From a virus: a DNA stretch of 64,000 nt. Shown piece by piece: positions 1 to 64,000 of the stretch. Under the pieces are notes generated by a model. That model had not been told where the DNA came from. It did not search any database and saw only the letters and a program-made list of their open reading frames with translations. The position numbers and the translations under genes were made by a program. The stretch lies in the IMG/VR virus record IMGVR_UViG_3300026157_000001, positions 1 through 64,000 of that record; one strand, given 5' to 3'. Numbering within the stretch: the first letter of the stretch is position 1; every line of letters begins with the position of its first letter.

Positions 1-1
1 T

Positions 2-97
2 GGGGCTTTGCGTCCAAGTATACTTATTGTGTCCAGAGAAGTAATGCTGTAGAAAGCTTAAGAATACATACTTTGCCCGTATAGAAATACTAGTCAT
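2..97 (-). CDS. Partial unknown late protein (N-terminus only)
   Basis: An ATG immediately follows the stop of the next gene (2 nt away) and opens a minus-strand frame that runs off the left edge of the window with no stop. The visible 32 residues begin M-T-S-I-S-I-R-A-K and are hydrophobic/aromatic. The tight spacing is typical of this late operon. No family is recognised, and the call rests on position only. Confidence 0.4.
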   Translation of the reverse strand, partial: MTSISIRAKYVFLSFLQHYFSGHNKYTWTQSP

Positions 98-99
98 AA

Positions 100-276
100 T
101 TATCCACCGAACAATGTTTCTTTAAGGGTTTTCTTATTAACTTTCACATTCTTGTCCATGGCTTCTTTTTCAGCCAGTCTTCTAATATCTTCCTGTATCT
201 GTCTGAGTACAGAATCTTCTTCTACGACATCTTTATTTCTAATTAATCTTTTAGGCTTAGGTATAGGCTTCGACAT
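100..276 (-). CDS. Small basic/acidic unknown late protein
   Basis: A 58-aa protein beginning M-S-K-P-I-P-K-P, with a charged helical middle (EEDSVLRQIQEDIRRLAEKE) and a lysine-rich tail ending in F-G-G. An upstream in-frame ATG at 297 would overlap the preceding gene by 41 nt; the internal ATG at 276 is preferred because the overlap is then only 20 nt. It ends in TAA. It is the last complete gene of the head/connector operon visible here. Function unknown; a small tail or connector protein is possible from position alone. Confidence 0.55.
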   Translation of the reverse strand: MSKPIPKPKRLIRNKDVVEEDSVLRQIQEDIRRLAEKEAMDKNVKVNKKTLKETLFGG

Positions 277-1063
277 TGTATTCGTATATTTCGTCACTTA
301 TGTGGATTAAACTTAACTGTATTTGCTGCTCAATAGGAGCTCCTAATAGTTCTAGGGTTCTTACCCTTTGAGCATAGTACCTTTTATCTGTTTTAGGGTC
401 TATAATAACGTCGCCTATTTCAATTGGTGGTTTATTAAGCATAGTTAATATAGAATCGCTAGGATAAAACTCTCCTCACTCTGTAATTTGTTTTATAGAG
501 GGTGTAGGGTTTAGCATAGCTGTGACTACCTGTGGTGTAAAAAAGCCCTCTCTTCAGCCAGTTCCTCAGCAGTCACAATCTGCGCATACTTCTGTGTTTG
601 TTCTAAACAAAATAGGATCTCAAGCTACATCGCATCGCTCTCCCCAAGATCTACGCTTTAATAGAATAAAGTCTCGACCTGACCGTGCATCCAATGCGCA
701 CTTTTTATAATTATATATTCTTGACCATCTATAGTTAGGGACTTCATCATTTAGATAGGCATAGCCCCCGCTGGGAACATAGGCTATTTCACTTGTAGAA
801 GTGTTAGTTACCTTTAAACGATAATACCATTTACGGGTGCCGTGGGCTAATCCGGATACTGTAACATCGTCATAGGTATATGTATCTGCAGCTATTCCAC
901 TTGCCACAGTATCATAGTCTGATAAGGTTTCAGAAGGGGCCTGAGACTGTAAAATATCTACTTGATAGTCTGTCAGGTCTTCTTGTGTTGCCTCGAAAGC
1001 TCATTTAATTTCGAGCTCGTTAGGTGTATATCTTTTTACGGTGAGTTCTTTTAAATCTAGCAT
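257..1063 (-). CDS. Fibronectin-III-like virion protein with TGA-encoded Trp
   Basis: A single 268-aa frame once TGA is read as Trp; five in-frame TGA codons lie at 1001-1003, 620-622, 566-568, 554-556 and 476-478. Residues ~1-100 look like an Fn3 domain: the first TGA sits in N-E-L-E-I-K-W, the beta-strand whose Trp is the Fn3 hallmark, followed by D-Y-Q-V-D-I and K-W-Y-Y-R-L-K-V strands. A Cys-rich segment (residues ~145-175, C-A-D-C-D-C) may bind metal. It starts directly after the stop of the upstream gene and ends in TAA. Fn3 modules are common in phage head decoration and tail proteins, and a neck/tail structural role is inferred from the position two genes after the capsid gene. Under the standard code it would be broken into six pieces. 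Confidence 0.75.
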
Positions 1064-1564
1064 TTACCACCAGTTGTCCCAATATTCGCTCTCTACTCCT
1101 CCGTAGCCTCCGTCAATATTTTTAGAACGTTTAACCGCTTGTACTTTACGTCTATAGTCGGCTATTAAAGTATTGAACCATACTGTATATCTTCCAAATT
1201 TATCTTTGTCTTTTACAGTTATCCCTCCGGCATCATTGTATGTCAGCGTGTTTCGTGCTGAGCCTATGCCTTTAGAAATTAAAACCTGTATAACGGCTCC
1301 CATTCTTAAAATACCTCAAGGCACTTCAGCAATGGTGTTATACTGTAAATCTACAGGCTCAAACCCATAGTTTATTTCATCTCATGCATCCTCTAACGCC
1401 ATATAAAGCTCTCAGTCAGTACTCTCTTCAACACCTTCTAAATCGTTCTGTGCTACAGTATCGTCTAAAAAGTCTCTAAGTCTTCTAACATACGGAGTAT
1501 ACTTGGGCGGGATGTCAGCATCTTCGCTATTTGTAAAATCTACGTTTGGGTCTAGTTCTGCCAT
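1064..1564 (-). CDS. Probable head-tail connector/neck protein
   Basis: A 166-aa acidic protein beginning M-A-E-L-D-P-N and ending Y-W-D-N-W-W, then TAA. Three in-frame TGA codons (1412-1414, 1382-1384, 1316-1318) must be read as sense to join it. The N-terminal half is helical and acidic; the second half has a V-I-Q-V-L-I-S strand and a basic helix (Y-R-R-K-V-Q-A-V-K-R). It is the first gene after the capsid terminator and has its own TTGACA-N17-TATATT promoter with only 5 nt between the -10 box and ATG. Its place directly downstream of the capsid gene fits a head-completion protein; sequence similarity is not evident to me. Confidence 0.6.
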
Positions 1565-1569
1565 GCTTT

Positions 1570-1598
1570 AATATAAATTGTTTAGAGGTATATGTCAA
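1570..1598 (-). promoter_or_regulatory. Late sigma70-like promoter, near-leaderless
   Basis: On the minus strand TTGACA (1593-1598) and TATATT (1570-1575) are separated by exactly 17 nt. Only AAAGC lies between the -10 box and the ATG at 1564, so transcription would start at or next to the start codon. The same arrangement recurs at 7892, 14680 and 26409. Confidence 0.7.
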
Positions 1599-1600
1599 TA

Positions 1601-1630
1601 AAAAAAGGGAGCCTGAAAAGACTCCCTTTT
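1601..1630 (-). terminator. Rho-independent terminator after the capsid gene
   Basis: Read on the minus strand, GGGAG pairs with CTCCC around a 10-nt loop and is followed by a T run. The T run abuts the TTGACA box of the next promoter, so one transcript ends where the next is started. Confidence 0.75.
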
Positions 1631-1657
1631 AATTATTTTATGCGTACTTAATTACTA

Positions 1658-2563
1658 TTAAGCTGATAGGTCTAACCTAGCGCATGATTTCGTGTTGGCA
1701 ATTATCATTCCAACTGATTCGTAAGCAGAGAACGTAATAACATTACGTTTCTTCTCGATATCGAATTTAGTATCGTTTAGGATACAGAATTCTCCCATGA
1801 ATTGAGGGGCTGTGAACGCGTAGATCTTATTGTCTAACAAGTCTGTCTTATTAGAAACGATGATTCTACGACCGAATAGTGTAGAGTACTTGTACCCTTC
1901 TATCGCGATGCGTCCTTTGTACTCGCCGTCACCAAATGTTCCAGAAGTATTGTTATTCACAATCAGTCTGTTATACATTTTAGTATCCATCAGCAATACT
2001 TCACTTTGTAGCTGCTGGCCGTCGATTACGTTAAAGAGCTCTTCAAGAGACTGTTCTGGGACTTCACCATTAGTGTAAGTTCCAGATACTGCGCTGCTCT
2101 CAAGAGCAATCGCTGCGTCTACCTGGCGTAGAAACGCGGTATCTTCAATCTTCTGAATGTCCAGTACAGAGTTCTGCTCAATTACTTGAGTTAGAGGCAT
2201 TCTGTAAGCCAGAAGCTCCTCTTCTGTTTTCTGGAATTCTTCAGAGCTGATCGTACCGAATTTCAGTTCAACTCTCTTACCTTCAATATAGTTAGCTGTA
2301 GGTTCGCCACGGAAGTTAACTTCCATTGCTTTGGAGTCTGGCTCCAATTCTACAATCTTAACTACGCCGTCGTGTTTTGTACTAACCTGTAGGTCAGCTT
2401 GTGTCACGTACATTGGTGGTAAAATTTGTCTTGCAAAAGAAACTTCTCTCAGTTTCTCACGGATAAAGCTAGCTCCATCCATTGCAATTTTATTCATTCC
2501 CTCTTCACTATCTAGCTTACGAAGGAAGATGTCGTTTATGTGTCGTGCTTCATTAGCATCCAT
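1658..2563 (-). CDS. Major capsid protein (HK97-fold type, probable)
   Basis: 301 aa. The layout is that of an HK97-like capsid protein: a helical N-terminus (M-D-A-N-E-A-R-H), a middle with repeated E-Q-N-S-V-L-D and D-A-A-I-A-L-E spine-helix-like segments, and a C-terminal strand run (R-R-I-I-V-S-N-K, F-S-A-Y-E-S-V-G-M). It is preceded by a good AGGAG Shine-Dalgarno and followed by a strong terminator, as expected for a very highly expressed gene. Its neighbours, in order protease, scaffold-like acidic protein, small proteins, decoration-like protein, capsid, match the usual head module. It contains one N-K-I-A motif near residue 25 of the kind repeated in other late proteins, which may be a maturation site. 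It contains no TGA codons. Family assignment is from layout and context. Confidence 0.7.
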   Translation of the reverse strand: MDANEARHINDIFLRKLDSEEGMNKIAMDGASFIREKLREVSFARQILPPMYVTQADLQVSTKHDGVVKIVELEPDSKAMEVNFRGEPTANYIEGKRVELKFGTISSEEFQKTEEELLAYRMPLTQVIEQNSVLDIQKIEDTAFLRQVDAAIALESSAVSGTYTNGEVPEQSLEELFNVIDGQQLQSEVLLMDTKMYNRLIVNNNTSGTFGDGEYKGRIAIEGYKYSTLFGRRIIVSNKTDLLDNKIYAFTAPQFMGEFCILNDTKFDIEKKRNVITFSAYESVGMIIANTKSCARLDLSA

Positions 2564-2585
2564 TATATATTTCTCCTTCTATCTA

Positions 2586-3041
2586 TTATAGTGTTAAGAT
2601 TTCAATTACTGTTGCGTCTTTGTAGATCTGGTTATCGCTCTCGTCGCTATAAGCAAACGGCGCTCTAACGCAAACGGCTACTGCGTCGCCATCTCCAAGA
2701 GTGGCTACTGCTAGTTGCCCGTCGGCATCTACATCTAGAGGGTCTCCAGCTGCTGGCGTACCAACATACTGATCCGTGTAAGCACGGTATTTTCCCCAAA
2801 GTACGGTCAATTTTTGTTTACCTAAAGAGGTAGCGTCCGGTGACCATCCTCCGGATCCATCTCGGTCTGACTCAGTAAAGATAGCCATCGCGTCTCTATC
2901 ACCTGCTGTTGGCAGCTGTAGAGTTTGTCCACGCTTAACCGCCCAAGTTCCAGTTTCTGCAACTCCTGAGCTGATTAGAGTGTCGTTGGCATCAACGTCA
3001 AAACGAATGATGTCGTTAATATCTGACAATATTCGAAGCAT
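2586..3041 (-). CDS. Capsid decoration/head stabilisation-like protein
   Basis: 151 aa, beta-rich, glycine- and aspartate-rich (D-V-D-A-N-D-T, D-V-D-A-D-G-Q, L-G-D-G-D-A-V-A-V), with an AGGAG Shine-Dalgarno 8 nt before ATG. It sits directly upstream of the capsid gene in the same transcript, the usual position of decoration proteins in large phages. The compact beta-barrel-like composition supports that role, but no specific family motif was identified. Confidence 0.5.
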   Translation of the reverse strand: MLRILSDINDIIRFDVDANDTLISSGVAETGTWAVKRGQTLQLPTAGDRDAMAIFTESDRDGSGGWSPDATSLGKQKLTVLWGKYRAYTDQYVGTPAAGDPLDVDADGQLAVATLGDGDAVAVCVRAPFAYSDESDNQIYKDATVIEILTL

Positions 3042-3064
3042 AATTATTATTCTCCTTTGTTATT

Positions 3065-3433
3065 TTATTCTTCTAGTAGATTATTTATGAAACGCTCTTC
3101 AGCTGTTCCATAATGTTGTGGTTGCTCACTAACTTTCCCCAGTCCCATAGAGCCGAAGCTCGAGGTGCCAGAGTTGCTGATCAAGTGAGCAGCTTTTTCT
3201 AATGTGTTGATTTCTTCTTGAGATTTATCCAAAAATGAATCAAAATGCTCTTCTAAATCCTCGGCCGGAAAAGATCCAAGCTTCCACAATCGGAAGGTTA
3301 CCTCTTTAGCGGCCTGGACTCTTTCGAGTTCGGCCTCTAACTCTGCGATCTTCTCAAGGGCTTCATTCTTTGCAGAATGCTCCTGTCGAAGGGCAGCGGC
3401 AGCGGTTTTTAAAAGTTTAGCAGTCTTGTTCAT
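3065..3433 (-). CDS. Coiled-coil head-module protein
   Basis: 122 aa. It begins M-N-K-T-A-K-L-L-K-T-A and continues as a heptad-rich coiled coil (E-A-L-E-K-I-A-E-L-E-A-E-L-E-R-V) through residue ~50, then a low-complexity Gly/Ser linker and an acidic tail ending N-N-L-L-E-E. It has three copies of the K-[TI]-A motif shared by late proteins. Its position between scaffold-like and decoration-like genes suggests an internal or scaffolding role. No family is recognised. Confidence 0.55.
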   Translation of the reverse strand: MNKTAKLLKTAAAALRQEHSAKNEALEKIAELEAELERVQAAKEVTFRLWKLGSFPAEDLEEHFDSFLDKSQEEINTLEKAAHLISNSGTSSFGSMGLGKVSEQPQHYGTAEERFINNLLEE

Positions 3434-3442
3434 TATGGTTTA

Positions 3443-3778
3443 TTACTCTCCTTCAGAATCAGTATCAGCTTCAGCAGCGGCTCGGAATCCTTGGTACATT
3501 ATCTGTCCCATCTCATAAGCTTCTGCTACTTTTTCGCGTTGATAAATCTCGTACGCGTCTTCTTCCATTTTGGCAGTAGCTACTTTTTCTACGTCATCCG
3601 CAGAGAAGTTACCTTCGCCATATTCTTCTGTCAATGCATCCTCTGCCCAGGAAGCGTATTTAGAGATTAACTCTACACGTTCGCTTGTCTCGGCCATTTC
3701 CTGCTCTTCAGCAACCTTTTCACGGGTTTGCTCTACAGTTTCGGCTTGCATTTGGTTAAATGTTTCAATTAGACTCAT
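3443..3778 (-). CDS. Acidic scaffold-like head protein
   Basis: 111 aa, strongly acidic and helical, with R-E-K-V-A, V-E-K-V-A and R-E-K-V-A repeats and a D-S-E-G-E tail. It starts 1 nt after the preceding stop. Acidic, helical, repeat-bearing proteins between protease and capsid genes are typically scaffold or prohead-core components; the EKVA repeats may be cleavage sites for the protease encoded two genes upstream. Confidence 0.5.
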   Translation of the reverse strand: MSLIETFNQMQAETVEQTREKVAEEQEMAETSERVELISKYASWAEDALTEEYGEGNFSADDVEKVATAKMEEDAYEIYQREKVAEAYEMGQIMYQGFRAAAEADTDSEGE

Positions 3779-4507
3779 TTAATTTTCCTCCTGGGAATAA
3801 ATTGATTTGTACATTTTCGTAATAAGATCTTCATTAACTAATGAAGCCTTTTTTTCTTGTTTCATATATCCACCAGCTCCGTCAGGGGTGTGCGTCTTAT
3901 GTTTATCATAAGCGTCATGACCAACTTCTTCTTGCATCTTAGCGTCTCTCGCTACAGTTACAGGAGAATCTTGTGGTCTCGATACCTGAGAAATTGGAGG
4001 AACCGGCATATCTTTATTTGTTGGCATTGCAACGCCTAGGGCGGCAAGCTCAGCAAACAGAGAATGTGCTGCTATTCTTCCAAACTCTTGAGCCATTTTT
4101 ACAAGCTCTTTGTCGGATGGTAGTGGTTGAGTTTCGGCAACTTTTTCTGTAGCAGCGTCAATAGGGTCTTTCGACTCCTTGTCCGCTTCTGCAGTTTTTT
4201 CTTCTGTAGTGTCTTCTTTAACTTCGTCAGTAGCTTCTTCAGCGACCTTCTCCTTAGTTTCAGTCTCTTCTACAGCTTCTTCTGCTGTCTTCTCTTCAGT
4301 AGATTCTTCAGTTGCTACTTTTTCTTCAGTAGCTTCTTCAGCTGTCTTCTCTTCAGTAGTTTCTTCTGCCTTCTTATCTTCAGCAACTTTCTCCTCAGAA
4401 ACATCATTCGTCTCCTCAGTCAAAGAACTCAAGAAAGTATCTTCTGCGGTCTTTTCAGCTTCCGCTTCTAGGTCAGCAAGAATGTCTTCTACATTAAAAT
4501 TTGACAT
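3779..4507 (-). CDS. Glu/Lys-repeat scaffold (prohead core-like) protein
   Basis: 242 aa. Residues ~20-125 are a degenerate repeat of E-E-K-T-A / E-E-K-V-A / E-A-T-E units, extremely acidic; the C-terminal third (P-P-I-S-Q-V-S-R-P onward) is non-repetitive and ends in Y-S-Q-E-E-N. It abuts the 111-aa gene and follows the protease gene. The place, charge and repeat structure fit the internal scaffold of a T4- or HK97-like prohead, which is cleaved and expelled. The K-[TV]-A tetrapeptides are denser here than anywhere else. Confidence 0.6.
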   Translation of the reverse strand: MSNFNVEDILADLEAEAEKTAEDTFLSSLTEETNDVSEEKVAEDKKAEETTEEKTAEEATEEKVATEESTEEKTAEEAVEETETKEKVAEEATDEVKEDTTEEKTAEADKESKDPIDAATEKVAETQPLPSDKELVKMAQEFGRIAAHSLFAELAALGVAMPTNKDMPVPPISQVSRPQDSPVTVARDAKMQEEVGHDAYDKHKTHTPDGAGGYMKQEKKASLVNEDLITKMYKSIYSQEEN

Positions 4508-4517
4508 TATTTCCCTC

Positions 4518-6380
4518 CTAAGAGATTAATTCTTTATAGATTATATTTATTGTTTCCGGGTTCAAGTTGTCGATGCCCGCAGTCTTTGGTACTTCAGCAT
4601 TGAAATATCCAGAGGACTTTTTCTTTTTTACTTTTTTGGCCTTTAGTGAACTTTTTGCATCGTCTATTGAATGGCCAATACCTTTTGAGACTCCTCGAAT
4701 AAAACCCGTGGCTCCGACTGCTGTCAAGAGGGGGTTACGTCGAACAAAGTCTTCAGCGTCGCTTAGCGGCTGACCTTTTCGGGCCTTGGCTTCGTTTTTA
4801 GCAGCCATATAATAAGAGGTAGGCGCTGCTAATAAAAAGGTTCCCAGCGTTTTTTCAAACGGGGAAGCTTTGGACGCATGCTTAATATTAAAAATTTCTT
4901 CGTTAACCGGTTCCAAGGCTTCTTTTTGTTTATTCTCTATTGCTATGCCCATGCCTAATCCTGCTACAGGTGCTATCCATGGATTCTTAGCTATAAACTT
5001 AGTGAAATTACTGACATTTGCACTGTTGCCAAATATTTTAGCATAACCTGCATATAGAGCTCCGACAGATGTCATTAAGGGGATGGCGTTTTTTACACCA
5101 CTTCCTGCTGGTCGAGGCTCATCATCAAATAAAAGGCTATTTATAAAAGACTGTTCAATCTCTTGTCGGTTAGGATATAACTCGACACCCTTACTTTTTA
5201 TGTTAGCACTCTTCTCTATGATTCTATTAATAATAGCTGGTTTTGTCAAGGAAAACTTGGAAATATCCGGTTTTATTTCGTTTGCAACCTTCTCATTTAC
5301 ATAATCAGGGCCGATATTATTGATCTCCGGTGCATCTTTTGGGCTGGTCTCGAAAACGAAACCTTTTTCTTCCAAAAGTTTTGCCAGTTTTCTGTTTCCA
5401 GTTGTGTATAACGCGAGCTTTTGAAAATCCTCTCGTTTTGGGAGGATTCTTAAAGCACAAAATGTTGATAAAGTTTCGTTAAGCGGATACTGAGATAGCT
5501 TCTCGATCTGCTCATCTGTAAAATTTTCTTGTGAATCTAATATGATTCGTTTTGGGTCTTCTTCAATGGCGTCTATTTCGCCGGCATTAATTTCTTTCTT
5601 AATTGAGGCATGCTTCTTATCTGACATTAAATTTGCGGCCTTCTCCATAGTTGCCTCGTTGTCGACTTGTGCGGTCGCACCCGGTCCGGATGCATCTTCT
5701 GCCATTTTACCAAACCCAATAGGTGCCATAATTGCTGCCAGTGGATCTGCTGGAATAGTTACAATCGAAAGGTCAAAGAACCTAGGCTTTGTATTAATAG
5801 CATATACACGTCTACCGTCGTCAAGTATTTTGTTCATCTTGTTACGAAGATAGTCACTGTATTCTTTTCTAGTTCGTGCTTTCTTTCCTGTTATAGAGCA
5901 TACGTCATAAGGTACTTTACATCCCATTGATAGTTTGATGTTCATGCCTTTTTTCATATTAGTCATTAATTTACAAACGTCCGGGTGGGACTCTTGAAGT
6001 TTAATGACTGTCTCTACTCTTTTCATGTGAGGGTTATAATAAGAATAAATAACCTTGCCCATAGATTTTTTAGGATCTTTGTTTACATGATGTTTATAAA
6101 CGTGACCGTGATCTACAAACGTATGGTGGTATTTTTTAAGAGCCTCTTCTGGAAAGAAGTCACCATTTCTATTTGGTCCATAATATTCTCCAGCTGTAAG
6201 TGCATTGGCTAATGCATACACGAATCCCGGCTCACGATCTAGTGAGTCAAGAAATTGGGCAACCTCGGAGGCGTATTCTGCTGTTTTGACTAAGCCCTCT
6301 GTTTTAGAAGGCTCTGGCAAAATAGAAAAAATCTCTTGGTCATCCTGTGTTTGGATATACTCAGCTGTCTTTTCTATCAT
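4518..6380 (-). CDS. Prohead maturation protease with C-terminal membrane-like extension
   Basis: 620 aa. Residues ~20-225 resemble the herpesvirus-type/U9 prohead protease: A-N-A-L-T-A-G-E-Y-Y-G-P-N-R-N-G-D-F-F, a histidine segment (F-V-D-H-G-H-V-Y-K-H-H-V) followed by G-K-V-I-Y, the serine strand I-K-L-S-M-G-C-K-V, and F-F-D-L-S-I-V-T-I-P-A-D-P. H and S in those segments are the likely catalytic residues. The remaining ~390 residues are unusual for this family: they hold repeated K-x-A motifs, two hydrophobic Gly/Ala segments (residues ~440-490 and ~510-560) and a lysine-rich stretch. The stop is TAG; the ATG overlaps the preceding TAA (TAATG). It should process scaffold, capsid and perhaps the K-x-A-containing internal proteins. 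Confidence 0.75.
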   Translation of the reverse strand: MIEKTAEYIQTQDDQEIFSILPEPSKTEGLVKTAEYASEVAQFLDSLDREPGFVYALANALTAGEYYGPNRNGDFFPEEALKKYHHTFVDHGHVYKHHVNKDPKKSMGKVIYSYYNPHMKRVETVIKLQESHPDVCKLMTNMKKGMNIKLSMGCKVPYDVCSITGKKARTRKEYSDYLRNKMNKILDDGRRVYAINTKPRFFDLSIVTIPADPLAAIMAPIGFGKMAEDASGPGATAQVDNEATMEKAANLMSDKKHASIKKEINAGEIDAIEEDPKRIILDSQENFTDEQIEKLSQYPLNETLSTFCALRILPKREDFQKLALYTTGNRKLAKLLEEKGFVFETSPKDAPEINNIGPDYVNEKVANEIKPDISKFSLTKPAIINRIIEKSANIKSKGVELYPNRQEIEQSFINSLLFDDEPRPAGSGVKNAIPLMTSVGALYAGYAKIFGNSANVSNFTKFIAKNPWIAPVAGLGMGIAIENKQKEALEPVNEEIFNIKHASKASPFEKTLGTFLLAAPTSYYMAAKNEAKARKGQPLSDAEDFVRRNPLLTAVGATGFIRGVSKGIGHSIDDAKSSLKAKKVKKKKSSGYFNAEVPKTAGIDNLNPETINIIYKELIS

Positions 6381-6880
6381 TACATGAACAAGCTTCCAGC
6401 TCCTAATAGGTCAGCTCCTTCGTCTCTTCCCATGTTGTCTTCGATCTTAGCTAGGGTATCATAAGTATCTATAGTTGGTCCACCTAGATCTGGTCTGACT
6501 CGTGCATTAATGTTTTGAGTGATAAATCCGCCTGCTGCTATTGGGTCTCTGGCTAGTCGAGGTGAAGTTCTATATAGGGTTCCTCATAGCTCTGCTACTT
6601 CTTCTACATCCTCTTCCATTAGCGCTGGGTTGGCTTTTAACATTTCTTCAAAATATTTAGGCTCAATAGCTTTCATATACTTTCTTTCTACGAGCTCTGA
6701 TAGCTTATTGGCAAAACGTGCTACTATAACAGCACCACCAATAATTCCCACTATTTTTAAAGCGTCCATCGGAGATTTTCCGACCGCTGCCACCTTCTCG
6801 ATGGTGTCTACACGCATTTGATGCGCTGCTGCTTTTTCGGCAGCTATTTTGATAAGTTCTTTTTTCTTATTGATATCCAT
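6380..6880 (-). CDS. Late protein with one TM-like helix; TGA-encoded Trp
   Basis: 166 aa once TGA at 6584-6586 is read as Trp. It starts M-D-I-N-K-K-K-E-L-I-K-I-A and has a Gly/Ala/Val hydrophobic helix at residues ~42-57 (I-V-G-I-I-G-G-A-V-I-V-A). The part after the TGA (G-T-L-Y-R-T-S-P-R-L-A-R-D-P-I-A-A-G-G-F) continues for 67 residues to a TAA that overlaps the protease ATG, which strongly argues that the downstream part is coding. It carries I-K-I-A and E-K-V-A motifs. Role unknown; it lies in the head module. Confidence 0.65.
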
Positions 6881-7892
6881 AAGTTCTTTTTAATTTGTTT
6901 TGTAGATCAATCTTATTTTTGAATTGTGCTGCCGCTGCAAATTGTTTAGGGTTCTTACCTTTATAAAGGCCAATTCCATACATTCCACCACCTGCGGTAA
7001 TAACAGGATGTTTTTTACCAAATCTAAGAAGATTTGCCAGCGCACCTGCTGCATAACCTAAAGAGGTTCTCGCTCTACCTAGTTTTTCCAAGGTTCCATC
7101 TTCTGGAATAAGTTCAGCAATTTTTTCATAATGGTCTTTATAGAATAAGGCTGTTACGCACTCATTGTGTAAGTCGTGGACTCTTTGGACCAATTTATTT
7201 TCGTTGTTAATTTTTTGGCCGGCATACTTCTCAAGGTCATTTCCTTTTATCTTAATGCCATCTTTGTCTAAATCGTGTGAGATTTCTTCTACTATATAAT
7301 CTCCGAACTCAGACGCTTCTTTGATTGTATATTCTAGTGCTGCGGCGTCGGTGCCGGATAGGTAAGCTTGTTTTACTGTAGAGTAGATCGGCTGAAGCCT
7401 GCTTTCAATCCTAATGCCATTCTCTAGTACATTAGATTGTGCTATTTTTAGATGGGATAACAGGTCAGCTGTTTTGTTATAATTTTTCCAGGCTGGAATA
7501 TCTTCTTCCTTTTCTGCAGTTTTCTCTTGCTTGGCTTCTTCATGTTTTTTGGAAGCTCTCTTCTCCTGCAGAAGTTGGTGAGCTCAGTCTTTTTTAGGAG
7601 CCTCTAAATAGTCTTTTCCTTTAGAAGCTGTTTTAGAGCTGGAGGGCTCTTCATCAATTACTTCATTAGGGTCGGCAACGTCAAACTCTATATAAGAGTC
7701 TTGGTCTGCTGTCTTCATAAGTTCTAGGTATGTTTTCACATTAGCAGCTTCCGCTACCCTGTGTACTTGATTTTGATTTAACCCATGGAGTGTAGACACT
7801 TTTTCCAGTCCATCTGTAAGAGGGATCTGTCGGTCTAAGTATTCCTTAGATATTTGGGTTCCTAATTTTTCTAATTGTTCCGGCTTAACCAT
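6867..7892 (-). CDS. Unknown 341-aa head-module protein; TGA-encoded Trp
   Basis: A single frame from ATG 7892 to TAA 6867 when TGA at 7584-7586 is Trp; the reading frame before and after it is uninterrupted. The protein is helical and charged with many K-[TIV]-A units (M-K-T-A, E-K-T-A, N-K-T-A, E-K-I-A); residues ~275-310 form a Gly/Ala hydrophobic segment (Y-A-A-G-A-L-A-N-L-L, I-T-A-G-G-G-M-Y-G-I-G). It has a TTGACT-N17-TATATT promoter 5 nt from its ATG and is the first gene of the transcript that continues into the protease and capsid genes. It is too short for a typical portal. Confidence 0.65.
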
Positions 7893-7897
7893 GCTTT

Positions 7898-7926
7898 AAT
7901 ATATTTTTATTGGCTGTAACAGTCAA
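7898..7926 (-). promoter_or_regulatory. Late sigma70-like promoter, near-leaderless
   Basis: TTGACT (7921-7926) and TATATT (7898-7903) on the minus strand with a 17-nt spacer, then AAAGC and ATG. It is almost the same as the promoter at 1570-1598 and drives the head-module operon. Confidence 0.7.
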
Positions 7927-7929
7927 ATT

Positions 7930-9498
7930 TTATTGTAAATTTTCTCTCAGGCTGTCTGTCAACATCATTAGTGCCATGGAACCAAACAAGGTTGCATGCA
8001 CAAAGTCGTCTGGGCCTACGTTAGTGTACTTTTCTTTATTCTTATCTTCGTCGTATTCTATAATTACGTTCCTAATGTCCGTAGTCATAGGCTCTATGTC
8101 CTGGTAATTAGGTAGGCGTAACTTCCCCTTTTTGAGCATTGTGAAGAATTTATTCATCACCCAGTTCTTATTCATTGTATATGCTCGCATTTTAGGATTA
8201 TACCTTACAGGCTCTTTTTGGGTAGGAAGATGTTGATAAGGCCATACCTTTTCTAAGCCTAACCTGTTTCTAAATTCACTGTTAGGCGCTTCTCCCATAC
8301 CGTAGTCACTAGCTAGTAGTGAGCAGTTCCACTTTTTAAATATCTTTGGGATTTCTTCATGTATATACGAATAGTCTGCTTCTTTACCTAAAAATTTCTT
8401 AGCGTATACAACCTGTAATTTACCTTCCCTTTCTTGAACAATAGATATACAAGTATGAGATTTTTCCGAATTTACCGGGCCATAGTCAATACCCATAATA
8501 GTAGGCCTGCCAACAGAATGTTTATCAGGGTTGGGGCTCATTCTAAAGTCTGGATTACAAGCCGCTATCACTTCTTCTTTTGTAATTGGGATAGCTCCTG
8601 AATCATACTCTAGCCCTAGAGTCTCATTGTTAAACAGAGCGGTGCTCTGGTTTTCCATCTTGTAAATGACGTCGTCTTGCCAATTAACCCATGGTGAGTG
8701 CGCAAAGTGTAAAAGACAAACTCGGTAGCCTTCCATTTTAGGCCTGTCTTTCATATGCTCATAAGTAGACACCCACTGGCCTTTGGCCTTTCTAAGGTCT
8801 AGTTTGTTTCCGCACTTAGAGCAGATTAAATGATTAGCCCCTATATTATCCGGGCCTAGTATATTCCAGTGGTTACAGGCTTCACACTTTATCGCATACT
8901 CATTTTGTGAAGACTTAAACCAAAGATCTGCTAATGTGCCCTTTGTTCTTTTAGGTGTGCCTGCATATATACTGCGCTTTGTTACTGAGCGTGACATTGT
9001 TTCCTCAATAACTCCTATAACGTCTTTTCTTAAATCCTGAGTTTCGTCAAATAAACAGACGTCTGAAGAAATACCTCGAATACGGTCAGCGTTAAGAAGT
9101 GCATAACGCATGTTAATAACGCTACCGTTCTTGAATTCTTTTTTAAATACGTTCTGCACCATATGTGCATCAACGAAGTAGTCTCTTATAAGAGGTGAGT
9201 TTTTAATAACCGGTTCCAGTTTGTCACGAACAAACTCCTGAGTTTGAGCTACTGCAGGGGATACGTAAAGCTGTTTAAAGTTAGGCTTCATTAAAGCCCG
9301 GGCTAGGAGAATATTAGCTAAAGACGTACTTTTAGCGGTCTGTCTAGAAAATTTCATTACAACCTTCTTGGCTTCCGTATTATATATACGTCTCATATGA
9401 GGATAGTCGTCCAATGAAAATGGCTGACCTCCTAAATAGAAAAAATTCTCCGCAAAGTCACTGAGCGCTAGCTCAATTTGTTCCTTATCTTTGCCCAT
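7930..9498 (-). CDS. terL: Terminase large subunit
   Basis: 522 aa, normal length. It packages DNA into the prohead using an N-terminal ATPase and a C-terminal RNase-H-like nuclease. A Walker A-like loop (S-R-Q-T-A-K-S, residues ~51-57), a Walker B (D-V-C-L-F-D-E-T-Q, ~165) and a coupling segment (Y-A-G-T-P-K-R) are visible. A Cys4 zinc knuckle (C-E-A-C ... C-S-K-C) at ~213-240 is the feature of GpA-like terminases. The nuclease acidic residues lie in M-G-I-D-Y-G-P, L-L-A-S-D-Y-G-M and near the C-terminus (G-P-D-D-F-V-H-A). It overlaps the bS21 gene by 31 nt. No small terminase subunit was identified nearby. Confidence 0.9.
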   Translation of the reverse strand: MGKDKEQIELALSDFAENFFYLGGQPFSLDDYPHMRRIYNTEAKKVVMKFSRQTAKSTSLANILLARALMKPNFKQLYVSPAVAQTQEFVRDKLEPVIKNSPLIRDYFVDAHMVQNVFKKEFKNGSVINMRYALLNADRIRGISSDVCLFDETQDLRKDVIGVIEETMSRSVTKRSIYAGTPKRTKGTLADLWFKSSQNEYAIKCEACNHWNILGPDNIGANHLICSKCGNKLDLRKAKGQWVSTYEHMKDRPKMEGYRVCLLHFAHSPWVNWQDDVIYKMENQSTALFNNETLGLEYDSGAIPITKEEVIAACNPDFRMSPNPDKHSVGRPTIMGIDYGPVNSEKSHTCISIVQEREGKLQVVYAKKFLGKEADYSYIHEEIPKIFKKWNCSLLASDYGMGEAPNSEFRNRLGLEKVWPYQHLPTQKEPVRYNPKMRAYTMNKNWVMNKFFTMLKKGKLRLPNYQDIEPMTTDIRNVIIEYDEDKNKEKYTNVGPDDFVHATLFGSMALMMLTDSLRENLQ

Positions 9499-9662
9499 CT
9501 CCTTTTTGCCTGTTTATGTGCTTCTCGTTTCTTGTCTGAGGGTTTGGTATAAAACTGATTTGATTTATATTGCTCCAGGACCCCTGATCGTTGTACCTTA
9601 CTCTTGAATATCTGTAGGGCTTTCTCTAGGTTCCCGTCCCTGACGTTTACTTTTACTGGCAT
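9468..9662 (-). CDS. rpsU: Phage ribosomal protein bS21 homologue
   Basis: 64 aa, close to the usual ~70. The start M-P-V-K-V-N-V-R-D-G-N-L-E-K-A-L, then F-K-S-K-V-Q-R-S-G-V-L, the aromatic F-Y-T-K-P-S-D-K-K-R motif and a basic C-terminal helix (K-Q-A-K-R-R-W-A-K-I-R) follow the bS21 pattern (M-P-x-V-x-V ... G-V-L ... F-Y-E-K-P ... K-R). bS21 sits on the 30S platform by the anti-Shine-Dalgarno and affects initiation; phage-encoded copies are known in large phages and are thought to bias ribosomes to phage messages. It overlaps the nucleotidyltransferase gene by 65 nt and terL by 31 nt, so it is translated in the packaging operon. Confidence 0.8.
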   Translation of the reverse strand: MPVKVNVRDGNLEKALQIFKSKVQRSGVLEQYKSNQFYTKPSDKKREAHKQAKRRWAKIRNKLS

Positions 9663-10467
9663 CTTCTTCTAAATTTCGTTTTGATTTATACTCTAAAAGG
9701 TCCTTAAAGAACTCTCCGTTCTCGTCATATTGCAGAACTTTATAAATAATATTTTGTTTACTGTTCCTGCCCGGACCCCAGTCAGAAGAATACGCAATTT
9801 TTCTGTCTTTATCAACTGATTCTACAAAATCTAAAGCATCTTGGAAAAGTGTCCTAACTTTTTCTTTTTGTCTTTCTACTTTATAATATTCAAATAAAGA
9901 TTCTCTAGGATTGTTTTTAACCATACTAGAAAGCTTACGCTTCTCTGTTAAATAATCTTTTACAAGTTTATTGAAATGTCTTACTTTAGCGTCAGCCACT
10001 AAGAACTCTGACCAGAACTTGGCGTATGTTGGTGCCATGTCTTTTCTCTCTGGTGGTTCGTTTAGCCATTCATCTTCCATGACATCATAAACGCCGAAGT
10101 CAATAGAAGCTAAATTTTCTGCTGTGTCTTTTCTCCACTCAGCTAAGAAATAACTTATCACACGATTAGTGCCTTTTGCTATTCGTCCGTTATATTTTTT
10201 AGCTCCGTGAGTCTTTGATTTCCCGGGCTTAAGGCCTTCGATGGCAACCATGATATCAATATCACTTGTATCACTGTATTTATAGCCCGTTAATGAGCCC
10301 AACATATAAACTCCCCTTAAAGGCCCGTCTCCAGCATCTTCAGCAATTTCTTTTGCGGTAGTTAAAGCTTGTCTACGGATCTCCGGATACATCTTCTTGT
10401 CTTGATTCCAAATGTCTGGAGATAATGAATCCCTGAGTCTTTCTATTACACTAGCTGGTTTATACAT
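9598..10467 (-). CDS. Nucleotidyltransferase (Pol-beta superfamily)
   Basis: 289 aa. Residues ~54-76 hold the NTase signature: M-L-G-S-L-T-G then S-D-T-S-D-I-D-I-M-V, i.e. the G-S helix and the D-x-D metal-binding pair; a third acidic residue is expected in S-I-D-F-G-V-Y-D. The C-terminal half is helical and basic, with R-K-L-S-S-M-V-K and K-S-K-R-N-L-E-E. It could transfer a nucleotide to protein, RNA or a small molecule (MNT/aminoglycoside-type or tRNA-modifying); the substrate is not evident. It overlaps the bS21 gene by 65 nt and the upstream gene by 8 nt. Confidence 0.7.
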   Translation of the reverse strand: MYKPASVIERLRDSLSPDIWNQDKKMYPEIRRQALTTAKEIAEDAGDGPLRGVYMLGSLTGYKYSDTSDIDIMVAIEGLKPGKSKTHGAKKYNGRIAKGTNRVISYFLAEWRKDTAENLASIDFGVYDVMEDEWLNEPPERKDMAPTYAKFWSEFLVADAKVRHFNKLVKDYLTEKRKLSSMVKNNPRESLFEYYKVERQKEKVRTLFQDALDFVESVDKDRKIAYSSDWGPGRNSKQNIIYKVLQYDENGEFFKDLLEYKSKRNLEEDASKSKRQGREPRESPTDIQE

Positions 10468-11293
10468 CGTCTTCGTTTTCTACCTCTTTAATATGTTCAA
10501 TAGGTTTCTCGTCTGTAGAGAAAGTCTTAATTTTAAATTCAAAGTCTTCAAGAATGTTGTCGGCGTTTGCTCTTTTGTCCTTCTCTATAGTATCGATACG
10601 GTCGGTAACCTTAATGGTTAAGTTAGCCCAGCGTTGTGCAACATCTGGACGTATCTTACTTTGCTCTTTAAAGTTATAGTAAGAGTCTTGAGCAATATCC
10701 CGTAGCATGTCTGCAAAATCTTTTTCAGGAGTTACTCCTAATTTCCATAATAGATGCTGCTTATCTCCTTTTAATGCAATCTTATAATATTTGCGAAGCT
10801 GTGGCTCGTTAATACCCTTTACATAGTTTTGACGATCTTTTAAGGTCCACTCAGAAACGTTAAAGAAATATTTAAGAAACATCTTAACGTCATCAGAGGA
10901 ATACTCCATATTATACTTACCGTTGACGATAAGTTCTATATCTTCGTCTGTAATAAGGGCCAGGGCCATAGATGTGATAAGACGGTACATCAGCGGGTCA
11001 TTTAAAATCTTGATGGCACCGTCAAGGCTCGGGGTGTCTTCCGGGAAATCGAAGTTAGTAAAATGGACGAAACCTTCTACAACGTCGTGATCTCTTATTC
11101 AATCTGGGTCCGCGGGTTCTGGGTTCTTCCTGTCAAAATACTCTGGAGCCTGGCTACGTAATGTATCATATACAATTGTTATAGCCTTTTGTGGAATAGG
11201 CTGATCGTAGTCTTCTAGTTTTTCTATCAATCCATCAACTGAAAACTTAGATATTACTAAGGTTTCAATAAACTTTAAATGTGGTATTTCCAT
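10460..11293 (-). CDS. Unknown late protein; TGA-encoded Trp
   Basis: 277 aa with TGA at 11099-11101 read as Trp (context E-P-A-D-P-D-W-I-R-D-H-D). Helical and acidic, ending E-V-E-N-E-D-D-V. The start overlaps the stop of the upstream gene by one base (TAATG). The protein looks globular, with no membrane segment and few K-x-A motifs, so it resembles an assembly factor rather than an internal protein. No family recognised. Confidence 0.6.
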
Positions 11294-11544
11294 TATTCTT
11301 CGTCTTCTGTGCCGAATTTAATATAGTATTCTAGCGCTTTCTTTGATGGCATCGCTTTCATAGAAGCGATATAAATTAAATCATTGGTTACTGGCTGTTG
11401 CCAATGAAGCTGGAGATCTTCTCCTGAGTCACCGATCATCTGCTCTGTCTCACATTCATACTCGAATCCGAGGATAGTCTGTAGTTTTTGAGCTAAGTCG
11501 TTATAGCGCTCTGTTCCGGGATGTTCGATAACTATCGTTCTCAA
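11293..11544 (-). CDS. Small acidic unknown late protein
   Basis: 83 aa, beginning M-R-T-I-V-I-E-H-P-G-T-E-R-Y-N-D and ending F-G-T-E-D-E-E, then TAA overlapping the next ATG. It has an alternating beta/alpha look and is translationally coupled to the 277-aa gene. Function unknown. Confidence 0.55.
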   Translation of the reverse strand: MRTIVIEHPGTERYNDLAQKLQTILGFEYECETEQMIGDSGEDLQLHWQQPVTNDLIYIASMKAMPSKKALEYYIKFGTEDEE

Positions 11545-11548
11545 TTTA

Positions 11549-11890
11549 TTAGTCCTTCATTACTAATGCAGTTCCGCCAACGCCCGTACCGGCAAGAATT
11601 TTGCCTCGGTTCTCGTATACTTTTTTACCTTTGTTATATAAAGCTTTTTGCTGTTGTGACGTATGCCCAGCTGTGACTCCGGCAGGTGTTCTTCTAGCAG
11701 ATGAAACGCCTTTACCGGTAGCTCCTGCATAAAGCGCTTTGCCTTTAGAGCCTAATTCGTCGCTCAAGCCTTTAGTCTTGGTTACAAGCCTTGACAGAGT
11801 TTTTAGGCCTCCACTCCAAAGAGCTTTCTTTTCAATACTATCTGAGAACCCTTTCATTGCAATAATTTTTTCTTCGTGTGATAAATCCAT
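11549..11890 (-). CDS. Small basic late protein with S-I-E-K-K-A motif
   Basis: 113 aa, strongly basic (pI clearly high from K/R content), with G-F-S-D-S-I-E-K-K-A-L-W near residue 18 and a C-terminal glycine-rich hydrophobic segment (I-L-A-G-T-G-V-G-G-T-A-L-V-M). The combination of an E-K-x-A motif followed by a glycine-rich helix recurs in this operon and suggests an internal virion protein that meets or crosses a membrane. Function unknown. Confidence 0.5.
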   Translation of the reverse strand: MDLSHEEKIIAMKGFSDSIEKKALWSGGLKTLSRLVTKTKGLSDELGSKGKALYAGATGKGVSSARRTPAGVTAGHTSQQQKALYNKGKKVYENRGKILAGTGVGGTALVMKD

Positions 11891-11915
11891 TTTTCTATCT
11901 TTTATATTTTAGTAG

Positions 11916-12764
11916 TTAAACGTTTGAGGGACTAATCATAGAATTGCTTAGTCGCCGTGTACTGTTTCGTGTTCCTTTTTCTAAAGTCGTTTTTGTAATC
12001 TTAGGTGCTGCCATAGTTGCGCCTATAGAGGTTGTTGCTCCACCCATAAAACTTTTGTTTTTTATAGCACCTTTAAAGCCTCCCAGGCTTTTAGTCCCTG
12101 TAAAAGTGGCTCCTCTAGCAAAGTTACCTAAATTTATATTTTTTAAAGACTTGAATGCCTTTATACCTAAATTCAAAATGCCCCCTATAGCTGCTGTCTT
12201 TTTAATCTGAGTCGGGCCATAGTATTCTTTTCCCCGGCCAATATTAATTGGGCGGTGAGTTCAGCTTTTAGTTAGATACTCGATCGCATCGGAAGTAGGC
12301 ATCCGCCTACTTCTACCAAACTCTGCGGGATCCGCAGAGTGGTATAACTTTGGCAAAATTTTAGAAGCATTTGGGTCTGTTTTAATAGGAATGAGAGCTG
12401 CTGTTTTCTTTTGCTCTTTTTCTATTTTATTGGCTGCTGCCATAAAAACAGGATAACCGATGGCTCCTGCAGCTGTACTTTTTATAAGCCGAGGGCCTGT
12501 TCCTCTGTATAATGTTTTCATTGTTTTAGCATCTGGGCGCAGGTCTCTTAATTTTATTTTCTTTCCAAAGTCTGTATTAGCCTGGGCGTCTACAGCAATG
12601 GTATCAAGGGGTTGAGTTGTTAGTGTAACTGCTGCGCCTGATAGACTCCCTGCCATGAAGTCTTTCTTAAAATCTTTCCAAAACTTTTGTTTAGCCTTCT
12701 CTTCTGGTGTGAGCTCAGGCTTGGTAATTACTACCGGTATTGGTTTTTGTTTGTCTTTTTCCAT
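11916..12764 (-). CDS. Late protein with mitochondrial-carrier-like repeat; TGA-encoded Trp
   Basis: 282 aa; TGA at 12261-12263 read as Trp (Y-L-T-K-S-W-T-H-R-P) joins two fragments. Residues ~38-112 look like one half-repeat of a mitochondrial carrier: M-A-G-S-L-S-G-A-A-V-T-L, then Q-P-L-D-T-I-A-V-D (family motif P-x-[DE]-x-x-[KR]), then L-Y-R-G-T-G-P-R-L-I, then a small-residue helix. Real carriers have three such repeats and a basic residue after P-x-D-x-x, which here is Ala. The second half has K-K-T-A-A-I-G-G and glycine-rich segments as in other internal proteins. The resemblance may be convergent. Confidence 0.55.
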
Positions 12765-13090
12765 TAGTTCTTAAAAAATCTTATATTTATCTCTTCGTCG
12801 TCTGACTTAAGCATTTCCCAAGTCTGCTTTGTGCTATAGTCCAGTGCGGTATAGAACAATGTCTTAAACTCAATATACTCCATATCGGCTGTTAAAATAT
12901 CTCCGTCTAGTGTGAATACATCTGTCCACTTATCTCCAAATTCCGAAGGTTCAAATCGTATGATCTCCTGCGTACTTAATGATATAGGTCTTCGCACTGA
13001 AGGGTTAATATCACTTAAGTTCATTAAGAAGTCTTCTAAATCTTCGTACTCGTCCGGGTCTGCACTAATTGATATAAAGTCTATAAACAT
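12764..13090 (-). CDS. Small acidic unknown late protein
   Basis: 108 aa, acidic, beginning M-F-I-D-F-I-S-I-S-A-D-P-D-E-Y and ending I-N-I-R-F-F-K-N, then TAA overlapping the next ATG. Alternating strands and helices without membrane segments. It overlaps the end of the 428-aa gene by 26 nt. Function unknown. Confidence 0.55.
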   Translation of the reverse strand: MFIDFISISADPDEYEDLEDFLMNLSDINPSVRRPISLSTQEIIRFEPSEFGDKWTDVFTLDGDILTADMEYIEFKTLFYTALDYSTKQTWEMLKSDDEEINIRFFKN

Positions 13091-14351
13091 CGCCTTCGTT
13101 TTTCATGGAGTCTTTAGCTAGCTGTGAAATAATTTTGTCTTTAATTGCATGCTCTTTTAAAGCCGGTGCAAGTCCTAGTGTTGGAATTCCAGTTAAATAC
13201 GGATGTTTTAAAATAAAAGAATCAGACTGATGCTGTCCGATACTACGTCTTACAAACTTCTCTTTATCTTCGCCGAGGTTATAGTTGCCACCCAGTCGTT
13301 TCTCTATGTCTGATACGTCTAAGGCTCCTTTCTTAACAAGATTTTTTACCTTTCCGGAATCCTTTAGATATTGACCTCCTACAGCAGTTAGTCCTGCACC
13401 TAAGCCTACTGTACCTCCAAAAGCAGCTCCCTCTGCAATTTCTTTTGCTGTGGGGCCGTTATCGGGTAGCTTTGGGTTTAAGGCTGTAGCAATTCCTCCT
13501 GCTGCGGTACCGCTTAGGGTAGTTGTAGCAATTATTTTTGCTGGGCTAAAGCTGGCTTCTTTAATTTTCTTTGCTGCAAATGGGGTAGCTGCTGCTCCGC
13601 CTAGGCCTATTCTAGCTGACCATGTTTTAAAGCCTTCTTTCCAAACCTTTCCTCTGGCCTCTTCCCAAGCTTTTTCGGCATCTTTATTTGTCTTTCTGGC
13701 TTTTTGCTTAGCTCCGCCGGAAGCCTCTTCTAGTTTTTTAGAGGTTTCCGTTAAACGCTTTCCCAGCGAATCCATCTGACCTTTTGCTGCTTTATAGTTT
13801 GTTCCCTTTATAGCAGACCATAGGCTTGATGTTTTAATAACTCCTTCGCCCTCTAATATTCTAAGCTTTGCTCCTAATGGAAATCGCGGATCTTGTAACA
13901 TTCCTCTGACCACATTAGACTCACCGGCTCGATAAATTTGTTTTGCTTTTTGTTTAACAATCTTTTGGTCTTTCTTTTTTGAGTCATAAATCTCTTTAGC
14001 TCCAACACCTGCTCCAACGGCTACCGGTGTTGCCACGGCGGCTTGTGCCATTCGTGTACTCTTCTCAATATTCTTAGCAGTGCCTTCCATTTCAGCAAGA
14101 TCTTTTTTGTTTTTTCTAAGATCTTTTAATTTTTGAAAGGTGCTACGGTCATCAACAGCTATTTGATTTTTACCTAGCTCTTTGGCTTTTGCCCCTTTAG
14201 GGACATCGTCCATTTTTCTAACCGTCTTTTGGCCTATAAACCACGGGTTATCTACTTTTCGCTGTAAAGCTTGGCCCCTTACTCTTGCATTTCGTAAAGT
14301 CTCCCCACGAATTAAATCGTAGGCTCCTTTAGCTTTTACTTTTAATCCCAT
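13065..14351 (-). CDS. Large basic internal virion-like protein with glycine-zipper segments
   Basis: 428 aa, rich in Lys and Ala. Hydrophobic small-residue helices lie at ~108-122 (A-A-V-A-T-P-V-A-V-G-A-G-V-G-A) and ~275-325 (T-L-S-G-T-A-A-G-G-I-A, F-G-G-T-V-G-L-G-A-G-L-T-A-V-G-G). Between them are long charged helices. This layout is that of internal or ejection proteins, not of an enzyme I recognise. The stop is TAG and the start overlaps the preceding stop. One of a set of similar proteins in this operon. Confidence 0.55.
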   Translation of the reverse strand: MGLKVKAKGAYDLIRGETLRNARVRGQALQRKVDNPWFIGQKTVRKMDDVPKGAKAKELGKNQIAVDDRSTFQKLKDLRKNKKDLAEMEGTAKNIEKSTRMAQAAVATPVAVGAGVGAKEIYDSKKKDQKIVKQKAKQIYRAGESNVVRGMLQDPRFPLGAKLRILEGEGVIKTSSLWSAIKGTNYKAAKGQMDSLGKRLTETSKKLEEASGGAKQKARKTNKDAEKAWEEARGKVWKEGFKTWSARIGLGGAAATPFAAKKIKEASFSPAKIIATTTLSGTAAGGIATALNPKLPDNGPTAKEIAEGAAFGGTVGLGAGLTAVGGQYLKDSGKVKNLVKKGALDVSDIEKRLGGNYNLGEDKEKFVRRSIGQHQSDSFILKHPYLTGIPTLGLAPALKEHAIKDKIISQLAKDSMKNEGDVYRLYIN

Positions 14352-14680
14352 TATTTAAAATACCTCTGGCCTTTATCGTTTATTGGTTTTGCATAGCTTC
14401 CAATTAGATTTGTATCTATGCCTTGTTCTTGTAGCGCTCGTCGTCGTCTAGCCGCTCTTCCTACATAGTAAGAACTTGTTGCAGCTGCTCCTCCTGCTAT
14501 AAGAGGGAGAAACCCTCAAGGCTTGACAGGGTTAGATAAACCTGCTGCTACTCCAGAAGCCGCTAGTGATTCTATGATAGACCTCTTCCTATGCTCTTCT
14601 AGTAAATGTGGATTCTCTTTGTAATGCTTGAACAGCGCTCTGTCCATCGCATCCAATTGGCGTCGTTGTGAATACTGCAT
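14351..14680 (-). CDS. Small late protein with glycine-rich helix; TGA-encoded Trp
   Basis: 109 aa once TGA at 14516-14518 is Trp (N-P-V-K-P-W-G-F-L-P). It begins M-Q-Y-S-Q-R-R-Q-L, has a small-residue hydrophobic segment (L-P-L-I-A-G-G-A-A-A-T-S-S-Y-Y-V-G) and an Arg-rich run (R-A-A-R-R-R-R-A-L), and ends R-Y-F-K, TAA, overlapping the next ATG. It is too fragmented to be found with the standard code. The ATG is 5 nt from the -10 box of a late promoter. Confidence 0.6.
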
Positions 14681-14685
14681 GCTTA

Positions 14686-14714
14686 AACATACTTACTATA
14701 GATTAAATTGTCAA
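14686..14714 (-). promoter_or_regulatory. Late sigma70-like promoter, near-leaderless
   Basis: TTGACA (14709-14714) and TATGTT (14686-14691) on the minus strand with a 17-nt spacer, then TAAGC and ATG. Its -35 box abuts the early promoter that points the other way, giving a compact divergent control region. Confidence 0.65.
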
Positions 14715-14738
14715 CTTTTTTGGTATAAGAATACTGAT
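14715..14738 (+). promoter_or_regulatory. Early promoter element (GGTATAAGA family)
   Basis: TTTTTTGGTATAAGAATACT on the plus strand, one of ten near-identical copies in the window. TGGTATAAG resembles an extended -10 box; no -35 box is evident. It drives the isolated early gene at 14824. Confidence 0.7.
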
Positions 14739-14788
14739 CAGCTTTAAAAAACAACTAAAATCACCGATAGGAGGTAGACTGTGTAAAC

Positions 14789-14824
14789 ATGACTAACCGA
14801 TCCATCCAACAAACGGGTTTTTAA
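14789..14824 (+). CDS. Possible 11-aa leader peptide
   Basis: A strong AGGAGGT sequence at 14769-14775 is followed by ATG and an 11-codon frame (M-T-N-R-S-I-Q-Q-T-G-F) whose TAA overlaps the ATG of the next gene (TAATG). The arrangement suggests translational coupling of the downstream gene, which lacks its own close Shine-Dalgarno. It could also be chance; the spacing from AGGAGGT to ATG (13 nt) is long. Confidence 0.35.
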   Translation: MTNRSIQQTGF

Positions 14825-15213
14825 TGCTTCGACTTGAAGACGTAGAGAAAATATTTATTGAGCTGGAACGCCTACATTTTTTAGGCTCCAGTGAAGATGA
14901 AGAGTTTCTTAAGATGGTTTTCGAGAACGCATGTACGCAAAAGAAGGTCAGCCCTTTAGAGATCGAAATGACTTTCGACAGAGTAGGGTTTATGAACATC
15001 TATGGAAAAATAGTCAACTTTAAAATATCGTCTAGTTATGATAGCGCTGAAAAAGCTGACGAGGTAATAAAGCGAGTGTACAAACGGCTATACAATTCTA
15101 GAGGTAGGCATAATATTATGGCACTGATGCCTGATGAGCCACGGCCTGTAAAATTCGAAGTTCTGGTCGCAGAATGGGATATACATAAACTTAAAAGTCT
15201 AGAAAAAAGATAA
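14824..15213 (+). CDS. Isolated early gene inside the late region, unknown
   Basis: 129 aa, mixed alpha/beta, beginning M-L-R-L-E-D-V-E-K-I-F and ending K-L-K-S-L-E-K-R, TAA. It is the only plus-strand gene within the 26-kb late block, has its own early promoter and is closed by a bidirectional terminator, so it forms a single-gene early transcript running against the late operons. No family recognised. Such isolated early genes are often host-takeover proteins. Confidence 0.6.
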   Translation: MLRLEDVEKIFIELERLHFLGSSEDEEFLKMVFENACTQKKVSPLEIEMTFDRVGFMNIYGKIVNFKISSSYDSAEKADEVIKRVYKRLYNSRGRHNIMALMPDEPRPVKFEVLVAEWDIHKLKSLEKR

Positions 15214-15216
15214 AAG

Positions 15217-15259
15217 GGAGGGAGGTCATAATAGCTAAATGATCTCCTCTTTTTTTTAG
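15217..15259. terminator. Terminator between convergent genes
   Basis: GGAGGTCAT pairs with ATGATCTCC (one G-T pair) around a short loop and is followed by eight T on the plus strand. The T run continues into TTAGCTTAAGATTT, a tail repeated after two other terminators (36.5 and 38.5 kb). Confidence 0.75.
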
Positions 15260-15267
15260 CTTAAGAT

Positions 15268-17844
15268 TTATCTAACCTTAGACCAAACTTTTGCCGCATC
15301 TTGCAGCTTGATACGTTTGTTATTTGTTACAGCATCTGTCATCTGTTTTAGAACAGAATCTTCTTTGAAGTCGGAGCCTTCGACTATAGTCTTAAAGCGT
15401 TTAGTGACCTCTTTTTTAACTTCGGGGTCATACAGCCTTCCAGCTTTGCCTTTAGTTTTCTTCATGATAAACTCTCCAATGTCTTCAAAGTCTTTTGCAT
15501 ACTTTTCATCTCCGGAGATTGCAAGTTCACTAAGTTCAAAGAACTTTTTGGATAAATTCGGGTCACCGTGCATAGCGGGGTTAAACCTGACTTCAGTAGC
15601 AAGATTTCCTTTCTGTGGTTTCCAGGATTTCTTCTTATGGCTGGTAAATCCTATTTTAGATTTTTCTGTCAAAGCGTCTTCCCCATCGTTAGCCCATATT
15701 CTAGCATTAGGTACATCCCCACCAAATGATATAGAGGCGTTATGTGATTTATACCCTTTTGCTCGATCTTCAGCCCCAGGTACTAAATAGTTAAGTGACG
15801 CTGTAGCTCCTACCACACGTTTGATAACTTTGTCCATCTCTTCTGGAGGTGCTTGAAAATGTAAGTGTGATGAGGCTCCTAAGCCAACTCCTTTTTTAGT
15901 TGTGTCTGCATAGGTTAAATTTGTCAACTTGCTGCCTTTAGGGAGTTTCATCTGTTTTGAATACCCTTCAGTTATAGCGTCTCCTACGCCTTTATAAAGG
16001 TCATCTGCATTACCCGGCTTAAGTTGGACTTCAATACCGCCAGCAGTTTGGTCTCTAATAATAGAATATCTTTTACCTTTTGCAGCAACCGTTTTAGTTC
16101 CTTCATCTCCATAAACATTTTGGGCATATACTCTATTTTTATTCTGATTTAAAACCTGAATCTCAGAATCGTCGCCAAAAGTAGGGCGGCTATCTTTCCC
16201 TCTTAAGTAATTACCTAACGTTTTATTACTTTTCCTGGAAAACTCTACACCGTCAGGATCTTGAGCTAGAATCTTATCTAGATATTTTGGTTCTACTGGA
16301 ATTCGTCCTGTGTTTGTGCTTCTTGTGCTCTGTACAAGCTTATTTATTTCTTTCTCTTTTTCAGTATAAGGGAGCATGTGGTAAACACCTGCTCCAGTCG
16401 CTATACCCCCTGCTGCAGAACCTCCTGCAATTAAAGCGTCTTTTTGATTTTCGGTAAGTTTTTTAGCCTCACCCAACTTTCTAAAAAATCTGTCTGCATT
16501 GTCGTATATTTTTTCTGCATAATTTTTATCGACATACGCTATATTTTTTCTAAACTCTCTATTGTTTAATAAATGCTTTAATCCTTTATAACCACCAAAA
16601 CCAACCCCTGCAGACGTAGTGGCTATTAGGGAATTTCTTAAAAGTTTCTTTTGCCTATCAGATAATACAGGTTCCTCTTTTTTTGCTGCTGAGCGTTTTT
16701 CAAGTAGCTTTGTAGTTCCTACTGCTGAAGCTCCTGCTGCTCCTACTCCGTATAAAGCCGGGGCTAGTGTGGTTTTTTGTCCTGTAATTTGATTTAACAT
16801 ATCTTTTTTATCTGCGGGGTTTAAAAAGTTGAATGACCTTCCGGAGTTCGTATTACCTTCGATAACTTTGAATTTACCGTCTTTTGTTTTTGCGATATCA
16901 AATCCTATGATATAATTCTTGTCGTCGAGTCCTTTTTCTTTTAAGTCTTTCTGTAGAAGCTTATTAAATTCTTTACTATCGAAGCCTTTTATTTTGTCTA
17001 TATCTTTGGTAGTAGGGACACCGTGTCGAGAGGTGGCCTTGTTTGAAAGTTCTCCCCCTACTGCATGCATCCTATATTCTTTTTTAATGTCTAGTTTGGG
17101 TTGAATTATAAATTCATCTTTCTCTAATCCCTCCCTTAAAAGCTTCATACCAGGAGTACCTTTATACTTAAACTTGGCCAGATCTTCTATTGGTGCATAA
17201 AGCCCTTCACTTCTTTCGCCGTCTTTAGGCTTAATAAAACTGTTTGGTGCTTTCTTTTTTAGAGCTGTTTGTATTTGCTCGTCTGTCATTTTTGACGATA
17301 TACCAAGCTCTTTTAATGTTTTTGATTCTAGCAGATATGGGTTTAGGTTTTTAGCTTTACCAGCTTTAATATCCATATTTACAAACTGATCGTAATCTTT
17401 TCCTTGACGTGCTGAAGTGTTTACAAACGTGCTGTCTCCGCGTATGTTTTTCCCTGACGCATCAATAACAACGCCTTTTAACTTTGTGTTTCTTTTTATT
17501 TGTGAAGGGTTTACAACGTCTACACCTTTATAACGGATGTTTCTGTAAGCACTTAACCCTTTGTCCCAAGCTAGATCTATAATATTCTTTTTGCCGTCCG
17601 TAGTTTTTAACTTATCGGAAACCGCTCGGAGTTTGTTCGGCATAACTTCAAAAGGAAAGTCGTCTACAATCGTCACCTTTCCGGTGCTTTTATAGACGTC
17701 TTTAGCTTTTCTAAGAGCTTCTGTCTTTGGTACTGCTTTAGGTTTTCTTGTAGCTAAAAAAGTTCCTGCACTTATTGCTGCGCCGACTCCGGAGCTAATC
17801 AACAAGTTCTCTTTTCTTTTCTGCTTATCTGTTTTTTCGCTCAT
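15268..17844 (-). CDS. ATP-grasp plus amidoligase-like (COOH-NH2 ligase) virion protein
   Basis: 858 aa. After a hydrophobic Gly/Ala N-terminus (L-L-I-S-S-G-V-G-A-A-I-S-A-G), residues ~195-340 look like an ATP-grasp domain: N-S-F-I-K-P-K-D-G, E-F-I-I-Q-P-K-L-D-I-K-K-E-Y-R-M-H and G-F-D-I-A-K-T-K-D-G-K-F-K-V-I-E-G-N-T-N, the usual Mg-binding E-x-N end. Three glycine-zipper segments follow (~365, ~410, ~480). Residues ~560-770 resemble the glutamine-synthetase-like COOH-NH2 ligases: G-G-I-E-V-Q-L-K-P-G, S-S-H-L-H-F-Q-A-P, S-H-N-A-S-I-S-F-G-G and T-E-V-R-F-N-P. The two folds together are known in phage and bacterial peptide-ligating systems, so a peptide-bond-forming modification of virion or host proteins/cell wall is inferred. 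It overlaps the next ATP-grasp gene by 20 nt. Confidence 0.6.
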   Translation of the reverse strand: MSEKTDKQKRKENLLISSGVGAAISAGTFLATRKPKAVPKTEALRKAKDVYKSTGKVTIVDDFPFEVMPNKLRAVSDKLKTTDGKKNIIDLAWDKGLSAYRNIRYKGVDVVNPSQIKRNTKLKGVVIDASGKNIRGDSTFVNTSARQGKDYDQFVNMDIKAGKAKNLNPYLLESKTLKELGISSKMTDEQIQTALKKKAPNSFIKPKDGERSEGLYAPIEDLAKFKYKGTPGMKLLREGLEKDEFIIQPKLDIKKEYRMHAVGGELSNKATSRHGVPTTKDIDKIKGFDSKEFNKLLQKDLKEKGLDDKNYIIGFDIAKTKDGKFKVIEGNTNSGRSFNFLNPADKKDMLNQITGQKTTLAPALYGVGAAGASAVGTTKLLEKRSAAKKEEPVLSDRQKKLLRNSLIATTSAGVGFGGYKGLKHLLNNREFRKNIAYVDKNYAEKIYDNADRFFRKLGEAKKLTENQKDALIAGGSAAGGIATGAGVYHMLPYTEKEKEINKLVQSTRSTNTGRIPVEPKYLDKILAQDPDGVEFSRKSNKTLGNYLRGKDSRPTFGDDSEIQVLNQNKNRVYAQNVYGDEGTKTVAAKGKRYSIIRDQTAGGIEVQLKPGNADDLYKGVGDAITEGYSKQMKLPKGSKLTNLTYADTTKKGVGLGASSHLHFQAPPEEMDKVIKRVVGATASLNYLVPGAEDRAKGYKSHNASISFGGDVPNARIWANDGEDALTEKSKIGFTSHKKKSWKPQKGNLATEVRFNPAMHGDPNLSKKFFELSELAISGDEKYAKDFEDIGEFIMKKTKGKAGRLYDPEVKKEVTKRFKTIVEGSDFKEDSVLKQMTDAVTNNKRIKLQDAAKVWSKVR

Positions 17845-19117
17845 TAATTTTTCTTCTGGTAAACTCTGCTGCTGTTCCTGTTCCGCCTATACCCAAGCCA
17901 ATTTTAGCTGCTGTGGGGCTATCTAACCTTCCGGTTAATTGTCTGTATTGCATCTTGGGGCTTTTCTCAAATGTTCCGGGCTTAAATTCGGGTCCTCCTT
18001 TAGGTACATATGCTCCCCAAGAACCGCTGTTATCATTAATTTCAACTATATGTTTTTTACCAGTTTTGCTATCCACTAATACATCGAGGCCCAGGATCTG
18101 ATTTTTAGCGTCTCCTTTGGTAGACTTGCTGTAATTTTTCATAGCTTTCTGTACATAGGCTTCTAATTCAGGATTATCTTTTTTGACATTAATCTCCTCG
18201 CCTATTGTCTTTTTACCATTTATCTGTTTTACATAGCCCTGTGTTGTAGAAGCTTTGCCGCCTTGTAGGGCAACATGCACTCTATACTCTTTATCACCTT
18301 TTATAAGGTCTTGTGCTATATAAGATTTCGGATTGTCCGCTAAGGTTTCTAAGTCTTTTATAGTCTGTTTTTTTAATTTGCCAGGATTATTTTTATATAA
18401 ATCTGCAAACTCTTTTAGCTTGTCAGGTTTGCCCTGGAAGCCTGCGCCAAACCCTTCGCCGCCTCTCATCTTAATAAATACTTTTTCTCCCTGAACCGCA
18501 TCTGCGATAGAGTCCAGCTTTTCGGCCTTGCTCATATCTGCATAATTTTTTCCTGTTCTTTTTGTTTTGTTTTTCAAAACATCTGCTACCAGCCTAGACT
18601 TTGGAGTATACCCCTCAAATTCTTTCATTTGGGAAAAAGTATATTTGTCTTGAAGCTTGTCTAAGAATTCACTCTTATCTTTGTTATAAATAATATCCGC
18701 TTCTACTTTATAGTCTGGTTGTTTCGCTTTTTGTGTAAGTGTGCCTACACCGGTTTCTTTAGTTGGTGACCAGTCTGGATGGTTCATAGCAACATCGTCA
18801 TAGACGGTCCCTCTCATCTTTGTACCCTTAGGTATTTTATTGGCTTCGACCTGTCGTATACCTGCCTGGCTGTACCAGTTTTTAAGTTTGTCCAGCGGGT
18901 TTTCCGATGTTAGTCCTCTAACGTTATAATCGTCCCCGGAAGCAGTTTCTGAAACTATTCGGGTAACTTTGCCTTTGGACATTTTTTGTGCTTTACGTAC
19001 TTCTGGTATCTTAGACAATAACCATGGAGCTTTGGACACTCCATAAGCTCCTGTTCCAAGAGCTGCGCCTATACCCAAAGATTTTAAAAGTTTTTTATCG
19101 TCTTTTTTATCTGCCAT
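17825..19117 (-). CDS. ATP-grasp domain virion protein
   Basis: 430 aa. Residues ~210-375 carry ATP-grasp features: K-V-F-I-K-M-R-G-G-E-G-F-G-A-G, then S-Y-I-A-Q-D-L-I-K-G-D-K-E-Y-R-V-H-V, and L-G-L-D-V-L-V-D ... H-I-V-E-I-N-D-N-S-G, where the D and E-x-N are the expected metal ligands. The N-terminus is a hydrophobic glycine-rich helix (L-G-I-G-A-A-L-G-T-G-A-Y-G) and the C-terminus another (I-G-L-G-I-G-G-T-G-T-A). It is a paralogue of the ATP-grasp half of the following 858-aa protein; both are next to each other in one operon. It should form an amide or similar bond using ATP; substrate unknown. Confidence 0.65.
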   Translation of the reverse strand: MADKKDDKKLLKSLGIGAALGTGAYGVSKAPWLLSKIPEVRKAQKMSKGKVTRIVSETASGDDYNVRGLTSENPLDKLKNWYSQAGIRQVEANKIPKGTKMRGTVYDDVAMNHPDWSPTKETGVGTLTQKAKQPDYKVEADIIYNKDKSEFLDKLQDKYTFSQMKEFEGYTPKSRLVADVLKNKTKRTGKNYADMSKAEKLDSIADAVQGEKVFIKMRGGEGFGAGFQGKPDKLKEFADLYKNNPGKLKKQTIKDLETLADNPKSYIAQDLIKGDKEYRVHVALQGGKASTTQGYVKQINGKKTIGEEINVKKDNPELEAYVQKAMKNYSKSTKGDAKNQILGLDVLVDSKTGKKHIVEINDNSGSWGAYVPKGGPEFKPGTFEKSPKMQYRQLTGRLDSPTAAKIGLGIGGTGTAAEFTRRKINERKNR

Positions 19118-21101
19118 CGTCCGTCATGTTATAGCCTATTGCTCCTGCGCCTACAGCTCCAGTAACACCTGCAGCCCCTAGTAACGCTTTTGTTTTAGCA
19201 TCCATAGAACCTTTTGGTTTGTCGCTTGATTTAGCTTTAGGTGTTTGTGTTTTCTTGGACGTAGTTTGTTTTTTAACTTTTTCTATCGGGGAAGATTTTC
19301 TAGTTACTTCCATTTTTGGTGCATTCTGTATATTAGCGGGGCGTCCCGGGGCTCTCTCAATTGTTGTCTTTGCTCCTGTAGACGTTGGTGCTACGCTACC
19401 TGTTTCTACTGCAGCGGCGTTTCCTGTCCTAGGTTTAGACTTAGTTTGAGATGCTCTGGAGCCCATATCTCTTAATCTCTTTTTGGGTGATGGTTTTCTT
19501 CAAGGTGTACTCCTGCGCCTAACAGCGTCAACTAAGTCATCAACCCCACTTATAGCGGTCCTCGCTTTAGCAAACTTTCCTAAAAAATGCGCATTCTTTT
19601 CTTCTGGTAATCCTTTATGCTTTGTTTCTGCATAATCTTTACTTTCAGACTTTGTCATGCTCTTTGCCATAGACTTTATTTTCTTTTGCAAGCTGGGATC
19701 CAGTTCGCTAAAATTATCTAGCTCTCCGTTTTGGTATGCATGTACCATGCCCATTAAGCGCTGCTGAGATTTGCTCTTAGCCTCGCTTGTCTTTGTAATA
19801 GTGTCTCGTACTTTCATAAACGTTTGTGCAGCTGCTGGATTGTTGGCCATTATTTCTGGCGACATATCTTCCACTTCTTTCAACAGCTTAGCTCGTTTAG
19901 GGTCATTCTTTGACATCCCCAAAAGCTTTGTAAGCTTATTATCCATGTTTTTTAAGACTCTCACGCTGCCACTTTTTTGTAGCATTGGCGCTAGTTGAAA
20001 AGCTGCTTTGTTTAGGTTTTTCATCTTAGGAAGCTTATTCATCTTTTCTAATTCCTTTCTCTGCTTTTTTGCCATCTCCTGCAATTGAGAATTTGTAGGG
20101 TTCGAAAGATCTTTGTCCAGAGTTGTTAAATTCTGTTCAAGCTGAGTGCTTCCTTTTGTTGCTATTTTTTCCGAGTTATACTTATGTGACTCGGTAAATA
20201 AATTGTGAATTGCTTTTTTTGCAGTTTTACTTAATTCCATTGTGGATAGTTCTGTATTTAAAATTTTCTCGCTTTTCTTTACAAGTTGAGGACGGTATTT
20301 TGTTTTCTTATAGCTATCACTTGATGGCTTGTTGCCTTGCTCGTCAACCCTTAGTCATTTACCGGTTGATATTGTTTTCTCTTCATCGGCTGTAGCGGCT
20401 CGGCGTTTTGTTTGTTTGCCGTAACCTTTTTTCTTTTTTCCTTCTGCTCCTTTCGGTACTACCTCTGGAGTTGAACGGTTTGCATAAAAGATGAGGTCAT
20501 GTTTGCTTTCGGCATTCTTTTTAAATACAACTCGTTGATCAGTATCTATCTCGTCTAATACTTGAGAAGTTGCGGCGTCATATTTTTTAAGGGTTTTGCT
20601 TCCTCGTCGTTTAGCTAACCCTCCTCCTAAGATACCGCCGACTGTAGCACCTATTGGTGCTGCAACAAGGCCCTGCGCTACTCTATTACCCTTGCCTGCA
20701 AATGCTCCTGTTAAAAGTGCTGTACCCAAACCTGAGCTAAACGCTGAGCGTCCGGCACTTGACCAAGCTTGATCACTGACGCGATCTTTTATAGCTTTTC
20801 TGTTAAGGGATTGTCGTTCTTTAAATTTCTTTTTTATATATTCTTTATTTTCCGGACTGGCTACAGAAAAGTCGCTGTGCTCTTTAAGCATGTCGAAGTT
20901 GGGTGAGCCTCTTTCGGCTATTAAATATCTATCATCTAGTAAGGCTTTCTTCTCTAGGCTCGCTCTTTTACTCGCCCAAATGGCCCGTTCTTGTTTTAAC
21001 GCGTCCTCATAGCTGTCATGTGTCCCAAGAACTTTTGTCTTCTTGGAATTATACAGTTTATACTTTCCGTCTTCTTCTACAATCTTGGCTGTCTTTTTCA
21101 T
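19107..21101 (-). CDS. Large basic internal virion-like protein; two TGA-encoded Trp
   Basis: 664 aa, joined from three fragments by reading TGA at 20355-20357 (S-T-G-K-W-L-R-V-D) and 19500-19502 (S-T-P-W-R-K-P) as Trp; the frame between them has no TAA or TAG. The N-terminus (M-K-K-T-A-K-I-V-E-E-D-G-K-Y) is followed by L-E-K-K-A-L-L-D-D and a glycine-zipper region at ~120-170 (F-S-S-G-L-G-T-A-L-L-T-G-A-F-A-G-K, G-A-T-V-G-G-I-L-G-G-G-L-A). The middle (M-E-L-S-K-T-A-K-K) is helical; the C-terminus is Pro/Ser/Thr/Lys-rich and disordered before a last hydrophobic Gly/Ala helix. Probably an ejected internal protein. No enzyme motif seen. Confidence 0.65.
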
Positions 21102-21110
21102 ACCTTAAAT

Positions 21111-22793
21111 CTATTTATAGTCTTCTAGTTTGTCAAGTGCTTTCTTGCGCTCTTCCCGCATCTTAAGCATCTTAACCTTCTTTTGTGGACCTCATACTTT
21201 CTTAGCTGCTTTATGGTGGTGGTGCCCATCCAGAATATATTTATCCTTACTTATTATCAATGGCTTCATAGACTGTTTCTTCTTAAGCTTGTCTATAAGC
21301 TTACGAAGTTTCTTCTTCTGATAGTCTATCTGGCTTGGCTTTACGTCTCTAAGGGCCATACTCACTGCTACCGGATCGTAGCCCCTCTTGAACTTATCGA
21401 GGTCCACCTGCGGCATATTTGAGCGCTTACGTTTAACTTGAGACTCTTTGTATAAGTTAGTATAGTTGTTCTCGTCTGCTCACTGCCTAATAGGTGGTAA
21501 AGGTTTTTTGCTCATACTTTTTGAGACCGAGTACCAATCAGCCAACATTTCTTTCTGTACATTTTTTGGAATGTCTGAGATATGTATATCCCTTGGCTCT
21601 CGGTACATATGGTGATCCTCAGAAATATAATGCTTTATCTTATGTGGGGTAAAGTCTTTTACTACATCTTCAGGTATTAACTCTTTGTTTCCTTTTTGGT
21701 CATAGAAGCCATCTTCTCCAAAGAAGTATTCCCGGTAAGGCGTCCAAGCTTTTGGATTAAATTTAGTCCTGTCGTGTAATAGCAGCTGCATCCTGGGAAC
21801 ACCTAATTCCCGGCCATGTTTATATACATCTGCCTTATGCTTTAAGATATACTTAAGTTGTTCCCAATCCTCTATACGGTTGTCTAAAAATTCTGATGTT
21901 TTGACATGTCCTAGTTTACTTTGCTTCCAATCTTTATATTTGTCTGAGTTTAAAGTCTTTCCTATTAAATATGAAGAGCTTCCTGCTGCTGCAGCCATCC
22001 CTAATGGAGTTGCCATATATGTCATCGCAGAGGGGAGTCTGGCCTTTGTATATTTTCCTAATGTTTTTAAATAACTACCTTTTGTTCCAAGTTCATCTGT
22101 TTTGTTCAACATTCTAACAGCTCGTCTATCCGCATCTAGCTCTTGTGCATTTCCTAACGTCCCAACTGCGCCCCCGGCTAATGCTGAGAGTCCTGCAACT
22201 TGAAGCTCTTTTCCTTTTTCTGCTGCAGGGCTTAAGGCACCACTAACCGCCATTACACCTATCATCGTTCTGGGTGTAGAACTTTGGGAAAATCTTAGCT
22301 TGTCTAAAAAATTTATCGACTTATTATACGCCTTGTCAGAATTAGAGAATTGTTCTATATGTCCTAACTCATGAGCTATAACATGACGCTTACTAGTTCG
22401 AGGATCAAATTGGACTTTTAACGCACCGTCAGTTCCTTTTGTTGCGGAAGATCCAAAATTAAGAGGGTTAGAAGAAAACTTTACCTCTTTATCTTTAACT
22501 TTAGAAACTTCTTTTAGTTTTTTAAAAGAAGCATTATCTTCTGGGCCAGTAGCAGTGGCAGATCTTGAAAGGAGTTCATCAGGTGTAAGTTTACCCTTTT
22601 TAAAATCCTCTGTTACTTTCTTTGTTCTTTTGTCGTACTGTTTTATATTCTTTTCTATTTGTTTATCGGAAGCACTAAACCCAGATAAATATGTACCCTG
22701 TCCAGTTATATAGCCTAAGCCGGCCGCACCTACTGCTTCAGGAAGCTCTTCCGGTTTTACTGGCCTTGAGAGTTTTTTTGTTGAGTCGCTCAT
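21111..22793 (-). CDS. Metalloprotease-like, DUF5662 and ParB-like multidomain protein
   Basis: 560 aa, joined by reading TGA at 21480-21482 and 21192-21194 as Trp; ends in TAG. Three domains are visible in order. Residues ~100-230 have a zincin motif, R-H-V-I-A-H-E-L-G-H-I-E-Q, with a downstream N-A-Q-E-L-D-A-D-R-R-A that fits the third ligand of M48-like proteases. Residues ~300-425 (D-W-E-Q-L-K-Y-I-L-K-H-K, H-D-R-T-K-F, H-Y-I-S-E-D-H-H, L-A-D-W-Y) match the DUF5662 pattern also present in the early gene at 28003. Residues ~470-545 (R-D-V-K-P-S-Q-I-D, P-L-I-I-S-K-D-K-Y-I-L-D-G-H-H-H-H) match ParB/sulfiredoxin-like nuclease or NTPase domains. A Gly/Ala helix separates the first two. Probably a virion-carried enzyme. 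Confidence 0.7.
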
Positions 22794-23224
22794 TACTTAA
22801 TTACTTTTAAAATATCTTTGAGTGTTTTTGCTCCATAAGCAGACTTTGTACTGCTGATCGAAGATGTTATGTGATCTACTCCCCGGCCTGCTCTCACTAA
22901 CGGATTCATATTCTTTTGTGACTTTCTAAGTTCTGACCTGCTCGCAGACATCTCATTTAAGAACGTGTCTTTAACGCCTCTTAATGATTTCTCTTGGGTC
23001 CTTGGATACCTTCCCTTTTCTTTATTGATATAATGGGTTAGCTCGTGACGTAGAATTTTGCGTTCTCCGCCTCTAGAAGTTACGGGGTCGATATCTACCC
23101 TTCCTTTCGTACCAGCGTCCGGCACAAACTGACCTCGGCGTCCTCCGGGCAATGCACGGTATTGTACGAGGGGTCCGGCCGCGTTCTTTTCAAGTAGATA
23201 ATCTACCGGTGTGACTTTGTTCAT
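22793..23224 (-). CDS. Small zinc-metalloprotease-like (zincin) protein
   Basis: 143 aa. The motif I-L-R-H-E-L-T-H-Y at residues ~57-65 gives H-E-x-x-H, and it is the second zincin in a row. The N-terminus P-V-D-Y-L-L-E-K-N-A-A-G matches the (L/I)-x-E-K-x-A motif shared by late proteins and could be a processing site, with the protease domain just after it. Third zinc ligand not assigned (E-M-S-A-S-R at ~112 is one option). It is coupled to both neighbours by single-base stop/start overlaps. Could be a lytic or maturation protease, or a DUF-type fold without activity. Confidence 0.55.
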   Translation of the reverse strand: MNKVTPVDYLLEKNAAGPLVQYRALPGGRRGQFVPDAGTKGRVDIDPVTSRGGERKILRHELTHYINKEKGRYPRTQEKSLRGVKDTFLNEMSASRSELRKSQKNMNPLVRAGRGVDHITSSISSTKSAYGAKTLKDILKVIK

Positions 23225-26200
23225 TATCTTGCATTCAACCCTGTGAAATATTTGAAGTCTGATTTTAATGCTTTATCGTATGTGTCTGTATGAGCATCTA
23301 ACTCTTTCAGTTGTTTCAGTTCTTTTTTTGTCACATAGACGTCAGCTGGTCTTCCGCTCATCATTTGTTTAGATCGTGGCAACGCTCCAACTGCTAAATA
23401 TTTAGAAGCTGTTCCGAAGTTCTTGTAATTTTCCTTCGGAGGTTCCGGGAAATTTTTATAGTCTGTCGTATTATATTTCTTATGAAGCTTGTCGACTGTT
23501 TTATTAAAGCGCTCTTTGTTAAACTCTGGATTTTCTTTATACTCTTTTTTAACTTTCGGTTTAGTAAGCATTCCTAACCCTCCAAGAGCAGTTGCTCCTG
23601 CTGCCGTACCTGCAAGAACTTTTCCTCACCCTGGTAATCTTTTGGTATCAGAGATTAATCCTGCTGCACCTCCTAAGGCACCACCTAGGCCTGCACCAAC
23701 AGTTACATTTTCTTTTCTTTTTGAATAGTCTTTTGTTTTCTCTACTACTGATGGGCTTAAGGTAGGATCTTTATCCTGTAGCTTATTAAGTTCTTTATCT
23801 GCTTTGCGGTTGCCTTCTTCTATTTTTCTATAGTTGGCAACATACTTTTTATGAGCATCTAAATCTTTTATGCCTGCTATATCCTCAAAATATCCAGCTC
23901 TTTTCTCAATTAAATAGTCAATCATTGCTGCTTTGTTCATAAATTTCTCTGGTCTTATATCCACCAAAACCGGTGCTTGGTGCAGCCCACTGCTATGGAC
24001 ATGTTGTGATTTTATTTTTGCCCATTCTCCGATAAAGTTATCAGGAGATTCATAAGCTTTTTGTCGAAGATCGTCGCTTAAACCAGTACCAATTCTAATA
24101 GGCACAGAACTTCCTTCTGGCAGGGCGATAAAGCCTCCAACACCAGATCCTTCATATTTAGATCCCTCAGAAGCTTCAAAGGTTCCGAGAATCTCTGCAT
24201 CATAATCATCTGTCTGTTTTACTTTCCTTGGAACAGGTTCATCTAGTTTATACACTACCAGACCTTCTTCCGTCTCAGGGTGAAATCCTTTCATAATACG
24301 ATTAAACATCTGTCGCTTGTCATGTGGATCAAATGCTAGTTCGGGGAGTTTAAGGTCCGGAATTTTATCACGGACTTCTTTTAACATCTCAAGTTTCCGG
24401 CTATATGGTAAGTCTTCTACATCTTTACCTTTAAACTTAACAACATCGAAAATTTTAAATTCTAGTGGTCGTTCTTTTTGCTGGATTTCTCGAGCTTTTG
24501 GTACCGAGGAATTGAGGATACGGGCTGTGTCGTTTCCTTTACCTCCAGGAACGAAAAGCTCGGAACGGAGTATTGTATTCCCAAGCTCTTTAGGGCTCGT
24601 TTGTTTATAGAGTGGTGTTTTAAATGTGTGGTCAATTCGCTCAGATCCTTTCCTTGAGCTCCTATAAGAGAACACGTCCGGACGTTTGTTAGGGCGTAAA
24701 ACGACCAAATTGTGAGCCCCGTCAAGCTTGGGAGCAAACACCTCTTCTGTTCTGGACGTGTCAAGCTTAAGCCTGTCGGCGTCGATGGTTTTGTAACTTT
24801 TCTTATAGCTGGGTACATCTTCATAAACTTTTGTTTCTTCTGATGGTGTATAATTATAAATCATCCAGTTATCTGTTCCACCCTTACGAAGTAAAATAAA
24901 TCGCTTAGTGTCCCGGCCAGGATACATGTTAAATTCAATCTTTGAGTCGCCGGCCTTCAATATGTCAACGTCCCCGAGAAATTTACTTTCGACTTCTCCT
25001 TTGCCATAGCCATCTTCGATGGTTCCGCTTCACCCCATATATTTAGAGGTGTGGTCCGGCTGACGAACTGCTAAATGCTTTTGGCCTGTCCCAGGCATAC
25101 CTTTGGGTAAAGCTCAAGAATAAGCCTTACTAGAACCAGGGGGAGATAGCCTAAGGTCTGTATGACTGTTGCTTACTAAAATTCCAGATATAAAATAATT
25201 ATGATTGCCTTCTACTTCTAAGTCAAACTTTTTTAAAGATAGCTTTTGGTTTTTATTTTTACCTTGTTTCGTCCTATACCTCTCTTTCTTCAAAACAGGT
25301 CTAGGATAAACAGTATTAAACTCTAAAAAGCTTTCAAAGTGAGGGCGAGTTTTTATTTTATTGTAAGTATTTGGAAGTTTATATGAAAATTCAGGCTGTA
25401 TAAATTTTGAAACAATATTAAAAAATAATTTATTAGAAGCTATTGCTGAAGAACATAAATAATAATACCCATCTCTTTCTCTTTTAGTAAAAGAAAGGCT
25501 GTACCTGGTATTTAAAAAGTGTTGTAATTTCTCAACTTCTTTCTCAGTAAAACCATTTGTATATAAATATAAATTTCCGGAATAGGGATCTACTCCTGCA
25601 TCACTACGTCTTTTGGTATTACGTTCTAATTTCTTAAAGTTGCTGCTTTGTGGTGACCATTGGCCATCATCCATAAACCATTGGGCTATAGCTGCGGGGG
25701 TTAAAAATTTAAATAGCTCATCTTTTATTACCTTAGTTCCATCTTTATAAAAAAGTTCAGATAGTGTGTGAAAATATTCATGCTTAAATCTAAAATAATA
25801 GAAGTCTGATCTATTTTTTCTCGCTTTTCTTAATTCTGTGTTTGTTGCAAATTTTTCAGAAAAATATTCGACTAGCTCTTTTTTAGACGCTTGTCCCCAA
25901 TTAAAGGCCGGTGTTCCAGTGTAATTTTGAGGTATTGAAGAATCTCCCAAAAGGGACCCAATTAAGAAATCTTTTTGGTTCTGTGATAGACCTCTGTCTT
26001 CCCGTAAAACCTCATGACTATTGGGATCAATATCTTTTGCAGGAATTTTATAGAGGTTATCTGTTCTTTTATCTTTTATAAAAATTTTATGGTTAGGCGT
26101 ACTCGTGCACCCGTTTCTTTTATTTAGGTACAATTTGTGCCAAAAGTCGGTACTACCATTTTCCCACACCCTTATAACCTTTTTATCTTCTACTTTTTTC

Positions 26201-26409
26201 GTTTGAGGATTAAAAGATTTTACTAAATCACCTATTTTTATGTCTCTAATATACTTTAGAGTGTTATCTGCCATTTTAACGCGAGCAGAGGGCATGAAAC
26301 ATCCAGCCCGTTCAGCATCGTGCTCCTGCAGATTTAACTGCCAGGTAGCATTCTCTGCTCTTGGTATAGACGTTTTTTGTTTTTTATCTGGTATTCCTGG
26401 TGCGTACAT
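23224..26409 (-). CDS. LigD-like 3'-phosphoesterase/ATP-dependent DNA ligase, intein-containing
   Basis: 1061-aa precursor in one frame when TGA at 25114-25116, 25030-25032 and 23626-23628 is Trp. The mature protein begins with a LigD-type 3'-phosphoesterase domain (L-Q-E-H-D-A-E-R-A-G, S-H-T-D-L-R-L, then S-W-A-L-P-K-G with TGA-encoded W, and I-E-D-G-Y-G-K-G), interrupted by a 378-aa intein. After it comes an ATP-dependent ligase domain: F-A-P-K-L-D-G-A-H (K-x-D-G nucleotidyl motif I), S-E-L-F-V (III), F-K-I-F-D-V-V (IIIa), E-E-G-L-V-V-Y-K (IV), K-V-K-Q (V) and an OB-like region. The C-terminus has the I-D-Y-L-I-E-K-R-A motif and glycine-zipper helices (G-A-G-L-G-G-A-L-G-G-A-A-G) as in other virion proteins. 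Role: healing and sealing of DNA ends, possibly carried in the virion. It is the first gene of the late operon from 26.4 kb. Confidence 0.8.
25168..26301 (-). other. Intein with LAGLIDADG endonuclease in the phosphoesterase domain
   Basis: 378 residues from Cys (C-F-M-P-S-A-R-V-K-M-A-D-G-like Hint block A) to V-S-N, followed by extein Ser. N-terminal splicing blocks: S-A-R-V-K-M-A, I-G-D-L-V-K, T-P-N-H-K-I (block B, T-x-x-H). Endonuclease blocks: F-L-I-G-S-L-L-G-D-S (first LAGLIDADG) and A-Q-W-F-M-D-D-G-Q-W (second). C-terminal blocks: F-D-L-E-V-E-G-N-H-N-Y-F (F) and I-L-V-S-N (G, terminal Asn with penultimate Ser in place of the usual His). Insertion falls between A-E-R-A-G and S-H-T-D-L-R-L, right beside the catalytic His-x-Asp of the phosphoesterase. 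Confidence 0.85.
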
Positions 26410-26414
26410 AAGTT

Positions 26415-26443
26415 AATATAATAATAGATAAGCATTTTGTCTA
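26415..26443 (-). promoter_or_regulatory. Late sigma70-like promoter, near-leaderless
   Basis: TAGACA (26438-26443) and TATATT (26415-26420) on the minus strand with a 17-nt spacer, then AACTT and ATG. It heads the long late operon that begins with the ligase gene, back to back with an early promoter. Confidence 0.6.
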
Positions 26444-26467
26444 ACTTAATTTTACTAGTAATTCCTA

Positions 26468-26491
26468 AAATTTGGTATAAGAGTAATGATA
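26468..26491 (+). promoter_or_regulatory. Early promoter element (GGTATAAGA family)
   Basis: AAATTTGGTATAAGAGTAAT at 26468 and on, preceded by AATTCCTAAAA, the same upstream block seen at the copy at 31691. It drives the gene at 26518. Confidence 0.75.
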
Positions 26492-26517
26492 AGCACTAAT
26501 CTAAACTAAATAAAACC

Positions 26518-27528
26518 ATGCAACAAATAACAGTAGAACAAATCCACAAAGATGTAGAAAAGGAATCTATTCGTTTTGGCCAAATGGTCAAACGACTTTC
26601 AGGCAGCAATCCTGATAAGGATAAAAAGCTTAGTCAACTAGGGTTTAAAAACTCTAAGACGACAACAAAAGAGGTTTATGAAGAGCCTTTTAACCTTCAG
26701 TTAATTCAGACTGAGGTGGAAGAATACCAGGAAATGTTTGGGGGGTTTCAATATATGAGCCATTCAAGTGTTCAACGAATCTGTAAGCGCTATGGGTTTT
26801 ACTATGGTGATGCCCTTATACTTACAGAAGAGATACCTGATGCGAACTCAGAGGAGATTTTTCACTTTTCTGAAGAGTATGCTCGTATCGTTGGCAGGTG
26901 GGCGTTAGAAGACGTAATTTCCCTTAAGCATAACGTTGAACGTCTTAAAGATCGCAGGGCTCAATTAGAAGAAGAGCTCTATACCCGGCTAGAGGTCATC
27001 TTTAATAAGGACCGCGCGATTTATCACAGACCAAAACAAGATACCTTTAATACAAATATCGATCGGGCTGAGTTTAACTTTGTAAAAGATAAATGCTTAA
27101 ACCACGAAGATCTTTATAAAGCTCTTCTGATTAACTGCGATCTTGGAACGGCATGCATTGCAGCGTCCCTGGGAGCTATAGAAGCTTACAGCCTGGACGA
27201 AAACGTGTATGAACTTCAACTCTCGAAGTACAAGAAGTATCCTTACATGCATATAGCTTGCTTTGATATGCGGGAAGTTCTTAAACTTCCTACACTACAT
27301 GTCATTGCTGATCCTGATAGCCTTATTGACTTCGACGATAAAGCTAACTTCTATGGTATTAACGAAGGAAGTCATCGTATTGTAAAGGACACATGGTCTA
27401 CAAAAGAACAGCAAGCCAGAGAAAGGATGCAATTGGAAGATCCACTTGTTTTAGCAGAAACCCTGTGCGGGTTTATTTTGATAAGCAAATGGGGCCCAGA
27501 AGCTCTTATAGACGAAGTGGCCTCTTAA
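26518..27528 (+). CDS. Unknown 336-aa early protein
   Basis: Mixed alpha/beta soluble protein beginning M-Q-Q-I-T-V-E-Q-I-H. A charged coiled-coil segment lies at ~138-165 (H-N-V-E-R-L-K-D-R-R-A-Q-L-E-E-E-L). The C-terminal half has Cys residues (I-N-C-D-L-G-T-A-C-I, H-I-A-C-F-D-M, E-T-L-C-G-F) and ends E-A-L-I-D-E-V-A-S, TAA. Monocistronic, between an early promoter and a terminator, and the first early gene at the boundary with the late block. No family recognised. Confidence 0.6.
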   Translation: MQQITVEQIHKDVEKESIRFGQMVKRLSGSNPDKDKKLSQLGFKNSKTTTKEVYEEPFNLQLIQTEVEEYQEMFGGFQYMSHSSVQRICKRYGFYYGDALILTEEIPDANSEEIFHFSEEYARIVGRWALEDVISLKHNVERLKDRRAQLEEELYTRLEVIFNKDRAIYHRPKQDTFNTNIDRAEFNFVKDKCLNHEDLYKALLINCDLGTACIAASLGAIEAYSLDENVYELQLSKYKKYPYMHIACFDMREVLKLPTLHVIADPDSLIDFDDKANFYGINEGSHRIVKDTWSTKEQQARERMQLEDPLVLAETLCGFILISKWGPEALIDEVAS

Positions 27529-27545
27529 AAAAGGCCATTTTTTGG
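27517..27545 (+). terminator. Terminator overlapping the next promoter
   Basis: TGGCC ... GGCCA hairpin (loop TCTTAAAAAA) followed by six T; the T run is at the same time the start of the next early promoter's TTTTTTGGTATAAG. Confidence 0.75.
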
Positions 27546-27562
27546 TATAAGAATAATGATAA
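27538..27562 (+). promoter_or_regulatory. Early promoter element (GGTATAAGA family)
   Basis: TTTTTTGGTATAAGAATAAT followed by GATAAGG, matching the copy at 31691 over more than 20 bases. It drives the three-gene unit starting at 27617. Confidence 0.8.
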
Positions 27563-27616
27563 GGTTTATTAAAACCTTAAGTCACTAACACAAAAAATAA
27601 CTAAATCGAACCTATT

Positions 27617-28003
27617 ATGAATACAAAAAACGGACTAGCTGTATCTTCCTATAAAATTTGGACAGATGCAGAAGATAAAAAGCTTTTGAAGGCAATTTCT
27701 AATACAGAAACTCTTACAGAAGCCTTTGCTACTGTAGCAAAACATTTACCAGCTCGCACAGAAGCTAGCTGTAGTTCACGTTATTACACACTGCGAACAG
27801 GGGGCCAAATCCCGGAAGCAGATGTCCTGCGTAATCGACGCGGTATTATGACTCATAATGAAGTCACAGCCGCAGAAATTATCGATGTAACAAGTGACGA
27901 ACAGGAATTTCTCCTGCCAGTGTCCTTGCGCTCGATCAAAACGCTCATAGACCAACTGTCTCCTGAGCAGCGATCAGAGCTTATCTCACACTATATAAGC
28001 TAG
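27617..28003 (+). CDS. Myb/SANT-like DNA-binding protein
   Basis: 128 aa. Residues ~14-58 fit a Myb/SANT helix pattern: I-W-T-D-A-E-D-K-K-L-L-K-A-I, then F-A-T-V-A-K-H-L-P-A-R-T, then C-S-S-R-Y-Y-T-L-R, as in W-x(3)-E-D ... G/A-R-T ... C-x-x-R-Y. Such domains occur in phage early regulators. The C-terminal half is acidic. The TAG stop overlaps a GTG start of the next gene (TAGTG), so the two are coupled. Confidence 0.6.
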   Translation: MNTKNGLAVSSYKIWTDAEDKKLLKAISNTETLTEAFATVAKHLPARTEASCSSRYYTLRTGGQIPEADVLRNRRGIMTHNEVTAAEIIDVTSDEQEFLLPVSLRSIKTLIDQLSPEQRSELISHYIS

Positions 28004-28512
28004 TGAAACGTCATCTATCTTACTTAAAATATGTACTTCTGCACAAATGGTATGTGTGGCAGGCTGGCCTGGTTACAGGAGCTCCCTTGTGGAGGCTCCT
28101 GATCCATGACTGGACAAAGTTTCGGCCGTCAGAGTGGAAAGATTACGCTCCCAATTTTTATAGACTGGACGGAAGCTCACAGGAAAGAGATGATCGTCCG
28201 GAAGCGGTAAAAGGCCCATTCCGAAAAGCTCTCCAACGACACTATAAGCGAAACAAGCACCACTGGCAATACTGGGTATATTTTCGCCCGGATACTCGTG
28301 AGCTCAAGGCTCTGGAAATGCCAGAAAAGTTTGTTCGTGAAATGATTGCAGATTGGATGGGTGCTGGAAAAGCTACAACCGGTGACTGGGATAGTATTGA
28401 AGAATGGTATCCTAAAAATAAGGATAAGATGATTCTGCATGATGCCACTCGGCTTAAGGTAGAGGAGATCTTGGTTTACGAACTGGACTATACAGAGATA
28501 GTCGCTAACTAA
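28003..28512 (+). CDS. DUF5662 family protein
   Basis: 169 aa with a GTG start overlapping the previous stop. The pattern Y-L-K-Y-V-L-L-H-K-W-Y-V-W, L-L-I-H-D-W-T-K-F-R-P-S-E-W, H-Y-K-R-N-K-H-H-W-Q-Y-W and M-I-A-D-W-M-G-A-G-K is the DUF5662 signature, with many conserved His/Asp/Trp that could bind metal. Biochemical function unknown. A second DUF5662 copy is fused inside the late protein at 21111-22793, so the phage carries both a free early form and a probable virion form. Confidence 0.7.
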   Translation: MKRHLSYLKYVLLHKWYVWQAGLVTGAPLWRLLIHDWTKFRPSEWKDYAPNFYRLDGSSQERDDRPEAVKGPFRKALQRHYKRNKHHWQYWVYFRPDTRELKALEMPEKFVREMIADWMGAGKATTGDWDSIEEWYPKNKDKMILHDATRLKVEEILVYELDYTEIVAN

Positions 28513-28527
28513 AAAAGGATAAATACT

Positions 28528-28809
28528 ATGTGGACATTATACGCTTATGCATTTGTACTCTTGTTAGGACTTATTACCTATATCTTTGCTAAAAAGAACG
28601 GCATGAGAGCTTACTCTACAGAAACTTCAGCAATGATTTCTGCAGGCGTTTGGGGAGCTATTGTATTCTTCGGTTTCTATCTGGAAGGGTTTCTCTTCGG
28701 GTTAGTAAACATGGTTGCACTGTATTGTCTTATCTCTATACAAGAACGTATATATGACAGATTCTATGATGCAATAGAAGAAAAAGAAAAACAAAAGGAG
28801 ACCTCTTAG
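28528..28809 (+). CDS. Small membrane protein (three TM-like helices)
   Basis: 93 aa. Hydrophobic helices at ~3-20 (Y-A-Y-A-F-V-L-L-L-G-L), ~35-55 (I-S-A-G-V-W-G-A-I-V-F-F-G-F) and ~56-75 (F-L-F-G-L-V-N-M-V-A-L-Y-C-L), then a charged tail (E-E-K-E-K-Q-K-E). It is the last gene of the unit with the Myb-like and DUF5662 genes and ends in TAG inside the terminator stem. Likely acts in the host inner membrane; function unknown. Confidence 0.6.
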   Translation: MWTLYAYAFVLLLGLITYIFAKKNGMRAYSTETSAMISAGVWGAIVFFGFYLEGFLFGLVNMVALYCLISIQERIYDRFYDAIEEKEKQKETS

Positions 28810-28829
28810 GAGGTTTCTTTTTTTTACAT
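28795..28829 (+). terminator. Rho-independent terminator
   Basis: GAGACCTC ... GAGGTTTC hairpin around TTAG, followed by a run of eight T. Confidence 0.75.
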
Positions 28830-28852
28830 TAAGAATTAGATGCCTATAGCTC

Positions 28853-28869
28853 GCCGCGCTTCGCGCGGC
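28853..28869. repeat. Perfect GC-rich inverted repeat
   Basis: GCCGCGC-TTC-GCGCGGC is a 7-bp perfect stem with a 3-nt loop in AT-rich surroundings. It lies at the 3' end of the homing endonuclease gene on the minus strand, without a T run. It may protect or end the minus-strand message, or be a remnant of insertion. Confidence 0.5.
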
Positions 28870-28880
28870 TCGCATGCATG

Positions 28881-30056
28881 TTATTCTATTAATGGTAAAA
28901 TTGGGTCGATAGAGGAGAAGCATTCGTACTTTCCTGCAAATTCTTTTTTAGGTATATATGAATTCTTTTTACACTTGTTTTGAAGGTCTGTTTCAAATTC
29001 ACATGTCTCTCTCGCCTGATCAAACCTTAGCGTATCAATAATCTCAACATTATACGGAAAATATGAAGTCCTCTTTTTAACACTAGTATAAGTTTTACCT
29101 ATTTTGAAAAATTCAAAACCATTGTTTTCTTTCATTTTTACTATATAGATCTTAAAGCCTGTAAAATTTTTAGAATCTTTGCTATGCATTTCCCACTCAC
29201 TATAGGACCATGAGCGGCTCTTGTATAGGCCTAAGACTTCATACTGACATTGTGTACAACCACCAGATTCGGCACTACGGTGGTCATAGGCTTTTGTAGT
29301 GATTTTTCCATGTAATAAACATCTTACTGTTATATCTTTTTTATTTCCGTTGTAAACCATGTCTGAATAGTCAAAACGCTTTCTTTTTTCTGGGGATAAT
29401 GAATCTAAAAAATCTTGCTTACTATAAATCCTGTCTTCTCTTTTTTTCTCATTGACACACGTCGGACAACTGTCTAAAGAGTTCAAATGTGAAGAGGGGG
29501 TTTGCTTAAACTCTTTATTATGTTTCTTGCAAATAAATATTACTTTGGTCGCTGCGTCTTTATAAATAACCTTTGAATAATCGAACCTATCGCCGTAGAT
29601 GGCCTTTGACTCCTTTATAAATTCTTTTTTAGTTTTTTTATTGTACGGTGTGTAGCATTTGCGACAGCCACCTTTAGAACTATCAAGGTGCGTTTGGGGA
29701 GTCGTCCTAAACTCTCCATGATCTTTGCAAATAAAGGTAACTTTTGTTCTCCAGTTAATATATTTTACTTTAGTGTAGTCAAACTTATCACCAAACTTTT
29801 CGTGAGCTCTTTGAAGAAATAATGTCTTTAATCTTTCTCTATTTGTGTTATGTATGTTATCAATTGCACAAAGGTTGCAACCGCATTTACTATTAAGGTG
29901 GCTGGCGGGTGTTTGCATAAATGGGCCATGATTCCTACAAATAATTTTTACTTTAGTTCGATTGTTGACATATTTTACCTTCGTATAGTCATATTTGTGG
30001 CCATGAGCTTTCTTAAAGTCTGCTATGCACTCTTCTTGTGTTTTTCGTCTAGGCAT
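28881..30056 (-). CDS. DUF723-repeat homing-endonuclease-like protein
   Basis: 391 aa. Four copies of a ~65-residue repeat can be seen, each with F-D-Y-[TS]-K-V-x-Y, then T-K-V-x-[FI]-I-C-x-x-H-G and a C-x-x-C near the end (C-G-C-N-L-C, C-R-K-C, C-P-T-C, C-T-Q-C). These are the zinc-binding repeats found in phage free-standing nucleases. The C-terminal ~100 residues (K-I-Y-I-V-K-M, F-F-K-I-G-K-T) resemble a GIY-YIG-like domain. It overlaps the sulfotransferase gene by 8 nt on the same strand. It is probably a mobile endonuclease gene, inserted against the direction of neighbouring early genes. Confidence 0.65.
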   Translation of the reverse strand: MPRRKTQEECIADFKKAHGHKYDYTKVKYVNNRTKVKIICRNHGPFMQTPASHLNSKCGCNLCAIDNIHNTNRERLKTLFLQRAHEKFGDKFDYTKVKYINWRTKVTFICKDHGEFRTTPQTHLDSSKGGCRKCYTPYNKKTKKEFIKESKAIYGDRFDYSKVIYKDAATKVIFICKKHNKEFKQTPSSHLNSLDSCPTCVNEKKREDRIYSKQDFLDSLSPEKRKRFDYSDMVYNGNKKDITVRCLLHGKITTKAYDHRSAESGGCTQCQYEVLGLYKSRSWSYSEWEMHSKDSKNFTGFKIYIVKMKENNGFEFFKIGKTYTSVKKRTSYFPYNVEIIDTLRFDQARETCEFETDLQNKCKKNSYIPKKEFAGKYECFSSIDPILPLIE

Positions 30057-30681
30057 TTTTGTAAAAATAATTTAGTTTGTCCTGGTGATCTTCGAAAATA
30101 CGATTATATCCACCGTCAGGTTGCAGGAATCCATGGAGCAGCGTGTTGTTTGGTTCCGGGGCTTCAGGCAAACCAGCGAACTCTTTCATTCTATTTGTAA
30201 AAAGTTGTAAATCTTCTTGACAATCTTCTAAATTTAAAACTAAAAGTGGCAACTCTGCTCTTTCTGTTCTTTTTTGAGCTCGCTCTATGAGCTTGTTATG
30301 TCGTTTTACATGGTTTAATACACTAGGTAGTTTCCCGGGAGCTCTATTATCGTGCTTCAGCGCACTTTTTGCATTTAGATCAGGATCTCTGTATATTATA
30401 ATAAAGTGAGGGTTTGTTAGGCACTTGTAAAACCGTCTAAAGAAGTAGATAGAGTTAGGTAATTTACAGCCCCATGCATAAAACTTGTTATCGTTATACT
30501 CAAAGTACTCTTTGAAATCTTTTCTCGAGGCACCTTTTGCGCAAAGCTGCTTAAATTGCTCATCTTCATATTGATTCGAGTGGAAGGTGCCCATATAGAC
30601 CCCCATACCGATAAGAGTTCCGGCCACAAGGCTCGTTCCTCCTCTTGGAGTTCCTAAAACTATAAACTGTTTGGTTTTCAT
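30049..30681 (-). CDS. Sulfotransferase family protein
   Basis: 210 aa. The N-terminal K-Q-F-I-V-L-G-T-P-R-G-G-T-S-L-V-A-G is the PAPS 5'-phosphosulfate loop of sulfotransferases (G-x-P-R-S-G-T), and I-I-I-Y-R-D-P-D-L at ~95 fits the 3'-phosphate-binding R-D-P motif. It should move a sulfate from PAPS to a hydroxyl or amine, for example on host glycans or lipids, or on a phage component. A TATATT -10-like box lies 5 nt before the ATG with a weak -35. It stands against the direction of the surrounding early genes, together with a homing endonuclease, so both may have been gained as one piece. Confidence 0.75.
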   Translation of the reverse strand: MKTKQFIVLGTPRGGTSLVAGTLIGMGVYMGTFHSNQYEDEQFKQLCAKGASRKDFKEYFEYNDNKFYAWGCKLPNSIYFFRRFYKCLTNPHFIIIYRDPDLNAKSALKHDNRAPGKLPSVLNHVKRHNKLIERAQKRTERAELPLLVLNLEDCQEDLQLFTNRMKEFAGLPEAPEPNNTLLHGFLQPDGGYNRIFEDHQDKLNYFYKNA

Positions 30682-30715
30682 AGCAGAATATAGTTAAATC
30701 TTGGTGAAAATAAAA

Positions 30716-31114
30716 ATGAATAAGATAACAGTATTATTATTTGCATTATTAGTGGGTTTTATAGGTTGTGATTTGATAGCCGGTGGTGATCGCCGGGAGT
30801 CTCTTCCAGAGACTACTCCCTTAATGTCCCGGGAAGGTGTTATAATGGAAGTGTTCATCTTAGAAAAAGATGGAAATATTCACTTTTGGCAGGAATCCGC
30901 GCATGGAATTATAGCAGAATCAGCTAGGCATTTTAGCCATGAACACATAAATCCTTCGGACTCAACGGCTTACACAACTTTTAAAGTTACGTACTGTCTA
31001 ACTGGTAAAGAAGTTTGGGACGAAGTTAGTTATCAGGACGCTAAATTTATTCACAATGTGATGAAACAACATAAGGAAATACATGCCCCTGTGATATTAA
31101 AACTAGACTATTAA
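30716..31114 (+). CDS. Predicted lipoprotein
   Basis: 132 aa from the ATG at 30716 (a TTG five codons upstream is less likely). Signal peptide M-N-K-I-T-V-L-L-F-A-L-L-V-G-F-I-G-C with the lipobox F-I-G-C at residue 18; mature protein acidic and beta-rich. It should be lipidated and placed in the host envelope. One of four such early lipoproteins. Superinfection exclusion or envelope change is a reasonable guess. No close promoter motif was seen. Confidence 0.65.
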   Translation: MNKITVLLFALLVGFIGCDLIAGGDRRESLPETTPLMSREGVIMEVFILEKDGNIHFWQESAHGIIAESARHFSHEHINPSDSTAYTTFKVTYCLTGKEVWDEVSYQDAKFIHNVMKQHKEIHAPVILKLDY

Positions 31115-31138
31115 TAGATAACTTTGTATATTCCAAGT

Positions 31139-31531
31139 ATGGAAATAAACAAAGATATTATTGAAAATGTATTAGAGCCTGTCGACTTTATTTTTGTCTA
31201 TTCAGACAAAACACGGCAAGCGTTTGGTATGGATCCAAAAGAATTTGAAGACGCAGTAGAAGAATATGCTGATAACTTTTCCCAAGTAGGCATTTCTAAC
31301 AACCCTATGCTCTTCCACATGAAGGCTACGAATATCATAGCACGGCTAAACGACTTTCACCAGGAACTTGCAAACGTTACAGATATGCAAAAATCTTCGG
31401 GTGGTATGGGCGACGTAGAAACAAAAGCAATTATAAATAGAACCAAGCGTGTATTTATAGAAGGAGTCAATATCCTAGCTCCTTATAGTGCACTGCTATT
31501 AACAGCAACAGAAACAGAAAATTACGCATAA
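31139..31531 (+). CDS. Unknown acidic early protein
   Basis: 130 aa beginning M-E-I-N-K-D-I-I-E-N-V, acidic and helical, ending T-E-T-E-N-Y-A, TAA. The ATG at 31139 is chosen over a TTG at 31124. It lies between two envelope-type genes and is probably co-transcribed with them. No family recognised. Confidence 0.55.
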   Translation: MEINKDIIENVLEPVDFIFVYSDKTRQAFGMDPKEFEDAVEEYADNFSQVGISNNPMLFHMKATNIIARLNDFHQELANVTDMQKSSGGMGDVETKAIINRTKRVFIEGVNILAPYSALLLTATETENYA

Positions 31532-31533
31532 TC

Positions 31534-31689
31534 ATGAAAATAGATAGAACACTAACACTCCTTACTGCAGCTGGTACTGCTTTATATATTGGCTGGCAAT
31601 GGCTGAAAAAAGAGTCGGATGTTACAAAAGATCACCCGTGCTGCATTTATCCTGACTGCAATTGTAAAGAAAAGCTAAATAATTCCTAA
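31534..31689 (+). CDS. Small membrane-anchored Cys-rich peptide
   Basis: 51 aa starting 2 nt after the previous stop. M-K-I-D-R-T-L-T-L-L-T-A-A-G-T-A-L-Y-I-G gives a short hydrophobic helix; the tail has four Cys (C-C-I-Y-P-D-C-N-C-K) that could bind a metal. The stop lies in the AATTCCTAAA block right before the next early promoter. Confidence 0.5.
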   Translation: MKIDRTLTLLTAAGTALYIGWQWLKKESDVTKDHPCCIYPDCNCKEKLNNS

Positions 31690-31690
31690 A

Positions 31691-31713
31691 TTTTGGTATA
31701 AGAATAATGATAA
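31691..31713 (+). promoter_or_regulatory. Early promoter element (GGTATAAGA family)
   Basis: TTTTGGTATAAGAATAATGA followed by TAAGG; one of the best matches to the consensus, with the AATTCCTAAA block upstream as at 26460. Confidence 0.8.
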
Positions 31714-31790
31714 GGTTTATCCCTTATCAGCAAAGCTTCGAGCAGTTTTGTTTTGGACCCCGAGCGCTAACGCGTTTCGGGGTTTTTATT
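31708..31790 (+). ncRNA. Short leader transcript: promoter then terminator (attenuator or sRNA)
   Basis: A start just after the promoter would give an RNA of about 75-80 nt that first forms GATAAGG/CCTTATC and then the hairpin CCCCGA...TTCGGGG (31758-31782) followed by five T. It ends before the lipoprotein gene at 31824, so it is either a small RNA or an attenuator for that gene. Confidence 0.45.
31757..31787 (+). terminator. Terminator 50 nt downstream of a promoter
   Basis: ACCCCGA pairs with TTCGGGGT and the inner arms GCG/CGC add to the stem; five T follow. It stands between the promoter at 31691 and its first gene. Confidence 0.7.
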
Positions 31791-31823
31791 ATCACTAACA
31801 AGCTAACCCTTAAAGGAGTTATC

Positions 31824-32216
31824 ATGGATTCAAGACTCGTAAAAGGTTTGCTATATATAATCTTGTTGGTACTCGTGCTGTCATTCTGTTCGGGATGTGA
31901 TGGCGGTGAGACTGCAGTTTATAATAGTGAAATCTATGTCAGTAAAACGGCTGAAGAGGTCCCTATATTTATATATACCATTGAGCCGCCAGGTGCCAAC
32001 CTGGATAGAGATATAATTGATAACGCACTAGATGATCGAATCTCTGAACACAGGATAAGCGAGCTTGCTGAAAACTGTCAGAAGATAGCGATTGATTTAG
32101 AGAGATACTTTGGCTTCACATCCCTTGAACTTGGGGTAGAACGTCAATATACCCACCAATTATCCTGGCCTGAAAATAAGCGATGCCGAATCGTGCGGGA
32201 CAGACCGGGGATTTAA
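31824..32216 (+). CDS. Predicted lipoprotein
   Basis: 130 aa; an AAAGGAG Shine-Dalgarno precedes the ATG. Signal peptide with K-G-L-L-Y-I-I-L-L-V-L-V-L-S-F and lipobox C-S-G-C at ~24, then D-G-G-E. The acidic D-G-G-E after Cys is like that of surface-exposed lipoproteins in some Gram-negative groups. The mature part is helical with R-Y-F-G-F-T-S near the end. Envelope-localised early protein of unknown function. Confidence 0.65.
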   Translation: MDSRLVKGLLYIILLVLVLSFCSGCDGGETAVYNSEIYVSKTAEEVPIFIYTIEPPGANLDRDIIDNALDDRISEHRISELAENCQKIAIDLERYFGFTSLELGVERQYTHQLSWPENKRCRIVRDRPGI

Positions 32217-32245
32217 TTCTCACCTTTTAAAAATGCAAAGTACAT

Positions 32246-32758
32246 ATGTTAAACAACTTTCTGAATGGGTTCACGTCCTTGCAGTATATAAAGAATTTTT
32301 CGTTTGACACTATACTCTCAGAAGATAAAAAGACGGGTAATCTTCTTGGAGAATATATGATGAGTTATGATAAGGACTATATAGAGTGTCCTTCAGAGCT
32401 CGACCCTATACTCACGCCTGTCTTGTTAAAATCTGTGTTCGATTATCCTGTGCAATACTGGTTAAACCTCGTAATAGAGCACCCGGATTATGAATACACA
32501 GCTATATGTGAAGGTATAAAGCAAGATAAGCTTTATATGTGTGCAAACCTATGGCTAAGCCTTGGGTTTGAATTGCCCTTACCGGGCAGCAATGATACGC
32601 TAGAAACTCAGCTCTATAACACCAATAAATTGGTGAATATGGGGACAGTTGAACGGCGACGACTACTAATATTAACGCAACGTGCGTTAATTCTTTCCGG
32701 CATGTTTGGTAAAAATTTGCCTACGGAAAATATCTTTAACAAAACCTCTACGACATGA
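32246..32758 (+). CDS. Unknown early protein ending in TGA
   Basis: 170 aa beginning M-L-N-N-F-L-N-G-F-T and ending N-K-T-S-T-T followed by TGA. The TGA is part of an ATGA overlap with the next start. This is the one ATGA junction where reading TGA as Trp would not end soon: the frame would go on for about 90 codons, with a second TGA, inside the next gene. It therefore points to true termination at TGA in early genes, or to a long useless extension. No family recognised. Confidence 0.6.
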   Translation: MLNNFLNGFTSLQYIKNFSFDTILSEDKKTGNLLGEYMMSYDKDYIECPSELDPILTPVLLKSVFDYPVQYWLNLVIEHPDYEYTAICEGIKQDKLYMCANLWLSLGFELPLPGSNDTLETQLYNTNKLVNMGTVERRRLLILTQRALILSGMFGKNLPTENIFNKTSTT

Positions 32759-33219
32759 CTAATGTATTTGTTGGTCCTGAAAGCCTACAAAAGGTCACGA
32801 GTAGTTTCTTCAAGGTACCGTTTTTGGCAAAATTCCGCTTTAGGGATATCAGCAATATCGAAGTCCGCGCTAACCAGCGAATGTTTTTTGCGGTACCCAC
32901 TAAAAAAGACCCTGTTACAGGGGAAGATAGAGTACTCAGACGTATTCCTTCAGAGTTTATGAAGTTTAAAGAGCTCTATAGGATGGCGTATGACCAAAAA
33001 GCAGTCAGCGACTTAATTCAATCCGACGAGAACGTACCACTTGAGGATATATTATTTACCGGCATTACCGTTCATTTATGGAATCCGGAAAAGAGTATAT
33101 TTGAACGTGTGGGATATAGAGAGCTTCAGGAAAAAGAGCTCTATAAAGAAACACAGTTGAGTCAGGTTCAGCGCCTGTTCAGCAAGATTTTTCCAACATA
33201 TCACCCAGTCCCGCACTAA
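32755..33219 (+). CDS. Unknown early protein
   Basis: 154 aa, begins M-T-N-V-F-V-G-P-E-S and ends T-Y-H-P-V-P-H, TAA. Mixed alpha/beta with several basic surface stretches (K-K-D-P-V-T-G-E-D-R-V-L-R-R). Coupled to the previous gene by ATGA and closed by a strong terminator. No family recognised. Confidence 0.6.
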   Translation: MTNVFVGPESLQKVTSSFFKVPFLAKFRFRDISNIEVRANQRMFFAVPTKKDPVTGEDRVLRRIPSEFMKFKELYRMAYDQKAVSDLIQSDENVPLEDILFTGITVHLWNPEKSIFERVGYRELQEKELYKETQLSQVQRLFSKIFPTYHPVPH

Positions 33220-33259
33220 CTATTGCGGACTGGTTTAAGTAATTGGGTTAGTGCTAAAT

Positions 33260-33288
33260 TAGGGGAGGCTTCGGTCTCCCCTTTTTTT
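33260..33288 (+). terminator. Rho-independent terminator
   Basis: GGGGAG-GCTTCGG-TCTCCCC hairpin with seven T. It lies 40 nt after the stop of the preceding gene and just before the structured RNA region. Confidence 0.8.
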
Positions 33289-33339
33289 GCTAATACCAAT
33301 GTAGAATTTTGAGGACAGCAGGGTTTACAGGCGACCGTC

Positions 33340-33455
33340 TAGTAAAGGTGTAAAAACAAAGACGCTGTTGCAGCCGACTTTACCTGCGTAATTGGGGCTT
33401 CGGATCTTGTAGGATAGCTAATTACTGTCTGAAGGGTCCGGAGCCACCTTTTTAT
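33340..33455 (+). ncRNA. Compact structured RNA with predicted pseudoknot
   Basis: Four helices can be drawn: GTAAAG/CTTTAC enclosing GCTG-TTG-CAGC; GTAATT (33388-33393)/AATTAC (33420-33425); and an 11-bp helix GGCTTCGGATC (33396-33406)/GGTCCGGAGCC (33435-33445, with two G-U pairs) whose 5' arm is in the loop of the previous one, so they form a pseudoknot or exclude each other. ACCTTTTTATT follows, so the last helix may act as a terminator. No open frame is present. It could be a regulatory leader for the gene at 33487 or a free RNA. Not recognised as tRNA or a known riboswitch. Confidence 0.55.
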
Positions 33456-33486
33456 TATTTATCCACCCTACTAACCCTAAAACTAT

Positions 33487-33753
33487 ATGCACTATGAAAT
33501 CGATCTTCTTGTTAAGCACAGATTGGAATCTAAGAAGAATGATATTCTGAATAGCGAGTCTTTGTTTAGAAAGATGCACAGATTCAACCTTTTAAGAGCT
33601 GTTAAGCTCGGTGAAGACAAACAAGTAGTTTGTGTAGCTGAGACAGAGGTCGGCAAGGTTGTAATAAGGGACTCTGACATAGAGCACCAGTGTACTCAGA
33701 AAATGAAGCTTGTATACGAAGATATCATGGACGAATTAGTACAGGAGATATAA
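33487..33753 (+). CDS. Small unknown early protein
   Basis: 88 aa, begins M-H-Y-E-I-D-L-L-V-K-H-R and ends M-D-E-L-V-Q-E-I, TAA. Charged, mostly helical. It is the first gene after the structured RNA and is closely followed by the next gene (2 nt). No family recognised. Confidence 0.55.
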   Translation: MHYEIDLLVKHRLESKKNDILNSESLFRKMHRFNLLRAVKLGEDKQVVCVAETEVGKVVIRDSDIEHQCTQKMKLVYEDIMDELVQEI

Positions 33754-33755
33754 TC

Positions 33756-34109
33756 ATGAAGTATCCTACAATCGACCGCGAAATCGACGAGATACCGAAT
33801 AGAGTACGCAAAGGTATAGCCTTTATCGAAAAAGTGCACCACGGCAAAGAAGATCTTGCTTTTGTAGACGTAGAGAAAGTAAACTTTCGTTGTGTCTATC
33901 AATCTATTTTTGTAATTCTCAGAAGCTATCGGCCTAGCAAATACGATAAGCATTCAGAGAAAGTACATGACCTTCAACAATTTGAGCTGGGCTTTACGCT
34001 GGTCGGCTATATGCCTGAACAGCGAGAAGCTTATAAAAAGGCTCTAAAAGAAGAATGGGCAGAACAGATCGATCGAATCGACTCTGGGAGAAAATTCTCA
34101 ATCTTCTAA
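33756..34109 (+). CDS. Unknown early protein
   Basis: 117 aa from the ATG at 33756, beginning M-K-Y-P-T-I-D-R-E-I-D and ending S-G-R-K-F-S-I-F, TAA. It is charged, with a Y-R-P-S-K-Y-D-K-H segment. An upstream in-frame start exists within the previous gene but the close ATG after its stop is preferred. No family recognised. Confidence 0.55.
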   Translation: MKYPTIDREIDEIPNRVRKGIAFIEKVHHGKEDLAFVDVEKVNFRCVYQSIFVILRSYRPSKYDKHSEKVHDLQQFELGFTLVGYMPEQREAYKKALKEEWAEQIDRIDSGRKFSIF

Positions 34110-34125
34110 GAATACGCACAGCACC

Positions 34126-34177
34126 TTACCAGGGGGGGAGTTTATTTCCGCGTCGGATCTGCTCCCCCATTTTTATT
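34126..34177 (+). terminator. Long-loop rho-independent terminator
   Basis: GGGGGAG and CTCCCCC form a 7-bp stem around a ~21-nt loop, followed by ATTTTTATT. Confidence 0.7.
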
Positions 34178-34201
34178 CACTAACACAAAACAAACAATAC
34201 T

Positions 34202-34591
34202 ATGTATCAAACCAAGCAAATGTTAGAATTACTATTTAAGGACCCGCAAACGATTAATAAGATCTTAACGGGGATGCGAAAGCTCGATGAAGCAGACCTG
34301 GGATGGTTTACTGAGGATAAAGTGAACCTTGCAGAACTCGACTTCACTGTAGAAAATAATCAGCTTGTATATTTGGCCGGCGCTAATGACTGGAAGGTAG
34401 AAGATAAAGTTAATGCGGGCTTTTATATCGGCGATGAGCCTAAAGGTATGGCAAATCGTCTTTACGAAGCTGGTAAACTCGAAGATAACTGGATAAAAGT
34501 TATTGAGGGAGTAAGGAAGCTTAAACTAGAAAAGACACGGCAGTTTATTCATGATAAAAAAGCTGCAGTCTATTTAGGAAGGCTAGGATAA
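34202..34591 (+). CDS. Unknown early protein
   Basis: 129 aa, begins M-Y-Q-T-K-Q-M-L-E-L and ends V-Y-L-G-R-L-G, TAA. It has an acidic N-terminal half (D-L-G-W-F-T-E-D-K-V) and a basic C-terminal helix. It stands alone between two terminators; no promoter of the GGTATAAGA type is seen before it. No family recognised. Confidence 0.55.
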   Translation: MYQTKQMLELLFKDPQTINKILTGMRKLDEADLGWFTEDKVNLAELDFTVENNQLVYLAGANDWKVEDKVNAGFYIGDEPKGMANRLYEAGKLEDNWIKVIEGVRKLKLEKTRQFIHDKKAAVYLGRLG

Positions 34592-34594
34592 GAA

Positions 34595-34627
34595 TATGCG
34601 GGCATTAATAGTTAACGCCCGCACTTT
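34595..34627 (+). terminator. Rho-independent terminator
   Basis: TGCGGGC...GCCCGCA perfect 7-bp stem around ATTAATAGTTAAC, followed by CTTTTA. Confidence 0.7.
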
Positions 34628-34654
34628 TAAACATAAAACAAACCTATACATATT

Positions 34655-35233
34655 ATGAATAAGTTAATATTTACTATTCTAACACTGTCACTAATGTTGT
34701 TTGCAGGGTGTAGCTCTGTGACCGACTCTAACGTCGACGAACTGGGCGGCATTGAAACAAGTGCCTTTACAGACGCGGCTGAATCCAAAACTTCTAAGTC
34801 TAATTACAAGGACGAAGATAACAACGGTATACCTGATGAAGGTGAAGTTGTTACTGGGGCCTATAAATCAGTCTATGCTTTCGATGCAACCGGTTCTTAT
34901 TACTGGGACTTGGGTGATGGGCGAGTACAGGGTGATGCCAGCTCTATAGCTGATCTTGATCAAGCCACATTATCAGTATGTGACTATAAGGTTGTTTACA
35001 GAGCAACCTTTGGAAATGATCCCTTTATGGACACTGGGTGGATTCGCAACAATATTAAGTGTAATGGCTATAGCTATGATAAAGCTAAGACATATAACTA
35101 CTTGATTGTGCATGAAACTGACCACAGATATAGCGAAGATGCTCCTGAAATTTGGGGTAGCTGGGCTTACTTTGTAGATACAGAGAGCGGCGTTGGAAAC
35201 AAACTTGCCGGTCCCAAAACACCACAAAATTAA
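34655..35233 (+). CDS. Predicted lipoprotein with EF-hand/dockerin-like loop
   Basis: 192 aa. Signal peptide M-N-K-L-I-F-T-I-L-T-L-S-L-M-L-F with lipobox F-A-G-C at residue 19, followed by S-S-V-T-D-S-N. At ~52-63, D-E-D-N-N-G-I-P-D-E-G-E is a calcium-loop pattern like dockerin or thrombospondin-3 repeats. The rest is beta-rich with two Cys (V-C-D-Y-K, N-I-K-C-N) that may pair in the periplasm, and the motif Y-L-I-V-H-E-T-D-H. An exported early protein; function unknown. Confidence 0.65.
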   Translation: MNKLIFTILTLSLMLFAGCSSVTDSNVDELGGIETSAFTDAAESKTSKSNYKDEDNNGIPDEGEVVTGAYKSVYAFDATGSYYWDLGDGRVQGDASSIADLDQATLSVCDYKVVYRATFGNDPFMDTGWIRNNIKCNGYSYDKAKTYNYLIVHETDHRYSEDAPEIWGSWAYFVDTESGVGNKLAGPKTPQN

Positions 35234-35964
35234 ATCTGTGGGTGAGCTAACAAAAGCTTCTGTGCTAGCTATATTATTGGTGGTATAGCTATAGTGATAG
35301 GTGCGGGCTTATTGGGGTCCGCACCGTTTACTATACTTGGGCAGATGAGTAGATTTTAGGGTAAAAAAAAATAACCAAAAATATATACAGGTAAGAAATT
35401 GCCAAAAAATAATTTCGGGGCCGGACCCTGGGGGTAGCTGAGACAAAATAATATGTCGGGCGCTACCTGGGTAAGGACCCGGGTATGAAATGGGACCCAA
35501 TCTCTTAAGATGAGAATTAACCCTACCCCCATCGGGTAATACCTCTAACCCGGGTTAACCCTAAAGATTTAGTTTCTAGTCCAGTTAGTGTCTCTCATAG
35601 ATCTGCTGAATTGGATTGCTGACCTAGAGGGTTGGATTGCCCTCTAGGTATGTTATTGGATACCAGTTAGTCGAGTATAGAAGGTGGATAGCCCTCTATA
35701 CTCTTATTCCTCCTTTATTCACACAGGCCAATCAGGCTTTAAGCGGTTGAGAGCCCTTATAGCTGTTAAGTCGTTAATAAACAGCCATTTATGGCTTAAA
35801 TTGGCGCGCCGGGGGCCGTAAGGCCCTCTATATCTACCGTTACCCCGTTATACCGGTGTTGCATGCTATAGCTGGCTATGCTGGGCCCCATAACGGTATC
35901 ACGGTATCCCGGTATCCCGGTGGTGCCGGTACTAACCCAACCTTAACCATATAAACCCTCTTAT
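35234..35964. other. 731-nt non-coding region rich in hairpins and short tandem repeats
   Basis: No credible gene on either strand. From left to right it holds: GGTGCGG/CCGCACC (35299-35327); a G/C-rich stretch with repeated ACCCGGGT-like words (35420-35565); two 9-bp perfect hairpins, CCTAGAGGG/CCCTCTAGG (35623-35648) and GAGTATAGA/TCTATACTC (35673-35703), each preceded by CCAGTTAGT; GGCCGTAAGGCC; and three 8-nt repeats CGGTATC(A/C) near 35893-35916. The repeats look like iterons and the hairpins like a structured RNA, so an origin or a large non-coding RNA are both possible. Confidence 0.55.
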
Positions 35965-36441
35965 ATGCACTCATTATACACAATAAACCTCTTTATTGAC
36001 TATGCACAAGCATTCTTAGATGAAATAAGCCCTGATGATAAGCTTCAATGTAAGAAATACAGGGCATTACAAACTAAACGTATGCTTGAGAATGCTAAGC
36101 TTAGAATTGACAGGCTATTAATGGCCAACCCCGGTCTCACGGAGAGCAGTCCGGATATAAAGCTGGCTATACAGCGCTATAACCTGTATAATAGCCAAGC
36201 TATGGGTATTATCACCACCTCAAGCTCTTTAAATGGGGCTGAATTGCTGTTTGACGCCTTATCACAGGCTGAAAAGGCTATGTGGATGGCTAGAGACGGC
36301 ATTATAACCCCTAAAAAGGCCATAGAGAGCTTAAACAAGGTAGAAGCTATTAAAAACGCTATGGAAACTAATGGTAACAGGGTTCCCGACACGATAATCC
36401 ACAGATTAGAGGGAGTTAAAGGTTATATCGCTTGGATATAG
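35965..36441 (+). CDS. Unknown helical early protein
   Basis: 158 aa, begins M-H-S-L-Y-T-I-N-L-F-I-D-Y and ends G-V-K-G-Y-I-A-W-I, TAG. Helical throughout, with K-M-L-E-N-A-K-L-R-I-D-R and K-A-I-E-S-L-N-K-V-E-A segments. It is the first gene after the 731-nt non-coding region and ends at a strong terminator, so it may be produced from a promoter inside that region. No family recognised. Confidence 0.55.
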   Translation: MHSLYTINLFIDYAQAFLDEISPDDKLQCKKYRALQTKRMLENAKLRIDRLLMANPGLTESSPDIKLAIQRYNLYNSQAMGIITTSSSLNGAELLFDALSQAEKAMWMARDGIITPKKAIESLNKVEAIKNAMETNGNRVPDTIIHRLEGVKGYIAWI

Positions 36442-36748
36442 CTTTTTAGCGTGTTAGTGAAACCCTCAGGTCAGCATCTTTACGGTGCTGGCCTTTTTTT
36501 TAGCTTAAGATTTGTTCGCTTCGCTCAAAGGCCGGCGCTGCCATATTGTCTGTTGACTGCAATACTGCCATAGGATAGGTGACTATAGAGAAGTTTAAAA
36601 GCTTAAATTCGCCTAAATGGTCTTTGTTCGCCTTATTCGGCATATTTTTTCTCATTATATAGAATTGCTTTTTTACGCGCCTATTGGGTCGTACCCAGGG
36701 TTGCTCGCTGTAAGGCCGTGGTTAGCTTGTGCTTAGCTCAAATTGACT
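36442..36748. other. Intergenic stretch between convergent genes
   Basis: Apart from the terminator at 36464-36501 with the TTTAGCTTAAGATTT tail, I see only short direct words and a small GC-rich patch near 36515-36530. No gene, promoter motif or tRNA is evident. Confidence 0.4.
36464..36501 (+). terminator. Rho-independent terminator with repeated tail
   Basis: GGTCAGCA/TGCTGGCC stem, loop TCTTTACGG, followed by eight T and then AGCTTAAGATTT, the same tail as at 15250 and 38520. Confidence 0.75.
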
Positions 36749-36964
36749 TTACCGCGTCCCACCATGCTCAATATTATAGGCCTTTAGGGGTGAAATGTCA
36801 GAAGTTTTTACTAGTATATCGAGACCTACGCTATATGTGGTATAGAACCTGTGATTTACTGTCGTGCCACTTGTTACTAGTGGGTTTTCAAGCATTATAT
36901 CAACTAAACTCTTTTTTGGTTTTGGTGTATCTTTAATAACTGGTAATTCAACGCTGTCTTTCAA
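36749..36964 (-). CDS. Small unknown protein (TTG start)
   Basis: 71 aa from a TTG at 36964, beginning M-K-D-S-V-E-L-P-V-I-K and ending Y-N-I-E-H-G-G-T-R, TAA. It is the last of three small minus-strand genes. The middle reads L-E-N-P-L-V-T-S-G-T-T-V-N-H-R, close in style to N-P-M-K-E-V-I-C-K-R-T-G-S in the 37209 gene, so the three may be related. Start choice uncertain. Confidence 0.45.
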   Translation of the reverse strand: MKDSVELPVIKDTPKPKKSLVDIMLENPLVTSGTTVNHRFYTTYSVGLDILVKTSDISPLKAYNIEHGGTR

Positions 36965-37202
36965 ATATCGGCCTCTTTAAATCTCGTGTGTCTGCTGTTG
37001 TTTGTATAAATTGGTAATTGGGTATTATGTCGACAATTTCCGGGCTTACTCCATATACTAAACCATGGTCCCATGCAACTAGATACTCAACATGTTTTAT
37101 AGGAGCGTATTTAGTTTTATCAGATTTGCGATAGTTACTAATATTAATTATCTCTCCCTCACATCCAGTATTGTGACATCTAACTCTATATCCTATAGTC
37201 AT
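36933..37202 (-). CDS. Small unknown protein; TGA near its end
   Basis: Begins M-T-I-G-Y-R-V-R-C-H-N-T-G-C-E-G-E-I. With the standard code it stops at TGA 36948-36950 (84 aa); reading that TGA as Trp adds W-I-T-S-Y and ends at TAA 36933. A beta-rich small protein with V-E-Y-L-V-A-W-D-H-G and two Cys near the N-terminus, similar in layout (C-x-x-T-G ... V-x-Y-x-V ... V-D-I-I) to the next gene upstream. Function unknown. Confidence 0.45.
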
Positions 37203-37208
37203 TATTAC

Positions 37209-37514
37209 CTACCTGTCTAATGTGTGTGGTTTATTTGTTATCGAAGTGTCTAATAGACTCTTATATGATACCTTTACATGATCAATATCTACAGTTTCTA
37301 GCCTACTAGGAGAGTTGCTCGCCATCCACATGACTTCTAGCTCTATCTTAGGCTTTCCTTTGACATGTAATGTATTGCCCTGTGGTGTCTGTACAGGAAT
37401 AAGTGATGTTGCCGTAGTTGAACTAGTTACATACCCTGTAGAGCCAGTACGTTTACATATTACTTCTTTCATAGGGTTATCTAGTATATATTTTAATTTT
37501 TGATCTGGCGACAT
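37209..37514 (-). CDS. Small unknown protein
   Basis: 101 aa from the ATG at 37514 (an in-frame TTG at 37544 lies inside the early promoter and is less likely), beginning M-S-P-D-Q-K-L-K-Y-I-L and ending N-K-P-H-T-L-D-R, TAG. The beta-rich middle (I-C-K-R-T-G-S-T-G-Y-V, I-E-L-E-V-M-W, V-D-I-D-H-V-K-V) resembles the 36933 gene. First of three consecutive minus-strand genes. Function unknown. Confidence 0.45.
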   Translation of the reverse strand: MSPDQKLKYILDNPMKEVICKRTGSTGYVTSSTTATSLIPVQTPQGNTLHVKGKPKIELEVMWMASNSPSRLETVDIDHVKVSYKSLLDTSITNKPHTLDR

Positions 37515-37526
37515 ACTATTGTGTGG

Positions 37527-37548
37527 TTTTGGGTATAAGAACAATAGA
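37527..37548 (+). promoter_or_regulatory. Early promoter element (GGTATAAGA family)
   Basis: TTTTGGGTATAAGAACAATA, a slightly divergent copy with an extra G. It drives the two-gene unit from 37579. Confidence 0.7.
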
Positions 37549-37578
37549 CACTAAACCCGTTAATTTTAATATAACGAA

Positions 37579-38046
37579 ATGGATACAAATAAGCTAATAC
37601 AAGAAATCCTAACTTCTATGGATATGCATGATATAGAGCCTGAGGATGTAAAGAAAGCTAGTTATGCTTCCACCGACTCCTTTATTGCTCAAAAGTTTAT
37701 TCTTGGCCAAGATGTCCCTGATGAGGAATTTACAGAGGATTTTGCACAATCGCAAATTAAAGCTTTTAATTTCCTGAATATCGCGCATCGTAAGCGAATG
37801 GAAGATGCTTTTGAATCTAAACCTAAAACAGGTAATGATGTCATGGACATGATGAGCAAGACAGAGATTCCACTATTGTGTATGACTATAGTTTCACAGA
37901 TAGAGGCACTTCAAAATGTCATAGATCGCGCCGAAAACAAGGGCTATGATATTGTTGCTTTTTCTATGTTCACAGATGACGAACTAGACGATATAGAGGA
38001 AGAGCGAATTCATAAACTACATGGTTGGGAGCAAGACAATGAATAA
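37579..38046 (+). CDS. Unknown acidic early protein
   Basis: 155 aa, begins M-D-T-N-K-L-I-Q-E-I-L and ends H-G-W-E-Q-D-N-E, TAA. Helical and acidic, no membrane segment. Its last 8 nt overlap the start of the next gene, so the two are coupled; both have similar size and composition (Q/E-rich helices with Met), which suggests partners. No family recognised. Confidence 0.55.
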   Translation: MDTNKLIQEILTSMDMHDIEPEDVKKASYASTDSFIAQKFILGQDVPDEEFTEDFAQSQIKAFNFLNIAHRKRMEDAFESKPKTGNDVMDMMSKTEIPLLCMTIVSQIEALQNVIDRAENKGYDIVAFSMFTDDELDDIEEERIHKLHGWEQDNE

Positions 38047-38482
38047 AGATCAAACTACAAACGAGATAATTAGTGGTATTATATCACTTAATAAGTATAT
38101 AGAAACACAATCTGATAAACTAGGAGCACAAAACGATCTAGATAAAGAGGATCGTGATCTAGATGTGATGAAAGATGCAGTTTTATCCATATTTGTATCT
38201 GCCAAAATAAGGGCGCTTGCAATAGAAGCAACGTTCAGTCAGTTATCAGATCAAGAAGAGCAGCTAAGAGAACAGGGCTCAATAAAGGCTGCAAACAAGC
38301 ATGCTAAACACCTCTTAGCTAGTATGCAGCAAGCTTATCAGATAATGAGTTCTATGTATATCTTAAACGATGAACAAGAACTAGGAGTTGAGTTTACTGA
38401 TGATGTAATGGTGCCTATGCTTGATTCTTTAACGCAGCTACATTTTCCAAATATAGTGGGAAAGAAAGAGGGTGAGGGTTAA
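38039..38482 (+). CDS. Unknown helical early protein
   Basis: 147 aa from the ATG at 38039, beginning M-N-K-D-Q-T-T-N-E-I and ending V-G-K-K-E-G-E-G, TAA. Long helices with L-S-D-Q-E-E-Q-L-R-E-Q and M-Q-Q-A-Y-Q-I-M-S-S-M. It overlaps the previous gene and precedes a strong terminator. No family recognised. Confidence 0.55.
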   Translation: MNKDQTTNEIISGIISLNKYIETQSDKLGAQNDLDKEDRDLDVMKDAVLSIFVSAKIRALAIEATFSQLSDQEEQLREQGSIKAANKHAKHLLASMQQAYQIMSSMYILNDEQELGVEFTDDVMVPMLDSLTQLHFPNIVGKKEGEG

Positions 38483-38487
38483 ATAGA

Positions 38488-38523
38488 AAAAGGGAGGCAT
38501 TTTACTGCTTCCCTTTTTTTTAG
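38488..38523 (+). terminator. Terminator between convergent genes
   Basis: GGGAGGCA/TGCTTCCC stem around TTTTAC, followed by eight T and the AGCTTAAGATTT tail. Confidence 0.75.
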
Positions 38524-38543
38524 CTTAAGATTTGTGTTACTAA

Positions 38544-39110
38544 CTACTGTATAGATGGTAATGGAATTCTTTTTAAATCTCTGCTTGACTTAGCTATAGA
38601 TCGACCTCTACTCATGTGTTGATTTTTTATCCAATAGTCTACTGGCCCTTCACCTGCATGATATCTCTTAAGGTACATCTTTTCTTGTCCTTTAGCGTAA
38701 TTTGTCGCTAGCTCTTGTGACCTACTGGAAAAGTCTCTGCCTAGTAGCGCTCCTAAATTATTAGCTTGTTGTCCTGTCCTGTCCGCCTCTCTAAAGTATG
38801 TTATGTCTAGATCTTTGCCTTTTAATTCATCTAATTTTCTGAGCCTACTCAACATGGCTTTCCTTGCTGCTTGTTGGCTTATCGCTATTTTTACTATCTC
38901 TGATTTTTTAATCATACTCTTTATCTTTTTAGATCCTCCTTTAATTCCTCCTTTAATTCCTAATGCAGCAGCTAAACCTAATCCAGCTGCAGCGCCTACT
39001 ATAGCGCCTGCCTTCATATTCTTCTTTTCCTGGCCAGGCTCGGCAGACATATTACCTGCTACTGCTCCAGTACCTGTTCCAAGTGTTAATCCTGCTAATA
39101 GTCGGCCCAT
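38544..39110 (-). CDS. Internal virion-like protein with glycine-zipper N-terminus
   Basis: 188 aa. The N-terminus is a pair of small-residue helices (L-L-A-G-L-T-L-G-T-G-T-G-A-V-A-G and A-I-V-G-A-A-A-G-L-G-L-A-A-A-L-G) followed by K-G-G-S-K-K-I-K-S-M-I-K-K and I-V-K-I-A-I. The rest is basic and helical (R-A-L-K-R-I-P-L-P-like end). The layout matches the internal proteins of the first late block. Stop TAG; last gene of the second late cluster. Confidence 0.5.
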   Translation of the reverse strand: MGRLLAGLTLGTGTGAVAGNMSAEPGQEKKNMKAGAIVGAAAGLGLAAALGIKGGIKGGSKKIKSMIKKSEIVKIAISQQAARKAMLSRLRKLDELKGKDLDITYFREADRTGQQANNLGALLGRDFSSRSQELATNYAKGQEKMYLKRYHAGEGPVDYWIKNQHMSRGRSIAKSSRDLKRIPLPSIQ

Positions 39111-39253
39111 TACACAATCCTGGTTTTAATTGGAAGTCCGTGAATTCTATCTACTGTGTCCACTATCCTATTTTGATAAGCCTTTGTTACAGCTTTTGCA
39201 CTGATAGCTGTCTTCTCTAATAAATATTCTAGTATTTCTGCTTTCTTACTCAT
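39110..39253 (-). CDS. Small late protein with L-L-E-K-T-A motif
   Basis: 47 aa: M-S-K-K-A-E-I-L-E-Y-L-L-E-K-T-A followed by a basic helix and ending K-T-R-I-V, TAA. The TAA overlaps the next ATG (TAATG) and its ATG overlaps the stop of the 739-aa gene, so it is fully coupled. The Y-L-L-E-K-T-A motif is nearly identical to those in the zincin and ligase proteins. It may be a processing or packaging tag by itself. Confidence 0.55.
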   Translation of the reverse strand: MSKKAEILEYLLEKTAISAKAVTKAYQNRIVDTVDRIHGLPIKTRIV

Positions 39254-41472
39254 TATTTTATTTCCGTTGCTGCTGCTTGTAGTCGTTCTAGTTGCATAAC
39301 AACATCTGTCATACTATCTAATGCTGTCTTAATGGCGTCCGGATCTGTTTGTTCCATTCCCATACGTGAGGCTAGTAGCAGTTTGGCTAGTTCGCCCAGC
39401 ACGTATTGAAAGGTAGGTAGCATAGCCAAGTATTCTTGTATATTTTTCTTTCTCAGCATGTTCAAGCTCAATATCGCATCAACTGATGTCTTATCACGGA
39501 ATTGAGCAGCTATTTTAGTGAGATTTTTGCTAATTTTAAGCTTCTTATCGCCAAATTCAGCATATTTCTCTTTTAGCTTCTTTTCTACTCTTTCTAGTGA
39601 CACTGGAGCAGCCATTCGGCCTTCTAGTTCACAAGAGTCACCCATTTTTAAGCTAGCGACCTTTTTAAGGTCTTTTTCCGTTGCTCCGCAGTGTAATGCA
39701 GCCCATTTTGCGTCATTTTTGTTTAAATTGCGAATTGGGTTTGTTTGAGCGTATTTTGCAAACTCTTCTCCCCTTAATCCGTATAATCCGGATTTATCAC
39801 GGTAAACTTCATGAGAGCTGTGGAAATTAGTTAGATTAGCGCTTTTTTCTATGTCATGGTGCTCTGCAAATACTAAATCTCCCTCATTAAGTACATATTG
39901 GTCTTTTTCTGCCAACCAAGTAGTATCTTGTGAGTTAGTAAGATAAAACGCCACTTTACGGAAGCCATTTAACCCTTCAACCTTTATTTGGGCCTCAAAG
40001 TCCTTTAATTCGGCCATTTTGTCGTTTTGGCCGCTTAATTTAACAAATTTTGCATTTTTTGGTACATAATGACCAAAATTGTTCTTTTCATGCTTAGTAA
40101 ACGTGTTGTCTGTAGTATTTACCGGATAATACGCTACTTTTTTAAATCCTTGTTCTCCTGAGATCTCGTAATTGCCAGGTCCGGCCATTTTTACTGTCCC
40201 AGTTACCTCAAAAGGCTCTGTTGCTGCCTCTTTTGTTACAAATACTCCAAAATCACCAATTTCAGGCTCTTTTCCTTCTAAATCTTCAAATTTAATCGTT
40301 GAGTTGGCTACTTTATCCCGATAAGTGTATTCTCCAGTCTTTTCAATGACTATAGCGCCATTTTTTGTGTCGTCGTGTCTTGATACGCAGTATGCTTGAG
40401 GATTTGGCTCTACTTTGGCTATTTTAGTGATCTCAAAGTCATCATATGCAACAAGATCGTCACTTTTGACAGCTAAAACGCCTTTTTGACCCTCTTTTAG
40501 CGAATTCATGCTAAATGAGGCTTTTTTAATCTTTACAAAGCCTTCAACTTCAGGGTTCATCTTTGACTCATCATTTAAAGCGACGTAATATTTGCCATCT
40601 TTTACATATTCTGCTTTATCTTCAGACTTAACTTCCTTCATCTTGGCAGCAAGTTTCTCATTTGCCATAATAGGATCAAGATCTTTTCTGTCCAGTGCAT
40701 CAACCTCTACTGTCCATGTCTTATCGACACGAGAGTTAGCCTGTTTGACAAAACTATTTCCATACTCATCAGAGTATACCATTTGCCTGTCAACATCTAG
40801 GCCTCTGAAGTAATCATCCAGTACAGAAGACTTTGAGCTTTTTTTAGCTCTTTCTGCAATTTTTGTGAATAGATCCATGTGACCATGCTTTTTATATGCT
40901 CTCTTGACTTCCGGTTCTTTAAGAGCTGCAATAGTCTCCATTGCATCATCAGTGTCTATATAAGACAAGTTTTCAATAACAGAAGCAACTTTAACAGCAT
41001 CGCGTGTTGTGCGTCCACTGTTTCCGCCATAGTCCTGAGTAGGGCTAAATTGTAAGGCGTTGTTTGAACCAAATAAAGACACATAGCCACCTCGACGTTT
41101 TCCAGTCTCAAGCTCTTTAAAAGCCTCTGGCTTCTGATAGATCTTGCTAATGAAATAGTCATTAAGTGGAAGTGATTCACCATTGATCATAAATATGTCC
41201 ATTGGTGAGAGTTTAAATTCGTTTACGATTAGAGGCACTGAGCCACCTAATACATTTAAATGTCCAACAGCGTATCCTTTATCGTTGTCTTTTTTATTCC
41301 AGGTTACCCCGATTTGTTCTTTTTGTAAATAAGGAAATTGCTGCAGAAAGTTAGTTATGATCTCTTTGACCCATAAGGTGCTATCTGAGGGAAGGAATAC
41401 TGATCCCATCTCAGCGGATTTCTCGAACTCGCTGTCTATTTCCGGAAGTTCTTTTAAAAATAGATCGTTCAT
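39253..41472 (-). CDS. Large virion structural protein, unknown
   Basis: 739 aa. No transmembrane segment; beta-rich middle with an imperfect duplication: F-K-K-V-A-Y-Y-P-V-N-T-T-D-N-T-F and F-R-K-V-A-F-Y-L-T-N-S-Q-D-T-T-W about 65 residues apart. At least 12 K-[VIS]-A tetrapeptides are spread along it (F-E-K-S-A near residue 17, V-K-V-A-S, F-T-K-I-A, N-E-K-L-A). The C-terminal ~150 residues are helical. A baseplate or internal core role is suggested by the neighbouring spike gene. A TTGACT-N17-TATATT promoter lies about 40 nt before the ATG. Confidence 0.55.
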   Translation of the reverse strand: MNDLFLKELPEIDSEFEKSAEMGSVFLPSDSTLWVKEIITNFLQQFPYLQKEQIGVTWNKKDNDKGYAVGHLNVLGGSVPLIVNEFKLSPMDIFMINGESLPLNDYFISKIYQKPEAFKELETGKRRGGYVSLFGSNNALQFSPTQDYGGNSGRTTRDAVKVASVIENLSYIDTDDAMETIAALKEPEVKRAYKKHGHMDLFTKIAERAKKSSKSSVLDDYFRGLDVDRQMVYSDEYGNSFVKQANSRVDKTWTVEVDALDRKDLDPIMANEKLAAKMKEVKSEDKAEYVKDGKYYVALNDESKMNPEVEGFVKIKKASFSMNSLKEGQKGVLAVKSDDLVAYDDFEITKIAKVEPNPQAYCVSRHDDTKNGAIVIEKTGEYTYRDKVANSTIKFEDLEGKEPEIGDFGVFVTKEAATEPFEVTGTVKMAGPGNYEISGEQGFKKVAYYPVNTTDNTFTKHEKNNFGHYVPKNAKFVKLSGQNDKMAELKDFEAQIKVEGLNGFRKVAFYLTNSQDTTWLAEKDQYVLNEGDLVFAEHHDIEKSANLTNFHSSHEVYRDKSGLYGLRGEEFAKYAQTNPIRNLNKNDAKWAALHCGATEKDLKKVASLKMGDSCELEGRMAAPVSLERVEKKLKEKYAEFGDKKLKISKNLTKIAAQFRDKTSVDAILSLNMLRKKNIQEYLAMLPTFQYVLGELAKLLLASRMGMEQTDPDAIKTALDSMTDVVMQLERLQAAATEIK

Positions 41473-41514
41473 TGTATTTTTGTTGTGTTGTCTTTATGTG
41501 TTGCTTCTGAGTTT

Positions 41515-41543
41515 AATATATTCTTTGAGTAGCTATTAGTCAA
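41515..41543 (-). promoter_or_regulatory. Late sigma70-like promoter
   Basis: TTGACT (41538-41543) and TATATT (41515-41520) on the minus strand with a 17-nt spacer. Here a ~40-nt leader separates it from the ATG at 41472, unlike the near-leaderless copies. Confidence 0.65.
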
Positions 41544-41550
41544 ACAGATT

Positions 41551-41862
41551 TTAGAGATCCTTTATATTCCTCTTGGTCCTTGACACTGAAGCCTTTACTT
41601 TTGTGCCTGCTTTACTCTGATAAGAAGAGCTTCCAGCTGCACCAGCTGATGCCGACCCGGCACCTATTGCTTTAAATGCAGTAGGTAAAGCTTTATTAAT
41701 TGTGTCAATATCGTCTATAATATCCTTTAGGATAGGCTTAAGAGCCTCGGTGATAGCGTCTGCCAATATATCAGTATCTTGTTCTGGTAGTGGCCTTTGT
41801 ACCTCTGCCTCTCTTAAGGCTTTTACAATTTCTCTGTTTATAGTATCTGATAGTTTACCCAT
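41551..41862 (-). CDS. Small late protein
   Basis: 103 aa. N-terminal acidic helix (M-G-K-L-S-D-T-I-N-R-E-I-V), then D-I-L-A-D-A-I-T-E-A-L-K-P-I-L-K-D, a Gly/Ala/Ser linker and a basic tail (V-K-A-S-V-S-R-T-K-R-N-I-K-D-L). It overlaps the preceding gene by 8 nt. Likely a minor baseplate or tail component by position; no family recognised. Confidence 0.5.
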   Translation of the reverse strand: MGKLSDTINREIVKALREAEVQRPLPEQDTDILADAITEALKPILKDIIDDIDTINKALPTAFKAIGAGSASAGAAGSSSYQSKAGTKVKASVSRTKRNIKDL

Positions 41863-42100
41863 TATTATCCCTGTTTATTAATTTGATTGAGACGTCTTCG
41901 GTTAAAATTCTCCTTTCATCGAATATTCTTAGTGTGTCACTTACTTTAATAATCATACCTTGTGCGCATAGTATATAACAAGTAGATCTGTTGCCCTGAG
42001 CAGTGATATAGTCATCGTCTGTCATACCTACCATGAATTCATTTTCGGTCTCGCTTTTAAACAAGCGGTTAATTAAATCTAGTGCTTCGTCGGCTTCCAT
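41855..42100 (-). CDS. Small late protein, possible baseplate component
   Basis: 81 aa, begins M-E-A-D-E-A-L-D-L-I-N-R-L-F and ends K-L-I-N-R-D-N-N-G, TAA. It starts 1 nt after the stop of the spike-like gene. Alpha/beta with two Cys (S-T-C-Y-I-L-C-A). Role inferred only from the neighbourhood. Confidence 0.5.
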   Translation of the reverse strand: MEADEALDLINRLFKSETENEFMVGMTDDDYITAQGNRSTCYILCAQGMIIKVSDTLRIFDERRILTEDVSIKLINRDNNG

Positions 42101-42101
42101 G

Positions 42102-43802
42102 TTACTGCTTCTTGGTTGTTAGTGATTTGCTTATATTCTCTGACCAGTTCTCATATTGCTGTAGTTCTGTCAATACAGGTGGATTTAGTGGAGCAGGTGA
42201 TCCAGGTGAAGTAGATATAGTGAAGTTGGTGCCATATGTTTTCATTAACCTGATTAAGGCTCCAAATACCAGTGATTCACCGTTATAAGTAAGGCCTTCT
42301 GGTGTAATCTCGAGTATACTTGCATCTGTTACTTTTAGAGTGATCCTCTTACCATCTATTGTAATCTCGACGTCGTCACTGCTTTTAAGTGAGAGCTTTT
42401 TGTTTGTTACAGTAATTGCCTCTATATCTTGTCCTTCTGTGTAATCTAGGATATATCCGTTGTTGACAGTGTGCCTAAATTGGAAATTGTCCGTCTTAAG
42501 AACCTCGCTGAAGGCATTCTGGTCAGTAAATATCTGTTGAGTAAAAATGCCGGTAGATGATCGCTCGATTTCTCGAATATATGAAACATCAGGTGATCCA
42601 AAGGTTGATGTAATTGTATCTGATTCATTTGCCATATGACAGTAGTGTATACTGTCCCCTCCTAGAGTTTCCAAGGATTTATATTCTAATTGTCCACTGG
42701 TAAGCTGTTTTTTGTGGATTGCTTTGCGATATAAGGTCTGGTCGTCTAATTCTCCAAATGATTCAATAAATTGATAAGCTGAATCACTGTCTAGGTTATA
42801 ATCATAGCCTTGCCCCTGTCCTAAGGGGTTTGATATTGGATTTCCATAGGGAACTCCACTATTTAGGCCTTCATAAATCTGTTTTCTGTATATTTCACCA
42901 CTTTGTTCGCCAGTCTGTAGCTCTCCATACCTTTCAAGCATGGTTCCCACGTTATTCTGTATATTTTTCTTATAGGATGTCTCTAATATCGTACCCTCAG
43001 GGTATTCTATGCCATCATAGCGCTCGTGTGTGGTCTGATAGCCAACTCTGTGTGATGTGACGACTGTTTTATCATAGGAATTAAGAGGCTGTTGGCTTTG
43101 CATTGTTTTTCGGTGATATACGACGTTTTCTCCGGGTATATTGCCATAATTATACACAACTTTGTTTGCATAGTCGTATGCAGGCGTCATAGGAGGTAAA
43201 GGAGTGGAATTTCCTTGTTCTAGAGCTCTGTTTGCATCAGAAAAGCCTCTAATATCCTTTATATCAGTATACACATGAGTGCTGAGTGTATTTTCTGTCT
43301 CTTTATTATATTCATCAAAGCGCCAACCGCCGGAATATAAAATCTTGGAGGTTCGTGATTTTGCTAAAAACTCTTTCTTCGTTCCATCTATAGATACTTG
43401 AGCAAATTCATTAGACAGTAGAGCTGCATAGCCTTTTCTGTTTAATATGAGCTTTGCATTCTCTAGTCCGTTAACCGAGAGCTGCATTGCGCCCTCATCA
43501 AGCTTGTCAGGGGGTAATTGGCCATAGGCTGCAAATCCAAACGGCTGAGTGTATGCTATAATATTTCTTTGTCCTTCGCACTCTGCTACTAAGCACTCCT
43601 GCCCTACTGATGGGTAAGATAGCAAGCCGCTACCTACCACTGATGTGGGTAAAGGGCTAGGTGGTGTAGCTGTTCGTTCCCAAACGCCCCCTCCATCACT
43701 ATCGATAGGTGACACATAAATCTCTCGTTGCGTCTCACCGTCATCCATAGGGACGGAAACTTTTACAACTCTTGCTTTATATATTTTGGCCTGTTTATAC
43801 AT
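42102..43802 (-). CDS. Baseplate spike/hub-like protein
   Basis: 566 aa. The N-terminal ~100 residues look like an OB-fold spike domain: K-A-R-V-V-K-V-S-V-P-M-D-D-G, R-E-I-Y-V-S-P, P-S-V-G-Q-E-C-L-V-A and N-I-I-A-Y-T-Q-P. The long middle is Tyr/Gln/Gly-rich and irregular, and near the C-terminus there are short strand repeats (D-V-E-I-T-I-D-G-K-R-I-T-L-K-V, then S-I-L-E-I-T-P-E-G-L) as in beta-helix spikes (gpV/gp5 type). First gene of the second late cluster with its own TTGATA-N17-TATATT promoter. Puncturing or central spike role inferred. Confidence 0.6.
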   Translation of the reverse strand: MYKQAKIYKARVVKVSVPMDDGETQREIYVSPIDSDGGGVWERTATPPSPLPTSVVGSGLLSYPSVGQECLVAECEGQRNIIAYTQPFGFAAYGQLPPDKLDEGAMQLSVNGLENAKLILNRKGYAALLSNEFAQVSIDGTKKEFLAKSRTSKILYSGGWRFDEYNKETENTLSTHVYTDIKDIRGFSDANRALEQGNSTPLPPMTPAYDYANKVVYNYGNIPGENVVYHRKTMQSQQPLNSYDKTVVTSHRVGYQTTHERYDGIEYPEGTILETSYKKNIQNNVGTMLERYGELQTGEQSGEIYRKQIYEGLNSGVPYGNPISNPLGQGQGYDYNLDSDSAYQFIESFGELDDQTLYRKAIHKKQLTSGQLEYKSLETLGGDSIHYCHMANESDTITSTFGSPDVSYIREIERSSTGIFTQQIFTDQNAFSEVLKTDNFQFRHTVNNGYILDYTEGQDIEAITVTNKKLSLKSSDDVEITIDGKRITLKVTDASILEITPEGLTYNGESLVFGALIRLMKTYGTNFTISTSPGSPAPLNPPVLTELQQYENWSENISKSLTTKKQ

Positions 43803-43809
43803 ATATCAT

Positions 43810-43838
43810 AATATACAGCAAAAAAGCTCCGATATCAA
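43810..43838 (-). promoter_or_regulatory. Late sigma70-like promoter
   Basis: TTGATA (43833-43838) and TATATT (43810-43815) on the minus strand with a 17-nt spacer; 7 nt lie between the -10 box and ATG 43802. Confidence 0.6.
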
Positions 43839-43849
43839 TAACCTTGTTA

Positions 43850-43873
43850 TTTTTTGGTATAAGAAGTATGATA
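43850..43873 (+). promoter_or_regulatory. Early promoter element (GGTATAAGA family)
   Basis: TTTTTTGGTATAAGAAGTAT on the plus strand, back to back with the late promoter of the spike gene. It drives the two membrane-protein genes. Confidence 0.75.
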
Positions 43874-43906
43874 CTAACCCATAACGATTAAATAAATGGT
43901 GACTAT

Positions 43907-44671
43907 ATGGACTTTGCAAAGTTCTTATCTATTCTGTTGTTCTTTTTCATTGTTTGTTCTCTTCCTTTTGCCTGGATAGGAGATAAACTATTAATTGAGA
44001 TAAACCAACATGCCCAGTACCACGAACAACTTGATGCTGGCGACTATAAAGGCTCAAAAGGTAGAGCTGAATTAAGAGAAAGCCTTCATGATACAGGTAA
44101 CAACATCATAGGCATTGCTTTTCTAACAACTTTAGCTTTTATCCCAATTGTGCCTATCAGCTATAAGATCTTTAAAGTCTCTGCTTTTATGGCAATGGTT
44201 GGAGGAGCAAAGCTTACCTTTATATCTGATGAAAGCAAGCTTGGTTATTATATGAATGAAAGGGATAACTATTGCTATTGTGTGGGAATAAAGCCTTGGG
44301 GAATATTGAATGCATCCCTAGTTCCCGGATTTAGTAATAGTAGTGACTCTAGAAATAGGAATATGAAAGTTCATAAAACACCTCCTAAAAAGAGTCTCTT
44401 AGCTAGATCTAAAGTAATAATAGGCAATAGGGAAAACGGCTGGAGAACAGATGAGTTTACTTTTCCATTTGCTATTCTAAGCTGGGACGATGACTATAAA
44501 TGCCCAGTCGAGAAGCAGGCTGAAAAGGTAAGGCAAAACTTCGAAAGAGCGGTAATGCAAAGAAAGACCTTAGCAGACCCTAACTACAATCCGGATACCG
44601 CTCCAGAAGACGCAGACTATACTCTAATAGAGGACAAGGACAGTAGTGTCTATAACTATGGGAGGGGCTAG
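43907..44671 (+). CDS. Membrane protein, two TM helices and soluble domain
   Basis: 254 aa. TM-like segments at ~4-25 (F-L-S-I-L-L-F-F-F-I-V-C-S-L-P-F-A-W) and ~75-100 (I-I-G-I-A-F-L-T-T-L-A-F-I-P-I-V-P-I), followed by a ~150-aa soluble part ending in acidic E-D-A-D-Y-T-L-I-E-D-K-D. The stop TAG is 1 nt from the next ATG. The next gene has the same plan (TM pair, then P-F-A-I-L-S-W versus P-I-I-L-C-E-W-P near the end), so the two are likely distant paralogues or partners. Confidence 0.6.
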   Translation: MDFAKFLSILLFFFIVCSLPFAWIGDKLLIEINQHAQYHEQLDAGDYKGSKGRAELRESLHDTGNNIIGIAFLTTLAFIPIVPISYKIFKVSAFMAMVGGAKLTFISDESKLGYYMNERDNYCYCVGIKPWGILNASLVPGFSNSSDSRNRNMKVHKTPPKKSLLARSKVIIGNRENGWRTDEFTFPFAILSWDDDYKCPVEKQAEKVRQNFERAVMQRKTLADPNYNPDTAPEDADYTLIEDKDSSVYNYGRG

Positions 44672-44672
44672 T

Positions 44673-45251
44673 ATGTCGATACTTATCAGACAGTCAGTAT
44701 GGTCGATAGTATTGTTCTCACTTGGGCTTCTATCATATCTGATGGGAGCGTCCTTCCACTCTGGAGTGCCTCAACTGGTTATGCTCTTTCCAATGGTGGT
44801 GGGCCCTTTTCTTGGGTGTGCGGCCACTCTTAAGCTATACAGAATGTATAGATTCATGAAAGCATCGCCTAAGACAACAATGAGGATTATCCGAACTCCT
44901 TATGAGTTTGGAAGTTTCTTTCCAAGAGAAGGTCGAGAATATAACTTTCTGGGTCATAACACTTTAAACCTTGAAAGATCAAACTCTATCCCTCCTTATA
45001 AAGAAGAAGGGACAATATACCTTGTACCCTTCGAGGTAACATTAAATAACCAGGTTTATATGAGAAACAAGAACGGTCACACATCAGAAATGTTAGAGCT
45101 TCCTATAATACTGTGTGAATGGCCTTCAGGGTATAAATCACCTGCTACAAAAGCCAAAGAGAAGTCGTATAACGAATTTCGCTCTGGACTGCATCAGGCA
45201 CATCTGTTATCGGATGGAAAACATGGCAAACCAATGCCACATTTAGAATAA
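44673..45251 (+). CDS. Membrane protein, partner of the previous gene
   Basis: 192 aa from the ATG at 44673, preceded by GGGAGGGG. TM-like segments at ~10-27 (W-S-I-V-L-F-S-L-G-L-L-S-Y-L-M-G) and ~35-55 (L-V-M-L-F-P-M-V-V-G-P-F-L-G-C-A), then a soluble part with L-E-L-P-I-I-L-C-E-W-P. Same layout as the preceding gene. Probably a host-membrane-acting early pair; function unknown. Confidence 0.6.
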   Translation: MSILIRQSVWSIVLFSLGLLSYLMGASFHSGVPQLVMLFPMVVGPFLGCAATLKLYRMYRFMKASPKTTMRIIRTPYEFGSFFPREGREYNFLGHNTLNLERSNSIPPYKEEGTIYLVPFEVTLNNQVYMRNKNGHTSEMLELPIILCEWPSGYKSPATKAKEKSYNEFRSGLHQAHLLSDGKHGKPMPHLE

Positions 45252-45276
45252 GAGGGCTTTGCTCTCTTATTTTTTT
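45246..45276 (+). terminator. Rho-independent terminator
   Basis: AAGAGGGC-TTT-GCTCTCTT hairpin followed by ATTTTTTTT. Confidence 0.75.
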
Positions 45277-45295
45277 TATATTAACATTATGGCTC

Positions 45296-45318
45296 GGTAA
45301 TGGGTATAAGAATCTTGA
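45296..45318 (+). promoter_or_regulatory. Early promoter element (GGTATAAGA family)
   Basis: GGTAATGGGTATAAGAATCT, a divergent copy that keeps GGTATAAGAA. It precedes the UV endonuclease unit. Confidence 0.6.
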
Positions 45319-45373
45319 GTCAAAAACCATCAAATTTTAAACTAAGAATTACAATGAGAAGTATTAACAATTA

Positions 45374-46310
45374 ATGAAAATTCGACATTTCGGGTTATGC
45401 TTGTATTAATGATGAGCTAAACACGAGCGATCCTCGTGTATCCAGCTCCCGTACAATACGTAAAGTTACCTATGAGAAGGAAGGCCTGGCAAGGGCTGGT
45501 GAACTTGCACTACAAAATGCAAGAGATCTTCTAACAATCTTAAAATGGAATCAGAACAACAATATAAAGTTCTTTCGTATATCAAGCGATATCTTGCCTT
45601 GGAAGAGCAGATGGCACTTTAGAGATATAGAGCCTAAACTACGTCAGGAACTGTTTGATGCTTTAGAAGCAGTCGGTGACTTCGCTAAACTATTTAATCA
45701 TCGGTTAACGACACATCCTGGCCCCTTTAATAAACTATGCTCTAATAAAGAGCGTGTTGTTGGTAACACTATCCGTGAACTCGAGGATCACAATGAGATC
45801 TTCGACCTTATGGGCTTTGAGCCCTCCTATAGAAACAAAATTAACATCCATCTGGGTGCAGCGTATGGCGACAAAGTTAAGACAGCCCAACGCTGGTGTG
45901 ATAACTTTAAACGACTATCACCTAATCTCAGAAAACGCCTGACAATTGAAAATGACGATCGTGGTTCCCTATATGACACGAAAGATCTTTATGACATGGT
46001 CTATAAAAAGACAGGCGTCCCTATTGTATTTGACTTTCATCATCACCGGCTCCATAACATACATCCCGGTATGAATGAACAAGAATGTGCAGAATTAGCA
46101 GTATCAACATGGCCAAGCGATATTGTACCTGTTATGCATTGGAGTGAATCACGACGCGAAGAGCAGAATGATACCTCTATAAATACCAGTGCACATAGTG
46201 ACTACTGTCACGGCCCTCTTCCAGACTTCAGCCTATCGAGACCGGTAGATTTAATGATAGAAGCGAAAAAGAAAGAACAAGCACTATTTACCTTACAGAC
46301 AAATGAGTAA
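45374..46310 (+). CDS. uvdE: UV-damage endonuclease (UvdE/UVDE) with apparent +1 frameshift at start
   Basis: The body matches UVDE, a TIM-barrel enzyme that nicks 5' to UV photoproducts: G-Y-A-C-I-N-D-E-L, S-S-R-T-I-R-K-V-T, A-L-Q-N-A-R-D-L-L, F-F-R-I-S-S-D-I-L-P-W, L-T-I-E-N-D-D, F-D-F-H-H-H-R-L and M-H-W-S-E-S are all typical, including metal-binding His/Glu/Asp. The only suitable ATG (45374) encodes M-K-I-R-H-F-G and is then one base out of frame: skipping T at 45395 (after GGG at 45392-45394) gives M-K-I-R-H-F-G-Y-A-C-I-N. No in-frame ATG exists before G-Y-A-C-I-N. The frameshift may be programmed (GGG-U slip), a sequencing error or a real mutation. About 311 aa if joined, normal for the family. 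Confidence 0.75.
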
Positions 46311-46773
46311 AAAGAAGACAAAAGACACATCACAAGTAAATTCACTCATGAACGTTAATCAGTTCTATGGATGTGAATTTGACTTTAAACAACCAACCGA
46401 ACTTAAAGTACGTGGATATTTCAAAGGCTTCATTAAAGTAGAAGACTATGAGTACCATATTGCTGAGCTGCTCTTGGTAGCCACTGATAAAGGCCCTTTA
46501 GAGCAATACTTCAGTGATATTGAAGAGAACGGCAAAGCATCATTCTATTTCCCTTTTAGCAAGAAATCTGCTAACAACGACGATCTTGTTGCCATATTCA
46601 ACAAAGGGATCAATGATTGGGAAAAGATGAAGGAAGTTATCGATGAATTTCGTATATTACCTTTTGACACAGAACGAGAACTCTTAGATTGGTTATTTGG
46701 ATTCGATACAGCCCAAGCATCGACCGAGCTTGAACTTAATAGAGAAACACCGGAAACAGATACTGCTCAGTAA
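46303..46773 (+). CDS. Unknown early protein after uvdE
   Basis: 156 aa, begins M-S-K-K-K-T-K-D-T-S and ends T-P-E-T-D-T-A-Q, TAA. Overlaps uvdE by 8 nt. Mostly alpha/beta with an acidic, low-complexity C-terminus. Co-transcribed with the repair gene; no family recognised. Confidence 0.55.
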   Translation: MSKKKTKDTSQVNSLMNVNQFYGCEFDFKQPTELKVRGYFKGFIKVEDYEYHIAELLLVATDKGPLEQYFSDIEENGKASFYFPFSKKSANNDDLVAIFNKGINDWEKMKEVIDEFRILPFDTERELLDWLFGFDTAQASTELELNRETPETDTAQ

Positions 46774-46780
46774 TGGTATC

Positions 46781-47101
46781 TTGTTGGTGCTTTCCTTTTA
46801 TAAAGGCGATGACATAGTTATCAGATGTTACTATAGTGCCCCTGCAGAGCCCTGTGGCTCTCAGGGAACTTATAGCTATCACTTCAAGTGCATTTCATCC
46901 GACTATGATCATTTCCATTATATGGGTAGCTTTGATGACTGGCCGGCAGAAACTGCCAGGCTGACTGAGAAAGTGTATAGGCTTATTGAGGCCAAGCACA
47001 GTAAGACCATAAAACCAATATCTTCCGACTTTTTTTACCTTAAGAGTCCCGGAGAAGCAAAAGAGTTAATAAACTTATGGAAAACGAAGAGCAACAAGTA
47101 A
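46781..47101 (+). CDS. Unknown early protein, start uncertain
   Basis: About 106 aa. No ATG lies in frame after the stop of the previous gene, so TTG 46781 (or GTG 46787) is proposed; an in-frame ATG at 46697 would overlap the previous gene by 77 nt. Content: D-D-I-V-I-R-C-Y-Y-S-A-P-A-E-P, H-F-H-Y-M-G-S-F-D-D-W-P-A-E-T-A, ending W-K-T-K-S-N-K, TAA. Alpha/beta, no family recognised. Confidence 0.45.
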   Translation: MLVLSFYKGDDIVIRCYYSAPAEPCGSQGTYSYHFKCISSDYDHFHYMGSFDDWPAETARLTEKVYRLIEAKHSKTIKPISSDFFYLKSPGEAKELINLWKTKSNK

Positions 47102-47376
47102 CATATAAGCGGCCATTTCTTCATGGCCTGTTTTGGATCCTGGTAGTGGGAGGCAACCCCTATATATCTATTGGTGAGGATGAAACAAAGTTGAGGTTCA
47201 TGCTATGGGGTAAAAACCATGTAGAGTTTGAAGTATCAACAAGAGGAGTAAAAAGTATAAGCGATCTGGTCCTTAAAATAGAGCGAGGTGAAAGAAATGG
47301 AGACATTGACATTCACTGCTTTCCCACCACACAAGACCAGATGGAGTATATAAGAGAAAACTTCGGAGATATATAA
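47077..47376 (+). CDS. Unknown early protein
   Basis: 99 aa, begins M-E-N-E-E-Q-Q-V-T-Y-K and ends I-R-E-N-F-G-D-I, TAA. It overlaps the previous gene by 25 nt. A weakly hydrophobic stretch (F-L-H-G-L-F-W-I-L-V-V-G-G) near residue 20 is too polar for a clear TM helix. No family recognised. Confidence 0.5.
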   Translation: MENEEQQVTYKRPFLHGLFWILVVGGNPYISIGEDETKLRFMLWGKNHVEFEVSTRGVKSISDLVLKIERGERNGDIDIHCFPTTQDQMEYIRENFGDI

Positions 47377-47378
47377 CC

Positions 47379-47726
47379 ATGAAGTTCATATCAAAGAAGA
47401 TGGTAAAGCCTGAGTGCTTTGAGGATTTAAAGACTCCGGGTGTTATATGGCAGATCATGAAGCGGGACCAGCTTTACCTGCCTCCTGAAAAGAGGGCTTT
47501 TTGGGTAAGCATGATACCACCAGTAGATAAAACCCTTGCACAGATACCTATAGCAGCATTTCATAGAGTAACAGGCTATATAGGCTCAACTGTTGTGGAA
47601 GAGAACAAAATGCTTATATTTGAGGACAAGCATAAAAAAGACCTGTCATTACTTCCGTTCAGAATCTGGGGCTATCTAGATGCTGAGACATTTTACACTG
47701 AAATCATAGGTGATCTTGCCAGGTAA
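47379..47726 (+). CDS. Unknown early protein
   Basis: 115 aa, begins M-K-F-I-S-K-K-M-V-K-P-E-C and ends I-I-G-D-L-A-R, TAA, starting 2 nt after the previous stop. Alpha/beta, basic N-terminus. Last gene of the uvdE unit before a sigma70-type promoter. No family recognised. Confidence 0.5.
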   Translation: MKFISKKMVKPECFEDLKTPGVIWQIMKRDQLYLPPEKRAFWVSMIPPVDKTLAQIPIAAFHRVTGYIGSTVVEENKMLIFEDKHKKDLSLLPFRIWGYLDAETFYTEIIGDLAR

Positions 47727-47741
47727 CCTGACAAATTGCCC

Positions 47742-47770
47742 TTGACTATCCGGATAGATCCGAATATCTT
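47742..47770 (+). promoter_or_regulatory. Sigma70-like promoter before the primase-helicase gene
   Basis: TTGACT (47742-47747) and TATCTT (47765-47770) with a 17-nt spacer that holds the palindrome ATCCGGAT and a related AGATCCGAAT, a possible operator. This plus-strand gene thus has a promoter of the late-type architecture rather than the GGTATAAGA element. Confidence 0.55.
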
Positions 47771-47796
47771 ATGGTGTAACTAATATTAACCGGTAA

Positions 47797-50280
47797 ATGG
47801 AGAAGAATAATATGGAAAAATGCATTTCCTATATCCAAGCGCCGATCACCAACAAGAAACCCTCAGCAGAAGTCTCGCTAGAGACAATACATACTGCTCT
47901 TACAACTAACGATAGTTATAAGAAGGCAACTGAGGAATACAGAGACATTTTAAAAGATCCTGAAAGCGGTGAACGCGCTGTACGTGTTGCAAAAGTCAAT
48001 AACTTTGACTATGTAACCATGAGCGGTACATTTACATATGTATCCAACAAGAATCTTAAAGAGCACAGCGGCTTTATATGTATTGACATAGACAAGCTGG
48101 AAGATGAGGAAACTGTGCATGAATTAAAAGAAAGGCTGAAAAATGACAAAGATGTCGATACAGCCCTTATATTCATAAGCCCAAGCGGTAATGGCATAAA
48201 ATGGACCGTACCAATAGACATAAACCACGACCAACCTGAGAAGTCTCACCTGAAATATTTCCGTGCTTTGCAGAACTATGTAAAGAATAGCTATGGCATT
48301 GAAATAGATGAAAGCTGTAAAGATGTAGCCAGAGCATGCTTTTTATGCTATGATGGAAACAGCTATATGAATAAAGATGCCCTCCCAATAGGCGAAGCCT
48401 TTATAGAAACCTGGGGTGAGCCCGAGGTTGTGTTTAACTCAGCTACCAATAGAGTACAAACTACCAATGAAACACCATGGGAAGAGTATAATGAAAGCGG
48501 AGATGTAGAAGAGCTGCTTAAAAACTATGGCTATACATTTGTGAAAAGTGAAGGAATGGGTAATAAATATCTAAGGCCCGGAAGCCCAACAAGTGAATAC
48601 TCATTAATCGTATTCCGTGATACGGGCATGGTGCATGTTCATAGCGACTCATGCCATAAGCTGGAAGTTGGTACACATACACCAGCTCGTATATTTTGTG
48701 ACCTGGAAGCAGGTGGCGATTGGAAGCATGCAGCTAAGCTTTTAAAGCAGAAAGGCTATGAAGGCACGGTTGATGAAAAGACGCTAAATATAATCTCCGG
48801 GTCATCCTTACCTTCCGAAGTCCCACAGTTTTGGGAAATCGCCCAGGTCAAGAAAAACGGGGAGAAAGGGTATCAATGCAAAATAAAAGATTACCAGTTC
48901 CATAAGTTCTGCTTTGACGCATTAAGTATCGGACTGGTAGAAGTACCTCATAACGATAAAGGGCACCAGCTTGTACAGTCTCATGATAAGATTATAGAGA
49001 AGATTAGAATAGAGAAGGTGTTTAGGATCGTAGTGAAATATCTTGAAGAGCATATAAAGCCTTATAATCAGGAAATGTTCGAAGTTGTTTATAACGCCTT
49101 TTACCAATACTGGCATAATCAAAACCTTAAAAAGGTTGAGAGTGCAATGACAGTGATCACTCCAAAGCTTCTAGAAGAAGTGCCGGACAAAGCGTATGTA
49201 TATTACCAAAATGGATTTTTAGAGATAACATCCAACGGCTATGAGTTTAAAAGCTATAAAGGCTTAGAGACCTATGTATGGCATGATCAGATTATTGAAA
49301 GAGACTGGTTAGGTAGAACATCTTATATAGAGTCAAACTGGGCTAACTTTATTTGGAAGATCTCCGGGCAGGACAAAGATCGCTTTGATCATATACGCCA
49401 CTCATACGGATACCTTATTCACGGCTTTAAAGACCGTGCAAATCCAAAAGCAGTCATCTTAGTTGATGAAGAGTTAAAAGAGGACCTGTCAAAAGCCTCC
49501 GGTGGTACAGGTAAATCTATTGCTGCATCAGCTATTGATGCTATGAAGCATACCTGCCTAATAGCAGGTAAAACATGGGACCCGTCTAAAACCTTTGCAT
49601 TTTCGCAAGTAAAGCCGGGCCACCAAATCATGTGGATAGATGATGCCAAATCTAACCTGAAGTTTGACTTCCTTTATAACGCAGTGACTCAGGACTTCGA
49701 GATAGAGTATAAAAATAAGAACAGGTTCAGCATACCGTTCGAAGAATCTCCTAAAGTGCTAATCTCAACAAACCACCCAATACGTGGTGACGACGCGTCC
49801 AGCGTCAGACGACAGCATGTCGTTGAGGTAGCTCCTTATTTCAGCAAAGACCATACAGCAAAAGATGAGTATGGTGAGCGCCTAGTAGAAGATACAGACT
49901 GGGATGAGAAGGATTGGCAGAAGTTTGATAACTTTATGATCGATTGTGTAGTTGACTATCTTAAGAACGGGCTGACCGAACTAGAGATAAACTATCGCTA
50001 TAAGCGAACAATTGATCAGATCACTCCCGAGCTGTTTGAGTGGATTGAAGAGCATATGGAGCTTGGTAAGTTTTATCCAACCTCAGATATCCTGCACGGC
50101 AAAAAGCCAAAGGCTGATATCACAGGATTCCGGATGCTTTACCCTGATATAAAGAAAGTGTCCCGATATATAGGAGCGGACCTAGAAGTCTTTTGTAACT
50201 TTAAAGGATACTATCTAAAGAAAGAGAGAAGAGACAAGCGCGGATATATAATCTGTGAAGAGAAACCTTCTGATGAGTAG
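47797..50280 (+). CDS. Primase-helicase: VirE/BT4734-like N-terminus and SF3-type ATPase
   Basis: 827 aa (a second ATG five codons in is possible). Residues ~8-130 match the VirE-N/BT4734 type: I-S-Y-I-Q-A-P-I-T-N-K-K-P, Y-R-D-I-L-K-D-P, S-G-F-I-C-I-D-I-D-K-L and I-S-P-S-G-N-G-I-K-W, the last pieces being the primase-like catalytic region. The C-terminal part is a superfamily 3/D5-like helicase: S-G-G-T-G-K-S (Walker A, ~570), Q-I-M-W-I-D-D-A (Walker B), V-L-I-S-T-N-H-P-I-R (sensor/motif C) and R-R-Q-H-V-V-E-V. It should prime and unwind for replication. The 400-nt AT-rich gap after it may hold the origin. Stop TAG. Confidence 0.8.
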   Translation: MEKNNMEKCISYIQAPITNKKPSAEVSLETIHTALTTNDSYKKATEEYRDILKDPESGERAVRVAKVNNFDYVTMSGTFTYVSNKNLKEHSGFICIDIDKLEDEETVHELKERLKNDKDVDTALIFISPSGNGIKWTVPIDINHDQPEKSHLKYFRALQNYVKNSYGIEIDESCKDVARACFLCYDGNSYMNKDALPIGEAFIETWGEPEVVFNSATNRVQTTNETPWEEYNESGDVEELLKNYGYTFVKSEGMGNKYLRPGSPTSEYSLIVFRDTGMVHVHSDSCHKLEVGTHTPARIFCDLEAGGDWKHAAKLLKQKGYEGTVDEKTLNIISGSSLPSEVPQFWEIAQVKKNGEKGYQCKIKDYQFHKFCFDALSIGLVEVPHNDKGHQLVQSHDKIIEKIRIEKVFRIVVKYLEEHIKPYNQEMFEVVYNAFYQYWHNQNLKKVESAMTVITPKLLEEVPDKAYVYYQNGFLEITSNGYEFKSYKGLETYVWHDQIIERDWLGRTSYIESNWANFIWKISGQDKDRFDHIRHSYGYLIHGFKDRANPKAVILVDEELKEDLSKASGGTGKSIAASAIDAMKHTCLIAGKTWDPSKTFAFSQVKPGHQIMWIDDAKSNLKFDFLYNAVTQDFEIEYKNKNRFSIPFEESPKVLISTNHPIRGDDASSVRRQHVVEVAPYFSKDHTAKDEYGERLVEDTDWDEKDWQKFDNFMIDCVVDYLKNGLTELEINYRYKRTIDQITPELFEWIEEHMELGKFYPTSDILHGKKPKADITGFRMLYPDIKKVSRYIGADLEVFCNFKGYYLKKERRDKRGYIICEEKPSDE

Positions 50281-50682
50281 AAACCTTGCCCGGAACAGAT
50301 TTTAAGTCTGCCATTTATTAAAAACCCCCAAAATCGGCCTCACAGCATATCTAGAGGCCGATTATAAACATTTTCCCAGCTAAACCTCAAAAAAAGCACT
50401 CATACTACAGTGTAGTAGTAGAATAATCGTTTGTGTTTAAACATAAATAGTATATAGGTTTATAAGTTGTAATATAGGTTTTTAACTGGTTAAGTGGTTT
50501 TAATAGTAGTAAGTATATAGTAGAGAGTAAGTTAGAGTTTCCAGATAAAGTTTTTTTATATGACAAGTATCCGGGTAAATAGCCCTTTTTAGACTTTATT
50601 ACCTTATTTTATTCTTTTTTATCCTTAAACTTCAGTACTACCTTTAACATTCAATTTTAACAAATGTAAAACTATGTAAATA
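50281..50682. other. AT-rich intergenic region after the primase-helicase, possible origin
   Basis: No gene seen. A perfect 10-bp hairpin AATCGGCCTC/GAGGCCGATT (50332-50364) is followed by ~300 nt of strongly AT-rich sequence with repeated TATATAGGTTT/AATATAGGTTT words (50449-50482) and AGTATATAG (50511). Hairpin plus AT-rich repeats beside a replicative helicase gene fit an origin. It also serves as the leader of the next gene cluster, with no GGTATAAGA element. Confidence 0.45.
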
Positions 50683-50940
50683 ATGAAAGACCATAATATT
50701 ATCTTTTTTCAAATAAAAGCTATGTTAGAACTAACACTTGAGTTTAGTTTGAGAGAAATTCCTAACCCACTTTCTAATAAAGTGCCTACTCAAATCTATG
50801 CAAGTAAGGGACGAGCAAGTTTTGCTAGAATAGAAGTATTAGACCCAAACCGCGTCCGTTATGGGTTCAACAACAGAGTAAATAAAAGGCTTCTTGAAGA
50901 ATATAAAGAGTATCTAAAAGAAATGGGATTTGAAAAATGA
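50683..50940 (+). CDS. Small unknown early protein (ATGA end)
   Basis: 85 aa, begins M-K-D-H-N-I-I-F-F-Q-I-K-A-M-L-E-L-T-L-E-F, ends G-F-E-K followed by TGA-TAA. The TGA is in an ATGA overlap with the next gene; if read as Trp the protein just gains one residue. An N-terminal helix with the pattern of hydrophobics and Glu recurs in the following small genes, which suggests a paralogous family. Function unknown. Confidence 0.55.
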   Translation: MKDHNIIFFQIKAMLELTLEFSLREIPNPLSNKVPTQIYASKGRASFARIEVLDPNRVRYGFNNRVNKRLLEEYKEYLKEMGFEK

Positions 50941-51158
50941 TAACAGCGTATATACAAGCACTTGAGAATTTAGTAGAACGTCGCCTCTCTGAAAATTTAA
51001 GGAAATCCCCGGAGTCATCTGTCAGGTCACCTTCGCTTTCCAGGCGAGTAGCTGTAAACCCTTTAATAATATCTCAAGGTCCGGCAATTACTGAGTCTCA
51101 CCGCAAATTTTTACAAGACCATGAAAAACTTTTAAGACAAATAGGAATATTACCATGA
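50937..51158 (+). CDS. Small unknown early protein (ATGA end)
   Basis: 73 aa, begins M-I-T-A-Y-I-Q-A-L-E-N-L-V-E-R-R and ends I-G-I-L-P, TGA; a Trp reading would add W-K-A-P and end at TAG. ATGA overlaps at both ends. Basic middle (S-L-S-R-R-V-A-V-N). No family recognised; the N-terminal helix resembles that of its neighbours. Confidence 0.55.
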   Translation: MITAYIQALENLVERRLSENLRKSPESSVRSPSLSRRVAVNPLIISQGPAITESHRKFLQDHEKLLRQIGILP

Positions 51159-51457
51159 AAAGCCCCGTAGATTTACATGTAGCCTTTATATTTTTAGAAA
51201 CTTATCTAGAGTATGCTTTAGCTGATGAGCTTGATCTGTTTTTTGAAAACCTGCAAGTGACAGACCTTGAAAGTTCTACAAGACAGCATAGAAAGGTATT
51301 TTCAGAGGTTATCATTCATATATCTGCTCCCCGTGCCATAGGGGACAATGAGCACTTTTATGAGATACCTAACTTTTTTACGTTTATAGCAGCTTTAAAG
51401 TCGGATCACAGAAATTACACAATCGCTAGCTTTTACAATAGAGATGGAACTGATTAA
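51155..51457 (+). CDS. Small unknown early protein
   Basis: 100 aa, begins M-K-S-P-V-D-L-H-V-A-F-I-F-L-E-T-Y-L-E-Y-A-L-A-D-E-L and ends Y-N-R-D-G-T-D, TAA. The N-terminal L-E-x-Y-L-E helix followed by D-L-F-F is shared in style with the genes at 50683, 51444 and 51897. Overlaps the next gene by 14 nt. No family recognised. Confidence 0.55.
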   Translation: MKSPVDLHVAFIFLETYLEYALADELDLFFENLQVTDLESSTRQHRKVFSEVIIHISAPRAIGDNEHFYEIPNFFTFIAALKSDHRNYTIASFYNRDGTD

Positions 51458-51842
51458 AATATTAATATGCCTGGAGATTTATACAGAGGACAGAGCTATA
51501 GACTTTAATACAGACTGCTGCTGGTCACGTCATTTCTATAAAAACCTAGACCCTCTGGACCCTAAAATCCACGCAGACCATGATTTTTATGGCTATATGA
51601 GAGGAGCAGCCTTAAAAGATATAAGGGGACCTATCAAGTCCTATGAACGCTACCTTGTTTTATCAGGACTTATTATCGAAAAGCTACCTATAAAAGACTA
51701 CCTAATAAAACTAGAATGCCTTATGGAAGATACGTTCGATGAAAGACGAAAAGTAGCAACTTTAAACTATAACAGAGTTAACTATGATCTGTATGATAAA
51801 TATGAAGATACCTATATAAGGAACTATGTCTACGGAGGATAA
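51444..51842 (+). CDS. Unknown early protein
   Basis: 132 aa, begins M-E-L-I-K-I-L-I-C-L-E-I-Y-T-E and ends N-Y-V-Y-G-G, TAA. Tyr- and Asp-rich (N-Y-N-R-V-N-Y-D-L-Y-D-K-Y-E-D-T-Y). N-terminal helix similar to its neighbours. No family recognised. Confidence 0.5.
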   Translation: MELIKILICLEIYTEDRAIDFNTDCCWSRHFYKNLDPLDPKIHADHDFYGYMRGAALKDIRGPIKSYERYLVLSGLIIEKLPIKDYLIKLECLMEDTFDERRKVATLNYNRVNYDLYDKYEDTYIRNYVYGG

Positions 51843-51900
51843 TCGACATTATAATACCTCTGAAATAAGATGGGCAATGGACGGACCCCCTCACCGATGA
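51826..51900 (+). CDS. Possible 24-aa linking peptide
   Basis: A short frame M-S-T-E-D-N-R-H-Y-N-T-S-E-I-R-W-A-M-D-G ending P-H-R, TGA. Its ATG lies inside the end of the 132-aa gene and its TGA forms an ATGA overlap with the ATG at 51897. A GGAG is nearby. It may only serve translational coupling; a Trp reading would end three codons on at TAG. Confidence 0.3.
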   Translation: MSTEDNRHYNTSEIRWAMDGPPHR

Positions 51901-52064
51901 GTAAAATAGAACTTAAACCTAAAATTATAATCTTTGAAATTTTTATAGACGAAGTCCTCTCAAATAATTATTATCTAGACTATACATTGCTGGATCACTA
52001 TTTCGAGAACGGCTTCTTACCTATGCCAAGAGTCAGGGCATTAGGCCTTGCTTTTAAACCTTAA
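51897..52064 (+). CDS. Small unknown early protein
   Basis: 55 aa from the ATG at 51897 (an in-frame ATG at 51870 is also possible), beginning M-S-K-I-E-L-K-P-K-I-I-I-F-E-I-F-I-D-E-V and ending A-F-K-P, TAA. It shares the hydrophobic/Glu N-terminal helix of the cluster. Function unknown. Confidence 0.45.
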   Translation: MSKIELKPKIIIFEIFIDEVLSNNYYLDYTLLDHYFENGFLPMPRVRALGLAFKP

Positions 52065-52084
52065 ATAAAATATATTTAATAGAT

Positions 52085-52447
52085 ATGAGACAGTTATCCC
52101 AATCACACCCACGACCCGACGATGCACTATATACAATCTTCTTGTCAGACAAATATGACATGAATGATGTAGCATTCTACCATCTGACGGCTAAACATCC
52201 ACAAGATCCAGACGGGATCGATGTCATCTTTCTGTTTAACAGAGATAAAAAGATGGTCGGTCTTCAGAGTGAGAAAAGCCCTTATATCGAGGAGCCGCCA
52301 AAACTGCAGCTTGTTGATATTGCCGGTAGTCCAAGCACATATAATTTGAGCTTGCCTAAGAGTTTTCCAGACTTTCCAGAGTACAGTAGCCTGGTCAAAG
52401 CTCTCCATCTAAATAACTTAGATGGCGACGACGACTCAGATGGGTAA
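52085..52447 (+). CDS. Unknown acidic early protein
   Basis: 120 aa, begins M-R-Q-L-S-Q-S-H-P-R-P and ends N-L-D-G-D-D-D-S-D-G, TAA. The acidic tail overlaps the start of the next gene by 8 nt. It has a F-L-F-N-R-D-K-K-M-V segment like the F-Y-N-R-D end of the 51155 gene. No family recognised. Confidence 0.5.
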   Translation: MRQLSQSHPRPDDALYTIFLSDKYDMNDVAFYHLTAKHPQDPDGIDVIFLFNRDKKMVGLQSEKSPYIEEPPKLQLVDIAGSPSTYNLSLPKSFPDFPEYSSLVKALHLNNLDGDDDSDG

Positions 52448-52670
52448 CGGTAAAAAGCTCCCCCTATCAAAAACACTGCATTCTTTATTCTACAGGGTAG
52501 AGTATAAATTGATCCCTTATACAAAAAGAGTCAACACGGCGGACCCGGAAGACATAGACATAGACCTTAAACATGACCACACTAAACCATGGGCCGCCCT
52601 ATGTGTAATAAGCGAAGGCCCCACCCTCGACCGTGACCACATACCAAAGGAGCTAAGATCATGGAACTAA
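52440..52670 (+). CDS. Small unknown early protein
   Basis: 76 aa from the ATG at 52440, beginning M-G-N-G-K-K-L-P-L-S-K and ending P-K-E-L-R-S-W-N, TAA. Overlaps both neighbours by a few bases. Basic N-terminus, acidic middle (A-D-P-E-D-I-D-I-D-L). No family recognised. Confidence 0.5.
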   Translation: MGNGKKLPLSKTLHSLFYRVEYKLIPYTKRVNTADPEDIDIDLKHDHTKPWAALCVISEGPTLDRDHIPKELRSWN

Positions 52671-52831
52671 GTGCTCTAGAGTATGACGTAACACTCCTTA
52701 ACCCGATGGAACACCCTACCACAGAACGCATAGATCATAGATATTCGTCATGGGCGGAATATATGGTAAATTGGAGCCGCAAAGTTACACCTACTTACAA
52801 GGCTAAAATAAGGAGGGCATTCTGTGTATAA
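52661..52831 (+). CDS. Small unknown early protein
   Basis: 56 aa, begins M-E-L-S-A-L-E-Y-D-V-T-L and ends K-I-R-R-A-F-C-V, TAA. It overlaps the previous gene by 10 nt and the next by 8 nt, continuing the chain of coupled genes; an AGGAGGG near its end serves the next gene. It uses TGG for Trp twice. No family recognised. Confidence 0.5.
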   Translation: MELSALEYDVTLLNPMEHPTTERIDHRYSSWAEYMVNWSRKVTPTYKAKIRRAFCV

Positions 52832-53465
52832 ACAAGCTGTTTTGCTGTCATCAAAGGGAAATCTTTATTATAGTACAAACTTTTATCATATGGCATTAAA
52901 GCCTAAGTTTAAGTTTAACCTTTCTATCTTCAGACAGTTTAGCCCTCCGGGCTTTAGTGTGGGCTCCCCTTTTATCTTTAATGATGACGGTACTTTACCT
53001 GACAGAGTGTCAGCAGACCTTAAAGAAGAAGGCAATGAAATCCTATACTTTACCGACCGTAGAGACTATAAAAACTTTTTAGCCAGAAACAGACTAACTC
53101 CACACCCTGCATTCTTAGACCGGAACTATCCAGGACGTATAGACCCTTATCTAGCCTGAATAGCCAGACCATATACAATGGTTGAGGATGCTAATAAAAC
53201 TCGGTGATATCTCGACTATCGAAAGATTCCTATCGTCTCGCACACCGACTTACAGAAAACATGGTTGACACACTTCTTTGATTCGCACATAGAGGCCCGC
53301 TTCTTAAGCCCTAACGGTGCCGACACAGATTATCAACCCTTACCATTCTTATATACACTTACGATCTCTAAGGCGTTTTTTATAGCCTTTTCTGGAAAAG
53401 TACCGATAAAGGCAGCATGGTCTTTTATGGACCAGAGCGAATTACTTGAGAATCTTTTGGTATAA
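52824..53465 (+). CDS. Unknown early protein with two TGA-encoded Trp
   Basis: 213 aa from GTG 52824 (AGGAGGG 7 nt upstream) to TAA 53465 when TGA at 53157-53159 (P-Y-L-A-W-I-A-R) and 53205-53207 (N-K-T-R-W-Y-L-D-Y) are read as Trp. All three pieces are in one frame with no TAA or TAG, and the sequence after the TGAs (K-I-P-I-V-S-H-T-D-L-Q-K-T-W-L-T) looks like normal protein. This is an early plus-strand gene, so the recoding is not confined to late genes. No family recognised. The stop lies in the next promoter (CTTTTGGTATAAG). Confidence 0.6.
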
Positions 53466-53475
53466 GAACTATACA
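53453..53475 (+). promoter_or_regulatory. Early promoter element (GGTATAAGA family)
   Basis: CTTTTGGTATAAGAACTATA; the TAA of the upstream gene is inside the element. It drives genes at 53509 and 54107. Confidence 0.75.
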
Positions 53476-53508
53476 TACATAACCTAAACCTTAAATATAA
53501 GGATAAAC

Positions 53509-54084
53509 GTGATAGAAACATCTGAGCAGCATATCATCAGTGAACAGTGTCATCGAGAAACTAAAGAAGAGTTTATCGGCTCTCCTTTATGGAAAGAAGA
53601 TGGCCCTGACGCAATAGGTTCAGTTATGACAATGAAGCGACAGCTTTACTCTAATAAGACAACTTATGGCCGGGGTAAGCTTATATCGCAATCATTAAAC
53701 TCAACACACCAGGAACTTGATTATTTTACCTTAAAAATACCTCAAGATTTCCCTCTACAAAACCTTGACCATATAGTCAAAGCTGTAGAGCAACTTCCGA
53801 GCATTACATTAGGTGTAGCAATTACTAACCCAAAGGATAGCCGAATAAGGGTGATTACCCACGACTATTCAGAAGAAGGCTATATGCACCTTATCTACTC
53901 AGCGTTGTTTGCGTGGTTAGAATTTAACAACCAAACAATCGAAGAGCTCTGTGAGAACAATGGATTAGACGAGCATATATTAGAGCTTGAGGACTTCTTA
54001 GAAGATCCTTTTGATTCAGATTCCTGGATAAGTTTTAATTTAGGTTTCGATTTAGAAACTATCTTCTCACCATCAGAAAACTAA
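53509..54084 (+). CDS. Unknown acidic early protein (GTG start)
   Basis: 191 aa, GTG start ~45 nt after the promoter, beginning M-I-E-T-S-E-Q-H-I-I-S and ending I-F-S-P-S-E-N, TAA. The C-terminal third is very acidic (L-E-D-F-L-E-D-P-F-D-S-D-S). Acidic tails like this are seen in DNA mimics and in host-enzyme inhibitors, but nothing specific supports this. No family recognised. Confidence 0.55.
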   Translation: MIETSEQHIISEQCHRETKEEFIGSPLWKEDGPDAIGSVMTMKRQLYSNKTTYGRGKLISQSLNSTHQELDYFTLKIPQDFPLQNLDHIVKAVEQLPSITLGVAITNPKDSRIRVITHDYSEEGYMHLIYSALFAWLEFNNQTIEELCENNGLDEHILELEDFLEDPFDSDSWISFNLGFDLETIFSPSEN

Positions 54085-54106
54085 GACAATTAACTAAAAG
54101 ACAATA

Positions 54107-55630
54107 ATGAAAAAAGACAACGACAACACCATATTCTCAACGGTCTCAGCTAAAACAACTATTCCTTTTTATCAAGGGATATTGGCTGATGCTTCACAAT
54201 ATGGACCGAAAACACCAAATTATAAAATGGTCCTAAAATGGGTTAATTTCCGTGACCATGCGATAAAGAACAGAAACCCTATACAAAAAGAGATAATGGA
54301 TCTCTCACTGTTCTTGAAGATAATAAAACCCCAGTTTTACTATCTGTGCAAGTTTTTTAATTTTGCACCAAACAGCGTAGACGCGGCTAGAAATCTTCAA
54401 CTTCGTTGGAGAAACGGTGGCGATAAAGAAATGCCGATAACCTTAAACACTATCGGTTGGTTTGGCCCCCTGACAAACCTGGTTAATAAGTTTGACCAGA
54501 CAACAGTCACGGATCAGTTCATCACTCCAAATGCTCTTCATAGTCATATGTTTAATCTTAATCAGCCTGACGGCGCTAAGCTTAAAAAGACTATGACAAT
54601 AAACATGCCCTATGTCAATAAAAAGAAGATAGAGTGTGTTAGACTGGATGTGAAGAATCTGCACCCGAACGAACGCAAGTTCTCGATTGATAAAGACCAT
54701 ACGACTGGAAAATACTTTTTCAGAGAGTGGGACCCTTATGCTGACTCTAAGCCAGAGAACTATTATGACATCATGTCAATGCGGGCATCAGCCCGGGGCA
54801 TTGTGAATTATGACTTGATGGTAGACATCAATAAAAAGCTCCCTTTAAAAGAGCGTCAGTTTGATAACCTCTTAGACTTAACAGGGCAACGCCACCTTAA
54901 AGATCTTCAGGATTCCAGAGGTTATGACGAAGTGCAAGCTTTTGAAGAGCTGCTAAAAAACAATCCTATGCTAGTCAGTTTTGCTGATGCATCCAGGAAA
55001 GACATCAAAGTAAGTGATCTTGCAGCGTCTGTAAGACGTAGAAGAGCTCAACAGGGCAAATATAAAATCTGCAACGAGCAAGGCTTTCCTACCACTGACA
55101 AGATGGTTAGCAGAGCTAGGGTCGGGCGATTCTTCTCCCGGTATACAGATAGTACAATATCTAGCAAGATACATAAAGGAAAACCTTTCTTTCAAGCTGG
55201 CAAGGTGTACTATGTATCCAAAAACAATGGTGATACCTCTGAGTGGCCACAAAAGGTCAGAGACTATAACTTTGACTTCGAAGAGTCACACAGATGCGCT
55301 GACAACGTAATGGAGTTACATTACGGTACGTCAATGAGTGATATGACTGCAGATATCTATAAATTAAGGATCATGCGTTTTGGAATAAACGAGATCTCCA
55401 GTATACTGCAAATTGCGCCGTCGGAAGTAGAAAGCCATGTTGAACTGGGACATAACATCCTGGAACAAAATCCTACTCCTCCTTCAAAGCAGAAAGCTAA
55501 AAGCGCTGATAAAGGGTCGGTTATCGACAGTAGCCTATTTAGTTTTGCAAAATTGCCTGAAATGCATGACTATGCATCAGACATTTTTGAATCCTATAAT
55601 AAGGCACCAATAGCGCCAGCTAAAGGCTAA
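54107..55630 (+). CDS. Unknown 507-aa early protein with HTH-like C-terminal segment
   Basis: Begins M-K-K-D-N-D-N-T-I-F-S and ends A-P-I-A-P-A-K-G, TAA. The N-terminal half is alpha/beta; a basic patch (S-V-R-R-R-R-A-Q-Q-G-K-Y) lies at ~312. Residues ~424-452, I-Y-K-L-R-I-M-R-F-G-I-N-E-I-S-S-I-L-Q-I, read like a helix-turn-helix of the sigma-region-4/ParB-like kind (R-x-x-G-x-x-x-x-E-I-A-x-x-L). It may be a DNA-binding regulator. Downstream gene of the promoter at 53453. Confidence 0.5.
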   Translation: MKKDNDNTIFSTVSAKTTIPFYQGILADASQYGPKTPNYKMVLKWVNFRDHAIKNRNPIQKEIMDLSLFLKIIKPQFYYLCKFFNFAPNSVDAARNLQLRWRNGGDKEMPITLNTIGWFGPLTNLVNKFDQTTVTDQFITPNALHSHMFNLNQPDGAKLKKTMTINMPYVNKKKIECVRLDVKNLHPNERKFSIDKDHTTGKYFFREWDPYADSKPENYYDIMSMRASARGIVNYDLMVDINKKLPLKERQFDNLLDLTGQRHLKDLQDSRGYDEVQAFEELLKNNPMLVSFADASRKDIKVSDLAASVRRRRAQQGKYKICNEQGFPTTDKMVSRARVGRFFSRYTDSTISSKIHKGKPFFQAGKVYYVSKNNGDTSEWPQKVRDYNFDFEESHRCADNVMELHYGTSMSDMTADIYKLRIMRFGINEISSILQIAPSEVESHVELGHNILEQNPTPPSKQKAKSADKGSVIDSSLFSFAKLPEMHDYASDIFESYNKAPIAPAKG

Positions 55631-55652
55631 AATTTGGTATAAGAGTGGTGTA
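55631..55652 (+). promoter_or_regulatory. Early promoter element (GGTATAAGA family)
   Basis: AATTTGGTATAAGAGTGGTG, 2 nt after the preceding stop. It drives the lipoprotein gene at 55691. The following bases TAAGAGCCACTCTTA form a small hairpin. Confidence 0.7.
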
Positions 55653-55690
55653 AGAGCCACTCTTATTAATATTAACCAAACCTAATCAGA

Positions 55691-56050
55691 ATGAAATATG
55701 CTTTACTAATTATACTAGTATGCTCGCTTTTTGCCTGTAAACAGAAAGAGACCCAACCTATGAGCAAAGAAGCTGAAATAGGTATGCACACCTTAAAAGA
55801 GTTAAACCTTGACTATGTTGCTATGGAATGTGTCCGGGATGTCGGCGCAGAACATTGTATTGGATACCTTGACGAAATAACACCCGTTAAAGCAACCGAA
55901 AGAGCAGTGGATAGGTTTTTAGCCGACCACGACCATTTTGAAAATATAGAAGGCCGGCTGTTTAATTACAGATTGGCAGGACAAGACTATACAGTCAACT
56001 TCTTAATCACATCCAACGAAGTGAGAATCATAGTTAAAGAGGCAGTATAA
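55691..56050 (+). CDS. Predicted lipoprotein
   Basis: 119 aa. Signal peptide M-K-Y-A-L-L-I-I-L-V-C-S-L-F with lipobox L-F-A-C at ~16, then K-Q-K-E-T-Q. The mature part is alpha/beta with a Cys pair (M-E-C-V-R-D, E-H-C-I-G-Y). Single-gene transcript between an early promoter and a terminator. Fourth lipoprotein of the window; envelope-targeted, function unknown. Confidence 0.65.
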   Translation: MKYALLIILVCSLFACKQKETQPMSKEAEIGMHTLKELNLDYVAMECVRDVGAEHCIGYLDEITPVKATERAVDRFLADHDHFENIEGRLFNYRLAGQDYTVNFLITSNEVRIIVKEAV

Positions 56051-56085
56051 CCCAAATCTCTGATTAGGGTTATTAGCGACAAAAT

Positions 56086-56117
56086 TGCAAGGCCCCTCCG
56101 GGGGCCTTTTTTATTTA
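56086..56117 (+). terminator. Rho-independent terminator
   Basis: AGGCCCC-TCC-GGGGGCCT stem followed by six T. Confidence 0.8.
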
Positions 56118-56139
56118 CTTTCAAAATCATAAAAAAACA

Positions 56140-56604
56140 ATGCTAAATAATCCTATAGATCCTTTATGCCCGGAACAATCTTTAATTGGTTTATTATCGA
56201 GTCTTGGAATTTTAGATGATACTTTGTATTTTAACCTAACCCGTAGCCTCGTAAGAACCGGCAAGATTCGATATACCGACCAACATATGATAGAAGCTGT
56301 TTTTCAATCTGTAGACGGCCAACATCAAATTACAGCTGTTAAAACCAGAAGGACAAAACTGGGCCAAGATATTGGAATACTCGCATATTTCCACAGACTC
56401 TTCCCAGGCCCACCTGAACTATTAGCTCAAAGAGAATATAGAACAACATCAGATTTTAATAGAGATTTAAGATCTGCAGAAGGTAAAAGACTAAATTTAC
56501 GACAACATAAGACAACATTAAACACCAACACAATAACTTTTCCACATAAACTCAGACGAGGTCTCGCGGCAATTACAACGACGGGACATTTTAACTATAT
56601 ATGA
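56140..56604 (+). CDS. Unknown early protein (ATGA end)
   Basis: 154 aa, begins M-L-N-N-P-I-D-P-L-C-P and ends H-F-N-Y-I, TGA, in an ATGA overlap with the nuclease gene; a Trp reading would add W plus seven residues and stop at TAA. Basic C-terminal half (K-R-L-N-L-R-Q-H-K-T-T, H-K-L-R-R-G) suggests nucleic-acid binding, in line with the nuclease partner. Confidence 0.55.
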   Translation: MLNNPIDPLCPEQSLIGLLSSLGILDDTLYFNLTRSLVRTGKIRYTDQHMIEAVFQSVDGQHQITAVKTRRTKLGQDIGILAYFHRLFPGPPELLAQREYRTTSDFNRDLRSAEGKRLNLRQHKTTLNTNTITFPHKLRRGLAAITTTGHFNYI

Positions 56605-57395
56605 CAAAAGATATACATAACCAAGACCTAATTACATTAGATGAAGCAACTCACCAGTACACTGTAAAGACAGCGCCTCATCTGCGATATACCTCTGCAA
56701 CAACATTTATCGGAGAATTCTTCCGTGGTTTTGACGCAGACGGAATAGCAGAGAAACTAGCTGCAAAACAAACAGGCAAATACGCTAATAAAAGCAAAAA
56801 ACAAATATTGGCCGGCTGGACGGCAATTGCCGACCGGGGCACAGAGGTCCACTTAGAGCTTGAAAACTATTTAGACGCTTGGAGAGAGAACAAGCCTTTA
56901 CCAGAAATAGAAGACATAAAAGCGCAACATGGACGCATGTGGATAGAAGAGATGTTTGAGCCACACTACGTGCCATACACAGAGATTAAATTATTCAGCA
57001 ATCAGTATCAGATAGCCGGTACTGTAGATCTCTTGATTCACAACCCTGACACAGACCAGTGGGTAATGGCCGACTGGAAGACAAACTCTAAGATTACAAC
57101 GTCCTCATGGGGTGGTAAGAAAGGTATACACTATGCCACACGACTATTAGATGATTGTAAACTTACAAAATATGCCTTACAAATGAGCCTCTACCAATAT
57201 TTACTAGAGAGCGAGTATGGCATAAAGATAAACAACAGAATATTAGTTCATCTAAGGCCTAAACAAACGATGACATACCCACTGGGCGTAAAAACCTATG
57301 AAACAGAATATTTAAAAGCTAATGTTGAAAAAATGTTAGAAGCAAGAATGGAAAAGAAACTAGCAGGTGAACTGTTTTTTAACCCTATAGAATAA
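56601..57395 (+). CDS. PD-(D/E)XK nuclease (RecB/Cas4-like)
   Basis: 264 aa. The RecB-like nuclease core is visible: R-G-T-E-V-H-L-E-L-E at ~76 (motif I His and helix), Y-T-E-I-K-L-F at ~120, I-A-G-T-V-D-L-L-I-H at ~135 (motif II Asp), W-V-M-A-D-W-K-T-N at ~151 (D/E-x-K) and a later K-Y-A-L-Q-M-S-L-Y-Q-Y (Q-x-x-x-Y motif). It should cut or resect DNA in replication, recombination or host genome breakdown. No Cas4-type Cys cluster is seen. Overlaps the next gene by one base. Confidence 0.75.
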   Translation: MTKDIHNQDLITLDEATHQYTVKTAPHLRYTSATTFIGEFFRGFDADGIAEKLAAKQTGKYANKSKKQILAGWTAIADRGTEVHLELENYLDAWRENKPLPEIEDIKAQHGRMWIEEMFEPHYVPYTEIKLFSNQYQIAGTVDLLIHNPDTDQWVMADWKTNSKITTSSWGGKKGIHYATRLLDDCKLTKYALQMSLYQYLLESEYGIKINNRILVHLRPKQTMTYPLGVKTYETEYLKANVEKMLEARMEKKLAGELFFNPIE

Positions 57396-57616
57396 TGCTA
57401 AAAGAAACATTAGAAGATCTTACATACCTTCTTTACGAAGTACACGGGCTTAATCCACACAAAGGAGACATTATTGAATGTCCTTTTTGTGTCGAAGGGT
57501 CTTCTCGATTTTACTGCTTGTACTGCACATCCTCCGGTATTGCCCACCTTAAATTTTACAAAACGTTTAAACAATTGATAAAAAGGCATTTCACATGGAC
57601 CGATATATCTCACTAA
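57395..57616 (+). CDS. Small zinc-ribbon protein 1
   Basis: 73 aa. C-P-F-C ... C-L-Y-C gives a Cys4 zinc ribbon at ~31-49, after an N-terminal helix (L-E-D-L-T-Y-L-L-Y-E-V-H-G) and before a basic C-terminal helix. One of three tandem genes with the same plan. The overlap with the next gene is 22 nt. Confidence 0.55.
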   Translation: MLKETLEDLTYLLYEVHGLNPHKGDIIECPFCVEGSSRFYCLYCTSSGIAHLKFYKTFKQLIKRHFTWTDISH

Positions 57617-57813
57617 GAGATTATTTACTTTTGCTTCAGGGGCATCTTTACGATAAAAACACACCTTATTTCAAAAAAGACTTTCTTTTATGCCCAAATT
57701 GTAAAAGTGAAAGTTTTAAAAGTCCTTATGTGTGTGTTATCTGCATGGGGTGTGCAACCTTGGATAAGAGAAACCCGGCTCAATTTAACTATTTAAGTAG
57801 ACATTATAAATGA
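57595..57813 (+). CDS. Small zinc-ribbon protein 2 (ATGA end)
   Basis: 72 aa, begins M-D-R-Y-I-S-L-R-D-Y-L-L-L-L-Q-G-H-L-Y; Cys4 in C-P-N-C ... C-V-I-C-M-G-C; ends S-R-H-Y-K, TGA. Reading TGA as Trp would add ten residues to TAA. The F-K-K-D-F-L-L-C-P-N-C part is parallel to F-K-N-N-F-M-G-C-T-S-C in the next gene, so they are paralogues. Confidence 0.55.
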   Translation: MDRYISLRDYLLLLQGHLYDKNTPYFKKDFLLCPNCKSESFKSPYVCVICMGCATLDKRNPAQFNYLSRHYK

Positions 57814-58037
57814 AAAATGGAAACTTTCCGATAACTTACTATCTTGATGGGCTCCAGAAGCAAATATACCATAACATCCGACCTCCCTTTAAAAATAACT
57901 TTATGGGATGCACAAGTTGCGGTGACGACCCTCGCTTTGCTGTTATTAGATGTTCAATTTGCGGAGGGTCTTATGAAATAGATAAAAGGGACGCAGACAT
58001 CTTTAACCATTTAACTAAATACCATGAAACTAACTAA
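57810..58037 (+). CDS. Small zinc-ribbon protein 3
   Basis: 75 aa, begins M-K-N-G-N-F-P-I-T-Y-Y-L-D-G-L-Q-K-Q-I-Y; Cys4 in C-T-S-C-G-D ... C-S-I-C-G-G; ends T-K-Y-H-E-T-N, TAA. Paralogue of the preceding gene (I-D-K-R-D-A-D-I-F-N-H-L versus L-D-K-R-N-P-A-Q-F-N-Y-L). Overlaps the next gene by 14 nt. Confidence 0.55.
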   Translation: MKNGNFPITYYLDGLQKQIYHNIRPPFKNNFMGCTSCGDDPRFAVIRCSICGGSYEIDKRDADIFNHLTKYHETN

Positions 58038-58539
58038 TGCCTTGGCCGTATTTCAGGGCCATATTTTTCTAGAAATAGACTATAGAGTCTGTGAAGTAGC
58101 ACAAAAATGTTTTAACAGCTCTTATACCCAAGACCAGAAGTTCTCAACAGGCCAAAGGCTGAATTTTCAGGGTGGTACTATCTCATTTAAAGCTCCTGAT
58201 ATGTTATTTGGCCGCGGTTCTTTATTCTTTGAAGAAAATACCCATCTTAGTAAATACAGTAATATATTTTACGTTTTAAGTGACTTAATCCCCGACTATA
58301 TCTATAAATATTTTCTATTTCATTTAATATTCCTCTCGAATCTAAAAAACACTGTTTTATATTATCCGCAGGGCAAAGAGCCATCTTTTATTGTCGCTAC
58401 GACGTGTGAATCTGCTGTTAGGGACAAACTTACTAAAGAAACTCACTTTATAGCTAAGCCTTCAGAATTTTTAAAACATGTACACCCGTATGAGCATGTA
58501 GAATGTGCTTTCTTTAATAAAACCACATCAACACCGTAA
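58024..58539 (+). CDS. Unknown early protein
   Basis: 171 aa, begins M-K-L-T-N-A-L-A-V-F-Q-G-H-I-F-L-E-I-D-Y and ends T-T-S-T-P, TAA. The N-terminal F-Q-G-H-I-F resembles L-Q-G-H-L-Y in the zinc-ribbon gene upstream, suggesting a shared N-terminal helix. The hydrophobic middle (Y-K-Y-F-L-F-H-L-I-F-L-S-N-L) is not a clear TM segment. No family recognised. Confidence 0.5.
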   Translation: MKLTNALAVFQGHIFLEIDYRVCEVAQKCFNSSYTQDQKFSTGQRLNFQGGTISFKAPDMLFGRGSLFFEENTHLSKYSNIFYVLSDLIPDYIYKYFLFHLIFLSNLKNTVLYYPQGKEPSFIVATTCESAVRDKLTKETHFIAKPSEFLKHVHPYEHVECAFFNKTTSTP

Positions 58540-58541
58540 TC

Positions 58542-59030
58542 ATGGAAAAATGGTATTTAGTAGAAACCTTAAAGAGGCTGTTTAGCCATGTCTTTATGGG
58601 AAATGATAGAAAAGCAGTGTTGGCAATGCTAAAACACGGCAAAAAACCTTATAAAAGCGCCTATTTTGACGTAAATAGGACCATCTCAATGGAAAGTATA
58701 GCAGATGAACGTATAATCGTTATAATTCCACTTTGGGCATGTAAATTTGAAATAGAGGGCTATACAATGTTTGATTTTATAGCAGAGGACGATCCGGAAT
58801 CAACATTTTGTATTTACAGGTCAGAGGACGACCGTGTCTTATATGTGATACACGAACAAATAATCGAAGAAAACCTCCTTGACTTTATGTACCACCCCTT
58901 AACCGATAAAATATGTGGGCTTGGTCCTCGCTTTGATGAGGGCTCTGATAAGTTTCTGCCCAGTGCAAAAACAAAGGATTACTACACAGTAAAAAGCTAT
59001 TATCCGGAGGCACATCTCGTCATACCTTAA
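58542..59030 (+). CDS. Unknown early protein
   Basis: 162 aa, begins M-E-K-W-Y-L-V-E-T-L-K-R-L-F and ends A-H-L-V-I-P, TAA. It starts 2 nt after the previous stop. Alpha/beta, acidic in the middle (I-A-E-D-D-P-E-S-T). Last gene of the unit before the promoter at 59035. No family recognised. Confidence 0.5.
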   Translation: MEKWYLVETLKRLFSHVFMGNDRKAVLAMLKHGKKPYKSAYFDVNRTISMESIADERIIVIIPLWACKFEIEGYTMFDFIAEDDPESTFCIYRSEDDRVLYVIHEQIIEENLLDFMYHPLTDKICGLGPRFDEGSDKFLPSAKTKDYYTVKSYYPEAHLVIP

Positions 59031-59034
59031 TATA

Positions 59035-59055
59035 AATAGGTATAAGAATAATGAA
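59035..59055 (+). promoter_or_regulatory. Early promoter element (GGTATAAGA family)
   Basis: AATAGGTATAAGAATAATGA, closely matching the consensus in its 3' part. It drives the AAA-ATPase and rIIA-like genes. Confidence 0.7.
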
Positions 59056-59094
59056 CGAAACATAACTTTAATTTTAATTTTAATTTAGCAGCCG

Positions 59095-60396
59095 TTGAAT
59101 AAGCTAATAGGAACAATAAAAGATATGGCGTCTGCAATTATTGTAGAAACCGTAAGACAACTAATAATAAATACAACTCAGGAACATATCACAGTAAAAG
59201 TCTCTGAGTTTTTTGATAGAAATAAAGTATGGGTGCAAGTTAATCACTCAAATACATTATACAGCGCGCTGTTATTTTTCTTGTCCGAACGAGTAAAACA
59301 AGACTCTGTACAGAAATTTACAGCAGCCATCTTAAATAAATATAACACTAGCCATTTAGAACAGAACCGAAATCTTTTGATAGCTCCCGGAGAGGACGAA
59401 ATCACGGTGACCTATAAAAACTGCGAGTTTAAATTTCACCGTACAGAGCCTATATCATCTAAAGGGTCAAGCTCTGCAGAATCATTAACACCAGAGGATG
59501 AAAAACCAGGATTTAAAATTACCACCCATAAACGAAACCGAGCAGTCTTGGTCGAGCTTCTCAAAGAGGCTTACTCAGACTATACTGCTGAAGTGCGCAC
59601 AGGAGCTTCCGTCTATTATACTCGCTGGGGCTCTGATTTTTTCCGTGCGGAGACAACAACGCTCCGACCGTGGGAAAGCGTCGTGTTGCCAAACGAAAAA
59701 AGAAACACCCTAGAAAAACATATAGAGGATTTTTACTCTTCTAAAGAATGGTATACGGACAGAGGCATACCTTATAGAAAAGGCTTCCTCTTGCATGGCC
59801 CGCCCGGAACAGGTAAAACATCAATTGTAAAAGGGCTAGCTAAAAAATATAATCTTGATATTTATATCATAAGCTTCTCTTCTACAAACTTTGATGAAAG
59901 CACACTGACCGACTTATTCAATGATATACCGGAAGGTGTAATTGTTTTATTTGAGGACATTGACGGATTATTTAAATCTCGTCAGGACCCGAATAAATCA
60001 CCGGAAGCTGATGACAACCCTATAAGCTTTAGATCCTTTATTAATCTATTAGATGGAGTTATGTCACCGGAAGGCGTATTAATCTTTATGACGACAAACT
60101 TTAAAAATCGCCTTGATGAAGCATTAATCCGACCAGGCCGTTGCGATGTGAGAATGGAGATTGGTTATATAGACGAAGAGATGGCTAAAGATTTCTTTCG
60201 ATATTTCTATAAGGATAAAGATGATTTAGACGATCTAGTCGTAGAACGGTTTTGGAGTGTAATCGGTGGCACACCAAAGTTAACCATAGCAGTACTTCAG
60301 AGTTACCTTACTAAATATAAAAACGACCCCGGACAAGCAGCCACGAACGTTTATTTTGAAGAGTTCTACACGGATTATAAAAAGGAGAACCAATGA
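59095..60396 (+). CDS. BCS1-like AAA+ ATPase
   Basis: 433 aa from a TTG (ATG at 59125 is an alternative). Residues ~185-400 match BCS1-type AAA ATPases: L-R-P-W-E-S-V-V-L-P, G-I-P-Y-R-K-G-F-L-L-H-G-P-P-G-T-G-K-T (Walker A, ~230), V-I-V-L-F-E-D-I-D-G-L-F (Walker B), S-F-I-N-L-L-D-G-V, M-T-T-N-F-K-N-R-L-D-E-A-L-I-R-P-G-R (sensor and Arg finger). A ~150-residue N-terminal region precedes it, as in BCS1, whose AAA ring moves folded proteins across a membrane; the mitochondrial TM anchor is not evident here. In bacteria such proteins also occur in conflict systems. Substrate unknown. The end is CAATGA overlapping the next start. Confidence 0.75.
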   Translation: MNKLIGTIKDMASAIIVETVRQLIINTTQEHITVKVSEFFDRNKVWVQVNHSNTLYSALLFFLSERVKQDSVQKFTAAILNKYNTSHLEQNRNLLIAPGEDEITVTYKNCEFKFHRTEPISSKGSSSAESLTPEDEKPGFKITTHKRNRAVLVELLKEAYSDYTAEVRTGASVYYTRWGSDFFRAETTTLRPWESVVLPNEKRNTLEKHIEDFYSSKEWYTDRGIPYRKGFLLHGPPGTGKTSIVKGLAKKYNLDIYIISFSSTNFDESTLTDLFNDIPEGVIVLFEDIDGLFKSRQDPNKSPEADDNPISFRSFINLLDGVMSPEGVLIFMTTNFKNRLDEALIRPGRCDVRMEIGYIDEEMAKDFFRYFYKDKDDLDDLVVERFWSVIGGTPKLTIAVLQSYLTKYKNDPGQAATNVYFEEFYTDYKKENQ

Positions 60397-60671
60397 CAGA
60401 AACATTAATTATCAGATCATTAATACTGGTTGATGATGATGGCCACTTTAACACATTTGCGCTGTCAAGCCAAAGAGGGGCAATATACCAATTCTTAGTA
60501 CACAACCTTACACATCGTGACCGGATAAATCTATCAGCTGAAGAGATAAAAGAGGGCGTGCTCCATGAAGACTATGAAGAGTTTCTTAGTTTTCTTCAGG
60601 AGCATATCCTGCAAAGAGGGTTCGCAGAACTAGGTGATATAAGACATAACCTGGATGATGACCCCTTCTAA
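60393..60671 (+). CDS. Small unknown early protein
   Basis: 92 aa, begins M-T-E-T-L-I-I-R-S-L-I-L-V-D-D-D-G and ends N-L-D-D-D-P-F, TAA. Acidic, helical. Coupled to the BCS1-like gene by ATGA and overlapping the next gene by 17 nt, so it is a possible adaptor. No family recognised. Confidence 0.55.
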   Translation: MTETLIIRSLILVDDDGHFNTFALSSQRGAIYQFLVHNLTHRDRINLSAEEIKEGVLHEDYEEFLSFLQEHILQRGFAELGDIRHNLDDDPF

Positions 60672-60894
60672 AAACATATACCTGTTACAGATAATGAAAG
60701 GATTAGAAAGCCGTTTATACTTTGAGCACTTTTGCACATATGATAAAACTCCAGACTTAAACCCCTGTAGCGACTGTGGGTGGGCTGTAAAGTACTGCGA
60801 AAAGTGCACTAAACAGCTGCCGACATATGCTCTATTTAAATCGGCATTAAAGTATAAATGCATAAATTTAGACAACCTTAAACAGAAAACATAA
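60655..60894 (+). CDS. Small zinc-ribbon protein 4
   Basis: 79 aa, begins M-M-T-P-S-K-N-I-Y-L-L-Q-I-M-K-G-L-E. Cys4 in C-S-D-C-G-W ... C-E-K-C at ~38-52, and a basic C-terminal helix. Same plan as the three genes at 57395-58037 (helix, ribbon, basic tail). One base separates it from the rIIA-like start. Confidence 0.55.
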   Translation: MMTPSKNIYLLQIMKGLESRLYFEHFCTYDKTPDLNPCSDCGWAVKYCEKCTKQLPTYALFKSALKYKCINLDNLKQKT

Positions 60895-60895
60895 C

Positions 60896-63800
60896 ATGTC
60901 ATTACAAGAAACCGAACGGTTTAATACCAGAGAAGGTACGAAGGGTATGAGTAAAGGAATTGACGCATCTTCAGAAAAGATGGTCATGGATATACTCCAG
61001 GCTACCCAGTATGCAAAGCCTGAAGAATCTACAGTACGTGAGCTAGCATCCAATGCTGTTGATTCACAAAGAGAAAAAGAGATTGCGTATGATATTTTGT
61101 CAAACGGGGCTGACCCTGACGACTACTTTGTCGAACGAGAGGGAGCGCAGTACGAAAGCTCTAAATGGGATCCGTCCTATTTTGATATAAACTATTTCGA
61201 CATGACGAAAACAAACGTTCTCATTCAATATATAGAGAACGCCGGCACAGGCTATTGCGACGAGTTCAGTGTAACTGACTATGGCGTAGGTCTGGGCATG
61301 CCAAGACTCCGGGGTTATTTTAACTTAGGATATTCCTCAAAAAGAAATACAAAACATGCGTTAGGCGCTTTTGGTATCGGAGCAAAAAGTCCGCTGTCAA
61401 CTCAGGTGCCATTCTATACTCTAGAAACTGCGCATAACGGCCGGAAGTATAAATTCAATATCTATCCCTATAAAGTAGAGAGTACAACCCCTCGCTTTAA
61501 TATGGAGACAGAGGATGAATACCCAACGCAGAATATAGGCACAGAAAAAGACCCCTATATCATCCACTATATTCCAACGGATGAGAAAAACTTCTGTAAA
61601 GTATCAATGGGTGTCAAGCGCCATAACCGGCACAGATACCGTGATGCGGTAAAACACCAACTACTGTATTTTCCCAATGTAGACTTCCAGTATAAATATG
61701 AAGGCAACGACCATTGGAATGAAATAGAGTTTCAGGCAGATATTCTACACAACAGCGACAGCCTGATTATATCCTCTAACATGCAGTATAGTAAACCACA
61801 CATTGTGGTAGTAAAAGAGAAAGGATCTGACATGGGCGTTACCTATGGCACGATTGATTTCCAAGAGCTTGAGATGGAAACCCTACGTGGTTCTATCGGC
61901 TTTAAATGTCCTATTAGATCGGTCGTGGAAGACCGAGAGACTGGTGAACGAAAAGTAGTACAAGACGGCGTTTCTGTAAATCCTAGAATTTGGTTATTAA
62001 TATAACTTTTTGTACTTTAGATTATGAAAAAATCTAAAGCAGGTATTTATAAAATAAGTTTCCAATGTAGCCATTTAAATGTATACTACGGAAGCACAAA
62101 TAAGTTTAACAGGCGTAAATCTCAACATTTACATCTTTTAAGACGAGGTAAACATAGTAACCCTATATTACAGAGTTACTTTAATAAATATGGAGAAACC
62201 TCATTTAAATTTAGTAAAGTTGAGACAATCTTAGATGAAGACGAAGAGTATATAGTAAAGCGAGAGCAGTATTATATTGATGCTTTAGAATCTAACCAAG
62301 ATATAAAAACTCTTAATTGTAATTTGGAGGCTGGAAGGCCTCCTTATACATGAACAGAAGAAAGACGAGAGGAGCTCAGAGAGCGTAATAAAAATTATAA
62401 GTGGACAAAGGAAAGACGAGAAAAGCACTCTCGTATAAAACAAGGATCCACACGCTCAGAAGAGGCTAAAGAAAAAACCTCAGAATCTTTAAAAGAGTTT
62501 TATTCTCACCTAAGAACAGAAGAAAGGGCCTGCCCTTATTGTAATTCGCTTTATACAAGGAAAGTTGGTAAGCGATATAATAAAACAAAGAAGCAAATGA
62601 ATCAGCGATATAAATGCACCGACTGTGACAAGAACTTCTTTAAACCTATCAAAAAGTAATTAATAACTCGCTGGGCCTTTATAGAGCAATCTATAAAGTG
62701 CATTGGGTGAATTGCTGGAAGGCGAAAGCTAATCAGCAGCCAAGCTAGGGGTACACCCCTAGAAGGTTCAGAGACTAGTGGAGGGGTAAAGCCCCCTTAA
62801 TGACCACAATAGCGCCCAACATCTCTCAGAGATGATGATATAGTCCACCCCGCTTTATAAGTGCGGGTTGAGCAGAGAAAGCGTTGTCTGGGACGAAAAC
62901 ACCAGAGCTTATATCCAGAAAGTAATTAAAGATGCTCAGGATGAAGCATCAAAAATTATCCAGGCCGAGCTAAAAACAGATGATTTCTATACATGGCTGC
63001 AGCGCAGCACAGAGATTATCAATCAGATGAGCGCCTTCTCCTATCAGGAAACAAAGCTAACTATATTAGCAAAGATTGTTGATAAGCATAAGCTTCAAAC
63101 AAAGTTTCCAGGAGACTCACGCATTATATATAAGCATAACCCGTCTACATTCTTTAAGGATATAGAAGTAAAAGCTATTGAAAAAGACCAGATCTATAAA
63201 AATGGCAAATATAAGACAAAGATAAACCGGGATGATGTACCAAACTGGGGATACTTTAAAGGGTCTTTAGTGTATGAGATGACTGAGGACGAGCGCCACA
63301 GTGTGACGAAAGATCTTTATATTCAGCACTTAAAGGATAGCAATCACTTTATTACAGTAAAGAAAGCTACCGATGAGCAAGTAAAAGAACGAATAGGTAA
63401 ACGCTTTAAAGATACTCAGGTAGCCACAAGAGGTGGTGAAAAGATCACCAAAAAGATTAAAGAAGAAATCGCATACGCTATAGAACAGCGAGACATTATT
63501 TGGGATGCGCTATTTGGAAGTGATCATATAGAGATTGAAAACTATGCTGACATTGAAGTAACGGATGAGTTCCGAGAACTGATGAAAAAGCAGAAGGAAG
63601 AAGCGGAAGAAGAAGAACAAGAAGACAAAATGGCAAATATGACGCCTAAAGAGCGTCGTGAAATGCTTGGTAAGACTGTTTGCTATTCTTTCAAAAAGAA
63701 CCCAAGAGCTACCGGGTACAGCAGCTCTAAGGACTGGGTGCTATCAAAGAAAGAGCCAGTCGTAAATGACTTGGTCAATTTTGATAAACCGGTTATCTAC

Positions 63801-64000
63801 GGTACGTCAAAAGATGACGACAGACTTAAAGCGTTATCAGCTTTCTTTTCACATGACGTATGTCAGAGACTAGGCAAAGGTGAAAGACATGCAGATTTAT
63901 GGGCTATAAATTCTATAAAAAATACGCCTAACTATGATGGCATGAGCATTTTACGGTTCAGTAAAAGAAACCTAAAGCATGTTCGTGACGTAGACAACTT
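60896..64000 (+). CDS. rIIA: rIIA-like GHKL ATPase, interrupted by a group I intron (3' partial)
   Basis: Exon 1 is 60896-61984 and exon 2 runs from 62871 off the window, so at least ~740 residues. The N-terminal GHKL domain has E-S-T-V-R-E-L-A-S-N-A-V-D (Bergerat N-box, ~45), V-T-D-Y-G-V-G-L-G-M (D-x-G-x-G, ~127) and A-L-G-A-F-G-I-G-A-K-S (G2 box). This is the plan of T4 rIIA and related phage membrane-associated proteins that affect lysis and exclusion. Joining P-R (before) with S-R-E-S-V-V-W-D-E-N-T-R (after the intron) restores a continuous protein. The C-terminal part has an acidic low-complexity run (E-E-A-E-E-E-E-Q-E-D). First gene after zinc-ribbon protein 4. Confidence 0.75.
61985..62870 (+). 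other. Group I self-splicing intron
   Basis: 886 nt between CCT (U before the 5' site) and G at 62870. The catalytic core elements are all near the 3' end: AATTGCTGGAA (P, ~62711), AATCAGCAGCC (Q, ~62731), GTTCAGAGACTA (R, 62766-62777) and GATATAGTCC (S, 62837-62846); the hairpin TAGGGGTACACCCCTA is between Q and R. The endonuclease gene is in the 5' part. The 3' site is set by protein continuity; the 5' site is less sure because the P1 pairing is weak as drawn. Confidence 0.85.
62024..62659 (+). CDS. Intron-encoded GIY-YIG homing endonuclease with TGA-encoded Trp
   Basis: 211 aa when TGA 62351-62353 is Trp; otherwise it stops after 109 aa. N-terminal GIY-YIG domain: A-G-I-Y-K-I-S ... V-Y-Y-G-S-T, with R (F-N-R-R) and E (K-R-E-Q-Y-Y-I) catalytic residues at the expected spacing. 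After the TGA comes W-T-E-E-R-R-E-E-L and, 13 residues on, W-T-K-E-R-R-E-K with TGG, a repeated DNA-binding motif that shows TGA = Trp. A Cys4 zinc ribbon (C-P-Y-C ... C-T-D-C) ends the protein. It spreads the intron into intronless alleles. Confidence 0.85.

Follow-up and report, generated by a model that had tools for sequence, protein, structure and literature searches.

The analysis of a 64,000-base window of phage DNA (the whole stretch analysed, within a 68,769-base record) indicated that TGA has two readings in one genome, as a stop in early genes and as tryptophan in late genes, and that the switch is most likely a phage tRNA with a UCA anticodon; we give this reading a probability of about 0.85. 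'Early' and 'late' were assigned by gene content and strand. The mechanism proposed is as described below. On the sequence evidence, the early genes are read by the standard code with TGA as a stop, and the late virion, packaging and ligase genes are read with TGA as Trp, at positions where relatives have Trp. The switch would most likely be a phage UCA-anticodon tRNA, charged with Trp and transcribed alongside the late genes, such a gene being seen in the relative G013, and full-length late proteins would be possible only once late transcription is under way. In the window subclade, context statistics suggest that TGA is probably suppressed less strongly than in G013 and that host release factor 2 (RF2) still competes.

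TGA in late and early genes

The gene blocks and the TGA stops lying in the window are as follows.

257 to 26409, minus strand: late block 1, 25 virion, packaging and ligase genes (TerL and capsid identified); 20 sense TGA, 62 TGG, no TGA stop
38544 to 43802, minus strand: late-strand block 2, five genes; no TGA, sense or stop, and 9 TGG; homologues in G013 and G011 also TGA-free
26518 to 64000, plus strand: early genes (primase, exonuclease, AAA ATPase, rIIA and others); 121 TGG; TGA stop in 8 genes
32756 to 32758, plus strand: TGA stop of the gene 32246-32758; next gene starts at 32755
50938 to 50940, plus strand: TGA stop, ATGA overlap with 50937
51156 to 51158, plus strand: TGA stop, ATGA overlap with 51155
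56602 to 56604, plus strand: TGA stop, ATGA overlap with 56601
60394 to 60396, plus strand: AAA ATPase gene ends in TGA; ATGA overlap with 60393

Ten of the 25 genes of late block 1 are broken by in-frame TGA (20 codons in all). In a coding test, the stretch following the TGA scored best of the six frames in the same frame in all 10 affected genes, and this retention of the frame after the first TGA indicates that the codons are not there by chance. The late genes close at a TAA or TAG adjoining the following gene; across both late blocks, every one of the 30 minus-strand genes ends in TAA or TAG and none in TGA. The sequence-only reading had claimed both the same-frame continuation and the TAA/TAG ends, and these results bear it out. 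Its count of at least 23 in-frame TGA codons was exact for the window, namely the 20 of late block 1, two at 53157-53159 and 53205-53207, and one in a GIY-YIG ORF, and the three codons that it singled out (1001-1003, 25114-25116 and 62351-62353) are in frame.

Recoding across the whole phage, of a plain code-4 type, had also been proposed. This was upheld for the late genes and failed for the early plus-strand genes, which have eight TGA stops and only three sense TGA, so that the genome holds two readings of the codon. Sense TGA numbered 20 per 62 TGG in the late genes versus 3 per 121 in the early genes (Fisher p 1e-6), and TGA stops were found in 0 of 30 late versus 8 of 52 early genes (p 0.02), three of the eight lying beyond 64000 within the record. 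Most of the eight form ATGA overlaps. The early TGA stops imply RF2 activity. The comparison of coding density under codes 11 and 4 was likewise divided: the coverage of late block 1 rose from 0.893 to 0.975 under code 4, while that of the region 26451-38500 showed no gain (0.852 to 0.843).

The sense TGA codons of the plus strand belong to the first two of the following features.

52824 to 53465, plus strand: gene with two readthrough TGA (53157-53159, 53205-53207); extension best-scoring in frame
62024 to 62659, plus strand: I-TevI-like GIY-YIG homing endonuclease, tied to a group I intron in rIIA; one sense TGA (62351-62353)
62638 to 62865, plus strand: group I intron catalytic core (RF00028, 78 bits), between the rIIA exons 60896-62005 and 62868 onward

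The gene at 52824-53465 is either an exception or a late-expressed gene. The endonuclease carries the two W-T-x-E-R-R copies noted earlier, with TGA at 62351-62353 in one and TGG at 62402-62404 in the other. Neither gene had relatives among the fetched loci of related phages, and rIIA is uninterrupted in G011.

Amino acid encoded by TGA

The 20 sense TGA codons of late block 1 are listed below with the residue or codon found in relatives.

1001 to 1003, minus strand: W21 of the 257-1063 product; Trp in 32 of 33 standard-code relatives
620 to 622, minus strand: W148 of the 257-1063 product; relatives mostly Trp
566 to 568, minus strand: W166 of the 257-1063 product; relatives Tyr, Phe or Trp
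554 to 556, minus strand: W170 of the 257-1063 product; TGG in 6 of 6 recoded relatives aligned
476 to 478, minus strand: W196 of the 257-1063 product; L040-L042 also TGA
1412 to 1414, minus strand: W51 of the 1064-1564 product
1382 to 1384, minus strand: W61 of the 1064-1564 product; TGG in L043
1316 to 1318, minus strand: W83 of the 1064-1564 product; TGG in L043 and L044
6584 to 6586, minus strand: W99 of the 6380-6880 product; TGG in four recoded relatives, Trp, Phe or Tyr elsewhere
7584 to 7586, minus strand: W103 of the 6867-7892 product; variable column
11099 to 11101, minus strand: W65 of the 10460-11293 product; Trp in 7 of 7 relatives aligned
12261 to 12263, minus strand: W168 of the 11916-12764 product
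14516 to 14518, minus strand: W55 of the 14351-14680 product
20355 to 20357, minus strand: W249 of the 19107-21101 product
19500 to 19502, minus strand: W534 of the 19107-21101 product
21480 to 21482, minus strand: W438 of the 21111-22793 product (DUF5662-containing)
21192 to 21194, minus strand: W534 of the 21111-22793 product
25114 to 25116, minus strand: W432 in S-W-A-L-P-K-G of a LigD 3'-phosphoesterase; Trp in PDB 3p4h and G003
25030 to 25032, minus strand: W460 of the ligase product
23626 to 23628, minus strand: W928 of the ligase product

When the TGA columns were masked, standard-code relatives had Trp in 107 of 284 cells (38%) against a background of 0.8%, and TGG columns gave 43% under the same test. 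Since the TGA columns are Trp-rich like the TGG columns, as the alignment of homologues had been expected to show, TGA appears to encode Trp. The masked columns held Gly once, Arg twice and Cys never, and these residue counts rule out Gly, Arg, Cys or Ser. Among recoded relatives, TGA and TGG are exchanged at identical columns. Masked columns, TGA/TGG exchanges and the PDB alignment thus strongly support Trp as the predicted meaning of TGA in the late genes.

Relatives and the UCA tRNA

The window phage is large and tailed, and has a tail gene of sheath-like type. Its capsid matched only four phage records, of Vibrio and Salmonella; the nearest named capsid relatives, at ~30% identity, are Salmonella phage Arash and Vibrio phages D69, D181 and D148, and for the terminase, Salmonella phage Arash and phages of Bacillus and Vibrio match best. 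Membership in Crassvirales was considered and set aside, as the capsid and terminase matches lie with these Vibrio, Salmonella and Bacillus phages. Extension of both contig ends through viral contigs yielded nothing new. Sense TGA was found in 7 of 79 capsid relatives, the closest ones, and in 0 of the other 72. The capsid tree requires two changes of code, and a single recoded clade was not rejected (AU p 0.31). A coverage gain under code 15, which had raised TAG recoding in G002, came from junk fusions, and G002 uses the standard code.

The late/early split of TGA readings is clade-wide. The 75 late-strand genes of G013 (210 kb) contain 121 sense TGA, 224 TGG and no TGA stop. Its early blocks have 23 TGA stops with in-frame extensions that are short or non-coding; these blocks were read with code 11, so their lack of sense TGA follows in part from that choice of code; the TGA-free blocks and non-coding extensions are independent of it. 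One G013 gene holds 32 TGA and 18 TGG, for which near-complete decoding would be needed.

A tRNA gene with a UCA anticodon and an encoded CCA was found at 65786-65883 of G013, on the late strand among late genes and directly upstream of an Amidase_2 endolysin gene. A1-U72, G2-C71, G3-C70 and G73 are identity elements for TrpRS. The G013 UCA tRNA has this acceptor, which among phage tRNAs with readable acceptors it shares only with the G013 tRNA-Trp (CCA anticodon); the two agree in G73 and in the first four pairs of the acceptor, and the UCA tRNA would be charged with Trp. It has a weak anticodon stem and, unlike tRNA-Trp, a long variable arm; the general tRNA model gave it 24 bits and the tRNA-Sec model of Rfam (RF01852) 32.5 bits. 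The latter score lies under the gathering cut-off of 47, and assignment as tRNA-Sec was rejected. The UCA anticodon, long variable arm and CUUCAAA anticodon loop resemble bacterial tRNA-Sec; the differences from it are an acceptor of 7 bp and an acceptor end of Trp type, with A1-U72. A U11-A24 pair occurs in a known E. coli UGA suppressor and is normal in other bacteria too, and the same pair in the G013 tRNA-Trp(CCA) was set aside as a sign of suppression. The position of the UCA tRNA in the late lysis cluster suggests how the code switch may be timed.

The search for a suppressor tRNA, successful in G013, was negative in the window phage, whose assembled 72 kb (the genome is incomplete) contain no tRNA of any kind; in its closest recoded relatives, whose genomes are partial, the only tRNAs are those for Lys and Met. 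No UCA tRNA was present in the whole of standard-code G017 and G019 (156 and 180 kb), including the position in G017 equivalent to the G013 locus, and a search with the G013 amidase returned G013 itself only. Standard-code relatives at ~50-60% capsid identity show neither split readings nor a UCA tRNA. A phage TrpRS or altered release factor had been named as something to look for; in the seven records searched, Pfam domains of the TrpRS family (PF00579) and of release factors (PF00472) were both absent. TATAAATA, a late promoter motif of the T4 type, showed no enrichment on the late strand.

Alternative explanations and known systems

In the window subclade, a pyrimidine follows sense TGA in 7 of 79 cases versus 71 of 215 for TGG (p 1e-5), and no bias was seen in G013. 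This avoidance suggests incomplete suppression, weaker than in G013 and with RF2 competing, and the context bias may be a sequence signature that distinguishes incomplete from complete reassignment. It also favours an explanation that we regard as possible and tentative, in which the subclade has no cognate UCA tRNA and an ordinary host or phage tRNA-Trp(CCA) reads TGA in a context-dependent manner. The clade would then present reassignment at two stages, a picture about which we are equally doubtful: complete in G013, with a long-armed UCA tRNA by the endolysin and the code switching at late transcription, and context-limited readthrough, with a purine strongly favoured after sense TGA and no cognate tRNA, in the window subclade. 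No UCA tRNA occurred in ~72 + 70 + 43 + 24 kb of subclade sequence, and the window has at most five TGA per gene versus 32 in G013. However, these pieces, none known to be complete, lack homologues of the genes flanking the G013 tRNA, and a gene with five TGA could be completed only if readthrough were high at every one of them.

The context bias, as a sign that termination still competes, would also fit programmed readthrough giving a short and a long protein per late gene as dosage control without reassignment. We consider this unlikely; the Trp of the LigD motif (25114-25116) is internal to the phosphoesterase domain, which a short form would lack, and one G013 gene would have to be read through up to 32 times. 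Less likely still is a host that itself uses code 4 and is followed by the phage, early ATGA being short overlaps closed by the next TAA or TAG. In 7 of 8 early genes a TAA or TAG does lie at most 8 codons past the TGA stop, and the window phage has no tRNA; but such distances are common in standard-code G003 too (21 of 42, or 50%), for which reason back-up stops were dropped as a special early feature. The scarcity of early sense TGA, an 85-codon extension past 32758 that is non-coding in frame and the 23 TGA-ended early genes of G013 argue against such a host as well. A single transition turns TGG into TGA, but an origin of these codons in assembly errors, pseudogenes or hypermutation can be dismissed, since G001, a second assembly of the same phage from a separate sample (99.87% identity over 24,603 bases), differs at no TGA over 19,498 bases compared base by base, coding continues in frame past TGA, every late gene closes beside its neighbour, and close relatives have TGA codons in common.

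The intron endonuclease recalls I-TevI of T4, a GIY-YIG endonuclease in a group I intron within an early gene that is translated late only, through a late promoter and RNA structure (PMC2988022). The window endonuclease carries a sense TGA instead, which by analogy would give a similar late-only translation.

TGA recoding in phages is already known; what is new here is the lineage and the clearer anatomy. Phages recoding stop codons in lytic genes were described by Borges 2022, as reported in PMC10879173, and recoded codons are concentrated in late genes, for which control of timing was proposed (Borges 2022 via PMC10879173; PMC11210395); the window phage shares this concentration. Coding density over the window phage rises from 0.833 to 0.898 under code 4. 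The screen of PMC10879173 asked for a 10% rise in genomes < 100 kb, so a whole-genome screen of this kind could miss the window phage, and part-genome recoders in general can escape such screens. About 15% of surveyed code-4 phages carry a UCA suppressor tRNA (PMC11210395). The zeta crAss-like phages Lera and ct1yV3 read TGA as Trp, chiefly in genes for structure and lysis, and have a UCA suppressor tRNA, and their near relative ctE7s22 is not recoded (PMC12386605). The present clade resembles them in TGA as Trp, in the UCA tRNA (here in G013) and in unrecoded near relatives. Unlike them, the window phage is of another lineage, its early blocks still use TGA to end genes, and in G013 the UCA tRNA stands in the late lysis cluster, apart from the tRNA array. 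Most earlier cases for recoding as a late-gene timer were argued from enrichment; here, the readings split by gene block and the UCA tRNA in the late lysis cluster of G013 make the idea directly testable.

Two readings of TGA in one phage

The record holding the window (its bases 1-64000) is linear and incomplete at 68,769 bases. An assembly of the same phage from another sample (G001), which was 99.87% identical over 24,603 bases, added 3,017 bases on the left for a total of 71,786 bases. Family searches identified terminase, capsid, BT4734-like primase, exonuclease and rIIA, and the tail gene at the left end is sheath-like, as recognised by eye only. The gene classes were arranged as follows.

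257-26409 and 38544-43802, minus strand: late genes
Plus strand: early genes

The in-frame TGA codons counted by the sequence-only reading (at least 23) all exist: 20 of them fall in the first late block, two belong to the gene at 52824-53465 and one to the GIY-YIG gene. TAA or TAG ended all 30 late-strand genes, as had been claimed. TGA accounted for 24% of Trp codons in 257-26409, and in all 10 affected late genes the same frame had the top codon-usage score of six after the first TGA. Coverage of this block rose from 0.893 under code 11 to 0.975 under code 4, and that of 26451-38500 was not changed by code 4. The two assemblies showed no TGA differences (19,498 bases compared base by base), and the G001 extension added two TGA in one further gene and one in the sheath-like gene.

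TGA also ends eight plus-strand genes. In seven, the stop shares an ATGA with the start codon of the following gene, and the eighth gene, ending at 68625 of the record, likewise overlaps the one after it. Of the extensions past these stops, the one after 32758 is the longest and is non-coding in that frame. Sense TGA relative to TGG was 3/121 in early genes and 20/62 in late genes (p 1e-6). Based on these stops and the early codon counts, the claim that TGA is recoded across the phage fails. These observations demonstrate, at the level of sequence, an early/late split in TGA reading. The late-strand block 38544-43802 contains no TGA, sense or stop, and its homologues in the recoded relatives G013 and G011 are likewise TGA-free, as if it were a third expression class.

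The GIY-YIG gene with a sense TGA belongs to a group I intron (core 62638-62865) splitting the rIIA-like gene at 60896-64610 of the record; the endonuclease is I-TevI-like, and rIIA is uninterrupted in G011. The analogous T4 I-TevI is translated only late (PMC2988022), and late-only production of the GIY-YIG endonuclease would fit its sense TGA. No relative of 52824-53465 was found among the relatives' loci searched.

Several other genes were of note. The LigD-type phosphoesterase/ligase (23224-26409) is interrupted between G36 and S415 by a LAGLIDADG intein, and the standard-code relative G003 has an intein in the same place. Terminase ORFs of the recoded relatives G011 (20509-22998, L165) and G009 (10573-12933, L171) are ca. 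270-310 residues longer than that of the window, perhaps owing to inteins. Repeated KTA/KVA/KIA motifs, which could be a processing signal, occur in many late proteins of 3065-23224 and in the standard-code relative G002. DUF5662 occurs twice, in a late gene with sense TGA (21111-22793) and in an early gene without TGA (28003-28512). The 11916-12764 product matched the Pfam mitochondrial carrier repeat above the cut-off (E 1e-6), which is odd for a phage late gene, and the long late protein of 15268-17844 gave a weak ATP-grasp match under the cut-off.

The residue at TGA and the base that follows

TGA and TGG were masked as X in alignments so that Trp was not favoured. In two distant relatives, aromatic residues occupied 10/18 masked TGA cells as compared to a 10% background. 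In the larger set of standard-code relatives, which settled the residue, TGA columns were Trp-rich as predicted (107/284 cells vs 0.8% elsewhere), although near copies are frequent among these relatives and the cells are thus not independent; Gly occurred once, Arg twice and Cys never. Masked TGG columns gave a near rate (277/646). The agreement also holds column by column, with position 21 of the 257-1063 product being Trp in 32/33, and TGA and TGG are swapped at the same columns among recoded relatives. The LigD-type motif Trp aligned with a Trp of PDB 3p4h. These alignments show late-gene TGA to correspond to Trp.

In the window and its subclade relatives G011 and G008, a pyrimidine followed sense TGA in 7/79 cases vs 71/215 after TGG (p 1e-5 in a post hoc comparison). 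Since suppression is favoured by 3' purines, this suggests that a release factor still competes in this subclade, where suppression would be weaker. Mutation bias is a weaker explanation for the scarce pyrimidines because it should also have acted in G013, in which no such bias was seen (37/121 after TGA vs 81/224 after TGG).

Recoded relatives and a candidate decoder

Searching with a capsid profile yielded 79 further relatives. TGA occurred inside homologous late genes only in the seven loci that rank closest in capsid identity (L040-L046), and in none of the remaining 72. Because L040-L042 are near copies, the independent recoded lineages number ca. 5. In the capsid tree, the window grouped with L040-L043 (100/100), L044/L045 and L046 branched alongside standard-code phages in an order that the tree does not resolve, and a single origin was not rejected. 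At the level of sequence, the recoding is shown to belong to a clade, not to one genome.

In the largest recoded relative, G013 (210,208 bases, including L045), the 75 late-strand genes contain 121 sense TGA and 224 TGG and none ends in TGA; one of them contains 32 TGA and 18 TGG. The early blocks of G013 have 23 TGA stops, mostly in ATGA overlaps, beyond which the frame runs on only briefly or does not code. TGA is neither sense nor stop at 7.8-36.4 kb and 154-165 kb, the latter matching the window block 38544-43802. A late block encodes a Volactin (actin-like) homologue (L156:7939-8925).

A UCA-anticodon tRNA gene is present in G013.

G013 65786-65883, late strand: UCA-anticodon tRNA, 98 bases, long variable arm, encoded CCA

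It sits apart from the ordinary tRNA array (98-108 kb, early strand) and is directly followed by an Amidase_2 endolysin; the tRNA is missing from the matching endolysin neighbourhood of the standard-code relative G017. ARAGORN labelled it Sec, and it scored under the Rfam tRNA-Sec threshold. Its acceptor end (A1-U72, G2-C71, G3-C70, G73) is common only to G013's own tRNA-Trp among tRNAs with readable acceptors. This tRNA is likely the decoder of TGA, and we infer its charging with Trp and the timing of late-gene decoding. A candidate UCA suppressor tRNA, for which the sequence-only reading had proposed a search, was located in this relative. No UCA tRNA was found in standard-code G017 (180 kb) or G019 (156 kb), nor in the assembled sequence of the window phage and its nearest kin, from which homologues of the genes flanking the G013 tRNA are also missing. 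In the seven records searched, no TrpRS-family or release-factor domain was found.

Comparison with known recoding

Phage TGA-to-Trp recoding, its late-gene bias and UCA tRNAs have been published, mainly for gut crAss-like phages (PMC12386605, PMC11210395, PMC10879173). As far as the literature examined shows, what is new here is the lineage, the arrangement of two codes by gene block, where the tRNA lies and the signature in codon context.

Follow-up and report, generated by a model that had tools for sequence, protein, structure and literature searches.

A phage-encoded ribosomal protein bS21 in the packaging operon of a phage with recoded late genes and its possible relation to Shine-Dalgarno-led capsid-cassette genes

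A 64-amino-acid open reading frame in the packaging operon of a virus (IMG/VR record IMGVR_UViG_3300026157_000001) was identified as a genuine ribosomal protein bS21, a further member of an already known kind. The stretch analysed, referred to below as the window, comprises positions 1 to 64,000 of that record. In the same genome, the five strongest Shine-Dalgarno (SD) sites among 65 gene starts were observed before five consecutive genes, the major capsid gene included, the weakest of these sites being tied with that of 60393–60671 (energy −8.7). It is tentatively proposed, as a reading in which we place somewhat less than even confidence, that late in infection the phage bS21 aids the SD-led translation of the head genes. 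The features are listed in Table 1.

Table 1. Coordinates of the bS21 gene, its neighbours, the capsid cassette, recoded late genes and promoters in the window.
Feature	Position	Strand	Details
bS21 (rpsU-like) gene, 64 aa	9468..9662	minus	open frame; translation MPVKVNVRDGNLEKALQIFKSKVQRSGVLEQYKSNQFYTKPSDKKREAHKQAKRRWAKIRNKLS
terminase large subunit (terL)	7930..9498	minus	PHROG 675 1.6e-69; Pfam GpA_ATPase 6.1e-16
gene upstream of bS21	9598..10467	minus	open frame; weak nucleotidyltransferase-like Pfam matches below cut-off
major head (capsid) protein	1658..2563	minus	PHROG 2522 1.6e-13; SD AGAAGGAGAAATATATA-ATG, energy −8.8
gene beside capsid gene	2586..3041	minus	SD AAAGGAG, energy −8.7; putative head role, from position
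capsid cassette gene	3065..3433	minus	SD AAGGAG, energy −8.9; putative head role, from position
capsid cassette gene	3443..3778	minus	SD CAGGAGG, energy −10.3; putative head role, from position
capsid cassette gene	3779..4507	minus	SD TAGGAGGG, energy −11.3; putative head role, from position
recoded late gene	6867..7892	minus	1 in-frame TGA; first gene of capsid unit
recoded late gene	19107..21101	minus	2 in-frame TGA
recoded late gene	21111..22793	minus	2 in-frame TGA; DUF5662 match across first TGA
recoded late gene	23224..26409	minus	3 in-frame TGA; LigD-type phosphoesterase/ligase and LAGLIDADG intein
near-leaderless late promoter TTGACA-17-TATATT (11/12)	1570..1598	minus	AAAGC before ATG ~1564
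near-leaderless late promoter TTGACT-17-TATATT	7898..7926	minus	5 nt before ATG 7892
near-leaderless late promoter TTGACA-17-TATGTT	14686..14714	minus	5 nt before ATG 14680
near-leaderless late promoter TTGACA-17-TAGATT	21108..21136	minus	6 nt before ATG 21101
near-leaderless late promoter TAGACA-17-TATATT	26415..26443	minus	5 nt before ATG 26409
near-leaderless promoter TTGATA-17-TATATT	43810..43838	minus	7 nt before ATG 43802

Results

Identification of the bS21 protein

The protein matched the Pfam family PF01165, Ribosomal_S21 (1.8e-17, 63.3 bits; cut-off 27), with domain positions 1–53 of 55 covered, i.e., nearly the whole domain above the curated cut-off. It also matched PHROG 21469, ribosomal protein S21 (3.8e-12), and showed similarity to solved bS21 chains (up to 4e-6). 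The profile searches thus bear out the earlier note on this DNA, which had assigned the protein to bS21 from the letters alone. A search across the whole 68,769-base record yielded a single copy (62.4 bits).

The nearest phage relatives were those of Pelagibacter phages Mosig (44%, full length) and HTVC008M (40%), and in a tree of 25 bS21 proteins the window protein fell in no supported group. The same gene was present in a second viral contig, IMGVR_UViG_3300007635_000007, with 19.5 kb aligned at 99.96%. Genome contigs searched with the window bS21 as query yielded no relative, and the divergence within a 7-sequence bS21 alignment was too high for contig scans. The protein had also been ascribed to a type known from large phages; phage bS21 is indeed known, but at 68.8 kb the record does not show a large phage. 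A bS21 gene is also carried by the 48.7-kb phage Kolga.

The AlphaFold model contained helices at residues 11–25, 27–35 and 40–62, with a mean pLDDT of 85.5 and a pTM of just 0.44. In a Foldseek search with this model, nearly all of the 18 matches were bS21 or mitochondrial small-subunit chains, with TM scores of at most 0.64 and weak E-values (best 0.03).

Position 54 of the window protein is Arg, aligned in an ungapped register to Tyr54 of Flavobacterium johnsoniae, which blocks the anti-Shine-Dalgarno (ASD) sequence. The register was set by KPS at 40–42 in the window protein and IKPS at 39–42 in F. johnsoniae, a pattern shifted by one residue with no gap. The aromatic residue by which Bacteroidia-type, ASD-sequestering bS21 is recognised is not present at position 54 of the window protein; Tyr was found there in 80/80 Flavobacterium-like genome proteins, and Tyr or His in 21/21 Bacteroidia-type phage proteins. 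Arg54-type bS21 is the ordinary form in a number of Bacteroidota genomes that are not Bacteroidia, and therefore the residue alone shows no change from the host bS21. Arg54 as proof of ASD release was dropped, being common among such genomes.

Genomic setting and late promoters

The overlap of the bS21 gene with the downstream terL is 31 nt and that with the gene before it 65 nt; bS21 is therefore read from inside an operon. With terL adjoining and the capsid gene about 7 kb downstream, its position agrees with that of the late-module phage bS21 of Chen et al. 2022 (no more than about ten genes away from a terL, portal, protease or capsid gene). The gene lies on the strand of the late genes behind a late-type promoter, and its transcription would be late, together with the structural genes. 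The late, packaging setting claimed previously holds.

Promoters were scanned as TTGACA-16/18-TATAAT, a match requiring 10 or more of the 12 bases. The totals were near chance (44 vs. 38), and the scan is informative only by position before start codons. Matches were located 5–7 nt before five assigned starts, and a sixth before an ATG at about 1564, so that the near-leaderless late promoters described earlier were confirmed for six late starts. The form TTGACW-N17-TATRTT-WAAGC-ATG, exemplified by TTGACA-N17-TATATT-AAAGC-ATG, is common to three of them. These late promoters are of the ordinary sigma70 type and not of the Bacteroidota consensus, which counts against the reading proposed here. 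The promoter before ATG 14680 probably drives the unit holding bS21 and terL, and that before ATG 7892 probably drives the capsid unit.

A recurrent motif, TTTGGTATAAGA, in many cases with ATAATGATAA after it, was observed at 14721, 26473, 27543, 31694, 43855, 53458 and 55635 (+). It is probably an early or middle phage promoter, distinct from the late TTGACA/TATATT type.

With promoters 5–7 nt before the starts, the predicted messages are leaderless or nearly so. It had been suggested that bS21 helps ribosomes to start on such near-leaderless (and recoded) late messages, and such promoters do exist and occur often in the late region. However, bS21 itself is read from inside the operon, and the promoter scan placed no near-leaderless promoter directly before it. 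Furthermore, the 61S ribosomes by which E. coli translates leaderless mRNA contain no bS21, a protein listed there as a requirement for SD-led mRNA (PMC4929434). The strongest SD sites are on the capsid cassette, which points in another direction, and the suggestion is regarded as highly improbable.

TGA recoding in late genes

Open frames through TGA were observed in several late genes, with profile matches across such codons in two of them, in accordance with the recoding reported in the earlier note. The LigD_N match spans two TGA codons of gene 23224–26409, one of them falling on the Trp-like position in S(W)ALPKG, where the Trp is presumably conserved in LigD. The DUF5662 match in 21111–22793 spans a TGA near the match end. 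These data support the reading that the late genes need TGA to be read as Trp. In genes of the right arm TGA is a stop, with ATGA overlaps at 32755, 50937, 51155, 56601 and 60393.

Other phages, too, are known to read TGA as Trp (PMC12386605; PMC9523058). Over the full length of the record, which may be incomplete, no tRNA, and hence no suppressor tRNA(UCA), was found with introns allowed, nor was one found hidden by the group I intron. A link between bS21 and TGA decoding was considered, and no evidence for it was obtained.

Several other features were recorded alongside. A LAGLIDADG endonuclease intein lies inside the LigD-type late gene 23224–26409 (−) with its three in-frame TGA codons. 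A group I intron at 62638–62865 (+) (Rfam RF00028, 78 bits) is flanked by a HATPase-domain piece (60896–62005), a GIY-YIG-like ORF (62024–62353) and a 580-aa ORF from 62868; the genes around it probably represent a split topoisomerase gene. A homolog of the UV-endonuclease UvdE, a DNA repair enzyme, is encoded in the right arm at 45594–46310 (+) (Pfam, 145 bits).

Shine-Dalgarno sites of the capsid cassette

The pairing energy of the region before each of the 65 gene starts with the 16S tail was determined. The genome was mostly SD-depleted, with a median of −0.9 kcal/mol compared with −2.1 kcal/mol for all ATG triplets taken as background. The probability that the top five of 65 would form one run by chance was about 7e-6, for a pattern that was noticed before it was tested. 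A strict SD motif was present in 5/5 cassette genes vs. 6/60 others (P = 5.6e-5).

The gaps between the five SD genes are 0–23 nt, and many other late genes, bS21 and terL included, overlap their neighbours. Such an arrangement would suit a phage bS21 acting as a general booster of late translation, which tops up or replaces the host bS21 with no SD preference, the cassette SD sites then being explained by genes that do not overlap, are barred from tight translational coupling and have abundantly made products. It also fits this explanation that bS21 is exchangeable and, of all ribosomal proteins, the one most often found in phages (PMC6375957). However, other gapped genes in the window are without SD (e.g., 11549–11890 and 4518–6380), and six Bacteroidota-type phages without bS21 were SD-poor throughout, gapped head genes included, with an SD-like motif at 11 of 272 starts. 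A general booster role is therefore considered possible but rather unlikely.

The SD sites could also be leftovers of a head cassette recently derived from a phage of an SD-using host, with bS21 unrelated to them. Two relatives in both terL and capsid, L015 and L020, use SD throughout, so that the sites could be inherited; the genome moreover appears mosaic, with capsid and terL matches in Salmonella and Vibrio phages and primase matches in phages of Bacteroidota. Among terL relatives, bS21 was absent from the 11 other records, many of them fragments, L015 and L020 being among the relatives without it. Yet late neighbours sharing L015 ancestry (6867–7892, terL and 4518–6380) are without strong SD, and well-spaced SD sites are kept in all five cassette genes. 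Such a leftover origin is judged unlikely.

A limited literature search returned no precedent for the concentration of SD sites on the head cassette of an SD-depleted bS21 phage, nor for bS21 together with stop-codon recoding.

Host and related phages

All relatives of the primase (47797–50280) with a named host are phages of Bacteroidota, and SD depletion is typical of this phylum (PMC9976891). Among 395 Bacteroidota genomes, the only phylum compared, the window bS21 was nearest to non-Flavobacterium-class proteins, at no more than 52% identity. On account of the primase kinship, the SD depletion and the bS21 similarity, Bacteroidota is the fairly probable host phylum.

In seven phage loci with Bacteroidia-type bS21, all of them with Tyr or His at position 54, SD-like motifs were found at 4 of 124 starts. 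Only two bS21 phages without an aromatic residue 54 were examined.

One further case emerged when Bacteroidota genomes were searched: a prophage of the SD-poor genome G378 encodes a phage-type bS21 with 49% identity to that of the window. After it come genes of HNH, terminase-like, portal-like and capsid-like type, a labelling based on position and sequence only. GGAG/GAGAG motifs preceded 24/35 of its late genes vs. 5/57 host genes (P = 2.6e-9). A search for the G378 16S tail did not find it. A related prophage in G311, without visible bS21, gave an intermediate rate (7/19 vs. 4/22 host genes, P = 0.29), which weakens the contrast between phages with and without bS21. The control region of G796 was left out, being high-GC with no recognisable prophage genes.

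Two further observations concern start regions. The G378 prophage, composed of L179 7200–19901 and L180 1–16000, carries a repeated GAGAGA before late starts, unlike the host genes. In Flavobacterium relatives (L060–L139), a very strong SD was found upstream of the host rpsU (median −15.9 kcal/mol), unlike the Bacteroidia-type phage bS21 genes, which had no SD sites.

Discussion

The course of events that we infer, comprising expression, ribosome incorporation, host identity, tail release and preference for SD messages, would be as follows. The packaging transcription unit would give rise to a working phage bS21 late in infection; in other phages, structural-gene transcripts are accompanied by phage bS21 transcripts (PMC9723584). 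The protein would most likely swap with the host bS21 on the 30S platform, as the bS21 of HTVC008M enters E. coli 70S ribosomes and alters their activity (PMC6375957). The host, probably a member of Bacteroidota, would have ribosomes that by themselves hardly use SD pairing. In F. johnsoniae, bS21 helps to hide the 16S tail via Tyr54, and ribosomes with truncated bS21 or the Y54A variant made 5-fold and 3-fold more protein, respectively, from a strong-SD message (PMC9976891). Having no ASD-blocking aromatic residue 54, the phage bS21 may leave the 16S rRNA tail free to pair, and a free tail would favour the few messages with strong SD, i.e., those of the capsid gene and its four neighbours.

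A different use of the protein would be as a decoy, disturbing the feedback on host rpsU or lowering host translation with no selection of phage messages. A GFP template was translated at about 5% on E. coli ribosomes with phage bS21 (PMC6375957), and bS21 synthesis is autoregulated in F. johnsoniae (PMC9976891). Such a shut-off would, however, leave the SD pattern unexplained, and nothing in this genome points to it directly; it is considered quite improbable.

To account for bS21 in phages, the literature has proposed that phage messages are preferentially translated, with the preferred message feature unnamed; the strong SD of the capsid cassette, in a genome that is otherwise SD-depleted, is a candidate for this feature. 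Together with the contrast to Tyr54-type bS21 phages, which have no SD, it opens the idea to a direct test. As a broader and doubtful extension, the bS21 of some phages of SD-poor hosts might switch the host ribosomes late in infection from SD-independent to SD-dependent initiation, matched by SD on virion genes only. Such phages would then make a specialised ribosome of their own, addressed by a signal on the message, and in the window phage this would come together with TGA recoding of late genes and near-leaderless late promoters.

Phage bS21, its place near packaging and structural genes, and late recoding are each already known. In the zeta crAss-like phage Lera (PMC12386605), as here, TGA is read as Trp mainly in structural or late genes; Lera carries an opal suppressor tRNA, whereas none was found in the window phage record.

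The lake Bacteroidetes phages (Chen et al. 2022, PMC9723584) likewise have bS21 near the genes for terL, portal, protease and capsid; its expression accompanies that of the structural genes, and the hosts are SD-poor, of the kind suggested here. Their complete genomes, however, are 293–331 kb, with bS21 on the opposite strand. No stop codon is reassigned in them, and all 61 of their bS21 proteins have Tyr or some other aromatic residue at position 54. The window phage, in contrast, has a 68.8-kb record, a same-strand bS21 overlapping terL, in-frame TGA, Arg54 and an SD-led capsid cassette.

Among the closest phage bS21 sequences (40–44%) are those of Pelagibacter phages Mosig and HTVC008M (for the latter, Mizuno et al. 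2019, PMC6375957). The neighbours of bS21 in HTVC008M, Mosig and Kolga are AAA/CobS, RNA polymerase or heat-shock genes, with terL not directly adjacent, and the two Pelagibacter phage bS21 neighbourhoods examined showed broader SD use than the window phage.

The ASD control of F. johnsoniae (PMC9976891) involves the same protein at the same 30S site, and there, too, a change of bS21 alters SD use. The difference lies in the source of that change: in F. johnsoniae it is host autoregulation by missing bS21, whereas the window phage copy would supply an altered form.

Follow-up and report, generated by a model that had tools for sequence, protein, structure and literature searches.

The bacterial NHEJ enzyme DNA ligase D (LigD) is built as PE-LIG-POL or POL-PE-LIG, with 3'-phosphoesterase (PE), ligase and polymerase (POL) domains, and in bacterial cells it normally repairs ends in partnership with Ku. 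The window, by which we mean the whole 64,000-nucleotide stretch of phage DNA analyzed here, encodes a protein with a PE domain followed by an ATP-dependent ligase, and we asked what such an enzyme might do in a phage. The first-pass annotation had seen no Ku gene in the window. This holds more widely: Ku is absent from the 68.8-kb record that contains the window, which is incomplete (a 99.9% identical contig extends 3 kb beyond its left end), and from 50 other PE-bearing virus records. We also found no POL domain (LigD_Prim-Pol) in the window record. That domain scored above the cut-off only in G007, a 79.6-kb record whose protein has the PE-LIG-POL order and is thereby a complete LigD. The window protein thus resembles bacterial LigD in joining the two activities in one chain, and differs from it in lacking POL and Ku, in lying in a phage late module, and in carrying an intein.

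The PE-ligase frame, its intein and its TGA codons

The gene is a single open frame of 1061 residues only when TGA is read as an amino acid. Its parts, apart from the tail described below, are:

23224..26409 (-), whole frame, 1061 aa with TGA as Trp: N-extein, intein, C-extein (PE and ligase), tail
26302..26409 (-), N-extein, residues 1-36, with the first PE catalytic His (H30, LQEHDAERAG), placed by end-to-end alignment with the intein-free homologue G057
25168..26301 (-), intein, residues 37-414, with a LAGLIDADG_2 homing endonuclease, from Pfam and splicing motifs
24820..25167 (-), remainder of the PE domain, SHTDLRL..., with H453 and Y457
23944..24747 (-), ATP-dependent DNA ligase: nucleotidyltransferase (K561-LDG) and OB domain
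25114..25116 (-), TGA as Trp, residue 432, a position occupied by Trp in about 90% of the family
25030..25032 (-), TGA as Trp, residue 460, where the closest relatives have an aromatic residue (Phe)
23626..23628 (-), TGA as Trp, residue 928, within the tail

Along the frame, Pfam places an intein splicing domain split around LAGLIDADG_2, then LigD_N (37.2 bits in the unspliced protein, above the cut-off), then DNA ligase and OB domains, both as weak matches. A family profile built from 41 members and run against solved structures matched PE domains (3p4h, 4e-25) and DNA ligases (4eq5, 2e-12), so that the profile check suggested by the first-pass annotation places the second domain among DNA ligases. 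The ligase part has a KxDG adenylation motif, downstream Glu, Glu-Gly and Lys-x-Lys motifs, and the OB domain. An AF2 model of the PE and ligase (residues 415-822), computed from the 41-member family alignment, reached a pLDDT of 93.5 and matched DNA ligases with Z up to 18.3 by structure comparison (Foldseek/VIA); T4 ligase was the best match, and human LIG1 and the LigD ligase were also recovered. A BFVD fold search returned phage proteins named DNA ligase. In the family alignment, the PE His/His/Asp/Arg/His/Tyr and the ligase Lys/Glu/Glu/Lys/Lys are kept at 95-100%. LigD_N, the family profile and the model all agree and strongly support the original reading of a LigD-type PE-ligase; we predict with near certainty that the gene product joins a LigD-type PE to an ATP-dependent DNA ligase and retains the catalytic residues of both. 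One could instead suppose that the domains are dead relics with a structural role in the virion, as their fusion to glycine-zipper tails might suggest, but all catalytic residues examined are kept across a diverse family and in the confident model, and we regard this idea as very improbable.

The closest solved PE domains are stand-alone archaeal enzymes (Korarchaeum 3p4h, Methanosarcina 3p43). Several archaeal PEs share the RAG spacing. The HxAxRAGxHxD spacing of the window is two residues longer than that of the solved P. aeruginosa and Korarchaeum PEs. The archaeal matches are short PE-only proteins; in contrast, the window PE is fused to a ligase.

Three features of the protein had been missed in the first-pass annotation: the intein, the three in-frame TGA codons, and the status of the tail as a separate module. 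The intein (378 residues) separates the two PE catalytic histidine groups, HDAERAG and SHTDLRL, so the PE active site can form only after splicing. It has the features of a class 1 LAGLIDADG intein, namely Cys1, a TxxH block B (TPNH), two LAGLIDADG (DOD) motifs, HNxxF (HNYF), a C-terminal Asn (in SN) and a +1 Ser; its penultimate residue is Ser, not His, and the same is true of the G007 intein. Its G+C content is 0.316, compared with 0.427 for the ligase part. With the intein removed in silico, LigD_N matched a longer stretch and its score rose to 43.0 bits. An intein-free homologue, G057 (IMG/VR 3300028374_000012), is 57% identical to the spliced window protein and aligns without a gap over the junction (AERAG-SHTD in the window, AERAG-RHLD in G057), a precise empty site, and G007 has a homologous intein at the identical position. 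Ser occupies the +1 position in the two intein carriers and in none of 103 intein-free viral copies. We infer that the intein very probably splices out of the window protein in vivo.

As the frame reads, the full-length protein requires its three TGA codons to be decoded as Trp; at residue 432, G057 and L051 have TGA too. Late genes of the phage hold 20 in-frame TGA against 62 TGG codons, and early genes read in the same way hold 9 against 119 (p 0.0008). Six of the 9 early TGAs fall at most 9 codons from the gene end, compared with 0 of 20 late ones (p 0.0002). Several early genes called under code 11 terminate at TGA within ATGA overlaps, with the next TAA or TAG mostly 0-8 codons further on. 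TGA is likely in dual use, as a stop in early genes and as Trp. One early-arm gene, 52824-53465 (+), has two in-frame TGA codons. No suppressor tRNA (UCA) was found in the incomplete window record, and none is present among the 26 tRNA genes of G032 (L276, L277), a TGA-rich relative of 210 kb that also has a tmRNA; these 26 include a CUA-anticodon tRNA and a Trp-CCA tRNA. TGA-to-Trp reassignment has been described as late recoding in other phages (PMC9523058). The window resembles those phages in having in-frame TGAs at Trp positions, concentrated in late genes, and differs in that no suppressor tRNA was detected in its record and in that the recoded genes include an end-repair enzyme. With its catalytic motif interrupted by an intein that a close relative lacks at the same site, and with TGA codons to be decoded, this one late enzyme would be under stacked control.

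The late module and the phage PE-ligase family

The leftward arm, of which the PE-ligase gene is the first gene, includes:

7930..9498 (-), terminase large subunit (TerL)
4518..6380 (-), putative head maturation protease, EKTA/VKTAEY near the N-terminus; NCBIfam prohead protease, weak (E 0.0014); conserved in 39 of 50 relatives
3779..4507 (-), acidic, scaffold-like protein in which EK[TV]A is repeated eight times
1658..2563 (-), HK97-fold major capsid protein

The position at the start of this arm fits the earlier description of the gene as heading a late operon; sigma-70 and terminator scans around the PE-ligase gene gave chance levels. The rightward arm encodes a BT4734-like/DUF5906 protein, a PD-(D/E)XK nuclease, an AAA ATPase and a HATPase gene. 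The head protease is putative, its identity resting on gene order and a weak match, and it had no match among solved structures.

Among the 50 PE-bearing virus records, a relative of the window's TerL is present in 36 and the head protease in 39. In all 38 records that allowed both to be placed, PE and head protease lie on the same strand, and in 23 they are no more than 30 kb apart; these 38 include near duplicates, and 33 remain once the five so judged are set aside. TerL is on the opposite strand in 13 of 36 records. Because the PE gene shares the head-protease strand throughout, it sits in the structural module. The claim of a late, virion-type gene therefore stands, and we are confident in predicting that a late structural-module position is a trait of the family.

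Several other features of these genomes deserve mention. Two HExxH metallopeptidase-like late proteins, at 21111-22793 and 22793-23224 (-), adjoin the ligase; the former contains DUF5662, and a related domain (phrog_20637) also occurs in 28003-28512. On the rightward arm, a group I intron with a GIY-YIG ORF (62024-62865, +), with one in-frame TGA in a Trp-like context, comes after the HATPase gene 60896-62005, apparently a split rIIA-like gene. In G033, G058, G067/G077 and others, TerL and head-protease matches are split, intein-like, inside frames of at least 900 residues.

We found the family with the DNA pattern HxAxRAGxHxD[LFIV]R in IMG/VR viral sequences, which gave at least 120 viral matches; of the 120 matches listed, 103 pass a simple PE motif filter. 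At least 60 of 105 proteins (the 103 among the matches listed, the window and G007) are PE-ligase fusions, a minimum because some frames run off the end of their locus and because G007, whose ligase motif is KDDG, was left out of the count. In a tree, the window clusters with L052, L051, L096 and L143, and Acetobacteraceae LigDs form a separate clade. As sole query, the window protein recovered only the same phage, and a two-member alignment recovered only G007. Searches of named phages with the window, G007, L052, L046 and L024 as queries gave weak matches, mainly to the ligase part of annotated phage ligases. The ligases of T4, T7 and other phages have the same fold as the window ligase; however, the comparison ligase from Campylobacter phage Los1 lacks the PE motif even though the match spans most of the query. 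We found no phage LigD-type PE-ligase in the titles and abstracts of the open-licence literature searched, and the family is apparently undescribed so far. It offers naturally Ku-free PE-ligases to study.

The tail and the EK-x-A motif

The ligase is followed by a tail with these features:

23227..23940 (-), tail, residues 824-1061, starting MNKAAMIDYLIEKRAG; not homologous to the G057 tail
23896..23913 (-), LIEKRA motif, one of 28 EK-x-A motifs of late proteins
23566..23706 (-), two glycine/alanine-rich segments, glycine zipper-like by direct reading

The first-pass annotation had remarked on LIEKRA and on glycine-rich helices at the C-terminus, and both are found here. The window protein and G057 can be aligned up to residue 445 in spliced numbering, or residue 823 when counted over the whole frame. 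From that same ligase end G057 continues with an unrelated tail (EKIAFDLSD...), and both tails open with an EK-x-A motif. As the alignment places it, the tail is a separate module beginning exactly at the ligase end. Several close relatives (L052, L096, L143 and L051) are missing the tail, and no copy of it was found elsewhere in the relatives searched.

The 25 late proteins of the window record contain 28 EK-x-A motifs versus 2.4 expected from shuffling, 8 of the 28 in one scaffold-like protein, and the 47 early proteins contain 1 versus 1.5 expected. The head clusters of G032 and G079 hold 11 (0.4 expected) and 7 (0.5 expected). In the flanks of the wider family the enrichment is modest (25 versus 9.0); the signal there is weak, so we gave up the idea of a family-wide EK-x-A motif and retained it for the close clade only. 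An N-terminal KxA tag is modestly enriched in the close clade (16 versus 8.6) and in the window (8 versus 3.7), and separate neighboring late genes of relatives often begin like M[DN]KAxxIFEKxA. EK-x-A may be a recognition site, likely for a head protease or for sorting; a role in cleavage is a guess. The shared motif offers a direct, testable way to predict which proteins enter the head in these uncultured phages.

Possible roles of the enzyme

The best overall explanation, in which our confidence is evenly balanced, is that the PE-ligase is a late-made, packaged and injected end-repair enzyme that acts without Ku. Produced late in infection, the DNA end-healing and nick-sealing enzyme would, once spliced, enter the head along with other EK-x-A-bearing proteins, where the head protease may clip it after LIEKRA. 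It would then travel into the next host with the genome and, without the help of Ku, remove 3' blocks from the incoming DNA and seal its nicks or ends. The shared EK-x-A motif and the modular tail are consistent with packaging and delivery, to which we give slightly less than even weight, and an injected repair enzyme is a plausible reading. A late gene need not be packaged, which limits this interpretation.

In the main rival, the enzyme stays unpackaged and acts late in the producing cell, where it would heal and seal replicated concatemers that carry nicks or 3'-blocked ends, either ahead of packaging or while it is under way. The late structural-module position and the ligase fold would suffice for such a role, and several relatives have no tail or tag. 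However, it leaves unexplained both the EK-x-A motif common to head proteins and the fusions of PE-ligase to other late-type modules in relatives. We take it as a serious contender, although we lean against it.

Known phages offer partial parallels. Like the genes of T4-type internal proteins, which are packaged and processed by a protease, the window gene belongs to a late or head module. In mycobacteriophage Corndog, end joining by a Ku system circularizes incoming DNA (PMC4351075); Corndog encodes Ku, whereas the window phage has the ligase half without it. A broader proposal, which we offer tentatively and consider rather doubtful as a whole, is that a large uncultured tailed-phage lineage packs a Ku-independent end-repair kit (PE-ligase, in some with a helicase or polymerase) as tagged modules, which the head protease would free at EK-x-A and which would be injected to repair or circularize the genome; in the window phage the kit would be gated by late TGA decoding and protein splicing. 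If true, an end-healing and sealing half without Ku in a structural module would tell us how phages keep their own DNA ends safe or join them.

The neighbors of the PE-ligase in relatives point to one more alternative. A SNF2/DEXH helicase adjoins or is fused to it in L051, L052, G057, G007, L070 and L083, and 2H phosphoesterase domains are fused ahead of it in L035 and L059. Both would suit counter-defence repair, in which the damage done by host nucleases (restriction, CRISPR, anticodon or DNA nucleases), whether breaks or 3'-blocked ends, is reversed by an enzyme that is delivered or produced in the cell. A protein expressed late could serve defence only if injected, and we judge this role improbable. 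As a separate observation on these neighborhoods, the region between the PE-ligase and TerL encodes a second PE-like protein, degenerate in sequence (QKHKKIGQKAHFDIRIYN), in L096 (reverse strand, 3619-4053 of the reversed locus) and in L143:6568-6993.

Follow-up and report, generated by a model that had tools for sequence, protein, structure and literature searches.

Inteins that lack a penultimate His, a residue known to assist splicing (PMC4031507), have precedents in phages. Mycobacteriophage inteins carry Gly, Lys, or Ser in its place, and when the penultimate Gly of one of them was changed to His, splicing became slower (PMC5050341). Like the element described below, the class 1 members of this group do without the penultimate His and lie at or near conserved motifs, one of them in a metallophosphoesterase domain, although the protein that houses that one is a recombination directionality factor rather than a LigD-type phosphoesterase (PE) (PMC5050341). 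A phage nucleic acid ligase with a LAGLIDADG intein is also on record, in Pseudaeromonas phage KLEP7 (28% identity); there, however, the extein is an RNA ligase and the intein ends in VHN/S. As for the PE domain itself, in Pseudomonas LigD manganese is bound by His42, His48, and Asp50, and the phosphate is held by Arg52, His84, and Tyr88 (PMC8656161).

A further precedent concerns stop codons. In crAss-like phages, TGA is reassigned to Trp mostly in late genes, and an intein and recoding have been reported together in one gene; that gene encodes TerL, the reassigned codon is TAG, and the inteins are of the Hint-Hop type (PMC7886860). A suppressor tRNA is often missing from recoded phages (PMC7886860, PMC11210395), being present in 11 of 73 phages predicted to use a TGA=Trp code (PMC11210395).

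The window considered here, the whole analyzed stretch of 64,000 nucleotides from the virus record IMGVR_UViG_3300026157_000001, contains on its minus strand a gene (23224..26409; 1061 codons if TGA is read as Trp) in which a PE domain is split by an intein. The favored reading, to which we assign a probability of roughly 0.86, is that a class 1 LAGLIDADG intein occupies the active site of a PE-ligase, that the gene yields one precursor if TGA means Trp, and that the intein splices itself out and homes.

The host gene and the anatomy of its intein

The host gene is the first of a leftward late block and is predicted to encode the PE domain, an ATP-dependent ligase domain, and, after Gly-rich hydrophobic segments, a C-terminal region. 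The precursor matches the Pfam family LigD_N (3e-9) at residues 414 to 476, beginning where the intein ends. The Pfam match to the ligase domain is weak (21.8 bits, just below the cut-off of 26.2), with the KLDG of ligase motif I present (Lys561 at 24727..24729, minus strand, placed by homologue alignment) and KxDG invariant in four homologues. Because no Prim-Pol (polymerase) domain is matched within the gene, it is called a LigD-type PE-ligase and not LigD, with the proviso that the polymerase domain is not universal in LigD. A structure model of the extein was discarded for its mean pLDDT of 42.6. In three phage homologues (L008, L009, and L010), a 2H (LigT-like) phosphoesterase domain that is absent from the window gene stands ahead of PE and ligase, making a three-part end-healing and sealing protein. 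A separate observation is that the motif MNKxxxxDYLxEKxAG occurs in two adjoining minus-strand proteins, at the start of the one encoded at 22793-23224 and internally in that at 23224-26409.

The intein itself (25168..26301, minus strand) comprises 378 amino acids, starting at Cys1 with CFMPSARV and ending in GILVSN, so that the terminal Asn is followed by Ser (VSN/Ser), as in class 1 inteins. Its reading frame contains no stop over 378 codons, while the other two minus-strand frames contain 28 and 50. Three functional parts can be distinguished, all on the minus strand: (i) an N-terminal splicing (Hint) part at 25984..26301, with Cys1 and the block B sequence TPNH; (ii) an endonuclease domain of the LAGLIDADG_2 family and I-SceI/I-WcaI type at 25456..25971, assigned by Pfam, sequence match, and predicted fold; and (iii) a C-terminal splicing part with blocks F and G, KKFDLEVEGNHNYFISGILVSN, at 25168..25239, assigned by NCBIfam and alignment. 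Translation and alignment place the two LAGLIDADG motifs at 25942..25971 (DFLIGSLLGD) and 25663..25692 (AIAQWFMDDG), and the acidic residues of both (LLGD and FMDDG) are intact. The preliminary description had given these boundaries, the length, the Cys start, the V-S-N/Ser end, and two LAGLIDADG motifs, all of which are borne out (the motifs as LIGSLLGD and QWFMDDG). The profile search it proposed also recognizes the intein: Pfam matches the precursor to Intein_splicing (3e-9, residues 45 to 414) and LAGLIDADG_2 (2e-24, residues 147 to 318), and of the NCBIfam models the C-terminal one scores above its cut-off and the N-terminal one below. A profile scan of the whole 68.8-kb record (68,769 bases) finds this one intein only, with no internal stop. 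On these features, the insert is a genuine class 1 LAGLIDADG intein.

What are its closest relatives? Apart from a single viral intein described in the next section, the next full-length matches are the actinobacterial RecA inteins (23 to 27% identity), which were also the sole full-length matches when chromosomal genomes were scanned once with the intein pair for inteins in PE domains (79 loci, the flanks of weaker matches being read in part). They too are LAGLIDADG inteins that align over residues 1 to 378 but, unlike the window intein, they sit in RecA (GVMFG/SPETT) and have a penultimate His. Cys1, the block B TxxH (here TPNH), the block F His (NHN), and the terminal Asn are common to the window intein, its viral relative, and the RecA inteins, and Cys1 is kept in 7/7 aligned inteins. 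The endonuclease domain matches I-SceI in sequence, and in a predicted model of the intein (mean pLDDT 71.6) this part matches I-WcaI and I-SceI. Matches of the model to whole inteins (PI-SceI, VMA) are weak, with low TM-scores, probably because the relative placement of its parts is uncertain.

The N-extein (26302..26409, minus strand) is only 36 amino acids long. Its opening motif, YAPGIP(D/S), is found in L009 and L010 too (L008 has FAPGIPS), and its last residues are QEHDAERAG; the C-extein begins SHTDLRL. Homologue alignment identifies H30, H416, D418, R420, H453, and Y457 as the equivalents of His42, His48, Asp50, Arg52, His84, and Tyr88, the Pseudomonas numbering being assigned by motif spacing, without direct alignment. 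His30 (26320..26322, minus strand) thus lies in the N-extein, and His416-Thr-Asp418 (25156..25164, minus strand) lies in the C-extein. The insertion between A-E-R-A-G and S-H-T-D-L-R-L, already placed in the LigD PE by the preliminary description, maps between the Mn-binding His/His/Asp residues. Since the 378-residue intein divides these residues in the unspliced precursor, PE activity should depend on splicing. In the literature searched, no paper links LigD, a phosphoesterase domain, and an intein, and the metal-binding center of the PE is a new extein and insertion site for a known kind of element. To that extent, the earlier impression that an intein in a LigD PE is unfamiliar stands, but this phage is not alone in having the site occupied.

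A second occupied site and its empty relatives

Searching 2.9 million viral contigs with the intein as the query returned one close relative, in L015 (IMGVR_UViG_3300034152_000949). The L015 intein is 36% identical to the window intein over 378 residues, is unannotated, and shares with it Cys1, LAGLIDADG, the VSN/S end, and the identical insertion point in the PE (HKAEKAG/SHFDLRL). Its host protein differs, being 1800 amino acids long and combining a DJ-1/PfpI domain with a PE domain at its C-terminus, and its frame, unlike that of the window gene, is open without recoding. With terminases only 28% identical, the two intein-bearing phages are distant. A scan of viral contigs for the junction pattern, in which certain residues were fixed at set places, also recovered only L015.

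Both inteins have Ser at the penultimate position, which makes this a shared trait. The preliminary description was right that Ser replaces the usual His (His is frequent there, not defining), but its suggestion of slow splicing need not follow, given the same Ser in L015 and the phage precedent (PMC5050341).

The search of related phages for empty sites that had been proposed now yields about 16 homologues in which the site is uninterrupted. By alignment, these include L006/L013, L007, L008, L009/L010, L011, L012, and L014, and the site is also empty in L154-L158, L160, and L162-L164. Some are close kin of an occupied gene, the empty PE domains of L154 and L014 being about 80% and 70% identical, respectively, to that of L015. 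The +1 residue is Ser in the two occupied genes only; in the empty genes it is Leu, His, Glu, Arg, Pro, or Asp, and none of them has Ser, Thr, or Cys there. A requirement of the intein for Ser+1 would lead one to expect this pattern, and its origin would be accounted for by co-conversion of the flanking sequence in the course of homing. In a tree of nine PE domains, built from a short alignment in which the placement of the window gene is only moderately supported, the two occupied genes do not group, so that at least two changes of state are needed. As a separate matter, the PE-ligase gene of L007 (L007:6001-8373) is broken by about 1.1 kb in which a further ORF, with an HEYGH motif, is located; both halves of the gene share one frame.

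Is the element still mobile? It could splice but no longer move, its distribution reflecting vertical descent with repeated loss, and the finding of just two occupied sites, with no transfer directly seen, is compatible with that account. We nevertheless consider it unlikely, though worth serious attention: the two-motif endonuclease has its acidic residues intact, the occupied genes lie on separate branches next to empty relatives, and the GC content of the intein is lower than that of the surrounding genes (31.6% versus 39.9% in the late block). An intein that is probably still active and mobile fits these sequence features.

Other candidate homing elements accompany the intein, as the preliminary description had noted for an rIIA intron and a DUF723 gene; Rfam and a domain match locate both. 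The group I intron (62638-62865, plus strand, Rfam 78 bits) lies downstream of an rIIA-like gene with a HATPase domain (60896-62005). The DUF723 gene (28881-30056, minus strand) encodes a DUF723 and DUF4379 treble-clef zinc-finger protein and is possibly a free-standing homing-type gene.

TGA codons in the host gene and the late block

The preliminary description was silent on the host gene's dependence on recoding. Under translation table 11, the minus-strand ORF 26409-25114 closes at a TGA 17 codons past the intein, inside the SWALPKG motif (SSKAYS*ALPKGMP); only with TGA as Trp is the extein complete. Read in this way, the frame runs on to a TAA at 23224, for 1061 codons, with three TGAs and no internal TAA or TAG. 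All three TGAs (minus strand) are 3' of the intein. The first, codon 432 (25114..25116), is the W of SWALPKG and is TGG in L008, L009, and L010. The second, codon 460 (25030..25032), is TGG in L009 and L010 and a Phe codon, TTC, in L008. The third, codon 928 (23626..23628), has a Gly-rich hydrophobic segment on either side and is likewise TGA in L004, a sibling phage with 99.7% identity.

The late block to which the gene belongs consists of 24 leftward genes (257-26409, minus strand), among them those for the major head protein and the terminase large subunit. It contains 20 in-frame TGAs, at likely Trp positions, against 61 TGG codons, and the other counted genes of the window contain 0 against 101 (Fisher's exact p 2e-8, a guide only, as the codons of one gene are not fully independent). 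Nine late genes besides the host gene show the pattern. The leftward late genes were delimited by table 4, so that none can end in TGA, while 4 of the 34 rightward genes, delimited by table 11, do. Judged from TGAs at conserved Trp positions in late genes only, this is a late-gene TGA-to-Trp recoding as in crAss-like phages, which also resemble the window in combining an intein and stop codon reassignment in a single gene. The window case differs from theirs in that the gene encodes a PE-ligase, the codon is TGA, and the intein is of the LAGLIDADG type and itself free of TGA. Its five Trp codons are all TGG, a count (0/5) that does not differ significantly from the TGA share of about 25% in the late block. 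Upstream of two successive rightward genes, near-identical copies of the motif TTTGGTATAAGARTAATGATAAG (plus strand, approximately 26473-26500 and 27540-27570) may represent a promoter.

Could the standard code alone apply? Translation would then stop 17 codons past the intein, leaving the intein with short flanks, and a downstream ligase ORF, for which 24960-23626 with its TTG start is available, would be translated separately. In the 68.8-kb record, which is linear and may be incomplete, no credible suppressor tRNA-Trp(UCA) was found, nor a tRNA of any kind, even with intron-allowing and relaxed settings, which counts in favor of this account. It is very improbable all the same, in that it breaks up a stretch including the segment to the second TGA as well as the conserved motif SWALPKG, the homologues run uninterrupted over both positions, where L009 and L010 have TGG, and the same TGA pattern recurs in nine other late genes. 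A related speculation, quite improbable in our estimation, is that recoding gates the host enzyme and not the intein. With all three TGAs after the intein and none inside, the standard code would still give a complete intein; ribosomes using it could make the full intein with a 17-residue C-extein and release an active homing endonuclease, and production of the PE-ligase would have to await the reading of UGA as Trp.

Least probable of all is a decaying intein that lost splicing along with its penultimate His, the TGAs being pseudogene mutations: the penultimate Ser and the three in-frame TGAs under table 11 would suit it, but the same Ser is kept in an L015 intein only 36% identical, which makes decay unlikely, both LAGLIDADG aspartates and the splicing residues are intact, the frame is open for 1061 codons with TGA as its only internal stop, Ser+1 is retained though absent from the empty relatives, and the pseudogene reading is rejected because the TGAs fall on Trp positions (as both of those in the PE domain do) and stay within the late block, throughout which they occur, in the sibling phage too.

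Proposed pathway and significance

How, then, would the active intein of the favored reading operate? A single precursor would be made from the host gene, given that UGA is read as Trp. Splicing would follow the customary steps, beginning with an N-S shift at Cys1, continuing with transfer to Ser+1, and ending with cyclization of the Asn, for which the block F His, in place of a penultimate one, is the probable helper. The joined extein would have its His/His/Asp metal site restored. The freed LAGLIDADG protein could then cut the uninterrupted site in co-infecting relatives, where its gene would be copied.

Annotation by the standard code cannot see the window extein as one protein. A new insertion site for inteins is now on record, the metal-binding center of a LigD-type PE. 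The two occupied genes, each with Ser+1 and a penultimate Ser, form a natural pair for studying Asn cyclization without the usual His. Because the site has two occupants in distantly related phages and is empty in many relatives, a direct test of homing into this phage end-repair gene is possible.
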